40,221 bases of DNA from Bacteroidota bacterium (GTDB taxonomy: Bacteria > Bacteroidota > Bacteroidia > Chitinophagales > Chitinophagaceae), in assembly GCA_013287475.1 (NCBI GenBank), contig JABDDT010000021.1, positions 1 through 40,221 of the forward strand, read 5' to 3'. The notes under the pieces were generated by a model, which saw only the letters and a program-made list of their open reading frames with translations, searched no databases and had not been told where the DNA came from. Position 1 is the stretch's first letter. Each line of letters opens with the position of its first letter. Both the position numbers and the translations under genes were made by a program. Shown piece by piece: positions 1 to 40,221 of the stretch.

Positions 1-229
1 GACGATCCAATGTATCTACACTCAGAGCAAGCACTTTTACATTACGTTTGGCAAATTCATCTTTCAGGGCTGCTGTTTTTCCAAGTTCTGTTGTACAGAC
101 AGGTGTATAATCTGCAGGGTGAGAAAACAAAATACCCCATGAATTACCAAGAAAATCATAAAAGTCAATTTCACCAATCGATGTTTTGGCTTTGAAGTTG
201 GGAGCAATATCCCCTAAACGTAAACTCAT
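1..229 (-). CDS. 1-Cys peroxiredoxin, 5' part only
   Basis: This is the N-terminal 76 residues of a thiol peroxidase of the AhpC/TSA superfamily, which reduces hydrogen and organic peroxides in the cytoplasm. The start ATG is at 229-227 and the gene runs off the left edge of the window. The translation begins MSLRLGDIAPNFKA and contains the active-site segment PVCTTELG, with the peroxidatic cysteine at residue 45. The spacing of the N-terminus and the PVCTTE form (rather than VCPTE) point to the Prx6/1-Cys group; this is a family-level inference because the C-terminal half is not visible. A Bacteroidota-type promoter element sits about 40 bases upstream of the start. The gene is transcribed divergently from its right-hand neighbour. 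Confidence 0.9.
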   Translation of the reverse strand, partial: MSLRLGDIAPNFKAKTSIGEIDFYDFLGNSWGILFSHPADYTPVCTTELGKTAALKDEFAKRNVKVLALSVDTLDR

Positions 230-270
230 TGTTATACATTTTAAATTAGAAAAATCAATCTGAAGGATTA

Positions 271-278
271 CAAATATA
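271..278 (-). promoter_or_regulatory. Promoter -7 element of the peroxiredoxin gene
   Basis: On the minus strand this reads TATATTTG, an exact match to the Bacteroidota -7 consensus TAnnTTTG. It would start transcription near 265 and give a leader of about 35 bases. No clear TTTG element is seen 19-21 bases further upstream. Confidence 0.5.
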
Positions 279-451
279 TTCATTCTCTATTAACTAAGTA
301 GACTTTAAATTAATTTTCACAATTTCTACTCTAAGATGCTGATTTACAATAACAAATTTTATTTCCCAGGAAGATCATCAGCCAAATGAAAAGACAGTAC
401 CGAAACGTTTTATTTTAAGACAGGTTGAAGGGTAATTTTTATATTTATCCG

Positions 452-916
452 ATGGAATGGTTTAACAGCAGTATTGCTCCCCTCAAAGATCTGCTCGATT
501 TTTTATATAAAAAATCGAAGACTAACGACGTAAATAAAAAACAGGTTATCATCGAGCTGCGCGATAACCTGAATGTATTTAAAAATGGCTTCATCAACCA
601 GTCACCTTACGATATGATGATCGATCTCTTGTCTCGTGATGCGATCCAGTCGGCCATCAAAGAAAATTTCTCCTTTAAAAAACTTCGTTCGGGAATTATC
701 AAGGCTTCGACTATTTATGAGGAGAGAAATAAAAAATATGCAGGATGGACCGCAGAAAAACTGGTTGATAAAATTGATGAGAAGATTGTGGAACTGAAGA
801 ATATCAAAAAAATGAACCACGACTCAGTGAAAGATGTACGGAATAATATTTCTCTCATGATGAGCAATCTTTATTTCCGGATGAAGCTGCTCGCTGATTT
901 TATACAGTCGGAGTAA
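452..916 (+). CDS. Hypothetical protein, mostly helical
   Basis: I do not recognise this 154-residue protein. It has no signal peptide or membrane segment, is rich in Lys, Asn, Ile and Leu, and reads as predominantly alpha-helical (for example the stretch around EKLVDKIDEKIVELKN). The reading frame is open back to a TTG at 425, but I chose the ATG at 452 (MEWFNSSIAPL) because it is the first ATG; neither start has a clear ribosome binding site, which is normal for Bacteroidota. It is flanked by a divergent peroxiredoxin gene and a convergent ABC exporter, so it is probably a single-gene unit. A tract of period-8 repeats follows its stop codon. The ORF is probably real because of its length and amino-acid composition; the function is unknown. 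Confidence 0.65.
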   Translation: MEWFNSSIAPLKDLLDFLYKKSKTNDVNKKQVIIELRDNLNVFKNGFINQSPYDMMIDLLSRDAIQSAIKENFSFKKLRSGIIKASTIYEERNKKYAGWTAEKLVDKIDEKIVELKNIKKMNHDSVKDVRNNISLMMSNLYFRMKLLADFIQSE

Positions 917-933
917 ATGGCTGAATGGTATGC

Positions 934-957
934 TCACACTCTCACACTCTCACACTT
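934..957. repeat. Period-8 tandem repeat (TCACACTC x3)
   Basis: Three consecutive 8-base units (two TCACACTC, one ending TT) lie between two convergent genes. The third unit contains the stop codon of the ABC transporter (950-952 on the minus strand). Confidence 0.9.
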
Positions 958-2722
958 TCTTAAGCTTTTCTTCCTGATGTTTCCACAGTTCCCAAAAAAT
1001 CTGGCTCCTGTTTTTTAATTCTTCAAAACTGCCTTCATCAGCAATATGCCCATCCTTCAGGACATATACATAATCGAAATTACTTAACAGGTATAAACGG
1101 TGCAGGCTTGAAACGACGGCTTTGTCTTTACACTCTTCAAACATTTTTTTATAAATCAGCACTTCCGTTTTGGGATCTACGCTACTGGTAGGTTCATCCA
1201 GCAAAATGATATCACTGCTCCGCGCGGCCAGTATTCCGCGGGCAAGTGCCAGTCTTTGTTTCTGTCCGCCGGATAAGTTGACGCCTTTTTCCATAATATT
1301 GGATTGAAGGCCGTTGGGGAGTTGTTTCAACACTTCAGTGAAATGTGCGGTATCACAAACTTCCAGTATTTCCTTTTCCCCGAAAGGAAGCCCCAAAGTG
1401 ATATTATGTTCAATCGTATTTTCAAAAATCTCCGGTTCCTGCGGAAAAAGTGTAACAGAATCCGCTATTCCCGTTATATCAAATTTCATATCATCCACTT
1501 TAATTTCCGCGCCAGGCTGAGCATCATATAATCCTCTTAACAGGGCAAGTAGTGTAGTCTTCCCTGAGCCACTTTCTCCGATCAAAGCAATCCGTTTTCC
1601 TTTTTCGATCTGTATATGAATATCGTGCAGGGATTGCGCTTTTTCACTGGAAGAAAATTTTTCTTTATGAGAAAAATTTAAATTGTTTATAGTAATGGTT
1701 TGCCAGCGTTTCGGTAATTCAGGAGTGGCATCGGGGAGGTGTTGTTTTTTATATGCTTCGGAAATAAACCTGGATGTCTGAACATTGGTGTCGAACTGAA
1801 CAATTTGGGTATACTGCCAGGCAATGTCATGAAACACACTTGTAAATTGATTCACAAAGCCCAAAAGAGCAACGAGATTTCCTACCATGAAAATTTTTCC
1901 GGTCTCCAGATGCTGGTATACATAGCCGACCACGGTAATCACATAAATCAGGGCCACCAGTGTATCCGCAATAAACCATTTCCATTCATTGATACGTACG
2001 GTGCGCATGAAAGGCATGAAGATATCTTTTACCTTTCCCATCAGACCATTTTCCATTCTTTTTTCCAGCCTGAGTGTAATGACCGTATTAATATTTGAAA
2101 GGCTGTCGAACAGGGTACTCGAAACAATATGTTCCTTTTCATTCGTTTCGTCAACGGCTTTTACAAAAGGTTTGTCAAATTTGAAAATCACCCACACTGT
2201 GAGAATGCCCAGGGCCACGCCGATGCCTCCGAATAAAGGAGAGAAAATCAGCATTGCGATAAAAGATGAGAAGAACTTTGTCAGTGCATAGAGATACATA
2301 AAACCATTCTGAAAAAATTCCTTCAGCGCTTCATAGGCTTTACGGATACGGTTGATAGTAGAACCGCTATGATGATCCTGATGCCATTTTACCGGAAGGT
2401 GGAGAGTCTGGTGATACAATTCATGTAAAAAATTCCTGCTTAAGTTAAATGCAAGCCGCCGTTCCATAACACGGGCCGGTCCGTGAAATCCCCATTCCAT
2501 TAATTTCAATATCATATAGGCCAGTGCGTATATCCATGCAAAGTGAAGAAGATCCGAAGTTTTTTTCTGCAATGCGTTAATAAACCAGCCATATAATAAA
2601 GGATATAAAGCGAATACGCCTCCCGCCAGAATGAAAAGTGAGTATACAAGTACATATTGTTTCTTCTCATGCCGTGCATATTGCCAGGCCGTTTTCATCA
2701 ATGATATGTAGGGATTCGCCAT
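950..2722 (-). CDS. ABC exporter, fused permease and ATPase
   Basis: This is a half-transporter of the ABC type I exporter (MsbA/lipid and multidrug) class: an N-terminal membrane domain of about six helices (roughly the first 300 residues) followed by a nucleotide-binding domain. The ATPase part shows Walker A GESGSGKTT, the signature LSGGQKQR, Walker B IILLDEPTS and the H-loop SSLHR. It should work as a homodimer in the inner membrane; the substrate cannot be told from the sequence. The frame is open up to an ATG at 2788, but I prefer the ATG at 2722 (MANPYISLMKTAWQY), because the extra 22 residues are Asn/Ser-rich and unlike the amphipathic elbow helix that normally begins such proteins. 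The stop codon lies in a period-8 repeat. It is divergent from ruvB, with a heptad repeat between them. Confidence 0.9.
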   Translation of the reverse strand: MANPYISLMKTAWQYARHEKKQYVLVYSLFILAGGVFALYPLLYGWFINALQKKTSDLLHFAWIYALAYMILKLMEWGFHGPARVMERRLAFNLSRNFLHELYHQTLHLPVKWHQDHHSGSTINRIRKAYEALKEFFQNGFMYLYALTKFFSSFIAMLIFSPLFGGIGVALGILTVWVIFKFDKPFVKAVDETNEKEHIVSSTLFDSLSNINTVITLRLEKRMENGLMGKVKDIFMPFMRTVRINEWKWFIADTLVALIYVITVVGYVYQHLETGKIFMVGNLVALLGFVNQFTSVFHDIAWQYTQIVQFDTNVQTSRFISEAYKKQHLPDATPELPKRWQTITINNLNFSHKEKFSSSEKAQSLHDIHIQIEKGKRIALIGESGSGKTTLLALLRGLYDAQPGAEIKVDDMKFDITGIADSVTLFPQEPEIFENTIEHNITLGLPFGEKEILEVCDTAHFTEVLKQLPNGLQSNIMEKGVNLSGGQKQRLALARGILAARSSDIILLDEPTSSVDPKTEVLIYKKMFEECKDKAVVSSLHRLYLLSNFDYVYVLKDGHIADEGSFEELKNRSQIFWELWKHQEEKLKKV

Positions 2723-2800
2723 TTTCTGATAGGAATAAGGCTCGTTTATATTAATTCCGCAAGAGAATGAATTGTTATTACTATTCAAACTTAAGAAAAA

Positions 2801-2835
2801 GCTTTAGGCTTTAAGCTTTAGGCTTTAGGCTTTTA
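2801..2835. repeat. Heptad repeat tract, GCTTTAG type, 5 units
   Basis: Five in-register 7-base units (three GCTTTAG, one GCTTTAA, one GCTTTTA) lie in the divergent region between the ABC exporter and ruvB, ending 15 bases before the ruvB start. Confidence 0.95.
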
Positions 2836-2850
2836 TGTTACTTTTACTTT

Positions 2851-3879
2851 ATGGCAAATCCCAATCTGAATGCGGATAAAAATCTGACCGGAACACCGGA
2901 TAAAGAATTCGAGAACAGCATTCGTCCCTCAGTTATAAGAGACTTTTCCGGGCAGCCGCAACTCATAGAAAACCTCCTGATCTTTATCCAGGCTGCCAAA
3001 CAAAGAGGTGAAGCCCTCGATCATATTTTATTCCACGGTCCACCGGGTCTTGGTAAAACAACGCTCAGCAGGATTGTTGCCAATGAGCTCGGCGTACAAA
3101 TAAGAGAAACCTCGGGTCCCGTTATCGAAAAACCGGGCGACCTTGCAGGTCTGCTCACCAATCTGGAAGCCAATGATGTTTTGTTCATCGATGAAATTCA
3201 CCGCCTCAGTACAGTGGTGGAAGAATATCTCTACTCAGCGATGGAAGATTACCGTCTTGATATCATGATCGATACAGGTCCCAATGCACGCAGTATACAA
3301 CTTAACCTCAATCCATTTACACTGATCGGTGCTACTACCAGAAGCGGATTGCTGACGGCTCCCCTGTTATCGCGATTTGGAATTAAATCCCGCCTTGAAT
3401 ACTATGACCATATCACCCTTCAAAAAATTATTTCAAGGTCTGCTTCCATCCTGGCAACAAAAATTACTTCGGACGCCGCGCAGGAAATATCAAGGCGAAG
3501 CCGAGGAACACCGCGAATCGCAAATGGTTTACTGAGAAGGGTTCGTGATTTTGCCCAGGTGCTTAGCAACGGAGTAATCGATATGGGAATTACCAAACAC
3601 GCATTGCGCGCGCTGCATGTGGACGAACATGGTCTGGATGAAATGGACAACAGGATTCTTTCCACAATCATAGAAAAATTCAAAGGCGGACCGGTCGGGC
3701 TTAACACCATCTCAACTGCTGTTGGCGAAGAAGCCGGGACGATCGAAGACGTTTATGAACCGTTTTTGATACAGGAAGGTTTTCTGATGCGCACCCCGCG
3801 TGGACGCGAAGCCACGCCAAAAGCCTATCAGCATCTGGGAAGGAAACCTGCATCTGAAGGCGGACCGACATTATTTTAA
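2851..3879 (+). CDS. ruvB: Holliday junction branch-migration helicase RuvB
   Basis: RuvB is the AAA+ motor that drives branch migration of Holliday junctions together with RuvA, before RuvC cleavage. The 342-residue length is normal. Visible motifs are Walker [10 protein letters not shown], Walker B DEIHRL, the sensor-1 region GATTRSG, the arginine-finger neighbourhood [14 protein letters not shown], and the winged-helix C-terminal domain ending [14 protein letters not shown]. The ATG at 2851 gives the expected N-terminus. RuvA and RuvC are not in the window, which is common in Bacteroidota, where ruvB stands alone. The upstream bases 2839-2846 read TACTTTTA, one mismatch from the -7 consensus, so the mRNA may have a very short leader. 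The downstream AraC-type gene is 41 bases away in the same direction. Confidence 0.98.
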
Positions 3880-3920
3880 GAAGAACTATCAATAGTGGCT
3901 TAAATTTATGTTTCATTTCT

Positions 3921-5051
3921 ATGAAAGTATTTTCAGGTTTTTTGGAAACATTGATACTGCTTGGCTCTTTGCAGGGATTTATCATCTCCGTTGTACTTTT
4001 CCTGTCCAAAAATTCAAGACAAAGCAACCGTATTCTGGCAGTACTGATTTTTCTGATGTCGCTCGCCAGTTTCAATTTATATATGACTGGCTCAACATGG
4101 TATGGTCATTCTCCCATTATTATTTTTCTTTCCAACTTCATTCCCATGATCATCATTATGCCCATGGGACCTCTTATCTATTTTTACGTCCGCTCCTTTA
4201 GCGATCCCGCTTTTTTATTTAAAAGAAAATATCGAATTCATTTCTATCCGGTACTGATTGACCTGGTTCCCTATCTTACTGCCCTATTTTATGTTGCAGG
4301 TCTGATATTTAAATTTCTTCCTAAAAATGATGCGCCTTGGGGACTTTTTATAGATCAATACGATGTCTATTCTGATATACCACGCTGGCTATCTATCAGC
4401 ATTTATTTGTGGGTTGCAAATAAATACCTGAAATCTCATTCCCAGCCAATTCCCTGGTTAAAACAGTTGGTACGAATGTTCACCGCTTTCCAGGTAATCT
4501 GGCTTTGTTACCTGATTCCTTATGTGATTCCGAGATTTTCAAACAGGCTTTTGAATTTTTTCGACTGGTACCCAGTGTATCTCCCTATGACTATTTTAAT
4601 TTATTGGCTGGGCATCAAGGGCTACATCGTATCACAGGCTCAAAATGAAAATCACAGGAACCGGAAATCTTCTCCATTAGACAGACAATTGAGTGAGGCC
4701 CTTGTTGAACGTCTGAAGAAAGTCATGGAAGAAGAAAAACCATGGATGGACCCTGCGCTTAACCTTTCCATGTTGTCAACTCATACAGGGATACCGGCCA
4801 AAACGATCTCTGCTGTACTCAACCAGCACCTGAATAAAAGTTTTAATGAATTCATTAATACTTACAGAATAGCTGCCATAAAGTCAAGACTTCTTTCTTC
4901 CAATAATAAAAACCTCACCATTGCGGGTCTCGCCTATGAGTGTGGATTTAACTCCCAACCCACTTTTCAGCGCGCTTTCAAAAACATTCAGGGCGAAAGT
5001 CCGAGTGAATTCCTTTTAAAAAACACTGATTCTGTTAAAGAGTCGGCTTAA
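3921..5051 (+). CDS. Membrane-anchored AraC-family regulator
   Basis: The N-terminal two thirds of this 376-residue protein is hydrophobic, with about six to seven predicted membrane segments (starting LETLILLGSLQGFIISVVLF and including ILAVLIFLMSLASF and NFIPMIIIMPMGPLIYF). The C-terminal roughly 110 residues form an AraC/XylS helix-turn-helix domain, with the typical stretches LNLSMLSTHTGIPAKTISAVL and LTIAGLAYECGFNSQPTFQRA followed by FKNIQGESPSEF. Such proteins sense a signal through the membrane domain and bind DNA with the C-terminal domain; the signal is unknown here. It precedes the M1 peptidase gene by 75 bases in the same direction and may control it or be co-transcribed. The start ATG at 3921 directly begins the hydrophobic N-terminus. 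Confidence 0.9.
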   Translation: MKVFSGFLETLILLGSLQGFIISVVLFLSKNSRQSNRILAVLIFLMSLASFNLYMTGSTWYGHSPIIIFLSNFIPMIIIMPMGPLIYFYVRSFSDPAFLFKRKYRIHFYPVLIDLVPYLTALFYVAGLIFKFLPKNDAPWGLFIDQYDVYSDIPRWLSISIYLWVANKYLKSHSQPIPWLKQLVRMFTAFQVIWLCYLIPYVIPRFSNRLLNFFDWYPVYLPMTILIYWLGIKGYIVSQAQNENHRNRKSSPLDRQLSEALVERLKKVMEEEKPWMDPALNLSMLSTHTGIPAKTISAVLNQHLNKSFNEFINTYRIAAIKSRLLSSNNKNLTIAGLAYECGFNSQPTFQRAFKNIQGESPSEFLLKNTDSVKESA

Positions 5052-5125
5052 TTGTAATCAAATCCGGATTTGAATAGGCGGGGTTCTATAAAACCTCAAT
5101 CTTGCGCCTATTATAAAATATCCCC

Positions 5126-7351
5126 ATGAAGAGAATATTCCTTTTTTGTGTGATCCTGCTGAGCGTTCACTCAGTTTATGCTCAGGACAATAAGTCAGCC
5201 GATTTTACCGGTAATTATCAGGTCGAATATTACCCGGATAGAAAACTGAATATTTACTGGGAGAATAAGAATCTAATGCTGGAGATCGTTGGTCAGGGTA
5301 AAACAGGACTCACTCCATTAACCGGAAATACATTTTCTGTAAACGGACTTCCACATTCTACTATAGAATTTATTCAGGACAGCCAGGGCAGAACGATAAA
5401 ATTCAAATTAGTTCTGAAGGTTCCGGGGACGGAATGGAATAAAATTTCAAAGGATAGCGCAAGTTTAAACTCATCTCCTGAAAATTTGCAAATGTATGAA
5501 GGCAGGTATGCCCAAAAAGGAACCGGATATCAGGTAATCGATATAAAGACAAATTCCGGTCATCTTACAAGTCAAATTCCAGGTGAGACAATCCTGGACT
5601 ATTATCCTCTGGGCCAAAATAAATTCATTTTTAAAAAAGATGATTTCAGTTCAGTATATGAATTCTTGCAGGACAAAAAAGGGCAAATCAATCGTATCCA
5701 TTCAACTGAATCAGGACCGATAGTTTGTGCGAAAGTTACAGACAAGACAACCACTGCCTCTTCTACCAAGCACAATTTTACTCTGCGCAAAGATTTTACC
5801 GAGGCGGATACATTAAGGGGCAACCTATCGCTTTTGCGAACCTGCTACGATGTTTTGTTTTATGATTTGGATGTAAAAGTGGATCCTGATACAAAATCCA
5901 TCCAGGGTAATACTATCATTCGGTTCAGGTCAGTAAATGATTTTAAACTTTTTCAGATTGATCTTTTCGCGAACATGAAAATTGAAAAGATTGTTTTCCA
6001 CGATACGATGCTTAGTTATACCCGAAAAGGTGATGCGGTTTTTGTTCAGTTTCCTGAAATGATAAAACAAGGCACAAAAGATGAAATTCAAATCTACTAT
6101 TCAGGAATTCCACAAGTTCCTGACCTCACTTCATTATCCGGTGGATTTATCTGGACGCATGATAAGAATGGAAAACCCTGGATAGAGACAGTTGTCCAGG
6201 GTTCCGGGGCGAGCCTCTGGTGGCCCTGCAAGGATCACTTGTCTGATAAACCGGACAGCATGCATATCACAGCAACCGTACCAGCAGGATTAACTGTTAT
6301 TTCTAATGGAAGGCTGATTGGTAAAACAGATCTTTCAGATAAACTGGTAAAATTTCAATGGGCTGTAGGTTATCCAATGAATAACTATAGTGCGGTTCTT
6401 TATATCGGAGATTATGTTCATTTCTCAGATCAGTTTGTAAGTGCCATACAAAGTTTTCCGTTGAATTACTATTGTTTGTCATACAATTTGGATTTAGACA
6501 AACAGTTTGTTCAACAAGTAAAACCTCTTATGACCCTTTATGAAAAAGATTTCGGTCCCTATCCATTTCCCCGCGATGGATACGCGCTGGTTGAATCCCC
6601 ATATGGTATGGAACATCAAAGTGCAGTAAGTGCAGGCACATTCAATAACCTTTATGATGGCAAACCGGTAGATTCTATAGCTCATGTCATTGAGTTCTGG
6701 CATGAAACAGCTCATGAGTGGTGGGGAAATTCTGTGACCTGCAATGATATGGCTGATTTCTGGATACACGAATCATTTGCCAGTTATGCAGAAGTATTAT
6801 GTTATGAAAACTTTTTTGGCCCTGCTGCTGCCGAAGAATATTTGAAAAAACAGGATCCTGGAAATAAAGAACCCATTATTGGTTTTTATGATGTAAATGA
6901 TTTTCACATGGGCGATATGTATTCCAAGGGCATGCGCATGATCGCCAGTCTGCGTCAATCCATCAATAATGACTCACTTTTTTTCTCTCTGTTGAAAGGA
7001 ATCCAATCAAAATATAAATATCAGTCTATAAATACAGCAGACGTCATTTCCTATTTTAATAAAGGAACAGGTGCTGACTTCACTTATTTATTTGATCAGT
7101 ATCTCCGGTTTGGACCTATCCCAAAACTTCTCATTTCAAAAAAGACCTCAGGAAAGGATCTTGAATTCCGTTACAAATGGAATGCGAACGTTTCAAATTT
7201 TAGCATGCCGGTAAAAATCACAGCAGGTAAAAAAGAATTCTTCATTTATCCGATCACAGAATGGAAATCAACTTCTCTGATAAACACTTTAACTGACGAT
7301 ATTAAAATAGATAATGTTCATTCCTATTTTCTCATTGAGAAGACGGAATAA
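5126..7351 (+). CDS. M1-family metallopeptidase with extra N-terminal domains
   Basis: This is an exported zinc aminopeptidase of the M1 (gluzincin) family. A Sec signal peptide (MKRIFLFCVILLSVHSVYAQ) is followed by about 200 residues that resemble two copies of the DUF3471 beta-barrel (one starting GNYQVEYYPD, the next YEGRYAQKG), then the M1 beta-domain and catalytic domain. The zinc site is complete: H526-E-T-A-H530 and E549 fit HExxH-X18-E exactly. The exopeptidase motif appears as G494-M-E-H-Q instead of GAMEN. The C-terminal helical domain is short, so the protein is closer to the compact cold-active/bacterial M1 enzymes than to ERAP-type ones. It probably acts in the periplasm or on the cell surface on oligopeptides. 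An inverted repeat made of heptads starts directly after the stop codon. Confidence 0.9.
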   Translation: MKRIFLFCVILLSVHSVYAQDNKSADFTGNYQVEYYPDRKLNIYWENKNLMLEIVGQGKTGLTPLTGNTFSVNGLPHSTIEFIQDSQGRTIKFKLVLKVPGTEWNKISKDSASLNSSPENLQMYEGRYAQKGTGYQVIDIKTNSGHLTSQIPGETILDYYPLGQNKFIFKKDDFSSVYEFLQDKKGQINRIHSTESGPIVCAKVTDKTTTASSTKHNFTLRKDFTEADTLRGNLSLLRTCYDVLFYDLDVKVDPDTKSIQGNTIIRFRSVNDFKLFQIDLFANMKIEKIVFHDTMLSYTRKGDAVFVQFPEMIKQGTKDEIQIYYSGIPQVPDLTSLSGGFIWTHDKNGKPWIETVVQGSGASLWWPCKDHLSDKPDSMHITATVPAGLTVISNGRLIGKTDLSDKLVKFQWAVGYPMNNYSAVLYIGDYVHFSDQFVSAIQSFPLNYYCLSYNLDLDKQFVQQVKPLMTLYEKDFGPYPFPRDGYALVESPYGMEHQSAVSAGTFNNLYDGKPVDSIAHVIEFWHETAHEWWGNSVTCNDMADFWIHESFASYAEVLCYENFFGPAAAEEYLKKQDPGNKEPIIGFYDVNDFHMGDMYSKGMRMIASLRQSINNDSLFFSLLKGIQSKYKYQSINTADVISYFNKGTGADFTYLFDQYLRFGPIPKLLISKKTSGKDLEFRYKWNANVSNFSMPVKITAGKKEFFIYPITEWKSTSLINTLTDDIKIDNVHSYFLIEKTE

Positions 7352-7409
7352 TTATGGGATATGAGATATGAGATATGAAAACCCATAACCCATATCTCAT
7401 ATCCCATAA
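7352..7409. repeat. Heptad tract forming a perfect inverted repeat
   Basis: Arms 7352-7370 and 7391-7409 are exact reverse complements (19 bp) with a 20-base loop. Both arms have a 7-base period (units such as GATATGA and, on the other strand, GGTTATG). The left arm begins at the base after the M1 peptidase stop codon, between convergent genes, so it could act as a hairpin terminator, although no U-run follows. Confidence 0.9.
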
Positions 7410-7419
7410 CCCTTAAAAT

Positions 7420-7475
7420 GCTTTAGGCTTTAGGCGTTAAGCTTTAGGCTTTAGGCTTTAAGCTTTAAGCTTTAA
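7420..7475. repeat. Heptad repeat tract, GCTTTAG type, 8 units
   Basis: Eight units in perfect register (four GCTTTAG, one GCGTTAA, three GCTTTAA). The last unit contains the stop codon of the TonB receptor (7472-7474, minus strand). Confidence 0.95.
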
Positions 7476-9934
7476 AAGGGAAAATCAACTTTGAAGCTGA
7501 TATTTCTTCCCATATTGTAAATCCCGTGATAAGGTCCGGGGCTATTGGGATAGGGTTCAAAATATTTTAAACGGCTCAGGTGATCCTGATAGATAACGTC
7601 GAAAATATTATTTGCAAGAATATAAATATTAAATACAATTTTATTCTGTTTATTGGTGAACCCACCACCAACACCTGCGTTGATAAGCGTATATCCGGGC
7701 GTGGGAGTTTCCGTATTATCAGCCAGGTACACCCGGTTTTGTGTAGCAGAAAATGCCGCAGACACTTTCACAAAACCATTGACCAGGTGCAGGTTTTTAT
7801 TTGTAAAATCGTATTGAAGCTCTGAAATTCCGTGGATTGGCGGGATGTTCGGCAGATATTGAGTGGAATCCGTGATCGGTTTACCGGGAGAAGAAAGCAG
7901 GTTGCCGTATACAAGTGAAACACTATTTTCAAAATGCAGTTGTGGTATCGGGTGAATGTCAATACTCAGTTCTCCACCATACAATGCGGCTTTGCCCTGG
8001 CGGTACTGATAAACATCATTTCCTTCCCGCGTGGAATCTGTCCCGTCCACATTCAATATTTTCTCATTAAATATATAATTCGAAACGTTATTATAAAATA
8101 CACTGAAGTTGATGACGGCTATTTTGGAATTAAAATTCAAACCAATGTCTTCCTGAAAATTAAATTCCGGATTAAAATCGGGGTTACCAACCTGGTAAAT
8201 TCCAGTTCCGGGATGCACGCCGTTAGCGGAGATTTCAGAAATATTCGGTGACCGGTAACCCCTCGAAATATTCGCTTTAGCCGACCACTGATTGGAGAAT
8301 GAATAAGTTAATCCCAAACTTCCTGAATAGCCTGAGAATATTTTATGATAATACGGGAATGCCTGGTAAGCGCCTGTTGTATCCGGACCATAAACCGGTA
8401 CATTATAATCAATTCCTTTGGATACCGTATACATGGGATCATTGGTAAAGGATCGGCTGTCGAACCGGATTCCCCCGGCAATATCCAGTTTATCAAATGT
8501 TTTTTTAATCATTGCAAAAGGCCCGATATCAAACTGATGAAAAGAAGGGATAATAAAGTCTGTTCCATTCGTGGCGGTATTTTGCTGATACATACCATTC
8601 AATCCCGTCGTTATATCCCATCCATTAAAGGATGGAAAATAATATTTCAGATCATAAACATAAGAATTTAATTGAAGGAATAAACCCGGAACATCCGGTT
8701 CCTGCGGGTGACTGTATTCTCTTCTCACGCTGCGTTCAAATCCGAGATTTACTGTAATTCTTCCGCTGCCCAGAGCAAAATTATTGGTTGAATAAATATG
8801 ATAGAGTTGTACGTGCTGGTGTAATGGGGTGATCGCATAACTATGTAATTCTGCATTGGTAACAACCGGCCTGTAGGTATCGGAATCAGTAATCTGTTTG
8901 GTGAATTGTCTTGTTGCAGAATCGCGGCTGCCATCAGGAATTTCCTGCAGATCATCGAATACTGAAAAATTCAGGTGTGAATAACCGAAAGCGCGGTGCA
9001 GTCCAAGCGAAACTGTGGCGTCGTTTTCATTGAATGCAGTATTGTAAACACGTCCGTCGGCTCTGTCGGAATAATTACTCGCTTCTTTATGAGAAACGCG
9101 TCCCATCCATTCAAAACCATTCTTAGTTCCTTCTGCCATTCCTGAACCCCCAAAGAGACCATTATTCGTTTGAAATTCGGCGAGCACATCGCCCTGAATT
9201 TTTCCTTCCGGAGCGGGTGGGGTTGGAATCAGATTTACGACGCCGGCCAGGGCATCTGAACCATAAGTTAAACTGGCCGGGCCCTTAATGACTTCTGCAT
9301 GATCAACACCGTACTGGTCTACTTCAATGCCATGTTCATCTCCCCATTGCTGTCCTTCCTGCCTGACGCCATCGTATAAAGTAAGAATTCGGTTAAAACC
9401 GAGACCCCGGATAAAAGGTTTGGAAACATTTGGCCCGGTCGTGAGCTGCGTTACCCCCGGCAATTTGGAGATCGCGTCGATAATATTCGTACTTAAATTT
9501 TCTGTGATGGCTACATGACTCATCGTCACAATCGGAACGGGGCTGCGTTTTATCTGTGTGGCTTTTGACATACCGGTGATGACAACCGGGCTTTCTTCAG
9601 TATACTGAAGTCCCAGGCTGAAATCAAGAACAGCTTTTTCAGTAATAGTTATACTTTTTATTTGCGTTGAATGACCTATTGCATGTGCTTCCGCCAGATA
9701 AGTTCCACTGGGAAGATTTGCAAACCGGTAATCGCCATTTTCATCAGCTGTAACACCAAGTTTCAGATCAGCTATATATACAGAAGCGCCGGGCAGCCCT
9801 TTACCACTGGCACTGTCAAGAACTTTTCCGGAGAGCGTTCCAAGATATCCGGAAAAACGGAACTTCTGATTTGTTTGAGCGGGTGAATAAAAAAAATAAG
9901 TACTGAAAAAAATAAAAAGTAAGAATGACTTCAT
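7472..9934 (-). CDS. TonB-dependent outer-membrane receptor
   Basis: This 820-residue outer-membrane beta-barrel imports a substrate using TonB/ExbBD energy. In order: signal peptide (MKSFLLFIFFSTYFFYSPAQ), a carboxypeptidase-regulatory-like domain (LSGKVLDSASGKGLPGASVY, ending near residue 110), the plug domain (ITENLSTNIIDAISKLPGV ... KPFIRGLGFNRILTLYDGVR ... VIKGPASLTYGSDALAGVV), then the barrel ending in an aromatic residue (SFKVDFPF). The plug segment GQQWGDEHGIEVDQYGVD resembles metal or heme receptors of the ZnuD type, so a metal-related substrate is an inference worth noting but not proven. The small exported protein encoded just upstream (55 bases away, same strand) is probably in the same operon. 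The stop codon lies inside a heptad repeat. Confidence 0.95.
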   Translation of the reverse strand: MKSFLLFIFFSTYFFYSPAQTNQKFRFSGYLGTLSGKVLDSASGKGLPGASVYIADLKLGVTADENGDYRFANLPSGTYLAEAHAIGHSTQIKSITITEKAVLDFSLGLQYTEESPVVITGMSKATQIKRSPVPIVTMSHVAITENLSTNIIDAISKLPGVTQLTTGPNVSKPFIRGLGFNRILTLYDGVRQEGQQWGDEHGIEVDQYGVDHAEVIKGPASLTYGSDALAGVVNLIPTPPAPEGKIQGDVLAEFQTNNGLFGGSGMAEGTKNGFEWMGRVSHKEASNYSDRADGRVYNTAFNENDATVSLGLHRAFGYSHLNFSVFDDLQEIPDGSRDSATRQFTKQITDSDTYRPVVTNAELHSYAITPLHQHVQLYHIYSTNNFALGSGRITVNLGFERSVRREYSHPQEPDVPGLFLQLNSYVYDLKYYFPSFNGWDITTGLNGMYQQNTATNGTDFIIPSFHQFDIGPFAMIKKTFDKLDIAGGIRFDSRSFTNDPMYTVSKGIDYNVPVYGPDTTGAYQAFPYYHKIFSGYSGSLGLTYSFSNQWSAKANISRGYRSPNISEISANGVHPGTGIYQVGNPDFNPEFNFQEDIGLNFNSKIAVINFSVFYNNVSNYIFNEKILNVDGTDSTREGNDVYQYRQGKAALYGGELSIDIHPIPQLHFENSVSLVYGNLLSSPGKPITDSTQYLPNIPPIHGISELQYDFTNKNLHLVNGFVKVSAAFSATQNRVYLADNTETPTPGYTLINAGVGGGFTNKQNKIVFNIYILANNIFDVIYQDHLSRLKYFEPYPNSPGPYHGIYNMGRNISFKVDFPF

Positions 9935-9954
9935 CGCTTTAGCTGTTTCTGTTA

Positions 9955-9973
9955 TTTACAGGATTCCTGTAAA
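9955..9973. promoter_or_regulatory. Dyad in the TonB receptor leader
   Basis: A perfect 19-base dyad (TTTACAGGA, central T, TCCTGTAAA) lies 21 bases upstream of the TonB receptor start codon, between it and the small upstream gene. It could be a regulator binding site or a small RNA hairpin; there is no U-run to make it a terminator. Confidence 0.4.
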
Positions 9974-9989
9974 AAGTAATTGAAGAAAT

Positions 9990-10331
9990 TTAAGAACAGA
10001 AAACAGGAGGAGGTCCCCGCCCCTCGTTATGAGATAAGTATAAATAGACTACTGAGAGCAGTGGATCTGAAAAGTTAAAAGGAGTTGAAGATAAAATTAC
10101 CTGATCATTGAATTGAATTCCCGGAAGGAAAGGTGCCACAACTACAAGATCATCGACATTGCAATGAAAACCGGAAGTTGAAATCTGTTGAAGAGGAAGG
10201 CTGTCAGAATACAGTGCGTCTTTATGATTCGCAAGCAGGTCGTGTAAAAATCTTTTTGGTGTAACGCAAAAAGAAAATAACAGCAGGAAAAATGCCGCAA
10301 AAAATCTTCTTATAGTATTCGAGTGTTTCAA
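9990..10331 (-). CDS. Small exported Cys/His-containing protein beside TonB receptor
   Basis: About 113 residues if translation starts at the TTG at 10331 (KHSNTIRRFFAAFFLLLFSF); the open frame extends to an ATG at 10394, but that extension is encoded by a heptad repeat tract, so I consider it spurious. A basic N-terminus plus a hydrophobic stretch form a signal peptide or signal anchor. The mature part has the recognisable stretches CVTPKRFLHDLLANHKD and HCNVDDLVVVAPFLPGIQ and ends in RGPPPVFCS. I do not know a named family; small exported proteins with an N-terminal anchor, scattered Cys/His and an RGPP-like end occur beside TonB receptors in Bacteroidota, as far as I recall. A role with the adjacent receptor, perhaps in metal handling, is an inference. 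Confidence 0.65.
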   Translation of the reverse strand: MKHSNTIRRFFAAFFLLLFSFCVTPKRFLHDLLANHKDALYSDSLPLQQISTSGFHCNVDDLVVVAPFLPGIQFNDQVILSSTPFNFSDPLLSVVYLYLSHNEGRGPPPVFCS

Positions 10332-10342
10332 ATAGTAAAATG

Positions 10343-10350
10343 CAAATTTA
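10343..10350 (-). promoter_or_regulatory. Promoter -7 element for the small gene and TonB receptor
   Basis: On the minus strand this reads TAAATTTG, an exact TAnnTTTG match, ending 11 bases before the TTG start at 10331. It supports that start over the ATG at 10394 and implies a leader of only a few bases. Confidence 0.45.
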
Positions 10351-10375
10351 ACAAGCCTAAAACTTTTTTTATAAT

Positions 10376-10410
10376 TCCATCCACCATAAACCATCTACCA
10401 TTTACCGTCA
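10376..10410. repeat. Heptad repeat tract, GGTNNAT type, 5 units
   Basis: Period-7 units on the plus strand are ACCATAA, ACCATCT, ACCATTT, then ACCGTCA, preceded by TCCATCC; on the minus strand they read GGTAGAT and similar. The stop codon of the thiolase (10408-10410, minus strand) is in the last unit. Confidence 0.85.
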
Positions 10411-11586
10411 ATTAATGTTCTCTATAATGCCCGCAATCCCCTGTCCTCCGCCCACACAGGCAGTAACGAGTCCATATTTTTTATTCAGTCTTTTCATTTC
10501 ATGTGTGATCTGAATGGTAAGTTTTGCACCGGTGCAACCCAAAGGATGACCCAGTGCGATGGCGCCTCCGTTTATATTTACGATTTCCGGATTGAAATCC
10601 AGTTTGCGAATTACAGCGAGTGCCTGGCTTGCGAATGCTTCATTCAACTCGATCAGGTCTATCTGTGATAAATTCATGCCAGTTTGTTTCAATACTCTTG
10701 GTACCGCTTCAACCGGACCAATACCCATCACACGGGGATGGACACCAGCGCTGGCACAACCCACCAGCCTTGCAATAGGTTTCAATCCCAATTTATTGAT
10801 CATGGTTTCTCCCATAACTATTACAAAAGCTGATCCATCGCTGGTTTGGGATGAATTACCAGCCGTTACAGAACCATTCAGAGCAAACACAGGTTTTAAT
10901 TTGGCCAGCGCTTCCAACGAAGTATCTTTTCGCGGACCTTCATCCGTATCTACCATAAACTCCCGCTGTTGTTTTTTGCCGTTTTTATCCAGCATTACCT
11001 CTTCCACTTTGATTGGAAGAATGCCCGGTTTAAAATAACCTTTCTCTATTGCATTGATCGCCTTTACATGTGACTGGTAAGAAAACTGGTCCTGATCGCT
11101 CCGGCTCACCTGGTATTCCTTAGCCACAGCTTCTGCTGTAAGACCCATATTCAGATAATAATCCGGATCGTCGGTGGCAATTGAATAAGCGGGCGCTACT
11201 TTCCAGCCAGCCGTAGGAACCATTGTCATGCTTTCCGTTCCTCCGGCAATTATACAGTCGGCAAGACCGCTACGGATCTTGGCCGTGGCAATTGCGATTG
11301 TTTCCAGCCCACTCGCACAATACCTGTTTACCGTCATGCCCGGTACGCCAATGCCAACTGCTCTTGCTGCAATGATACGGCCTACCTGTAGTCCTTGTTC
11401 AGCCTCGGGGACAGCATTCCCTACAATCACATCATCCACCTGTTTGGGATCCAGTTGCGGTACTGTGGCAAGTAATCCCTGAATCACTGTAATAGCGAGG
11501 TCGTCGGGTCTGTAAAAACGAAATCCACCTCTTTTGGATTTGGCTACTGCGGTGCGATAGCCGGCGATGATATAAGCTTCCTGCAT
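10408..11586 (-). CDS. Thiolase (acetyl-CoA C-acyltransferase)
   Basis: This 392-residue enzyme belongs to the thiolase family and cleaves 3-ketoacyl-CoA with CoA (beta-oxidation) or runs the reverse condensation. The nucleophilic cysteine is in NRYCASGLETIA, the conserved Asn-Glu-Ala-Phe loop is NEAFASQAL, the catalytic histidine is in GGAIALGHPLGCTGAK, and the second cysteine is in TACVGGGQG. Length and motifs are complete. I cannot separate FadA-type degradative from biosynthetic use by sequence alone; the acyl-CoA dehydrogenase at the right end of the window suggests fatty-acid degradation in the organism, but it is 28 kb away. It has its own promoter element (11610-11617). A tract of heptads overlaps its stop codon. 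Confidence 0.93.
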   Translation of the reverse strand: MQEAYIIAGYRTAVAKSKRGGFRFYRPDDLAITVIQGLLATVPQLDPKQVDDVIVGNAVPEAEQGLQVGRIIAARAVGIGVPGMTVNRYCASGLETIAIATAKIRSGLADCIIAGGTESMTMVPTAGWKVAPAYSIATDDPDYYLNMGLTAEAVAKEYQVSRSDQDQFSYQSHVKAINAIEKGYFKPGILPIKVEEVMLDKNGKKQQREFMVDTDEGPRKDTSLEALAKLKPVFALNGSVTAGNSSQTSDGSAFVIVMGETMINKLGLKPIARLVGCASAGVHPRVMGIGPVEAVPRVLKQTGMNLSQIDLIELNEAFASQALAVIRKLDFNPEIVNINGGAIALGHPLGCTGAKLTIQITHEMKRLNKKYGLVTACVGGGQGIAGIIENIN

Positions 11587-11609
11587 AAAATATAAGATTC
11601 TTGGGTAGG

Positions 11610-11617
11610 CAAAGTTA
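11610..11617 (-). promoter_or_regulatory. Promoter -7 element of the thiolase gene
   Basis: On the minus strand this reads TAACTTTG, an exact match to TAnnTTTG, 23 bases upstream of the thiolase start codon. Confidence 0.5.
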
Positions 11618-11662
11618 AAAATCTTCGGCCAGTATCTGCGGAACCCAACTGTTAAAGTGTTT

Positions 11663-11670
11663 TATCTTTG
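11663..11670 (+). promoter_or_regulatory. Promoter -7 element of pyrD
   Basis: TATCTTTG matches TAnnTTTG exactly and ends only 8 bases before the pyrD ATG. With initiation 5-7 bases downstream the pyrD mRNA would have almost no leader. Confidence 0.55.
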
Positions 11671-11678
11671 CAGCGCTT

Positions 11679-12740
11679 ATGTACAAATGGCTACGCTTTT
11701 TATTGTTTCTGTTTCCCCCGGAATCCGTACACCAATTTTCAATGTTTATTTTGAATGGAATTTCTTCAACCCGAACCGGACGCTATATATTGAGAAGGGC
11801 GTTTTCTGTTGAAGATCCCTCACTAAATAAAAACTTTGCCGGTATTCTCTTTAAAAACCCTGTTGGACTTGGCGCGGGATTCGATAAAAATGCCCTGTAT
11901 CTGCAAAGCCTGGAGGCGCTGGGTTTTGGATTTATCGAAATTGGTACAGTGACCCCTCTGGCACAGGCTGGTAATCCCAAACCCCGGTTATTCCGACTTA
12001 AAAAAGACAGGGCACTGATCAACCGTATGGGTTTTAATAATCATGGAGTGGATAAAATATCAGAAAGATTAAAGAAATGGAAAGAAAAATCTGCGGAATC
12101 CGGAAACGGACGATTGAAGATTGGAGGAAATATCGGAAAAAATAAATTAACTCCGAATGAAAATGCCTGGCAGGATTATACCATATGTTTTGAAAAATTG
12201 TTTCCCTGGGTAGATTATTTCGTGGTAAATGTCAGCTCTCCGAATACTCCTGGTTTAAGGGAGCTTCAGGAGAAAGAATCATTGCGTGTTATATTAACGA
12301 AACTGCAGGATCTCAACAGAAAACAACAGATCCAAAAACCCCTGTTCCTTAAAATCTCGCCTGATCTTTCCAATTTCCAGCTGGACGATGTAATTGAGCT
12401 TTCAGAAGAAATTCATCTCGACGGGTTGGTTGTATGTAATACAACCATTTCTAGAGATGGATTAAATAGTCCGTCTGAAAAACTTGAACGTATCGGTGCT
12501 GGCGGACTCAGTGGTGGTCCTCTTAAAAAAAAATCAACAGAATTTATTCAGTACATCGGGCAAAAAACAAATCATCGAATACCTATTATTGGTTCCGGTG
12601 GCATTCATTCCGCTGATGATGCAAAGGAAAAAACAACAGCCGGCGCCGGACTGATTCAAATATGGACCGGGTTTATTTATGAAGGCCCGGGTCTTGTGCG
12701 TGAAATATTAAATGCCCAAAGCTTAAAGCTTAAAGCCTAA
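11679..12740 (+). CDS. pyrD: Dihydroorotate dehydrogenase (quinone), class 2
   Basis: PyrD oxidises dihydroorotate to orotate with FMN and passes electrons to quinones at the inner membrane, the fourth step of pyrimidine synthesis. Class 2 is shown by the N-terminal membrane-associating helix (MYKWLRFLLFLFPPESVHQF) and by the catalytic serine segment NVSSPNTPGLRELQ. FMN-binding features include GLGAGFDKNA, NRMGFNNHG, the lysine in FLKISPDL and IPIIGSGGIHS. The 353-residue length is normal. The last codons (reading SLKLKA and stop) are encoded by a heptad repeat tract, so the C-terminal tail has been shaped by the repeat. It stands alone between two minus-strand genes. Confidence 0.97.
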   Translation: MYKWLRFLLFLFPPESVHQFSMFILNGISSTRTGRYILRRAFSVEDPSLNKNFAGILFKNPVGLGAGFDKNALYLQSLEALGFGFIEIGTVTPLAQAGNPKPRLFRLKKDRALINRMGFNNHGVDKISERLKKWKEKSAESGNGRLKIGGNIGKNKLTPNENAWQDYTICFEKLFPWVDYFVVNVSSPNTPGLRELQEKESLRVILTKLQDLNRKQQIQKPLFLKISPDLSNFQLDDVIELSEEIHLDGLVVCNTTISRDGLNSPSEKLERIGAGGLSGGPLKKKSTEFIQYIGQKTNHRIPIIGSGGIHSADDAKEKTTAGAGLIQIWTGFIYEGPGLVREILNAQSLKLKA

Positions 12741-12743
12741 AAC
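12713..12743. repeat. Heptad repeat tract at the pyrD 3' end
   Basis: Units AGCTTAA (twice) and AGCCTAA in register, preceded by a degenerate unit. The tract codes for the last residues of PyrD and holds its stop codon (12738-12740). Confidence 0.9.
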
Positions 12744-12815
12744 TTCTTTTTAGAATTAAAATTTTTGTTCCCTTTCTATAAGATTTTTTACAATTAATTA
12801 TTGTATTAGTTTTCG

Positions 12816-12844
12816 GCTTTAGGCTTTTAGCTTTGGGCTTATTA
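12816..12844. repeat. Heptad repeat tract at the rsmE 3' end, 4 units
   Basis: Units GCTTTAG, GCTTTTA, GCTTTGG and a degenerate fourth unit; the rsmE stop codon (12842-12844, minus strand) overlaps the end. Together with the pyrD tract it brackets the convergent pyrD/rsmE junction. Confidence 0.85.
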
Positions 12845-13549
12845 AAGTAGTTTCAACAAAGCTGCCGCCGCTACAGCAGCGGTTTCTGCTCGCAGGCGGT
12901 TTTCCCCCAGTTCTACGGCAATGAATCCGGATTGAATAGCGCGTTTTATTTCTTGTTCTGTAAAATCTCCCTCAGGGCCTATGAGAATTAGCAGCGAACC
13001 AATATTCGTATTCTTCATTTCATTCAGTCTTCTTTTTGTACCGGGTTCACAATGAGCAATAAATTTTTGATCTGCCTGAACTTCTCCCACAAATGCATGA
13101 AAACTTTTTGGTTCACTTAAAACCGGCATCCAAACCTGTTGTGACTGTATCATGGCGGATTCCAGGATACTCTGAAGCCGCTCCATCCGGAACTGCTGTT
13201 TTTCTGTGCGTTCACATTTCAGGGGGAAGATTTTCGAAATGCCGAGTTCGGTTGCTTTCTCAAGAAACCATTCAAAGCGACTTGTATTTTTCAGAAGAGA
13301 AAGTCCGATTTGAATATTCCGGTTTGAAGGACCGTGTATTTTTTTTTCTATAATATTTACACGGCAATGTTTTTTATGTGCTTCGCGAATGACTGCTATT
13401 GCAGAAAGCCCTTTCCCATCGGTTAACCTGAGATTTTCTCCTGGTTTCATTCGTAAAACCTGAACTACGTGACGGGATGAATTTTCATTTAGAATAAATT
13501 CCTCGTCCATTGTCGCCAAATGAGCGAAATAAAAATACGGGCTTGTCAT
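12842..13549 (-). CDS. rsmE: 16S rRNA (uracil1498-N3)-methyltransferase
   Basis: RsmE methylates N3 of U1498 in 16S rRNA using S-adenosylmethionine. At 235 residues it has normal length, with the N-terminal PUA-like RNA-binding part (HVVQVLRMKPGENLRLTDG) and a C-terminal SPOUT (trefoil-knot) methyltransferase domain. The knot and SAM site are recognised by LILIGPEGDFTEQEI and VELGENRLRAETAAVAAAALL. The start codon is 26 bases downstream of the dnaB stop on the same strand, so the two are probably co-transcribed from the dnaB promoter. Confidence 0.96.
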   Translation of the reverse strand: MTSPYFYFAHLATMDEEFILNENSSRHVVQVLRMKPGENLRLTDGKGLSAIAVIREAHKKHCRVNIIEKKIHGPSNRNIQIGLSLLKNTSRFEWFLEKATELGISKIFPLKCERTEKQQFRMERLQSILESAMIQSQQVWMPVLSEPKSFHAFVGEVQADQKFIAHCEPGTKRRLNEMKNTNIGSLLILIGPEGDFTEQEIKRAIQSGFIAVELGENRLRAETAAVAAAALLKLL

Positions 13550-13575
13550 TTTGAAAGTTAAGAAGAAGAGGCTTG

Positions 13576-15129
13576 TCAGAACGGATCTTCATCATTAAAC
13601 GGAATATCGTTCATCTTGCTTCCTGCCTGAATATAAAGTTTCGGGCCTCCCTGTTCATCTGGTGGAACGGGTTTCCAGTTACCCCCCGGCGGCAAACCGG
13701 TGAAATCCGATCCTTCATCGTCCACAAATTTCTGAATATGGAGCAGTGCGCGCAGTTTAATGGTTTCCAGGGAACCATTTCTATGTTTAGCAATGCGAAC
13801 ATGGGTTTCTCCTTTATTGCTTTCTCCATATTCATTCGCTGTGATATCGTAATATTCAGGACGATATAAAAACATTACCATATCCGCATCCTGTTCAATT
13901 GCACCCGATTCGCGCAAGTCACTCAACTGTGGCATTTTATTACCTTCTTTTCTTTTTTCTACTTCCCGGCTTAACTGTGAAAGAGCAATAATAGGAACCT
14001 GTAATTCCTTTGCTAACCCCTTAAGATCCCGGGAAATCTTGCTGATCTCCTGTTCACGATTCCCGTTCCGGTTATCACCTGTTCCGCTCATAAGTTGAAG
14101 ATAGTCGATGATGATGAGGCCGACATTGTGTTTATTTTTCAGCCTTCTGCATTTAGCGCGCAATTCAAAAATATTCAGTGCGGCTGAATCATCTATGAAT
14201 ATCGGCGCCTGTGCCAGACGCTGAATGCCTTTCGCATAAAGCTGTTTCATTTCATGTTCTTCCAGTTTGCCTCTGGAAATTTTTTCTAACCAGATTTCAC
14301 TTTCAGCTGACAGGATTCGCTGAACAAGCTGACTGGCGCTCATTTCAAGGCTGAAGAACCCGATGGGCGTAGGTTTGGTTGGATGTAGCGCGGCGTGCCT
14401 CGCAAGGTTCAGTGCGAAAGCCGTTTTACCGACGGAAGGGCGGGCTGCCAGAATAATAAGATCCGTAGGCTGCCATCCATATGTAATACGATCGAGGGAG
14501 CTGAATCCGGAAGGCACCCCCGAAATATCATCATTCTTATGACGCAGATCTTCAATGCGCTGTATTGTTTTTACCAATACGGTATCAATGCTGTCGAAAT
14601 TTTTCCGAAGATGGTTATTTGTAATTTCAAAAAGTTTTGATTCTGCATCATCGAGCAGGTCGAACACATCGGTGCTGTCCTCATAGGAATCACTGATAAT
14701 TTCACCCGAAATGCGAATGAGTTCACGCTGTATAAATTTCTGAAGAATAATACGCGCATGTGCATCGATATTGGCAGCCGAGACGACAGAATTTGTGAGG
14801 CGGGTGATATAATAAGCACCTCCGGACATTTCCAGTTCTTCGCGAAAGCGGAGCTCTTCCACTACAGTCAGCATATCAATCGGCTGGCTTTTCTGGGCGA
14901 GGGATTGCATAGCCAGATAAATATGCTGGTGGCTCTCAACATAAAAACATTCCGGCTTCAGAATTTCAACGACCGTATCAAAGGCTGTTTTTTCCAGCAT
15001 GATAGCCCCTAATACAGCTTCTTCCAGTTCCCTGGCCTGCGGCGGAACTTTACCAAACATCATGGTACTGATATCGATCGGCGATTTGCGTCTAAACTTG
15101 CGGTCTTTGTTCAAATTGGTAAGCTCCAT
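13576..15129 (-). CDS. dnaB: Replicative DNA helicase DnaB
   Basis: DnaB is the hexameric 5'-3' helicase of the replication fork. This 517-residue protein has the N-terminal primase-interacting domain (PPQARELEEAVLGAIMLEK) and the RecA-like C-terminal domain with Walker A ARPSVGKTAFALN, Walker B LIIIDYLQLM, and the SQLSREVEKR and LRESGAIEQDADMV motifs. There is no intein. The C-terminal tail (about 50 residues after the conserved core, Gly/Pro-rich) is variable in Bacteroidota. It leads a probable dnaB-rsmE operon. Confidence 0.97.
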   Translation of the reverse strand: MELTNLNKDRKFRRKSPIDISTMMFGKVPPQARELEEAVLGAIMLEKTAFDTVVEILKPECFYVESHQHIYLAMQSLAQKSQPIDMLTVVEELRFREELEMSGGAYYITRLTNSVVSAANIDAHARIILQKFIQRELIRISGEIISDSYEDSTDVFDLLDDAESKLFEITNNHLRKNFDSIDTVLVKTIQRIEDLRHKNDDISGVPSGFSSLDRITYGWQPTDLIILAARPSVGKTAFALNLARHAALHPTKPTPIGFFSLEMSASQLVQRILSAESEIWLEKISRGKLEEHEMKQLYAKGIQRLAQAPIFIDDSAALNIFELRAKCRRLKNKHNVGLIIIDYLQLMSGTGDNRNGNREQEISKISRDLKGLAKELQVPIIALSQLSREVEKRKEGNKMPQLSDLRESGAIEQDADMVMFLYRPEYYDITANEYGESNKGETHVRIAKHRNGSLETIKLRALLHIQKFVDDEGSDFTGLPPGGNWKPVPPDEQGGPKLYIQAGSKMNDIPFNDEDPF

Positions 15130-15455
15130 GTATGAGTCAGAATTTGTATGGCGCTATCGCCAGCAGGCCTTAATTAAGAAATTGTTACGCTAATGATCCA
15201 AATATTACCAAACAATATCAGGAGGGCGAATATAAAGACCATTAAATCGAGTAAAATCTGTTTTCATTTTTTTATTTTATTAAGCTCTAATGCACAGTCT
15301 TATTAACAGAATTCCCTCGCTTATACACCATTTTAAATGGGCTATCCACAATTTAAAAAAGTTTTTCGCTTTCCTGCGAATGAAATACACACCTTCTGTG
15401 TACAAAGATTTATCTGCAAATATTTTGTTAAGTAAAAAAGAAAACATTAACAGTT
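15130..15455. other. Intergenic region upstream of dnaB
   Basis: About 330 AT-rich bases with no gene that I can support. It holds a small hairpin (TGGCG, loop CTAT, CGCCA) near 15149-15162, in the probable dnaB leader, and one DnaA-box-like word, CTATCCACA, near 15340 (one mismatch to TTATCCACA). I see no promoter element that matches the consensus exactly, no repeat cluster and no RNA gene. Confidence 0.5.
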
Positions 15456-15504
15456 GATAAAAAAAATCCCCACAGTATGAACCGTGGAGATTGTTTTTTT
15501 TATC
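15456..15504 (-). terminator. Rho-independent terminator of the lipoprotein gene
   Basis: Read on the minus strand: stem CTCCAC / GTGGGG (plus one flanking T-A pair, one G-T wobble) around a loop of about 11 bases, followed directly by eight Ts. It lies 20 bases after the stop codon of the YXWGXW lipoprotein gene. The other side has a run of As, so it could also act on the plus strand. Confidence 0.85.
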
Positions 15505-15523
15505 AGCCTGATTTTAGAGGGTA

Positions 15524-16966
15524 TTAATTTGTTTCTTTGGTTTTAGTTTTATCGTCGGGTTTTTGATCGGGAGCAACTGGTTTTGGTGCCGGTTTATTGT
15601 TTGCTGGTATTGGCTTTTGACCCGGATGACCGTTATTAGGGTTATGATTTGCAGTAGGCCGCCCGGTAGTTTGTGTATGATTTACGTTAGAAGACTGCGG
15701 CGCTGAATTATTTTGATTAGTATGATCGTTGGGTGTTGACTGATAGGAACGGTTTGCATTCATGTTAGATTTTACCGGTTGATTTGTTTGCGACGGCTGC
15801 TGATTTGTATTGGGATTTGGGTTGTCGGTTCTTGCATTATTTGGTGGACGGTTATTTGCCGGTTGATTATTTGCAGGATTCTGCGTTGCAAGCTGATTGT
15901 TTGAATTGTTTTGAGATGAAGGCCGGTTATCATGATTTGCAGGCTGATTATTTACAGGTTGATTGCCCGCAGGAACCTGCGTCATGGGCCTGTTGTTATA
16001 TGCAGGCTGATTATTTGATGGTTGATCTGCAGAAGGATTTTGCGTTGCCTGCCTGTTGTTATTTGCGGGATGAGCATTATTGTTTGATTGATTATAATTT
16101 GGATACTGCGGGGAAGGACGCAGATTATTGAATGACTCATAATGTGCCGGTGCAGGGGGATTTGACGGTCTTCCAGCAGCGTCGTTACGGGCAGCTGGTG
16201 CAGCGTTTACTCTTGGCTGATAAATCATATACTGCGACCCTGAAACTCTTTCTCCAGGTGTATTAGCTTCTCTGAGTTGTACCGGTGTAAAATTATTCCC
16301 ACTGACCCTTCTAACTTCATTGGGATCGGGCCCTGGTGCATATGCGTACCGGCTTCTGTTCGTTCCGCTATAGTTATTGATTATAGTGGTATTGTTGATT
16401 ATCGTTACGTTTCTGTTCACTTCCACATTGTAATTGTGCCATCCGGGATTTCCGATATACTGGCGGGGAACAAAATTCCAATAATAAGCTGGTGGCGTAT
16501 AATTATTGAGGGCCATATCTACTGAAATCCTTGGACCTATCGGTGCCCAGCCATAATAATCTCCGCTTCCTCTCCAGCTTACCCAGGCCGGAGCCCACTC
16601 GTTACCAGGCATCCACATCCAGCCGTAGCCGTCTTCATAAAACCAGCGTCCATAATGGAATGGTGCCCATCCCCAGCTATAATTCGAGGCCCAGGTCCAT
16701 CCCGCATCCGTGTAAATCCAGTTCCCATTGGTAGAATAGGGTCTGAAATCGGGGCCTGCATTGGGCATCCAAACATAACCGTATCCGGGATAATTGATCC
16801 AGTTTCCATAGGGAGATAGCTGGTCATAGAATGACTGGTAGGATAAGTTTTCTACCGGCGCCGGTGCAGGAGCGGGTTGGTAAGAATCTGACTGAACTAC
16901 AACATGTGTAGGTCCACAGGAAGCAATCAACAGGCTGGCAGACAATAAGAGATATAAGTTTTTCAT
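15524..16966 (-). CDS. YXWGXW-repeat lipoprotein with Asn/Gln/Pro-rich tail
   Basis: A 480-residue predicted lipoprotein: signal peptide with lipobox LLIASC. After a short Pro/Ala linker come about 150 residues with repeated Tyr/Trp/Gly motifs (SPYGNWINYPGYGYVWMP, GWTWASNYSWGWAPFHYGRW, YEDGYGWMWMPGNEWAPAW, YYGWAPIGPR), which define the YXWGXW / DUF6600-like group. From about residue 250 the protein is low-complexity, dominated by Asn, Gln, Pro and Ser with near-repeats of NNQPANNQ. It is probably anchored in the outer membrane with the tail exposed or in the periplasm. No enzymatic motif is visible; the function is unknown. It is a single-gene unit, with a terminator after it and two heptad tracts upstream. 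Confidence 0.88.
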   Translation of the reverse strand: MKNLYLLLSASLLIASCGPTHVVVQSDSYQPAPAPAPVENLSYQSFYDQLSPYGNWINYPGYGYVWMPNAGPDFRPYSTNGNWIYTDAGWTWASNYSWGWAPFHYGRWFYEDGYGWMWMPGNEWAPAWVSWRGSGDYYGWAPIGPRISVDMALNNYTPPAYYWNFVPRQYIGNPGWHNYNVEVNRNVTIINNTTIINNYSGTNRSRYAYAPGPDPNEVRRVSGNNFTPVQLREANTPGERVSGSQYMIYQPRVNAAPAARNDAAGRPSNPPAPAHYESFNNLRPSPQYPNYNQSNNNAHPANNNRQATQNPSADQPSNNQPAYNNRPMTQVPAGNQPVNNQPANHDNRPSSQNNSNNQLATQNPANNQPANNRPPNNARTDNPNPNTNQQPSQTNQPVKSNMNANRSYQSTPNDHTNQNNSAPQSSNVNHTQTTGRPTANHNPNNGHPGQKPIPANNKPAPKPVAPDQKPDDKTKTKETN

Positions 16967-17081
16967 GTTATAAAATTCGTTGGTTATTCATACTACTATG
17001 AAGGGCATAAAGGTTGAAAGTATAAGATATTTAGAACGATTAACATTTATTTATAGTGTGTTCGCTAAAACCCTGCCATTT

Positions 17082-17130
17082 ACGCTTAACGCGTAACGCA
17101 TTACGCTTAACGCGTTAAGCGTAATGCGAA
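17082..17130. repeat. Heptad tract containing a perfect 32-base palindrome
   Basis: Seven period-7 units of the GCTTAAC family (units such as ACGCTTA, ACGCGTA, ACGCATT, then turning into the opposite orientation). Positions 17097-17128 form a perfect palindrome centred on ACGCGT. Confidence 0.92.
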
Positions 17131-17239
17131 ATGCCATTCTTTAACGTTATTCTACAATATCATGTGGTTGGTGCTCTACACTTTTTTTAAAAATACAACA
17201 GAGAAATGGGTCTATGATCCGTGTCTTACGCATTTTATC

Positions 17240-17316
17240 GCGTTAAGCGTTACGCCTTACGCGTTAAGCCTTACGCGTTAAGCGTTAAGCCATACGCATT
17301 AAGCGTTAAGCGTTTA
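17240..17316. repeat. Heptad repeat tract, GCGTTAA type, 11 units
   Basis: Eleven units in unbroken register (five GCGTTAA, with GCGTTAC, GCCTTAC, GCCATAC, GCATTAA, GCGTTTA). It ends 12 bases before the pheT promoter element. This and the preceding tract fill much of the 389-base gap between the lipoprotein gene and pheT; I see no gene there. Confidence 0.95.
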
Positions 17317-17327
17317 ACGTAAAAAAG

Positions 17328-17335
17328 TATCTTTG
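17328..17335 (+). promoter_or_regulatory. Promoter -7 element of pheT
   Basis: TATCTTTG, exact match to TAnnTTTG, 20 bases before the pheT ATG. Confidence 0.55.
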
Positions 17336-17355
17336 CCTCTAAAGTTTCTCACTAA

Positions 17356-19791
17356 ATGACCATCAGTTACAACTGGCTATGCGACTATTTACCTGATAAT
17401 CTGACTCAAAAACCCAACCCTGAACAGGTTTCCCGAATTCTCACTTCTGTCGGTCTTGAAGTGGAGTCGTTTCATCCATATTCATCGGTGCGGGGCGGCA
17501 TGGAGGGGTTGGTTATAGGTGAAGTAATTTCCGTTGAATCCCATCCCAATGCAGATAAATTAAAAATTACACAGGTAAATATTGGTTCAAAAGATAATCT
17601 GCAAATCGTGTGTGGTGCCAGTAATGTTGCATCAGGACAAAAAGTTGTCGTTGCTTTGGTGGGTTCCACATTATACCCTGACTCCGGAGATTCTCTGCAA
17701 ATAAAAGCTGCAAAAATCCGTGGTATGGAGAGCCAGGGTATGCTTTGTGCAGAAGACGAAATCGGTCTTGGAAAGGATCATGCCGGCATTATTGTTCTGC
17801 CTGAAAAACTGCGACCAGGGCTTCCGGCAGCGGACTATTATAAACCCTATTCAGATTTTATTTACGAAATAGGCCTCACACCCAACCATATGGATGCCAT
17901 GAGTCACATAGGTGTTGCCAGGGATCTCTGTGCCTTTCTTTCTCATCAGGATAAAAAAGATTATCATGTTAAACTTCCCGTTGTTCCTTCCGTTGTGCCC
18001 GAAGCAAAGGGAAAAGAAATAAAAATAGAACTGATAAACAGAAAAGATTGCGCCCGATATTCCGGTTTAACCATGACGGGTATCCGCATTGGGGAATCTC
18101 CCCAATGGATGCAGGAAAAATTAAAAGCGATCGGCATCAGGCCTATCAACAATGTGGTTGATATAACAAATTTTGTTTTACAGGAAACGGGTCAGCCTCT
18201 GCATGCTTATGATGCAAATGAAATAAGAGGAAATAAAATCATCATTAAAAACCTTCCTGCCGGCACAGATTTTATTACACTTGACGAAAAAGAAAGAAAA
18301 CTGGATGCAGCAGATCTGATGATCTGTGATGCAGAAGGGCCGATTTGTATTGCCGGTGTTTTTGGCGGCTTAAACAGCGGTATAAAAAACACGAGTACTG
18401 ATTTGTTCCTGGAATCCGCCTGGTTTAATCCCTCAGCTATCAGAAGAACTTCTTTCAGGCATGGTCTGCGTACGGAAGCAGCCATACATTTTGAAAAAGG
18501 TATGGATATTTCCGGAACTGTAAATGCGCTGAAAAGAGCATCCAGCCTGATCCGGGAATATGCAGGTGGAAAAATAAATTCGCCCATACAGGATCTTTAT
18601 CCAGAACCATTTCCCAAAACACAGGTCCTTCTTAAATATCATTATCTCAAAAAACTCAGCGGAAAGAACTACCATTCCATTGTAGTAAAAAATATTCTGC
18701 TGGCGCTTGGTTTTGACATTCTCCGTGAAGGATTGGACGATCTTCTGATTGCTGTTCCATTTCACAAGCCGGACGTACAATTACCGGCAGACCTGGTAGA
18801 AGAGATTATGCGAATTGACGGGTTCGACCATATTGAAATTCCGGGAAATATCAATATCTCTCCATCAGTTGAATCAGGAAGAGAGCAGGCGGCCATGCAG
18901 GAAAAAATTGCAGGTTTCCTGGTTGGGAGCGGGTTTAATGAAATCTTCACTAATTCCATTACCAATAGTGCTTATTTCGGTGAAACTGAACTGCAAACCG
19001 CAGTAAAATTGATCAACAATCTGAGTGCCGAGCTGAACGTTATGCGGCCCTCCCTGCTGGAGACCGGTTTGGAAAGCATTTCCTGGAACCTGAATCGTAA
19101 AAATAACGACCTGCGTTTTTTTGAATTTGGGAAAACTTACGAAACCAGTCAGCCTGGCCAATATACTGAGATTAATCATTGCTGCCTGTATATGACAGGT
19201 AACCTGCAACCCGAAAACTGGAAAGGAAAACCGGTAGCCATTGATTTTTATTACCTGAAAGGAATATGCATGGCTCTCTCCAGCCTGTCCGGGATTCATG
19301 GTGAAATCCTCCCTTTTAACCATCAAAAATTATCAGGGGCCATTGAAATCAGGCAGGATAATAAAATTATTTTAAGCGCCGGTGAAGTGGATAGCTCCAT
19401 TTTACAGAAATTTGATATTCGCCAGCCCGTTTTTTTTGCTGATATTTATTGGGATAACCTGGTAGATCTGGCTGGCAGGAAGACGATTGTGTTTTCAGAA
19501 TTACCCAGGCAGGTGCCTGTTAACAGAGATCTTGCGCTTGTAGTAGAGAAATCACTACCCTTTGAAAAAATAGAAAAGGCAGTTTATGGTATCGGCCTGG
19601 AGAAATTGCGCAAGGTTCAATTATTCGATATTTTTGAAAGCGAAAAACTGGGAAAGGATAAAAAATCCATGGCTATCAGTTTTACTTTTCTGGATTATGA
19701 AAAAACATTAACTGATAAGGAAATTGACGCGATGATGAACAGGATAATGAAAACAGCTGAAGAAGAACTTAAAGCTGAGATCAGGAAATAA
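17356..19791 (+). CDS. pheT: Phenylalanyl-tRNA synthetase beta subunit
   Basis: PheT forms the alpha2-beta2 enzyme with PheS and charges tRNA-Phe; the beta chain holds the tRNA-binding and editing parts. The 811-residue protein has the EMAP/tRNA-binding domain (VIGEVISVESHPNADKLKI, about residues 40-155), the B3/B4 editing domain (NNVVDITNFVLQETGQPLHAYD), B5, the catalytic-like core and the C-terminal FDX-ACB anticodon-binding domain (SELPRQVPVNRDLALVVE). pheS is not adjacent. A small coiled-coil gene follows after 29 bases. Confidence 0.97.
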   Translation: MTISYNWLCDYLPDNLTQKPNPEQVSRILTSVGLEVESFHPYSSVRGGMEGLVIGEVISVESHPNADKLKITQVNIGSKDNLQIVCGASNVASGQKVVVALVGSTLYPDSGDSLQIKAAKIRGMESQGMLCAEDEIGLGKDHAGIIVLPEKLRPGLPAADYYKPYSDFIYEIGLTPNHMDAMSHIGVARDLCAFLSHQDKKDYHVKLPVVPSVVPEAKGKEIKIELINRKDCARYSGLTMTGIRIGESPQWMQEKLKAIGIRPINNVVDITNFVLQETGQPLHAYDANEIRGNKIIIKNLPAGTDFITLDEKERKLDAADLMICDAEGPICIAGVFGGLNSGIKNTSTDLFLESAWFNPSAIRRTSFRHGLRTEAAIHFEKGMDISGTVNALKRASSLIREYAGGKINSPIQDLYPEPFPKTQVLLKYHYLKKLSGKNYHSIVVKNILLALGFDILREGLDDLLIAVPFHKPDVQLPADLVEEIMRIDGFDHIEIPGNINISPSVESGREQAAMQEKIAGFLVGSGFNEIFTNSITNSAYFGETELQTAVKLINNLSAELNVMRPSLLETGLESISWNLNRKNNDLRFFEFGKTYETSQPGQYTEINHCCLYMTGNLQPENWKGKPVAIDFYYLKGICMALSSLSGIHGEILPFNHQKLSGAIEIRQDNKIILSAGEVDSSILQKFDIRQPVFFADIYWDNLVDLAGRKTIVFSELPRQVPVNRDLALVVEKSLPFEKIEKAVYGIGLEKLRKVQLFDIFESEKLGKDKKSMAISFTFLDYEKTLTDKEIDAMMNRIMKTAEEELKAEIRK

Positions 19792-19820
19792 GAAAACAAA
19801 TATTATTTAAATAAAATTTC

Positions 19821-20108
19821 ATGACACAACCAGAAGTACAACTTAAACGAGTGCATGAAAAAATCCTGTTATTACTGAAACAGTACCAGGTCTTACAAAA
19901 AGAAAATGAAAAGCTTAAGGATGATCTGAAAAAAATGAATCTCAGATGTGAAAATATTTCCCGCGAAGCGGATAAATACCGGCAGCAGACAGAAGTTCAA
20001 AAGTTAACGGGCAGGGGTATGGAAGAAGCTGATAAAAAAATGCTTGAAAAAAGACTAAATAAATATGTCAGGGAGATAGATAAATGTATCGCCCTGTTGC
20101 AGGAATAA
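19821..20108 (+). CDS. Small coiled-coil protein between pheT and zapA
   Basis: A 95-residue protein that is almost entirely a predicted coiled coil (LKQYQVLQKENEKLKDDLKK, then KKMLEKRLNKYVREIDKCIA), without signal peptide or membrane segment. It starts at the ATG at 19821, 29 bases after pheT. I do not know a named family. Its place just before zapA (with one small gene on the other strand between) suggests a link to the division ring, in the way that small coiled-coil proteins such as ZapB work with ZapA; this is an inference from position and shape only. Confidence 0.8.
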   Translation: MTQPEVQLKRVHEKILLLLKQYQVLQKENEKLKDDLKKMNLRCENISREADKYRQQTEVQKLTGRGMEEADKKMLEKRLNKYVREIDKCIALLQE

Positions 20109-20114
20109 CTAAAT

Positions 20115-20369
20115 TCAAACGCGCTTTACCAGACGCATTTTCATTTCATCAGCACCCTGTGAAACTTCCAGTGTATATACTCCATAGGGAAGTTCATTAA
20201 GGCCTTCCCAGTCAAGAAACTGTTGACCGAAACTGAGTTCTTTTTGCAATACACTGCAGATTATGCCGCTATCGTCTTTTAAAACGGCCCTCAATAATGA
20301 TTTTTGTGTTTGATTGATCTCTAGACTTAGCCGATCAATGAAAGTCGGTGATTTGATCTTTAGGAACAT
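20115..20369 (-). CDS. Small protein resembling a secretion-tail beta domain
   Basis: An 84-residue protein on the strand opposite its neighbours, ending 6 bases after the coiled-coil gene. The pattern NQTQKSLLRAVLKDDSGII ... LNELPYGVYTLEVSQG ... MRLVKRV is like the beta-sandwich C-terminal sorting domain (Por secretion tail) of Bacteroidota, but here it stands alone, with no signal peptide. It may be a free domain or an unrelated small beta protein. The amphipathic strand pattern and compact gene packing favour a real gene. Confidence 0.6.
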   Translation of the reverse strand: MFLKIKSPTFIDRLSLEINQTQKSLLRAVLKDDSGIICSVLQKELSFGQQFLDWEGLNELPYGVYTLEVSQGADEMKMRLVKRV

Positions 20370-20438
20370 AGGTACTGGATTTGGATTGGATTAAAGAAAC
20401 TTTACCAGCAGGAGTAGATTCTTCAGAAGAACTTAACT

Positions 20439-20446
20439 TAACTTCG
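20439..20446 (+). promoter_or_regulatory. Possible -7 element of zapA
   Basis: TAACTTCG (a TTCG variant of TAnnTTTG), about 50 bases before the ATG at 20498. It favours that ATG over the upstream TTG at 20381 as the zapA start. Confidence 0.3.
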
Positions 20447-20497
20447 GACAATCGTCAGCCGTCTGGTATTTTTAAAGTTAAAACAAGAATTCGAGAC

Positions 20498-20782
20498 ATG
20501 CAAGAGCTTATCCCAATAAATATCATTATAGGGGACCGGTCTTACCGGATACGCATAAAACCTGAAGACGAGGGTGCTGTAAGGGGTACCCTTAAAACAA
20601 TAAATGATAAAATCATTGAATTCAAGACCCAATTCGCCGGGAAGGATATGCAGGATTATGTTTCGATGGTAATCCTGTGGTTTGCCACACAGACAAATCC
20701 CCAATCCGGGAATGAAGCTTCCCCTGATTTCTCGGACATGCTTGGTAAACTCGAAGAACAACTGGATAAAGCACTTACCTAG
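20498..20782 (+). CDS. zapA: Cell division protein ZapA
   Basis: ZapA binds and bundles FtsZ filaments at the division site. The 94-residue product starts MQELIPINIIIGDRSYRIRI and continues KPEDEGAVRGTLKTINDKI, typical of the N-terminal globular domain, followed by a helical region (QDYVSMVILWFATQ) that forms the dimer coil. The frame is open back to a TTG at 20381, but those extra 39 residues have no counterpart in ZapA, so I use the ATG at 20498. Next to rny, as in many Bacteroidota. Confidence 0.85.
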   Translation: MQELIPINIIIGDRSYRIRIKPEDEGAVRGTLKTINDKIIEFKTQFAGKDMQDYVSMVILWFATQTNPQSGNEASPDFSDMLGKLEEQLDKALT

Positions 20783-20814
20783 CCCTAAGGGGGCTTCTCC
20801 TGCCTAAAATACCT

Positions 20815-20822
20815 TATCTTCG
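20815..20822 (+). promoter_or_regulatory. Possible -7 element of rny
   Basis: TATCTTCG (TTCG variant), 65 bases before the rny ATG in the 105-base gap after zapA. No TTTG is found upstream at the expected distance. Confidence 0.3.
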
Positions 20823-20887
20823 CTACCCATCCCCTCGCCTCATGGATGATAAAAATATGATTCTGAACATTCTAAACTCAAGTTTCC

Positions 20888-22453
20888 ATGGATTCAACCA
20901 TTATATCCATTATAATTGCTATCATAGGTCTTATTGTTGGTGTTCTGGCGGGTAAGTTTATTTTTTCAAAAAATACCCGAAAACAAGTAGACGAAGCCAA
21001 CCTGCAATCACAAAAAATCCTTTCGGATGCCCAATTATCCGCTGAAACCCTGAAAAAAGAAAAACTGCTCGAAGCTAAGGAGCGGTTTGTACAGCTGAAA
21101 TCAGAACACGAAAAAGAAGTACTCGAACGAAACAGGAGACTGGCCGATTCTGAGATCCGGATAAAACAGAAAGAGCAGGGTACTGCCCAAAGACTGGAAC
21201 AGCTTGATAAACAGGTTAAGGAAAACGACGCCATTAAAGAAAATCTGAACCGCCAGATCGATGTGGTGAACTTTAAACGTACTGAACTCGAAAAACACCA
21301 GGAGGAGCATATCCGGAGACTGGAAAAAATAGCTGGCCTGACCGGAGAAGAAGCCAAGGCCCAGCTTATTGAGAGCCTTAAACAGGAAGCTCATACCCAG
21401 GCACTTGCCCTGCAGCAGGAAATTATTGATGATGCCCGTCAGAAAGCCAATAAAGAAGCCCGTAAAATTATTATTCAAAGCATTCAGCGTACGGCTGCTG
21501 AACAGGCTATTGAAAATTCCATTACAGTTTTCAACCTTGAAAGCGATGAAATTAAAGGGCAGATCATCGGAAGGGAAGGAAGAAATATCCGGGCCCTGGA
21601 AGCTGCTACCGGTGTGGACCTGATCGTTGACGATACCCCTGAAGCCATCGTTCTTTCATCCTTTGATCCCCTTAGAAGGGAAATTGCCCGGCTTTCCCTG
21701 CAGCGTTTAGTGGCAGATGGCCGTATTCATCCTGCACGCATTGAAGAAGTGGTTGAAAAAACGAAGAGACAAATAGAAGAACAGGTCATAGAGATCGGGG
21801 AAAGAACTGTAATCGAACTCGGTATTCACGGTTTACACAAGGAACTTGTGAGGATTGTAGGTAAAATGCGTTTCCGTTCGTCATATGGACAAAACCTGCT
21901 CATGCACAGCCGTGAAGTGGCCAACCTTTGTGCAATTATGGCTTCAGAGCTGGGCCTGAACCCTAAACTGGCCAAACGGGCAGGATTGTTACACGACATT
22001 GGGAAAGTACCAGATGAAGAAACAGAGCTGAGCCATGCATTGCTGGGAATGAAAATAGCTGAAAAATACGGCGAAAATCCGGCAGTTGTCAATGCCATCG
22101 GAGCCCATCATGACGAAGTTGAAATGCAGTATGTAATTGCTCCAATCATCCAGGCCTGTGATGCAATCAGTGGTGCCAGGCCAGGTGCGCGTCGTGAAAT
22201 CATGCAACAGTATATTCAAAGGATCAAGGACCTGGAAAATCTTGCCCTTACTTATCCAGGTGTTGAAAAAGCTTATGCAATCCAGGCCGGTCGGGAATTA
22301 CGCGTAATTGTTGAATCGGACCGGGTTACCGACGGAGACAGTGATAAACTGAGTTTTGAAATTGCGCAGAAAATACAAACTGAAATGACATATCCCGGTC
22401 AGATTAAGGTTACTGTTATCCGCGAAAAACGCGCGGTAAACGTTGCCAGGTAG
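20888..22453 (+). CDS. rny: Ribonuclease Y
   Basis: RNase Y is a membrane-anchored endoribonuclease that starts mRNA decay. The 521-residue protein has one N-terminal membrane helix ([20 protein letters not shown]), a long charged coiled coil (to about residue 200), a KH RNA-binding domain ([22 protein letters not shown]) and an HD phosphohydrolase domain whose metal-binding pair is in LLHDIGKV, followed by [10 protein letters not shown]. Length and domain order are as in the family. rplS follows, but with its own promoter. Confidence 0.97.
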
Positions 22454-22469
22454 GGAAGGAACATTAGTT

Positions 22470-22500
22470 TTTGATTTTACCGGAAAGCTTGTTACTTTTG
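22470..22500 (+). promoter_or_regulatory. Promoter of rplS, both elements present
   Basis: TTTG at 22470-22473, a spacer of 19 bases, then TACTTTTG at 22493-22500: a full Bacteroidota -33/-7 promoter. It lies inside the upstream open frame of rplS and therefore shows that the ATG at 22519 is the start. Confidence 0.7.
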
Positions 22501-22518
22501 CATCCCAAAAATCATGTT

Positions 22519-22875
22519 ATGAACGCGGCTATTGCATTCGTCCACGAACAGCTAAGTACCAGGAAAGATCTCCCGAAATTTAAGGCCGGAGACAATGTGA
22601 CCGTGAATTACAAAATTCTGGAAGGTAATAAAGAACGTATCCAGAGTTTTAAAGGAGACGTGATCAAAAGACAGGGTACAGGTATGACAGCCACTTTTAC
22701 TGTAAGAAAGATTTCTGATGCTATAGGAGTTGAAAGAACCTTTCCTGCATTTTCACCCAATATTGAATCGGTGGCCGTAAATAAGGTAGGCCGTGTTCGC
22801 CGGGCAAAACTTTACTTCCAGAGAGATCGCAGCGGAAAGAGCGCCCGTATCAAGGAAAAGAGGATTATTTCCTGA
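22519..22875 (+). CDS. rplS: Large-subunit ribosomal protein L19
   Basis: L19 (bL19) sits at the interface of the two ribosomal subunits. The 118-residue product starts [20 protein letters not shown] and contains [35 protein letters not shown] and the C-terminal [21 protein letters not shown]. The ATG at 22519 gives the normal length; a frame open to 22471 is ruled out by the promoter within it. Followed by a strong terminator. The ribosomal gene is not in an operon with trmD or rimM here. Confidence 0.97.
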
Positions 22876-22896
22876 AATAAATCAACTGTTAACAAC

Positions 22897-22926
22897 AAAG
22901 CGGACTAATAACGGTTCGCTTTTTTT
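22897..22926 (+). terminator. Rho-independent terminator of rplS
   Basis: Stem AAAGCGGAC pairing with the segment GGTTCGCTT(T) (9 bp, one G-T pair) around a 7-base loop, running into a series of seven Ts. It separates rplS from tatA. Confidence 0.9.
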
Positions 22927-22939
22927 ATTTGCAATAGAT

Positions 22940-22947
22940 TATCTTTG
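22940..22947 (+). promoter_or_regulatory. Promoter -7 element of tatA
   Basis: TATCTTTG, exact match, 19 bases before the tatA ATG and just after the rplS terminator. Confidence 0.55.
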
Positions 22948-22966
22948 GACCTCAAACAACAAGTAT

Positions 22967-23215
22967 ATGTTCAGCAATTTTCTGCAATGTTTTTTCCTGC
23001 TGTCAGCACCCGGTGGTTCAGAATGGATACTGATCATCCTGGCGGTATTGATTCTTTTTGGTGGTAAAAAAATTCCGGAATTCATGCGTGGCCTTGGTAA
23101 AGGAATGCGTGAATTCAATGATGCCAAGAATAATGTGAAGAAGGAGTTTGAAGATGGTTTGAATGAGCCGCCTAAATCGAATACAACTACTACTACCACA
23201 ACTAACAACCCTTAG
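22967..23215 (+). CDS. tatA: Sec-independent translocase protein TatA
   Basis: TatA forms the pore of the twin-arginine translocase, which exports folded proteins. The 82-residue product has one N-terminal membrane helix (GSEWILIILAVLILFGG), the hinge KKIPEFMRGLGKGM, an amphipathic helix (REFNDAKNNVKKEFEDG) and a Thr/Asn-rich tail with seven consecutive threonines. The frame is open back to 22793, inside rplS, but the terminator and promoter before 22967 fix the start. tatC is not in the window. Confidence 0.93.
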   Translation: MFSNFLQCFFLLSAPGGSEWILIILAVLILFGGKKIPEFMRGLGKGMREFNDAKNNVKKEFEDGLNEPPKSNTTTTTTTNNP

Positions 23216-23253
23216 GAGCCTGCAGTTAATGATTGCAGCTCCTGCATTATTTA

Positions 23254-24759
23254 TTGTTTTCTTTCACTTCCATACATGAATATCAGGAAGCCCTGAAAGA
23301 GGGTTCATATTCCTGCCGTGATGCTGTTATATTTTATCTCGAACGCATTCACCGGTTGAGTTATCTTAACGCGTTTGCACATCTCTATGAAAAAGAATCT
23401 CTCCAAACGGCAGACAAACTGGATGCAGATCACAGTGCCGGAATAATGCCAGGAAGATTACATGGAGTAGTAATTGGTATCAAAGATGTTATTTGTTATA
23501 GGGACCATCCGGTAACCGCGGGTTCACATATTCTGGAAGGATTTCATTCTCTGTATAGCGCTACGGTTGTAGAACATCTGATAAGGGAGGGTGCCATCAT
23601 TATTGGCCACCTTAACTGTGACGAGTTTGCTATGGGTTCGAGTAATGAAAATTCTATCTATGGCCGGGTTAAAAATGCACTTGATCCTGAAAAAGTGCCA
23701 GGGGGGTCATCCGGAGGATCAGCCGTAGCCGTTCAGGCTTCTCTATGCATGCTTTCCCTGGGCAGCGATACAGGGGGTTCTGTTCGTCAGCCGGCAGATT
23801 TCTGCGGCGTAATCGGCCTGAAACCCACTTATGGACGAATTTCACGTTATGGGCTGATAGCTTATGCCTCTTCTTTTGACCAGATTGGCTTATTCGCCAG
23901 GAATATTAAAGATATTTCCCTTGTGCTCGAAATCATAGCCGGATTCGACCCTAAGGACTCGACTTCCTCCCGCCGGCCAGTACCTTCTTATGCTGAACGC
24001 TTAAGGCTTAACGCTCAAGGCTTAACGCAGAACGCTGAACGGTCAACCGTCATCGGTCAACCGTCATCCTATAAAATCGCTGTTCTTAAAGAAGCCCTCG
24101 AACACCCTTCGCTCGACCCTGAAATCAGGTCAAAACTCCGCGATTTTATTGGTGATCTCCGATTAAAGGGCTATCAGGTAAAAGAGATATCCTTTGACCT
24201 GTTGGATTATATTGTTCCCGCATATTACATACTGACAACCGCAGAAGCTTCTTCCAATTTATCCCGTTTTGACGGTGTAAGGTATGGGCACCGGACCAAA
24301 GTGCCTGATGCAGGCTTTCCGGAATTTTATCAGGAAACCCGTTCTGAAGGCTTTGGAAAAGAAGTAAAGCGCAGGATCCTCCTGGGCACTTTTGTATTAA
24401 GCTCAGGGTATTATGAAGCATATTTCAGTAAGGCACAAAAAGTAAGAAGAATTTTAACAGAACGTACTAGATTGATTTTCAATGAATTTGATATAATCCT
24501 CAGTCCCACAGCTCCTTCCACGGCATTCAAATCCGGTGAAAAAACCTCCGATCCGGTAGCCATGTATCTCGCTGATTTATATACGGTTTACGCAAATCTG
24601 GTCGGTATTCCGGGTATTTCCCTGCCTCTCTTTACCCATACAAACGGCATGCCTTTTGGTATCCAAGCTATGACGAACCAATTTCGTGAATTATCTTTAC
24701 TGCAGTTCTCTGAAGAACTCCTACAGCAATATAAGTCCTACGAAATTCCGACTCTATGA
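23254..24759 (+). CDS. gatA: Glutamyl-tRNA(Gln) amidotransferase subunit A, with repeat insertion
   Basis: GatA is the amidase subunit of GatCAB, which converts Glu-tRNA(Gln) (and Asp-tRNA(Asn)) to the amidated form. Amidase-signature motifs are complete: the catalytic lysine in GVVIGIKDVI, the cis-serine in PGGSSGGSAVAV and the nucleophilic serine in GSDTGGSVRQPADF. I use the TTG at 23254 (giving MFSFTSIHEYQEAL) because no in-frame ATG precedes the conserved part; a TTG at 23233 is also possible. Between VPSY and YKIAVLKEAL, about 26 residues are encoded by eleven heptad repeat units (23992-24068), in frame and without stops. The insertion lies in the linker after the catalytic core, so the enzyme is probably still active. 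The protein (501 residues) is somewhat longer than usual for the family. Confidence 0.94.
   Translation: MFSFTSIHEYQEALKEGSYSCRDAVIFYLERIHRLSYLNAFAHLYEKESLQTADKLDADHSAGIMPGRLHGVVIGIKDVICYRDHPVTAGSHILEGFHSLYSATVVEHLIREGAIIIGHLNCDEFAMGSSNENSIYGRVKNALDPEKVPGGSSGGSAVAVQASLCMLSLGSDTGGSVRQPADFCGVIGLKPTYGRISRYGLIAYASSFDQIGLFARNIKDISLVLEIIAGFDPKDSTSSRRPVPSYAERLRLNAQGLTQNAERSTVIGQPSSYKIAVLKEALEHPSLDPEIRSKLRDFIGDLRLKGYQVKEISFDLLDYIVPAYYILTTAEASSNLSRFDGVRYGHRTKVPDAGFPEFYQETRSEGFGKEVKRRILLGTFVLSSGYYEAYFSKAQKVRRILTERTRLIFNEFDIILSPTAPSTAFKSGEKTSDPVAMYLADLYTVYANLVGIPGISLPLFTHTNGMPFGIQAMTNQFRELSLLQFSEELLQQYKSYEIPTL
23992..24068. repeat. Heptad repeat tract inside gatA, 11 units
   Basis: Eleven 7-base units in unbroken register: seven of the GCTTAAC family followed by four of the GGTCAAC/CGTCATC family. 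It is entirely inside the gatA reading frame. Units 1, 4, 7 and 10, whose bases 4-6 fall on a codon, read GAA or CAA there; units 2, 3 and 5, out of phase, keep TAA. Confidence 0.97.
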
Positions 24760-24857
24760 ATCCGGACGTTCTGTTCCGGTAGATTCAATCCGCAATCCAT
24801 CCCTTGAAAAATTTATACTCCGGATTTCCCGGTTTATAAATCTTTAAGCATTAAGAG

Positions 24858-25922
24858 ATGAAGAGACTTTTATTGTTCGGCATTGCTTTTATTGGATTGC
24901 TGCTTCACAGCCGTGCGAGTGTCTTAAAAGTTGATAAGACTTTTGTTGCCCTGCATATGCCAATAGATACTAGTGACGTAAAAAATGGCATTAATAACCT
25001 TTTTCTTGCATCCGTTTGTGGTACCAATGGTGCTAAATTAAATCCCCGGGCTTTAAGTTTTGTTCAGGATTTCATAATCCAGAACAAACAGGAAATGGAC
25101 GAAATGAAATCCTGGGGACACCCCTATTTTAAACTGATAGACGGGATCCTTAATCAATATGGCCTTCCAAATGAGCTGAAATACCTGGCCGTAATCGAAT
25201 CCAACCTGAAACCTACTGCCATGTCGTGGGTAGGAGCTGTAGGTCCCTGGCAGTTGATGCCGGCCACGGCCCGTGTACTTGGTTTAAAAGTGAACCGGAA
25301 GGTAGATGAACGAAAGAATTACTATAAGAGTACAAAAGCTGCGGCTATTTACCTCCGTGACCTTTATGCAGAACTTGGAGACTGGCTGCTGGTCATTGCT
25401 GCATATAATGGTGGTACCGGTAATGTATATCGTGCCATTAGAAAGAGTAATAGCCGGGATTTCTGGCAGCTTCAGAATTATCTGCCTGCTGAATCCAGGA
25501 ACCATGTAAAGAAATTCATTGCTACTCAATATACTTTCGAAGGGCAGGGCAGTGTTACCACGCTCACAAAAGATGAAGCAACCGACCAGCTTTCGGGTTC
25601 AGCCATGTATGTTTTCAACAGGAAACTAAATAAGGAAGAACAGGCCAGTGCAAAGACTATAAATATTTCTGGCAAATATTTTTCAAGTATTATTTCCAAG
25701 TATATTCTTATGGATGAAACTGAATTCAATCGTTATAATCCGGATTTTGATAAAGTAATGGCAAGTGCTAATAATAGTTATGACCTGAAGCTGCCAGCTG
25801 ATAAAATGGATCTTTTTGTATCCAACAAATATGAAATCCTGAATGAATCGGTTCAGCGTTTGTTATTGGAAGATGATGCAGCGAATGAAAACAAAGCCGT
25901 AGCCAATATTTCTCATAAATAA
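24858..25922 (+). CDS. Membrane-bound lytic murein transglycosylase (SLT domain)
   Basis: This 354-residue exported enzyme cleaves the peptidoglycan glycan strand, forming 1,6-anhydro-muramic acid ends. After a signal peptide (MKRLLLFGIAFIGLLLHSRA) and about 80 residues comes a GH23/SLT domain with the catalytic glutamate in AVIESNLKPTAMSWVGAVGPWQLMPATA and the later motifs LRDLYAELGDWLLVIAAYNGG and FWQLQNYLPAESRNHVKKF. This resembles MltD, but I see no clear LysM repeats in the C-terminal part. A strong terminator follows. Confidence 0.92.
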   Translation: MKRLLLFGIAFIGLLLHSRASVLKVDKTFVALHMPIDTSDVKNGINNLFLASVCGTNGAKLNPRALSFVQDFIIQNKQEMDEMKSWGHPYFKLIDGILNQYGLPNELKYLAVIESNLKPTAMSWVGAVGPWQLMPATARVLGLKVNRKVDERKNYYKSTKAAAIYLRDLYAELGDWLLVIAAYNGGTGNVYRAIRKSNSRDFWQLQNYLPAESRNHVKKFIATQYTFEGQGSVTTLTKDEATDQLSGSAMYVFNRKLNKEEQASAKTINISGKYFSSIISKYILMDETEFNRYNPDFDKVMASANNSYDLKLPADKMDLFVSNKYEILNESVQRLLLEDDAANENKAVANISHK

Positions 25923-25941
25923 ATTCAAGGGGCATTTCAGT

Positions 25942-25974
25942 AACCCATCCCGATTTTAGAGGGATGGGTTTTTT
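25942..25974 (+). terminator. Rho-independent terminator of the transglycosylase gene
   Basis: Perfect 10-bp stem AACCCATCCC / GGGATGGGTT with a 9-base loop and a run of Ts. The hairpin overlaps the last codons of the convergent pabB gene. Confidence 0.95.
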
Positions 25975-27257
25975 ATTATCCCTTCAAAAGCTTTCACTTT
26001 GAGCAGGCATTCTTCATACTCTTTTTCAGGATCACTATTAACTGTTATTCCTGAGCCCGCAAAATACGACAGGTAAGATTCCTTCCTGTTATAAAATAAG
26101 CTTCGGATAACAACATTGAAATCAAAATCCTGGTTTGGTTTAACATAACCCAATGCTCCGGAAAATAATCCCCTTTTTGTTTTTTCGTATTGTTCAATCA
26201 GTTCCAGAACACTTTTTTTTGGTGCTCCGGTCATGGAACCCATGGGAAATGTTCCTGCTATCATTTCACTCCAATGCAGATTTGCTCTGGGCCTGCCAAT
26301 GATGGTTGAAATCATCTGATGTACCTGCGCGAAACTGTAAATGCCAAATAATTCAGCTACCCGAACTGAATCCGGTTCACAGATTTTTGAAAGATCATTA
26401 CGAACCAGATCCACTATCATAACATTTTCTGCACGATCTTTTTCACTGGCTGCCAGCCCGGTCTTTAGTAATTCATCATGCACTTTATTTTCAGGATCCC
26501 TGGCGGAGGTCCCTTTGATTGGTTGTGATATAATGCTTTCGCCTTCTCTTTTTAAAAATCTTTCCGGACTTGCACATAAAAGAAATTTTTCATCTACGCA
26601 GTAAAATGCTGAAAACGGACTGGGAGAAGTCCGGTTCAGGGTTCTGTATGCATCCAGTGGATCCAAAGCGGCAGCTTCAACAAAAAATTCCTGACAGAAA
26701 TTGATCTCATAGCAGTCTCCACGCAGCATATGCTTTACGAGTCGTTCAGTGGTTGCTATATATTGGTCTTTTGAAATTCTTTTTTGAATAATGTTTTTCC
26801 CCTGCATGATTTTTTTTCCGGTGAAAGAAATACTTTCAATTTCATTCAAAACTTCTTTGTGATGGTTACCGAATAAACCAATCTGTATTTCCAGAGGAAG
26901 TATTATAATGACAATTTCAGGAACAAAAAAGAACAGATCGGGAAATTGAATGAAATCCGGAAGATGAGAAGGGGACCCCTCTGTTTCAGATTTCAGGTCA
27001 TATGAAAAATGCCCAAAAAGCCAGTCTTCCTGTTGCTGTGAAAATTTCTTAATCTCTTTAAACGCATGTCCGGCTTCTGTTTTCAGACGGGCCCTTTCGC
27101 CTGCGGCCACCAGGCATTCATAACTATGTTCCGCTGAAGAATATTGCTGATTATCCAGAAAAGAAAAGGTACTAAACCGGGTTGACCAGTCTAATACCTG
27201 TTGTTTTATTTTATACAGATCAGAGAAAGGAAAAGATACAAATTGGCGTTTGGCCAT
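25956..27257 (-). CDS. pabB: Aminodeoxychorismate synthase component I
   Basis: This chorismate-binding enzyme, with a glutamine amidotransferase subunit, makes 4-amino-4-deoxychorismate for folate synthesis. The 433-residue protein has the family core: GDCYEINFCQEF, SPERFLKREG, PIKGTSARDP, DLVRNDLSKIC, GTFPMGSMTGAPK and YFAGSGITVNSDPEKEYEE. The PIKGT lysine is the mark of PabB as opposed to TrpE, where Ala is found (PIAGT). The N-terminal domain is divergent. The start is 14 bases after the acidic-protein gene on the same strand, so they probably share a transcript. The 3' end overlaps the convergent gene's terminator. Confidence 0.9.
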   Translation of the reverse strand: MAKRQFVSFPFSDLYKIKQQVLDWSTRFSTFSFLDNQQYSSAEHSYECLVAAGERARLKTEAGHAFKEIKKFSQQQEDWLFGHFSYDLKSETEGSPSHLPDFIQFPDLFFFVPEIVIIILPLEIQIGLFGNHHKEVLNEIESISFTGKKIMQGKNIIQKRISKDQYIATTERLVKHMLRGDCYEINFCQEFFVEAAALDPLDAYRTLNRTSPSPFSAFYCVDEKFLLCASPERFLKREGESIISQPIKGTSARDPENKVHDELLKTGLAASEKDRAENVMIVDLVRNDLSKICEPDSVRVAELFGIYSFAQVHQMISTIIGRPRANLHWSEMIAGTFPMGSMTGAPKKSVLELIEQYEKTKRGLFSGALGYVKPNQDFDFNVVIRSLFYNRKESYLSYFAGSGITVNSDPEKEYEECLLKVKAFEGIIKNPSL

Positions 27258-27271
27258 GCCTGTTAGCCTTA

Positions 27272-27724
27272 TTAGAAATCCTCATCTTCATCTTCAAATC
27301 CGTTCTCATTAAAGAGATCCATATTTTTATATTCATCATCCAGCCCCAGTTCATCCTCATCACCCTTGGCGGCTTTTTTGCCACCGGGTGCTGCTTTTTT
27401 GGTCTTGGAGCGTGGAACATCGAATTCATCAAAATCCGGGTCCCATTCCTCCTCCTCTTCTACTTTGTCCCATTCATCTACTTCTTCTTCCCCTTCTTCT
27501 TCGTCGTCATCGTCGTCCTCATCCGATTTTTTCTTCGTTTTGGACGCAGTTGCCTTAAGGCCTTTTTTTGCTGCAGATTTTGGAGATTCTACCTCGTCAT
27601 CATCTTCCTCCTCGTCATCATCTTCTTCTTTGGCTTTTTTTGAAGACGGTTTTGCAGTTGGTTTCGATGAAGCAGGTCCGGATTTTTTTAAACCCTTGTT
27701 CTCCTTATCAGATTTTGGTACCAT
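27272..27724 (-). CDS. Highly charged acidic/lysine-rich protein
   Basis: A 150-residue low-complexity protein with alternating Lys/Ala/Ser-rich blocks (KPTAKPSSKKAKEE, SAAKKGLKATASKTKKK) and acidic blocks (DDDEEEDDDE, DEDDDDDEEEGEEEVDEW), ending with a less repetitive segment (LGLDDEYKNMDLFNENGFED). No signal peptide. The lysine blocks are like histone-H1-type tails and the acid blocks like nucleoplasmin-type tracts, so an intrinsically disordered nucleic-acid- or protein-binding role is possible; I do not recognise a named family. The opposite strand is also open with poly-Ser, but the codon context, start and operon position (14 bases before pabB) support this strand. Confidence 0.75.
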   Translation of the reverse strand: MVPKSDKENKGLKKSGPASSKPTAKPSSKKAKEEDDDEEEDDDEVESPKSAAKKGLKATASKTKKKSDEDDDDDEEEGEEEVDEWDKVEEEEEWDPDFDEFDVPRSKTKKAAPGGKKAAKGDEDELGLDDEYKNMDLFNENGFEDEDEDF

Positions 27725-27811
27725 ATTCCAATAAGATTAGATTGTAAAATTTCAGCGAAGTTTTTAAACCTCCAAATTTTTTTAGTAAGAATTTTCGATT
27801 CCCCGGGCGGG

Positions 27812-29077
27812 TTATTGTTTTTCTATCAATTGGTCGCGTCCGGGACCATTTGAAATATATGAAACCTTAACTTTCAGGTAACTATCTATAAAAGAAATAT
27901 ATGTCTTCATTTCTTCAGGCAGCGAATTGAAGTCTTTTTTTGTCGTTATATCCTTTTTCCATCCCTGAAAAGAGGAAAGTACCGGCTCTATGGCCTGTTG
28001 CAACATTTGAAAAGGTATCTCTTCTGTTTCCTTTCCTGCAATCCGGTATTTTGTGCACATTTTCAGCGTTTCGAAATCATCCAATACATCAGCCTTGGTC
28101 ATGACCAGTTTTGTTACACCATTGATCATGCAGGCATAGCGCAATGCGACCAGATCTATCCAACCACAGCGCCGCGGTCTTCCGGTTGTTGCACCATATT
28201 CGCTGCCAGCTTTACGCAGCAGATCACCGGTTTCATCTGCAAGCTCAGTCGGAAAGGGTCCGCTTCCCACACGCGTGCAATATGCTTTGGTTACACCGAT
28301 TACTTCGCGAATTTGCTGAGGTGCTACGCCAAGGCCGGTACAAACGCCTGCAGATATGGTATTGGAAGAAGTAACAAAAGGAAAGGTTCCAAAATCAACA
28401 TCAAGCATACTTCCCTGTGCACCTTCTGCCAGCACTTTTTTACCCTGGCTCAGTTTTTCATTAATGAAGTATTCACCCTGTACAATTTTAAATTGTTTCA
28501 GGAATTCCAGCGCTTCAAAAAATTCTTCTTCCATTTCAGAAACATCTTCCTGGAAATGGAGGCCGTCCAGAAGTTTCTGATGTTTCAATCGCAAACGTAT
28601 ATACTGGGTGGTGAAATTTTTATCGAGCAGGTCTCCGACGCGCAATCCGTTTCTTCCCGTTTTATCCATATATGCGGGGCCGATTCCTTTTAATGTTGAT
28701 CCTATTTTTTCATTTCCTTTGGAGAGTTCCGAAGCTTTATCCAGTGCACGATGTGTTGGCAGGATCAGATGCGCACGTTGTGCGATATAAAGATTTTTCC
28801 GATAGTCAATTCCAAAAGATTTTACCGTTTCACATTCTCTTTTCAATATAACCGGATCAAGAACAACGCCGTTACCAATAAGATTGATAGTGTTCTCATG
28901 AAAAATACCGGATGGAATCTGATGCAGAACAACTTTCTGATCCTTTACATAAAGTGTATGTCCCGCATTAGGGCCACCCTGAAAGCGGGCAATAAGATCA
29001 TATCGGGGTGCGAAATAATCTACGATTTTACCTTTTCCTTCATCTCCCCACTGCAGCCCGAGAATAACATCAACCAT
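27812..29077 (-). CDS. purA: Adenylosuccinate synthetase
   Basis: PurA joins IMP and aspartate with GTP, the first step from IMP to AMP. The 421-residue protein has the GTP-binding loop LQWGDEGKGKIVDYF, the IMP site GGPNAGHTLYV, KGIGPAYMDKTGRNGLRVGD, EGAQGSMLDVDFGTFPFVTSS and the late motif TTGRPRRCGWIDL. Length is normal. It has its own promoter element (29100-29107) although it follows the (p)ppGpp gene, from which it is separated by a large inverted repeat. Confidence 0.98.
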   Translation of the reverse strand: MVDVILGLQWGDEGKGKIVDYFAPRYDLIARFQGGPNAGHTLYVKDQKVVLHQIPSGIFHENTINLIGNGVVLDPVILKRECETVKSFGIDYRKNLYIAQRAHLILPTHRALDKASELSKGNEKIGSTLKGIGPAYMDKTGRNGLRVGDLLDKNFTTQYIRLRLKHQKLLDGLHFQEDVSEMEEEFFEALEFLKQFKIVQGEYFINEKLSQGKKVLAEGAQGSMLDVDFGTFPFVTSSNTISAGVCTGLGVAPQQIREVIGVTKAYCTRVGSGPFPTELADETGDLLRKAGSEYGATTGRPRRCGWIDLVALRYACMINGVTKLVMTKADVLDDFETLKMCTKYRIAGKETEEIPFQMLQQAIEPVLSSFQGWKKDITTKKDFNSLPEEMKTYISFIDSYLKVKVSYISNGPGRDQLIEKQ

Positions 29078-29099
29078 CAGCCTGATTTTTTAGAAGGGG

Positions 29100-29107
29100 C
29101 AAAAGTA
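29100..29107 (-). promoter_or_regulatory. Promoter -7 element of purA
   Basis: On the minus strand TACTTTTG, exact match, 22 bases before the purA ATG. It touches the heptad-made inverted repeat, which therefore occupies the place of the upstream promoter element. Confidence 0.55.
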
Positions 29108-29199
29108 ATTGTTAATGGTTAATTGTTAATGGTTAATTATTAACGACCAGGTTTTGTTTTATACACCATTGAGCATTAACAATTAACCATTAACAATTA
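29106..29199. repeat. GGTTAAT-type heptads forming a 26-bp inverted repeat
   Basis: Arms 29106-29131 and 29174-29199 are exact reverse complements (26 bp) with a 42-base loop. Each arm is a period-7 tract (GGTTAAT, TGTTAAT and the like). The outer end of the right arm includes the stop codon of the (p)ppGpp synthase gene (29197-29199); the left arm reaches the purA promoter. Confidence 0.95.
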
Positions 29200-31446
29200 T
29201 TTTGTTGGTTCATTTACTTCCGTGTCGAAGCGATCTACTGAATGAATGCCGTTCAGTTGTTTTAACCGCCTGACCAGTTCTTCCAGCTCTTCTTTGTCGT
29301 GTACATATACTTTGATACTGCCTTCAAATAATCCCTCCTTTGCTTCGACTGTAAGAGCATTGATATTGATCCGCAATTCACCCGAAATCAGGTTGGTTAT
29401 TTTATTGATTACCCCAACGTCGTCGAGACCGATGATACGTACACCGGTAAGGAATGAAATTTCTTTATTTTTTGCCCATTTAGTTTTTACCACACGATGT
29501 CCGTAATTGGAAAGCAGCCTCGTTGCATTCGGACAATTTGTGCGATGAATCGTTAATCCTTTTCCCGTGGTGACAAATCCAAATACATCGTCGCCGGGAA
29601 TGGGTTTGCAGCAATTAGCAAGCGTGTATACGATTTTATCGCTGCTCTCACCGAATATGATAAGCTCGGTATCCTTACGCGGACTTGGAGTGAAATTTAT
29701 CTCGGGTTTAGTTTCGATTTGTGTTTTAGCGGGCTTAGGGGGTTCTATTCTGTCGCCGAGGAGCTGAAATTCTTTCAATTCTTTCAGGTCGATATTTTTC
29801 ACGGCAACCTGGTAAAAAAAATCGAGGGAGGAATTCAGTTTATAATAGTTCACCAGCGTTTCCGTGTTATGCTGATTGTAAGCCGCACCAAAGTTCTCCA
29901 GTTTTTTCTGAACCATGTATTTCCCTTCGTCAGCTATTTTGCGTTTTTCTTCCCGCAGTGCATCTTTCACTTTACTCTTGGCCTTAGCCGTCACTACATA
30001 ATTGATCCAGTCTTCCGTTGGCCTTTGCTTGCTTGAAGTAATGATCTCCACCTGATCACCGCTACGGAGTTTATGACTTATAGGAACCAGCTTGTGATTC
30101 ACTTTTGCGCCAATACATTGCTCGCCTATTTTACTATGAATGGAAAATGCGAAGTCGAGTGCCGTTGATCCAAGCGGAAGCATTTTTACGTCACCCTTGG
30201 GTGTGTATACATAAATTTCTTCCGCCAGAAAACTTGTTTTAAAATCCTGGAGGAAATTAATGGAATCATTATCTTCCATTGTCAGAACTTCCCGGATCTG
30301 GTGGAACCAATCATCGAAACGGCTCTCATCGCTTGCTCCTTCCTTATACTTCCAATGCGCTGCCAAACCTTTCTCTGCTATTTCATTCATGCGTTTCGAA
30401 CGGATCTGGATTTCGACCCATTTCCCCTGCGGTCCCATCACGGTTGTATGCAGGGCTTCATACCCGTTTGATTTAGGATTACTTAACCAGTCACGCAGTC
30501 TTTCGGGCGAAGGAGTGTATTCATCAGTAATAATGGAATAGACTTTCCAGCAATCGGCTTTTTCAGTTTCAGGCGGCGAATTGATAATGATCCGAATGGC
30601 AAAGAGGTCATAAACTTCTTCAAAGGAGACCCCTTTTTTACGCATTTTGGTCCAGATAGAATGAATACTTTTTGGACGACCATGAATTTCAAAATCGAAC
30701 TGTGCAAGTTCCATTTGCTCCCGTAATGGTTTGATGAATTCGTTGATATAACGTGATCGTTCACGTTTGGTTTCCGCCAGCTTGCGGGCAATTTCCTTAT
30801 ATTCTTCCGGCTCGAGGTATTTCATGGCCAGGTCCTCGAGTTCAGTCTTGATATTATACAGACCCATTCGATGCGCCAGGGGCGCGAAGACATAAACTGT
30901 TTCCGAAGCGATTTTAAGCTGTTTTTCACGCTTCATGCTGTCGAGCGTCCGCATATTGTGCAGACGGTCTGCCAGTTTGATCAGTATTACCCGGGGGTCA
31001 TCTGTTAGGGTAAGCAATATCTTCTTGAAATTTTCAGCCTGTTGCGAAGCATTTACATCGATGACATTTGAAATTTTCGTTAGTCCGTCCACGATGCGGG
31101 ATATTTCACTTCCAAAATCCCGTTCAATATCCTCCAGCGTTATATCTGTATCTTCTACCACATCATGGAGGAGGGCACAAATAGTGGATCTGACGCCAAG
31201 CCCGATCTCTTCCACACAGATCCGGCTTACCGCCAGGGGATGCAGGATATAAGGTTCTCCACTTTTACGACGCATGGTTTTATGCGCCTCGGCTGCCATT
31301 TCAAAAGCATCCCGGATATGCTCCTTATCGCCCGCTTTCAATTTTGGTTTCAAAGAGCGTAAAAGAGCCCGGTACTCCCTCAAAATCAACCTTTTTTCCT
31401 GGTCTTCCGTTAAATTATACTTCGGAATTGCCGCAACAGTCTCCAT
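29197..31446 (-). CDS. Bifunctional (p)ppGpp synthetase/hydrolase (Rel/SpoT)
   Basis: This stringent-response enzyme makes and degrades (p)ppGpp. The 749-residue protein has the HD hydrolase domain (EPYILHPLAVSRIC, LLHDVVEDTDIT, LADRLHNMRTL), the synthetase domain (GRPKSIHSIWTKMRKKG, NGYEALHTTVMGPQG, EIQIRSKRMNEIAEKG), the TGS domain (IYVYTPKGDVKMLPLGSTAL), a linker and a C-terminal ACT domain (GLDDVGVINKITNLIS). The segment RLRDWLSNPK is the basic form of the RxKD signature, which fits a bifunctional enzyme. A promoter-like TAAATTCG on the minus strand (31452-31459) ends 5 bases before the ATG, so the mRNA may be leaderless. Confidence 0.96.
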   Translation of the reverse strand: METVAAIPKYNLTEDQEKRLILREYRALLRSLKPKLKAGDKEHIRDAFEMAAEAHKTMRRKSGEPYILHPLAVSRICVEEIGLGVRSTICALLHDVVEDTDITLEDIERDFGSEISRIVDGLTKISNVIDVNASQQAENFKKILLTLTDDPRVILIKLADRLHNMRTLDSMKREKQLKIASETVYVFAPLAHRMGLYNIKTELEDLAMKYLEPEEYKEIARKLAETKRERSRYINEFIKPLREQMELAQFDFEIHGRPKSIHSIWTKMRKKGVSFEEVYDLFAIRIIINSPPETEKADCWKVYSIITDEYTPSPERLRDWLSNPKSNGYEALHTTVMGPQGKWVEIQIRSKRMNEIAEKGLAAHWKYKEGASDESRFDDWFHQIREVLTMEDNDSINFLQDFKTSFLAEEIYVYTPKGDVKMLPLGSTALDFAFSIHSKIGEQCIGAKVNHKLVPISHKLRSGDQVEIITSSKQRPTEDWINYVVTAKAKSKVKDALREEKRKIADEGKYMVQKKLENFGAAYNQHNTETLVNYYKLNSSLDFFYQVAVKNIDLKELKEFQLLGDRIEPPKPAKTQIETKPEINFTPSPRKDTELIIFGESSDKIVYTLANCCKPIPGDDVFGFVTTGKGLTIHRTNCPNATRLLSNYGHRVVKTKWAKNKEISFLTGVRIIGLDDVGVINKITNLISGELRININALTVEAKEGLFEGSIKVYVHDKEELEELVRRLKQLNGIHSVDRFDTEVNEPTK

Positions 31447-31451
31447 TGTTA

Positions 31452-31459
31452 CGAATTTA
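31452..31459 (-). promoter_or_regulatory. Possible -7 element of the Rel/SpoT gene
   Basis: Minus strand TAAATTCG (TTCG variant), only 5 bases from the start codon; it would give a leaderless message. Confidence 0.35.
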
Positions 31460-31468
31460 CGTTAAAAA

Positions 31469-31503
31469 GCGCAACGCCTAACGCTTAACGCTTAACGCTT
31501 TAG
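31469..31503. repeat. Heptad repeat tract, GCTTAAC type, 5 units
   Basis: Units GCGCAAC, GCCTAAC, GCTTAAC (twice) and GCTTTAG in register, just upstream of the Rel/SpoT promoter. The last unit shows a direct step from the GCTTAAC to the GCTTTAG form. Confidence 0.92.
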
Positions 31504-31583
31504 TTAATAATGAATTGGCATTGTTTGTAAAAAGTAATAATTTATAATAAAGACTAACAATTATCCATAATGACAATTTACCT

Positions 31584-31591
31584 TATTTTCG
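31584..31591 (+). promoter_or_regulatory. Possible promoter of tRNA-Leu
   Basis: TATTTTCG (TTCG variant of TAnnTTTG). Transcription would start near 31597 and the pre-tRNA 5' leader of about 108 bases would consist mostly of heptad repeats. Confidence 0.35.
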
Positions 31592-31606
31592 CGCTTCCAA
31601 AAGATA

Positions 31607-31697
31607 TTTAGGCTTTAGGCTTTAGGCTTTAGGCTTTAGGCTTTAGGCTTTAGGCTTTAGGCTTTAGGCTTTAAGCTTTAAGCTTTAAGCTTTAAGC
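31607..31697. repeat. Longest heptad tract: 13 units before tRNA-Leu
   Basis: Nine TTTAGGC units followed by four TTTAAGC units, without a single indel, ending 7 bases before the tRNA. This is the most homogeneous tract, so probably the most recently expanded. Confidence 0.98.
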
Positions 31698-31704
31698 TTA
31701 AAAT

Positions 31705-31786
31705 GCGGGTGTGGCGAAATTGGCAGACGTATCAGACTTAGGATCTGACGCCGTAAGGCATGTAGGTTCGAGTCCTATCACCCGCA
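31705..31786 (+). tRNA. tRNA-Leu (anticodon TAG)
   Basis: Class II tRNA that reads CUN leucine codons. The acceptor stem GCGGGTG / CACCCGC pairs over 7 bp with discriminator A at 31786. The anticodon stem TCAGA / TCTGA encloses the loop CTTAGGA with anticodon TAG at 31739-31741. A long variable arm with GCC / GGC pairing follows, and the T loop is TTCGAGT. CCA is not encoded. A strong terminator starts 2 bases downstream, and a 13-unit heptad tract lies directly upstream. Confidence 0.97.
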
Positions 31787-31787
31787 C

Positions 31788-31820
31788 AACCCCCTGTATT
31801 AATTAATACAGGGGGTTTTG
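31788..31820 (+). terminator. Rho-independent terminator of tRNA-Leu
   Basis: A perfect palindrome of 30 bases (31788-31817; arms AACCCCCTGTATT ... AATACAGGGGGTT) followed by TTGATTTT. Confidence 0.92.
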
Positions 31821-31824
31821 ATTT

Positions 31825-31832
31825 TAAATTCG
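31825..31832 (+). promoter_or_regulatory. Possible -7 element of the 542-residue exported protein gene
   Basis: TAAATTCG (TTCG variant), 15 bases before the ATG at 31848 and just after the tRNA terminator. Confidence 0.3.
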
Positions 31833-31847
31833 GATAACTTTATTTTC

Positions 31848-33473
31848 ATGACCAGGAGAAAAATTACCCTTGCGCTTTTATTTTTTTCACTTACCGCCGG
31901 ACGCCTATTGGCTCAACAGGGCGAAATGCTTATATACCATCCTATCCAAACAGATAAAGAAGGTAACATTATACCCTGGTACAATGCAGATCCCGGGATA
32001 GCTTACGACCATGATATACGTCTTGTATGGAATTTTTGGTTCAATATGCGCAGGGATATGAACGGATTGCCTTATTATATGAACCACCAGGTCTGGAATA
32101 AGGAAATGGATGATCCCCGCGGTATCGGAGGCGATCAGTTTATGATGGCCATTTCATCCTGGCGCCTTTTATATGCCTACTTAGGGGATGAAAATATCAA
32201 GGCCAATATATATTTCCTGGCAGATTATTATTTAACCCATGGTCTTTCGCCTGCCAATTGTAAATGGCCCGATATTCCTTTTCCGTATAATACACTTATT
32301 TATTCCGGAATATATGACGGCGATATGCGAAATGGGAAGGATGTGGCCCAGCCGGACAAGGCTGGTTCACTAGGGCTGGAACTTGTGCATGTTTATAAAA
32401 TAAAAAACGATCCTGTTTTTTTAAATGCTGCTGTAAAAATTGCCAATACACTGGCAGCAAATGTAAAAACCGGGACTGAGGATCATTCTCCTCTGCCCTT
32501 TAAGGTGAACGTGTTTACAGGAAAAACAGTACTTCTTAAATTAGAGGGAGGAACCGGTAAATCAACCGATACGGCTTTTTATACCAGCAATCTCACGCCC
32601 GCTTTGCAATTGTTTTTTGATTTAATACAATTGCATGAAGGCAATGTGGCAGCATATAAAATTGCTACTGATAAAATACTTTCATGGCTTAAAAAATATC
32701 CTATCCAAAATAATAAATGGGGGCCGTTTTTTGAAGATGTCGGTGAATGGAGTCAGACTCAAATTAACGCCATGACATGTGCCAGGTATATGATGGAACA
32801 TCCGCAATATTTCCCCGATTGGAAGAAAGAGGTAAAGAACATTATAGACTGGGTACACGTAAATTTCGCGAATGATAAATGGAAGAAATATGGAGTAACG
32901 GTTACCAATGAACAATCTGTATACCCTGTTCCCGGAAACAGTCATAGCGCAAGGCAGGCTGCAGATGAGTTATTATATTCCTACTTAACCGGAGACACTG
33001 CACTTTACATCAACGCCATTCACGAACTGAACTGGGCTACATATGCAGTTGATGTTGACGGGAAAAATTGCTTCCCAACTGACGAACCCTGGCTTACGGA
33101 TGGTTATGGTGATTATGTAAGGCATTATTTACGGGCTATGGCTGTTTTTCCAATGCTCGCACCCATTGAAGATCATATTCTTTCAACCACCTCGGTTATT
33201 CAGCAGGCGGATTATAAAGATCATTTTAAAAAATATCTGAGTGTTGAATTTAGTAAACCTGATACCAGTAATGTGAGGATTTATTACCGGACCTATGACA
33301 AAGACGGTACTGAAATTATAAAATTAAAAAACAAACCTTCGGCAGTACTTCTGAACGACTTACCATTGAAAGAAGTTTCTGCCGGTGAAGGCTATTCCTG
33401 GAACCCGCTTGAAAAAGGCGGCGTTTTATCTGTCAGAAGAAAAAATGGAAACAGGATAATTATTGTGGAATAA
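31848..33473 (+). CDS. Exported protein, probable alpha/alpha-toroid fold
   Basis: A 541-residue exported protein with signal peptide MTRRKITLALLFFSLTAGRL (start at the ATG 31848; the frame extends 10 codons further up into the tRNA terminator, which is unlikely to be translated). It is rich in aromatic residues, with helix-pair motifs such as DQFMMAISSWRLLYAYLGDENIKANIYFL..., typical of six-hairpin toroids found in glycoside hydrolases and polysaccharide lyases. A short beta-rich C-terminal part (RIYYRTYDKDGTEIIKLKN) may be a small sugar-binding or accessory domain. I cannot assign a family or substrate; candidate acidic residues in GIYDGDMRNG and PTDEPWLTDGYGDY are only suggestive. Confidence 0.75.
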   Translation: MTRRKITLALLFFSLTAGRLLAQQGEMLIYHPIQTDKEGNIIPWYNADPGIAYDHDIRLVWNFWFNMRRDMNGLPYYMNHQVWNKEMDDPRGIGGDQFMMAISSWRLLYAYLGDENIKANIYFLADYYLTHGLSPANCKWPDIPFPYNTLIYSGIYDGDMRNGKDVAQPDKAGSLGLELVHVYKIKNDPVFLNAAVKIANTLAANVKTGTEDHSPLPFKVNVFTGKTVLLKLEGGTGKSTDTAFYTSNLTPALQLFFDLIQLHEGNVAAYKIATDKILSWLKKYPIQNNKWGPFFEDVGEWSQTQINAMTCARYMMEHPQYFPDWKKEVKNIIDWVHVNFANDKWKKYGVTVTNEQSVYPVPGNSHSARQAADELLYSYLTGDTALYINAIHELNWATYAVDVDGKNCFPTDEPWLTDGYGDYVRHYLRAMAVFPMLAPIEDHILSTTSVIQQADYKDHFKKYLSVEFSKPDTSNVRIYYRTYDKDGTEIIKLKNKPSAVLLNDLPLKEVSAGEGYSWNPLEKGGVLSVRRKNGNRIIIVE

Positions 33474-33502
33474 TGACTCAAATTAATTCATCCTATCACC
33501 AT

Positions 33503-33565
33503 GTTCAGCGTTCCGCGTTAAGCGTTATGCGTTCCGCGTTCAGCGTTAAGCATTCCGCTTAAAGC
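33503..33565. repeat. Heptad repeat tract, GTTAAGC type, 9 units
   Basis: Nine units in register (GTTCAGC, GTTCCGC, GTTAAGC, GTTATGC and others, ending with TTAAAGC). The last unit carries the final codon and the stop (33559-33561, minus strand) of the alcohol dehydrogenase. Confidence 0.94.
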
Positions 33566-34599
33566 GTCGCCATATCGATCACAAACCGGTAATGAACATC
33601 TCCCCTGACCATTCTTTCATAGGCCTTCTGTATATACTTAATGTCAATGATTTCAATATCTGAAACGATATTATTATCTGCGCAGTAGTCCAGCATCTCT
33701 TGTGTTTCAGGTAAACCTCCGATGCCTGATCCTGAAACACTTTTTCTTCCGCCCATCAATGCAAATGCAGGAATTAAATGTGGTTCGGGAGGTGCGCCAA
33801 CACAGATATGAATCCCGTTGGTGGCTAATAAGGAAAGATAAAAAGACATATCATGTTTTGCTGAAACTGTATCCAGGATGAAGTTGAATGTTCCTTTGAC
33901 TGCCGCAACCTGTTTTGAATCTGTTGTAACTACGAATTTGTGGGCTCCTAATGCTTTTGCATCTTTTTCTTTTGAAGGTGAGGTGCTTAAAACGGTCACT
34001 TCCGCTCCAAATGCAACGCCGAATTTTACTGCCATATGCCCCAATCCACCAAGTCCGAGAACTGCCAGTTTGTGTCCCTTGCCCACTTTCCAAAACCGAA
34101 GCGGGGAATAGGTAGTAATCCCGGCGCATAACAAGGGAGCAACCGCTGAAAGAGGCAATTTTTCGGAGATATGAAGTACAAAATCTTCGTGAACAACGAT
34201 TTGGTTTGAATACCCTCCGTATGTGGGACTGCCATCCTTCGCCCTGCCGTTATAAGTTGCAACTGAACCATTCAGACAGTATTGCTCAAGACCCTGTTTA
34301 CAATTTTCACAGATTCTGCAGGAATCTACCAGGCATCCGACACCTGCCAATTCACCTTTTTTGAATTTCTTCACATCAGAACCTGTACGGACCACCCTGC
34401 CAACAATTTCATGTCCGGGAACCATGGGAAAAATTCCAGGAAACCAATCGTTTTTAATCTGGTGAAGGTCTGAATGACACACTCCGCAGAATAGAATTTC
34501 TATATGGACATCCTTCGGTCCTACATCTCTTCTTTCAAAATTCCATGGAGCTAAATCTGATTCAACCGTTTGTGCAGCATATCCTTTTGTTTGAAGCAT
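33559..34599 (-). CDS. Zinc-dependent NAD(P)H alcohol dehydrogenase, CAD type
   Basis: A 346-residue medium-chain dehydrogenase/reductase that interconverts alcohols and aldehydes. Catalytic zinc ligands are in FCGVCHSDLHQIK and GHEIVGRV; the four structural-zinc cysteines are in CRICENCKQGLEQYC; the Rossmann loop is LAVLGLGGLGHMAVKFG. The overall pattern (CRIC..C..G, YGGYSNQIVVHEDFVL, LLCAGITTYSPLRFW) fits the cinnamyl-alcohol dehydrogenase / YahK-type group, which usually prefers NADPH and aldehydes. Single-gene unit; the substrate is unknown. Its C-terminal Thr-Leu and stop codon are encoded at a heptad repeat. Confidence 0.93.
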   Translation of the reverse strand: MLQTKGYAAQTVESDLAPWNFERRDVGPKDVHIEILFCGVCHSDLHQIKNDWFPGIFPMVPGHEIVGRVVRTGSDVKKFKKGELAGVGCLVDSCRICENCKQGLEQYCLNGSVATYNGRAKDGSPTYGGYSNQIVVHEDFVLHISEKLPLSAVAPLLCAGITTYSPLRFWKVGKGHKLAVLGLGGLGHMAVKFGVAFGAEVTVLSTSPSKEKDAKALGAHKFVVTTDSKQVAAVKGTFNFILDTVSAKHDMSFYLSLLATNGIHICVGAPPEPHLIPAFALMGGRKSVSGSGIGGLPETQEMLDYCADNNIVSDIEIIDIKYIQKAYERMVRGDVHYRFVIDMATL

Positions 34600-34717
34600 A
34601 AGTATTATAAGTTTAAAATGAATATACAGCCTTCCTTAACACCTGGTTCTTATGTTTGTTCTGATTGCCGAATAAAATGACTGGAACAATACATAATGCA
34701 AGAAAAAATGTTCGGTA

Positions 34718-34779
34718 GATGACCGTTGACCGATGACCGTTTTAGCTTTAGGCTTTAGGCTTTAAGATTTAAGCATTTT
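34718..34779. repeat. Mixed heptad tract: GAYGACC then GCTTTAG type
   Basis: Three units of the GGTCAAC/GGTCATC family (reverse strand) run without a gap into GTTTTAG, GCTTTAG (twice), GCTTTAA, GATTTAA and a last degenerate unit. It ends just before the tig promoter. Confidence 0.93.
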
Positions 34780-34784
34780 TTCCG

Positions 34785-34792
34785 TAGTTTTG
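34785..34792 (+). promoter_or_regulatory. Promoter -7 element of tig
   Basis: TAGTTTTG, exact match to TAnnTTTG. It overlaps the upstream open frame (ATG-like start at 34790) and thus supports the ATG at 34847 with a leader of about 50 bases. Confidence 0.6.
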
Positions 34793-34846
34793 CAGCCCGT
34801 TTCCAGAATGCAGACCCGCCTTTGGGACAGAAGTAAAAAAAATATT

Positions 34847-36229
34847 ATGAGTACGGTTACCAGAGAGAATATCGGTTTGTTGAATGATAAGATCATTGTT
34901 AAGATAGAAAAAAATGACTACCTCCCTTCGTTTGAAAAATCGCTGAAGGAATATGGTAAGAAAGCGAATATTCCGGGATTCCGTAAAGGCATGGTACCAA
35001 CCAGCCTGATAAAGAAAATGTATGGCAATTCGGTATTTACGGATGAAGTGCTGAAAACTGTAGAGAAAAAACTAACGGACTATATGAGCACTGAGCAACT
35101 TGAAATATTTGCCCAGCCGCTTCCCCTTCCCGAAAATGATGCAAGTAAAATAAATATTGGCCAGCCTCAGGATTATTCATTTGCATTTGAAGTAGGACTG
35201 AAACCTGCATTCAGTTTACCTGAACTTTCATCTCTTACGCCTACCCGATATCAGATTATTATTTCCGACGAGATGCTGAATGAGGAAATTGAAAGACTCC
35301 GTCAGAAAAACGGAACGATGACAGATCCTGAATCCGTGGCGGGGGATGACTATGTATTGAACGTAAGTTTTCAGGAAACAGACGCGAGTGGAAACTCGTT
35401 GGAAGGAAGCCAGCCAAAAGACAATTCCCTACTTGTTAAATATTTCGCAGAATCTTTCCGCCCGCAACTTATTGGAAAGAAAGCCGGGGATGAATTCATC
35501 ATCCATCTCTTAACTGCTTTTGAAGAAAAAGAAAGAGCCTGGATTCTGCAGGATCTGGGGTTGAACAAAGAAAGCGCTGCTGATGCAGAAAAATATTTTA
35601 AACTGGTGATCACTAAAGTGGGCCTGTTGGAAAAAGCAAACCTGGATGAAACCTTCTTCAAAAAAGTTTATCCAAACAAAACAATTGAATCTGAACCAGC
35701 ATTCCGCGATGCAGTAAAACAAGATATGGCAGATCAGTGGAAAGCACAGACCAGCAATAATCTGCAGCACACTCTTTACCATGAACTGCTGGAAAAAACA
35801 GCGATTGAATTTCCCGAATCATTTTTGAAACGTTGGCTGCTTAATGGAGGAGAAAAACCGAAAACTCCGGAAGAAGTGGAAAAAGAATTTCCAACTTTTG
35901 CCAATGCACTGAAATGGAATCTGATTACTGATAAAATTGTTTCTGAAAATAAAATCGAAGTAAAGCCGGAGGACATCAAAGAGGCGGCACGCAAACAACT
36001 TTTCGCCTATCTTGGCGGTCTGCCACAGGGAGATGAACAACCCTGGGTGGAAGACTATGTAAATAAGATGATGCAGGACAAAAGATTTGTGGAAGAAACT
36101 TATCAGAACCAGCTAACCAATAAAATGCTGCAATGGATAGAAAACCAGGTAAAACCAGTAGATACATTCATTACGGTGGAAGAGTTTAATAAGCTCAATG
36201 AAGAGCACAAGCATCATCATCACGAGTAA
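34847..36229 (+). CDS. tig: Trigger factor (ribosome-associated chaperone)
   Basis: Trigger factor binds nascent chains at the ribosome exit. The 460-residue product starts MSTVTRENIGLLNDKIIVKI; the ribosome-binding signature is in the form IPGFRKGMVPTSLIKKMYG. A divergent PPIase-like domain (about residues 150-250) and the helical C-terminal domain follow. The end is His-rich (EEHKHHHHE), which may bind metal. The upstream frame open to 34790 is discounted because the promoter lies in it. It precedes clpP-clpP-clpX, a well-known arrangement of chaperone and protease genes. Confidence 0.94.
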   Translation: MSTVTRENIGLLNDKIIVKIEKNDYLPSFEKSLKEYGKKANIPGFRKGMVPTSLIKKMYGNSVFTDEVLKTVEKKLTDYMSTEQLEIFAQPLPLPENDASKINIGQPQDYSFAFEVGLKPAFSLPELSSLTPTRYQIIISDEMLNEEIERLRQKNGTMTDPESVAGDDYVLNVSFQETDASGNSLEGSQPKDNSLLVKYFAESFRPQLIGKKAGDEFIIHLLTAFEEKERAWILQDLGLNKESAADAEKYFKLVITKVGLLEKANLDETFFKKVYPNKTIESEPAFRDAVKQDMADQWKAQTSNNLQHTLYHELLEKTAIEFPESFLKRWLLNGGEKPKTPEEVEKEFPTFANALKWNLITDKIVSENKIEVKPEDIKEAARKQLFAYLGGLPQGDEQPWVEDYVNKMMQDKRFVEETYQNQLTNKMLQWIENQVKPVDTFITVEEFNKLNEEHKHHHHE

Positions 36230-36235
36230 TTGTTG

Positions 36236-36264
36236 ATCCCTCCGGCAAAAACGGGGGGATTTTT
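36236..36264 (+). terminator. Rho-independent terminator of tig
   Basis: Stem ATCCCTCCG / CGGGGGGAT (9 bp with one G-T pair), 7-base loop, then four Ts and CTTTG. It lies 7 bases after the tig stop codon, so clpP must have its own promoter or depend on read-through. Confidence 0.85.
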
Positions 36265-36369
36265 CTTTGTCGCCTGCAACTCTGTCAGTTTTTTGGAAGT
36301 TTAAAAGTTTGGACGGAGATTTGAAAGGTAATCCGCGGTAATCCATCCTCAAGAAAAAATAATTCTACT

Positions 36370-37065
36370 ATGCATCTTGGTTCCGAATTTGAAAAATACG
36401 CCGTTAAGCACTTAGGCCTTTCCAGCAATACATTAAATGGTTATGAAAAATACCTGGTAACCGGACTCACGCCGAATATCATCGAGGAACGTCCCATGAA
36501 TGTGGCCGTTATGGATGTTTACAGTCGTTTGATGATGGACCGTATCATCTTCCTGGGTTATCCCATCAATGATGAAGTAGCCAATATCATTACTGCGCAG
36601 TTGCTTTTTCTGGACAGTACAGACCGCCATCGCGACATACAGATGTATATCAACAGCCCTGGTGGATCCGTATATTCCGGTCTTGGTGTGTATGACACGA
36701 TGCAATATGTTACTCCTGATGTAGCCACCATCTGTATAGGTATGGCTGCTTCCATGGGCGCCACACTGATGTGTGCGGGCACCAAAGGAAAAAGAACGGC
36801 TCTTAAACACAGTCGTGTGATGATGCACCAACCCAGCGGTAGTATTGGTGGACAAGCCAGCGATATTGAAATTACTGTGAATGAAATCAGAAAACTGAAA
36901 AAGGAACTTTACGATATCTATGCATTTCATACGGGTAAGACCACCAAGCAGATTGAAAAAGATTCTGATCGTGACTACTGGTTAACTGCCGTTGAAGCTA
37001 AAGAATATGGACTGGTGGATGAAGTACTTGTGATCAATCCCAGAAAAGACAAAAAAGAAAATTAA
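36370..37065 (+). CDS. clpP: ATP-dependent Clp protease proteolytic subunit (first copy)
   Basis: ClpP forms the 14-subunit serine-protease chamber that works with ClpX. This 231-residue copy has the nucleophile Ser128 in GMAASMGATLM, His153 in VMMHQPSG and the aspartate region DSDRDYWLTAVEAKEYGLVDEV, so the triad is complete. The N-terminal ~35 residues ahead of NVAVMDVYSRLMMDRIIF are probably a propeptide. A second clpP follows after 19 bases, and clpX next. Confidence 0.96.
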   Translation: MHLGSEFEKYAVKHLGLSSNTLNGYEKYLVTGLTPNIIEERPMNVAVMDVYSRLMMDRIIFLGYPINDEVANIITAQLLFLDSTDRHRDIQMYINSPGGSVYSGLGVYDTMQYVTPDVATICIGMAASMGATLMCAGTKGKRTALKHSRVMMHQPSGSIGGQASDIEITVNEIRKLKKELYDIYAFHTGKTTKQIEKDSDRDYWLTAVEAKEYGLVDEVLVINPRKDKKEN

Positions 37066-37084
37066 CATATTTTAAAATCATACG

Positions 37085-37720
37085 ATGAAATACGCCAAAT
37101 ACCCTGTTAATCCTTTTCGCCTGGATGATGAGCCTTCCGAAGAAAAAGAAGACAAGCCGCAAACGGATCCAGGTATGCTGATGAAAAAACTGGAAAAGTA
37201 TTTTTTTGATACCCGTACTGTGCAGCTCTGGGGACCGGTAGATGACCGTTCAGCAAAAGATATAATTAATAAATTTTTCCTGCTTGACGTTGATAAACCC
37301 GGTGTGGAAATCAAATTCCTGATTAATAGTCCGGGAGGAATGGTAACCAGTGGAATGGCGATCTACGATGTAATGAGGATGATGAAGAGCCCGGTTAGCA
37401 CTGTTTGTATCGGACTTGCTGCTTCCATGGGATCAATACTATTGAGTGGAGGTACCAGGGGCAGAAGATTTATTTATCCGCATGGAGAAGTTATGATCCA
37501 TCAGCCAAGTCTGGGAGGATATATCCAGGGTGTGAGCGTTGATCTTGAAATACAGGCAAAACAGACCAAAAGAGTTAAAGAGATCGCAGCTAAAATACTG
37601 GCTGAAAACTGTGGCAAGAAATACGATCAGATCATGAGGGATTTTGACCGCGATTACTGGATGGATGCCAAGGAGTCTGTTGAGTATGGCATTGCTGACG
37701 GCATAAGTGCGGAATTGTAA
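37085..37720 (+). CDS. clpP: ATP-dependent Clp protease proteolytic subunit (second copy)
   Basis: A 211-residue ClpP paralogue with complete triad: Ser114 in GLAASMGSILLSGG, His139 in VMIHQPSLGG, Asp in DFDRDYWMDAKESVEYGIADG. It is clearly different from the first copy: the N-terminus has a charged stretch (RLDDEPSEEKEDKPQTDP), followed by KYFFDTRTVQLWGPVDDRSA, and the head-domain has GYIQGVSVDLEIQAKQ. It starts 19 bases after the first clpP and is surely co-transcribed. The two could form mixed rings (as ClpP1P2 in other bacteria) or separate ones. Confidence 0.95.
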   Translation: MKYAKYPVNPFRLDDEPSEEKEDKPQTDPGMLMKKLEKYFFDTRTVQLWGPVDDRSAKDIINKFFLLDVDKPGVEIKFLINSPGGMVTSGMAIYDVMRMMKSPVSTVCIGLAASMGSILLSGGTRGRRFIYPHGEVMIHQPSLGGYIQGVSVDLEIQAKQTKRVKEIAAKILAENCGKKYDQIMRDFDRDYWMDAKESVEYGIADGISAEL

Positions 37721-37725
37721 TACAA

Positions 37726-37760
37726 GCTTAAGGCTTAAGGCGCAAAGCGTAAGGCTTTTT
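37726..37760. repeat. Heptad repeat tract, GCTTAAG type, 5 units
   Basis: GCTTAAG (twice), GCGCAAA, GCGTAAG and a T-rich last unit, starting 5 bases after the second clpP stop. Confidence 0.88.
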
Positions 37761-37792
37761 TAATTTATGGGCATAAGTTCCACTCCTATATT

Positions 37793-37824
37793 CATATACT
37801 CTTATACTCTTATACTTCCATACT
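37793..37824. repeat. Period-8 tandem repeat (CTTATACT type)
   Basis: Four 8-base units (CATATACT, CTTATACT twice, TCCATACT) between two heptad tracts upstream of clpX. Related in style to the octad tract at 934-957. Confidence 0.85.
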
Positions 37825-37825
37825 T

Positions 37826-37860
37826 GCCTTAAGCCTTTAGCCTTACGCTTTAAGCTTTTA
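37826..37860. repeat. Heptad repeat tract, GCCTTAA type, 5 units
   Basis: GCCTTAA, GCCTTTA, GCCTTAC, GCTTTAA and GCTTTTA in register, ending just before the clpX promoter region. Confidence 0.9.
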
Positions 37861-37863
37861 TGC

Positions 37864-37894
37864 TTGGTTTTCGTAGATAAGTTGACTATTTTTA
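37864..37894 (+). promoter_or_regulatory. Possible promoter of clpX
   Basis: TTG at 37864-37866, 20-base spacer and TATTTTTA at 37887-37894 (one mismatch from TAnnTTTG). Transcription would begin near 37901, about 10 bases before the ATG. Confidence 0.35.
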
Positions 37895-37911
37895 CAGTTA
37901 TTTGAAATTAA

Positions 37912-39147
37912 ATGGCTAAAAATACCCTTCATTGTTCTTTCTGTGGCCGAAGCCGGGATGAGGTGAAAATTCTCATTGCGGGTCAGGAAGGACATATATG
38001 TGAAAACTGCGTGGAACATGCGCAGGAGATCATTCAGCAGGAGCTGATTGTTCGTGATGACGCATCTCCTTCTTCCCAATTTAAACTTACAGTTAAAAAA
38101 CCCATCGAGATCAAAAGATTTCTGGATGAGTATGTAATCGGCCAGGATGAAGCAAAAAAAGTGCTTGCAGTGGCCGTTTATAATCATTATAAAAGATTAC
38201 AGCAGAAAGTCACCGAGAATGATGTTGAAATTGAAAAAAGCAATATCATCATGGTGGGTGAAACCGGTACAGGAAAGACCCTTCTTGCAAAGACCATTGC
38301 AAAACTGCTCAATGTTCCATTCGCGATAGTGGATGCAACCGTATTTACAGAAGCAGGATATGTGGGAGAAGATGTTGAAAGCATCCTCACTCGTCTGTTG
38401 CAGGTTTGTAATTATGATGTAGTCAGCGCTGAAAGAGGCATTGTATATATTGATGAAATTGATAAGATTGCACGTAAAGGTGACAACCCATCAATAACAC
38501 GGGATGTGAGTGGCGAAGGTGTTCAGCAGGGATTACTCAAACTGCTTGAGGGAACCGATGTACTTGTGCCACCACAGGGAGGCCGCAAACATCCGGAACA
38601 AAAGCTCATAAAGATCAACACACAAAATATTTTATTCGTTTGCGGCGGTGCATTCGATGGTGTAGATAAAATCATCGCGCGCAGAATTAATACCAATGCG
38701 ATCGGATTCAATGTAAATAAAGAGCAGCAGGAATTCACACGTAAGAATTTATTACAGTATGTGAATGCACCTGACCTGAAATCCTTTGGACTTATTCCTG
38801 AACTTCTGGGTCGTTTGCCCATTGTAACTCATTTGAATCCATTGGACAGCATATCACTCCGGTCTATATTAACGGAACCTAAGAATTCGCTGATCAGACA
38901 ATATAAAAGATTATTTGAACTTGAGGGTATACAGCTGAGCATCGATGATGATGTGCTTGATTTCATGGTGACCAAAGCCGTTGAATACAAACTCGGCGCG
39001 CGCGGACTACGCAGTATTTGTGAAAGTATTCTTACTGACGCTATGTTTGAACTTCCTTCTTCAAAAGAAAATAAATTTCATTTGGACCTGGAATATGCGC
39101 GGAAAAAATTTGATACAAGCAAGATGAGTTTACTCAAGGTAGCTTAA
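37912..39147 (+). CDS. clpX: ATP-dependent Clp protease ATP-binding subunit ClpX
   Basis: ClpX unfolds proteins and feeds them to ClpP. The 411-residue protein has the N-terminal zinc-binding domain (Cys8, Cys11, Cys30, Cys33 in HCSFCGRS and HICENCVEH), Walker A GETGTGKT, the pore loop [11 protein letters not shown], Walker [10 protein letters not shown], the arginine-finger region [11 protein letters not shown] and the sensor-2 LGARGLRSI. Length is normal. The gene's stop codon is in the first unit of a heptad tract. Confidence 0.98.
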
Positions 39148-39168
39148 AGCCTAAAGCTTAAAGCCTAA
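39141..39168. repeat. Heptad repeat tract at the clpX 3' end, 4 units
   Basis: AGCTTAA and AGCCTAA alternate twice. The clpX stop codon (39145-39147) is in the first unit. Confidence 0.95.
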
Positions 39169-39205
39169 AACTACATTCCAGTTAAAAGTTTATTCCCGAT
39201 AGAAT

Positions 39206-39379
39206 ATGAAAGAATTGCTCGATAAATTAAAAGCCGAAGGATTGACGGAAGCGCAGGCTATAAAAGCAGTTGAGATCATGAAAAATTTCGCCAAATCCAA
39301 ATTCCCTTTATTTGGCGGCGCGATCGATAAAATATTTGATAAATACAGCAAGCAGGCGGAGGAAGATTTTATGCCTTAG
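39206..39379 (+). CDS. Small conserved-looking protein, 57 residues
   Basis: A short ORF starting at the ATG at 39206 (MKELLDKLKAEGLTEAQAIK) and ending at the TAG at 39377. It is helical, with the pattern GLTEAQAIKAVEIMKNFAKSKFPLFGGAIDKIF. I recall similar ~60-residue proteins in Bacteroidota with EGLTxEQA and KFPML-type motifs but no assigned function. It lacks a signal peptide. It is downstream of clpX across a heptad tract and ends with another heptad tract whose first unit may include its stop. Confidence 0.65.
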   Translation: MKELLDKLKAEGLTEAQAIKAVEIMKNFAKSKFPLFGGAIDKIFDKYSKQAEEDFMP

Positions 39380-39382
39380 AAA

Positions 39383-39410
39383 GCCTAATGCCCAACGCCC
39401 AACGCCTAAA
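39383..39410. repeat. Heptad repeat tract, GCCCAAC type, 4 units
   Basis: GCCTAAT, GCCCAAC (twice), GCCTAAA in register. A further matching unit, GCCTTAG at 39373-39379, out of register by 3 bases, contains the stop codon of the small protein. Confidence 0.88.
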
Positions 39411-39442
39411 TCTTTTTCTAAATTGCAACTCAGGATGAATCC

Positions 39443-39463
39443 GGTCAATGGTCAACAGTCAAC
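39443..39463. repeat. Heptad repeat tract, GGTCAAC type, 3 units
   Basis: GGTCAAT, GGTCAAC, AGTCAAC. The third unit contains the stop codon of the acyl-CoA dehydrogenase (39459-39461, minus strand). Confidence 0.88.
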
Positions 39464-40221
39464 TTAAAACCTCTCTCGCAATAACAATTTTCTGAATTTC
39501 TGAAGTGCCTTCACCGATTGTGCATAGTTTGCTGTCGCGATAATATTTTTCAACCGGAAAATCTTTGGTATATCCGTAGCCTCCAAAAATCTGCACGGCT
39601 TCAGTAGCTGTTTTCACTGCAATTTCACTTGCGTAATATTTAGCCATGGCAGATTCCTTTGTCATAGGTAATCCTTTGTTTTTCCGATACCCTGCCTGTA
39701 GTGTGAGCAAATCGGCAGCCATTATTTCTGTCGCCATATCAGCCAGTTTAAAGGAAATGGCCTGGAAGGAAGAAATCGGTTTATCAAATTGATGTCTTTC
39801 CTTTGAATATTTTACTGCAGCTTCATAAGCACCTTTTGCGATCCCCACTCCGAGAGCAGCTATGGAGATCCTGCCACCATCCAGCACTTTAAGGGACTGC
39901 TTAAAACCATCACCCACCTTACCCAAACGGCAGCTGTCTGGTATGCGGCAATTATCAAATATCATTTCTGCGGTTTCGCTGGCGCGCATTCCCAGTTTAT
40001 TTTCTTTTTTACCACCAGTGAATCCAGGCGTACCCCTGGTTACAACAAAAGCAGTAGCATTATTTTTTTCTCTCGGAGCACCTGTTCTTGCAACTACAAC
40101 GGTTATATTACTGCTGATGCCATGTGTTATCCAGTTTTTAGTTCCGTTAAGAACCCATTCATCACCCTTTTTTACTGCTGTGCATTGCATATTGGCAGCA
40201 TCGCTACCGGTATTGGCTTCT
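39459..40221 (-). CDS. Acyl-CoA dehydrogenase, C-terminal part
   Basis: This flavoenzyme catalyses the first step of beta-oxidation or of branched-chain acyl-CoA breakdown. About 254 C-terminal residues are visible; the frame is open to the right edge, and the incoming residues EANTGSDAANMQCTA match the substrate/FAD-binding segment that normally precedes this part. Further motifs are GTKNWITHG, GGRISIAALGVGIAKGAYEAA, RHQFDKPISSFQAI and the C-terminal IFGGYGYTKDFPVEKYYRDSKLCTIGEGTSEIQK. The catalytic base probably is the glutamate in IGEGTSEIQ, as in short-chain enzymes. The short- or branched-chain specificity cannot be fixed. Confidence 0.92.
   Translation of the reverse strand, partial: EANTGSDAANMQCTAVKKGDEWVLNGTKNWITHGISSNITVVVARTGAPREKNNATAFVVTRGTPGFTGGKKENKLGMRASETAEMIFDNCRIPDSCRLGKVGDGFKQSLKVLDGGRISIAALGVGIAKGAYEAAVKYSKERHQFDKPISSFQAISFKLADMATEIMAADLLTLQAGYRKNKGLPMTKESAMAKYYASEIAVKTATEAVQIFGGYGYTKDFPVEKYYRDSKLCTIGEGTSEIQKIVIAREVLS

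What the first reader, a model, noticed from the sequence alone, without database searches (positions are those of the whole stretch)
2801..39463. A family of strict period-7 repeat tracts dispersed about every 2 kb
Seen directly: about nineteen tracts of 3-13 consecutive 7-base units, almost all without indels, lie mainly between housekeeping genes (main examples at 7420, 17240, 23992, 31607, 33503). The sequence of the unit differs between tracts but the period does not. Most units, on one strand or the other, fit one skeleton close to G-S-T-N-N-A-N (GCTTTAG, GCTTAAC, GGTTAAT, GGTCAAC, GGTAGAT). Related dispersed heptanucleotide repeats (STRR) are known in some cyanobacteria; I know of none described in Bacteroidota. 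Fixed period with drifting sequence suggests that the length of the unit, not its sequence, is what the generating process preserves, for instance slippage on a 7-base step or a polymerase that copies a short template.
Basis: partly seen in the sequence, partly recalled or inferred. Interest (0 to 1): 0.85.

Follow-up and report, generated by a model that had tools for sequence, protein, structure and literature searches.

The report
Edge-oriented seven-base repeats between genes
This soil bacterium carries many short seven-letter stutters between its genes; they often sit in mirror-image pairs with one strand nearly always facing the same way from the gene edge, a striking but not wholly new form of known bacterial seven-letter repeats.

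Summary
The window has 21 period-7 tracts (score >=10), against 0 in each of three shuffles. In 434,730 bp of the genome: 102 for period 7, 37 for period 8, at most 6 for any period not a multiple of 7 or 8. The organism is a Chitinophagaceae MAG; intergenic tracts in 80 relatives' loci number 69 (p7), 21 (p8), at most 9 for other periods.

(1) Tracts form inverted pairs: 80 of 144 have a reverse-complement partner, against 11 when transplanted. (2) The strand read from a gene edge inward is nearly always of one, purine-rich, type, whichever way the gene points: 30/31 held-out pairs, 30/30 classifiable pairs of another genus, 94 of 105 typed single-tract regions.

Best reading: DNA-level growth by heptad slippage plus inverted templating, limited by selection at gene edges. 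In gatA a tract is extra in-frame DNA. RT or RAYT is not supported. The same edge orientation is published for Xanthomonas and Nostoc heptads (PMC4692102), heptamers for Bacteroidetes (PMC4679880). Verdict: new variant of a known kind.

The parts
2801..2833 (.). period-7 tract (GCTTTAG family, right-type), upstream of ruvB
   Evidence: RuvB by Pfam
7353..7378 (.). left arm, TATGAGA family; inverted partner of 7380-7416, loop about 6 nt
7380..7416 (.). right arm, CATATCY/CATAACC family
7420..7475 (.). period-7 tract, GCTTTAG family, right-type, reaches the 3' end of the minus-strand TonB receptor gene
   Evidence: Pfam
10377..10406 (.). weak period-7 tract (CCATCTA)
12718..12741 (.). left arm AAAGCTT, overlaps the stop codon of the dihydroorotate dehydrogenase gene; partner of 12811-12840
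   Evidence: Pfam
12811..12840 (.). right arm TTTAGGC, abuts the convergent minus-strand gene
17079..17134 (.). left arm ACGCTTA, itself partly palindromic; partner of 17240-17320; no tract in the orthologous region of G073, G085 and G088
17240..17320 (.). right arm GCGTTAA, ends just before a TATCTTTG promoter-like box of pheT (Bacteroidota box recalled, not tested)
   Evidence: Pfam
23992..24069 (.). period-7 tract inside gatA (Amidase): the loop is 16 residues longer than in G085/G088 and 4 longer than in G071
29106..29143 (.). left arm TAATTGT, partner of 29167-29199, 32-bp arms, loop 30; orthologous region of G085/G088 is 66 nt without it
29167..29199 (.). right arm ACAATTA, overlaps the 3' end of relA/spoT
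31473..31500 (.). left arm AACGCTT upstream of relA/spoT
31607..31702 (.). longest window tract, 13.3 units TTTAGGC, right-type, next to tRNA at 31705
33503..33554 (.). period-7 tract GTTCAGC, right-type, convergent region
34720..34739 (.). short period-7 tract TGACCGT
34745..34773 (.). period-7 tract GCTTTAG, right-type, near a plus-strand start
37726..37755 (.). left arm GCTTAAG, partner of 37826-37858
37782..37824 (.). period-8 tract (ACTCTTAT) nested inside the pair 37726/37858
37826..37858 (.). right arm GCCTTAA
39141..39169 (.). left-type tract AGCCTAA, overlaps a stop codon
39380..39409 (.). left-type tract AAAGCCTAA
39443..39463 (.). short period-7 tract GGTCAAT/GGTCAAC

Best explanation
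The tracts are neutral or nearly neutral DNA growths. Step 1: a 7-bp (less often 8-bp) stretch at a place free of strong constraint is duplicated and expanded by replication slippage, so later changes keep the period while units mutate (shown: fixed period, drifting units, near-equal identity at lags 7, 14 and 21; inferred: slippage). Step 2: an array is copied in inverted orientation across a short spacer by fold-back template switching, or the two arms are homogenised by conversion, giving matched arms around a core (shown: matched inverted arms; inferred: mechanism). Step 3: selection trims them to the edges of coding DNA, so they start at stop codons or some way before starts, and are rarer between divergent genes (shown in the two tract-rich genomes; not in the sparser relatives; the role of selection is inferred). 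Step 4: mostly one orientation survives or forms, the purine-rich strand running from gene edge inward (shown; cause unknown, possibly a bias of 3'-end extension).
For: Period 7 then 8 dominates intergenic DNA in own, in 80 relatives' loci and in G055, while coding tracts in relatives are mostly of periods 6, 9 and 12. Long tracts are as alike at lags 14 and 21 (0.83) as at 7 (0.84). Pairing: 80/144 vs 11 transplanted; second own set 51/91 vs 11; G055 52/194 vs 12. Words of 18-28 nt shared between distant loci stay within the range of 20 unit-order shuffles (18-24 nt above their mean, 28 nt equal to it), while tracts under 1 kb apart exceed all shuffles for 21-28 nt, in small numbers. Gain, loss or replacement at orthologous sites in one genus. 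Extra in-frame DNA in gatA: 16 residues in own, 12 in G071, relative to G085/G088. Tract distance to 3' ends: median 0 nt (own, n=156), 76 overlapping; to 5' ends median 24 (n=61). In tandem gene pairs own and relatives show no G-U over A-C preference among arm mismatches (25 vs 36; 18 vs 23), so no sign of RNA-hairpin selection there. In G055 unpaired tracts obey the polarity about equally at 5' and 3' edges (47:7, 69:8).
Against: G055 does show a G-U over A-C excess (35 vs 9, p=1e-4), which RNA selection or transcription-linked deamination could cause. Plain slippage or template switching predicts random orientation, yet tracts with no detected partner are oriented too (76 of 85 typed single-tract regions). 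Some cores hold, by eye, intrinsic-terminator-like hairpins, which a break-and-extend model does not explain. G055 pairs a smaller share of its tracts. No strain-level length variation could be looked at.
Confidence: 0.5

Rival explanations
1. Functional 3'-end RNA hairpins: tract pairs are bidirectional terminators, mRNA stabilisers or insulators, and selection keeps the arms complementary.
For: 3'-end association in the two tract-rich genomes: intergenic regions >=80 nt with a p7/p8 tract, own convergent 32/56, tandem 69/222, divergent 15/109; G055 24/38, 74/158, 8/43. G055 G-U excess 35:9. Ordinary intergenic hairpins in the family also have A-rich 5' arms.
Against: Relatives lack the association (3/53, 49/600, 17/128). 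Own and relatives show no G-U preference. Pairs also lie between divergent genes (own 5 of 45 and 0 of 31, G055 3 of 32, relatives 6 of 30); one tract lies inside gatA; tracts without a partner keep polarity. Ordinary hairpins have only weakly G>C 5' arms (81:58) against 29:3 for heptad hairpins of the relatives.
Confidence: 0.2
2. A palindromic non-autonomous mobile element (REPIN/MITE-like) inserts as left arm, core and right arm; polarity is inherited by descent, and unpaired tracts are decayed copies.
For: Dispersed, mostly intergenic, inverted pairs, genome-specific vocabulary, burst-like distribution in the genus (1147, 357, 160, then 26 or fewer pattern hits, both strands counted).
Against: Cores are not alike between loci apart from tract remnants and short matches. 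Y1_Tnp (RAYT, PF01797) has no match in the three tract-richest genus genomes (58-77% complete) but is present in 23 of 33. No clear block sharing between distant loci. A mononucleotide score learned on own carries over to pairs of other genera with other units (22/24), so descent alone does not explain polarity.
Confidence: 0.2
3. A dedicated enzyme (telomerase-like reverse transcriptase or a terminal polymerase) adds heptads at the 3' ends of breaks between genes, so the extended strand is purine-rich on both sides.
For: Polarity is that expected of two 3' ends growing toward each other; the inward strand is 60-63% purine in four data sets; nested families.
Against: No PF00078 match in the tract-rich genomes G000, G064, G071 (58-77% complete). 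Cores of up to 172 nt, some with terminator-like hairpins, are not expected. Terminal polymerases were not searched.
Confidence: 0.07

Closest known systems
GGGAATC / GGGGA(T/C)T heptameric repeats of Xanthomonas and Nostoc (PMC4692102; abstract start, passages, sections 13 and 16 read)
   Same: Dispersed, mostly intergenic heptads (about 180 sites in each of two Xanthomonas genomes, by a figure legend); [quoted passage not shown] under-represented between divergent ORFs; inverted repeats mentioned; function unknown.
   Different: There a G-rich, G-quadruplex-forming unit; here many drifting units, most without G-runs, systematic inverted pairs and a period-8 class. Quadruplex formation is therefore unlikely to be the general reason for the orientation.
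TAACTGA direct repeats of Beggiatoaceae, Cyanobacteria and five Bacteroidetes (PMC4679880; abstract, passages, section 12 read)
   Same: Intergenic heptamer arrays, including Bacteroidetes with other heptamers nearby; present in one species and not evident in a close relative.
   Different: One fixed sequence, in the main host mostly just upstream of start codons; inverted pairs not described in what I read; few sets in Bacteroidetes.
Heptanucleotide excess among prokaryotic simple sequence repeats (Mrazek et al. 2007, not held; known here only as cited in PMC4679880 and PMC4692102, and from passages of PMC4060949)
   Same: Seven is a commonly over-represented long repeat unit in bacteria; a link to the DNA length held by the polymerase was proposed.
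   Different: No inverted pairs or drifting multi-family arrays in the passages I read.
REP/REPIN elements with RAYT transposases (defining features recalled)
   Same: Dispersed intergenic palindromes with inverted pairing.
   Different: No common hairpin sequence, and no RAYT match in the tract-richest genomes.

Membership tests
Dispersed bacterial heptanucleotide repeats (Xanthomonas/Nostoc kind) | tandem 7-nt units, dispersed, mostly intergenic | tested here: met
Dispersed bacterial heptanucleotide repeats (Xanthomonas/Nostoc kind) | strand orientation set by the nearest ORF edge, irrespective of ORF direction | tested here: met
   published rule. In relatives by G-C skew it holds at 5' edges (36:8) but not at 3' edges (15:19)
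Dispersed bacterial heptanucleotide repeats (Xanthomonas/Nostoc kind) | G-rich, G4-forming unit | tested here: not met
   Commonest units AAAGCCT, AACGCTT, AAAGCTT, AACAATT
TAACTGA repeats | unit TAACTGA | tested here: not met
   Its canonical form is not in the printed list of 30 own unit families (105 tracts)
REP/REPIN with RAYT | RAYT (Y1_Tnp) in the genome | tested here: not met
   0 matches in G000, G064, G071; genomes 58-77% complete
REP/REPIN with RAYT | conserved palindrome sequence | tested here: not met
   Several unit families; cores unlike
Intrinsic terminators | hairpin then U-run at gene 3' ends, not elsewhere | tested here: inconclusive
   3'-end enrichment in two genomes but not in relatives; pairs also between divergent genes and one tract in gatA; U-runs not scored
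Template-copying reverse transcriptase product | co-occurring RT gene | tested here: not met
   PF00078 0 in G000, G064, G071; incomplete genomes

The most novel reading that the evidence does not exclude
Bacterial heptad tracts are made by one general process that grows DNA from the edge of constrained sequence toward the intergenic centre, with a preferred 7-bp step and a purine-rich growing strand. The same orientation in Chitinophagaceae, Xanthomonas and Nostoc, with unrelated units, would be the signature of 3'-end extension and fold-back copying at breaks or stalled forks, not of G-quadruplexes or gene regulation.
Probability: 0.25. Interest if true: 0.8.

Novelty: new variant of a known kind. 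Interest (0 to 1): 0.6.

Why it matters
The 7-nt preference in bacterial repeats has been noted since 2007 (as cited in PMC4692102) and is still unexplained. Here one genus holds a genome with over a thousand hits of the main pattern next to relatives with none, a second genus offers a tract-rich genome in one long contig, and a simple compositional score predicts strand orientation across genera. That makes the generating process testable, and suggests that quadruplex formation is not needed for the orientation reported in Xanthomonas and Nostoc.

Tried and rejected
RAYT/REPIN origin: no PF01797 match in the tract-richest genomes. Reverse transcriptase: no PF00078 match there. Loss of the hairpin nuclease SbcD as the cause: TIGR00619 passes its cut-off in only 2 of 33 genus genomes and 2 of 49 genomes reached through loci (one of these is evidently the same genome), so it is near-absent in tract-rich and tract-poor genomes alike; weak matches in frames of about 420 aa may be divergent relatives. 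Stop codons as the reason for polarity: more on the inward strand (168 vs 82 in own) but largely explained by composition (shuffled 120 vs 62), and this cannot explain 5' edges. G>C skew as the polarity rule: holds in the first own set (32:11) and relatives (28:2) but not in the second own set (14:15) or G055 (13:13); purine richness of the inward strand is the shared part. Mobile element with a common core: cores unlike. Rfam at gathering scores: only the tRNA at 31705-31786. Convergent-gene enrichment as universal: not in relatives. G-quartets: most units lack G-runs. Rho-utilisation-like C-rich arms: considered from memory, dropped because the main GCTTTAG family has no pyrimidine-C step.

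A shared vocabulary between species: exact matches not beyond chance, one-mismatch matches modestly. Literature: the listings of six searches (10-20 rows shown of each) named no paper on inverted heptad pairs in Chitinophagaceae; absence from print rests on those rows of an open-licence library only.
Full report
OBSERVATION. A lag-7 scan of the window finds 21 tracts at score >=10 (22 at >=9) covering 869 bp, with 0 in each of three shuffles; lags 4-24 except 7, 14 and 21 give 0-3. Tandem Repeats Finder agrees and reports almost no indels. The genome is a 74% complete assembly of 3,163,783 bp in 137 contigs. In 434,730 bp of it there are 102 period-7 and 37 period-8 tracts (score >=12), 75 at lag 14 and 49 at lag 21, and no more than 6 at periods 2-6 and 9-13, with shuffles at 0 or 1. 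In a further 397,069 bp the intergenic counts (score >=11) were p7 64, p8 18, no other period of 4-12 above 2. Many contigs had shown hits when chosen; in the stretches taken from the first nine contigs (C1-C9) there were 115 p7 tracts in about 615 kb.

WHERE IT LIVES. The 80 best RelA/SpoT relatives kept by the search are, by their record titles, mostly Chitinophagaceae or unplaced Bacteroidota, including isolates such as Puia, Niastella, Flavihumibacter, Pinibacter and Sediminibacterium; one carries a Beijerinckiaceae label. In their loci (1.51 Mb) intergenic tracts number 69 for period 7, 21 for period 8, 9 for period 11 and 4 or fewer for the other periods of 4-12 (shuffled 0-1), while coding tracts have periods 6, 9 and 12 (66, 43, 29) and 14 are p7; 43 of 80 loci hold at least one intergenic p7 or p8 tract. 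A sample from 20 genomes across the phylum (332 kb; four stretches were under 10 kb because the contig was short; one was taken at a known hit) gave 4 and 4. The main unit pattern, GCNTNAN three times, occurs 1,147 times in the window's genome, 357 in G071, 160 in G064, 26 in G082, 24 in G072 and 9 or fewer in the other 28 genomes of the genus, and at most 76 times in the other 147 genomes of a phylum sample. Both strands are counted and the pattern reads nearly alike on both, so arrays count about twice. A doublet pattern marks a second tract-rich genome, G055, of another genus, whose C1 is 7,287,640 bp. So the tracts are not an artefact of fragmented assemblies, and they rise and fall fast.

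ANATOMY. Several unit families (GCTTTAG/AACGCTT, CATATCY, GGTCAAC, AATTAAC, and 8-mers such as ACTCCCAT) coexist. Many tracts are one half of an inverted pair: 80 of 144 have a reverse-complement partner of score >=14 within 350 nt, against 11 when each tract is transplanted to another tract's flanks; direct partners show no excess (12 against 16). The second own set gives 51 of 91 against 11, and G055, where pairing is less frequent, 52 of 194 against 12. Arms lie close to the gene edges in most own pairs; cores are unlike each other except for tract remnants and short matches, and a few hold, by eye, terminator-like hairpins. Families can be nested.

POLARITY. Define as left type the strand found in left arms. 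Pairs agree with the other pairs of the genome in 43 of 45 cases. With vocabulary learned on the first set, 30 of 31 pairs of the second own set agree, the other being a tie; in G055 30 of 30 classifiable pairs agree by leave-one-out, 2 are unclassifiable. Tracts without a partner, typed by the pairs' vocabulary, sit on the predicted side (left type near the left gene, right type near the right gene) 50:6 in the first own set, 24:5 in the second and 116:15 in G055. Regions holding exactly one tract, typed without any word from that region, obey the rule 52:7 in own (2 untyped) and 42:4 in G055 (7 untyped); of those without a detected partner 40:5 and 36:4. In regions with both types the order is left then right in 70 of 70 (own) and 38 of 39 (G055), leaving out the region itself; 2 and 13 further regions held one type only and 3 in G055 fewer than two typed tracts. 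In G055 the rule holds at 5' edges (47:7) and 3' edges (69:8) alike. A mononucleotide score learned on the window's genome is right for 29 of 32 pairs of relatives, 22 of 24 when the first loci (L051-L065, mostly the same genus) are left out, and 26 of 32 in G055; learned on relatives it is right for 59 of 76 own pairs. The strand running from the gene edge inward is 60-63% purine. Against the rule: scored by G-C skew alone, tracts of relatives are concordant at 5' edges (36:8) but not at 3' edges (15:19), 12 being unscored. Counts within one genome are not independent, because families are related, so the p-values are too small.

POSITION. Tracts lie at stop codons (own 3' ends: n=156, median distance 0 nt, 76 overlapping) but a median 24 nt (own, n=61) or 54.5 nt (G055, n=76) from starts; G055 3' ends have median 5 (n=116). 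In own and G055, tracts favour convergent over divergent regions (32/56 vs 15/109, p=1e-8; 24/38 vs 8/43, p=8e-5), but relatives do not (3/53 vs 17/128). Gene calls are from my own hexamer script, not a standard gene finder.

EVOLUTION. At orthologous regions of five genomes of the genus (not every region was found in every genome), tracts are present, absent or replaced between conserved flanks. The relA/spoT 3' hairpin is in own, G071 and G064 with the same unit family, and G085/G088 have 66 nt without it; the pheT upstream pair is in own and G071 but not in G073, G085 or G088; upstream of relA/spoT own has AACGCTT/TTTAGGC arms and G085 has GTTGACG arms. One tract sits inside gatA (Amidase), where own is 16 residues and G071 12 residues longer than G085 and G088 in the same loop, frame kept; that this is gain and not loss is inferred. 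It argues for growth of new DNA and against a need for an intergenic role. Between distant loci, the number of locus pairs sharing words of 18-24 nt is above the mean of arrays with shuffled unit order but within the range of 20 shuffles (287, 154, 106 against maxima 295, 161, 108), and at 28 nt equal (36 against mean 36.1); 9, 8 and 4 pairs of tracts within 1 kb share words of 21, 24 and 28 nt against maxima of 8, 6 and 3 (small numbers). Units are not shared between relatives beyond chance when matched exactly, and modestly so within one mismatch.

TESTS OF FUNCTION. If RNA hairpins were selected, arm mismatches read along the transcript in tandem gene pairs should favour G-U over A-C. Own gives 25 against 36 (17:17 and 8:19), relatives 18 against 23, but G055 gives 35 against 9. 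The test speaks against RNA selection in two data sets and for it, or for transcription-linked cytosine deamination, in one. RAYT and reverse transcriptase genes have no match in the tract-rich genus genomes, which are 58-77% complete; G055 was not searched for them.

PRIOR WORK. Heptanucleotide excess in prokaryotes is long known (Mrazek 2007, not held; cited). MacGregor 2015 reports TAACTGA and other heptamers in five Bacteroidetes. GGGAATC and GGGGA(T/C)T repeats of Xanthomonas and Nostoc show the same edge orientation, stop-codon overlap and scarcity between divergent ORFs. What I did not find in those texts, and report here, is the family-wide drifting-unit form, the matched inverted pairs, the polarity without G-runs, and the gatA case.

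VERDICT. A new variant of a known kind. The most likely cause is DNA-level growth (slippage on a 7-bp step plus inverted templating) limited by selection at gene edges; the origin of the polarity is open and is the interesting question.

Noticed in passing
window 23992-24069: Heptad tract inside gatA, in-frame, in own and (weaker) in G071; the loop is shorter in G085 and G088.
   Followed up: yes
own contigs C1 (first 80 kb) and C4 (first 60 kb): Almost tract-free (1 and 0 p7 tracts) beside dense contigs such as C2 and C6; could be chromosome position, gene content or mixed binning.
   Followed up: no
genus and family genomes: Canonical SbcD (TIGR00619) passes the cut-off in only 2 of 33 genus genomes and 2 of 49 genomes reached through loci; near-absence of a hairpin nuclease might permit long inverted repeats.
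   Followed up: partly
L246:3216-3322 (G055): Near-perfect period-8 array AATGTGCG, about 13 copies, lying between AATTGAC-type tracts at 3077 and 3428.
   Followed up: no
L115:741-797 and L116:361-482: Long arrays in relatives: TATTGAC, about 8 perfect copies, and a 122-nt AACCTCG/AACCTCC array.
   Followed up: no
G222 (phylum sample): The backward-read control pattern hit 127 + 127 times, so another Bacteroidota family probably carries many heptads of a different unit.
   Followed up: no
window 15938-16073: A 63-bp repeat, 2.2 copies, inside the ORF at 15524-16966.
   Followed up: no
G055 arm mismatches: Strong G-U over A-C excess (35:9) along transcripts, unlike the window's genome (25:36).
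   Followed up: partly
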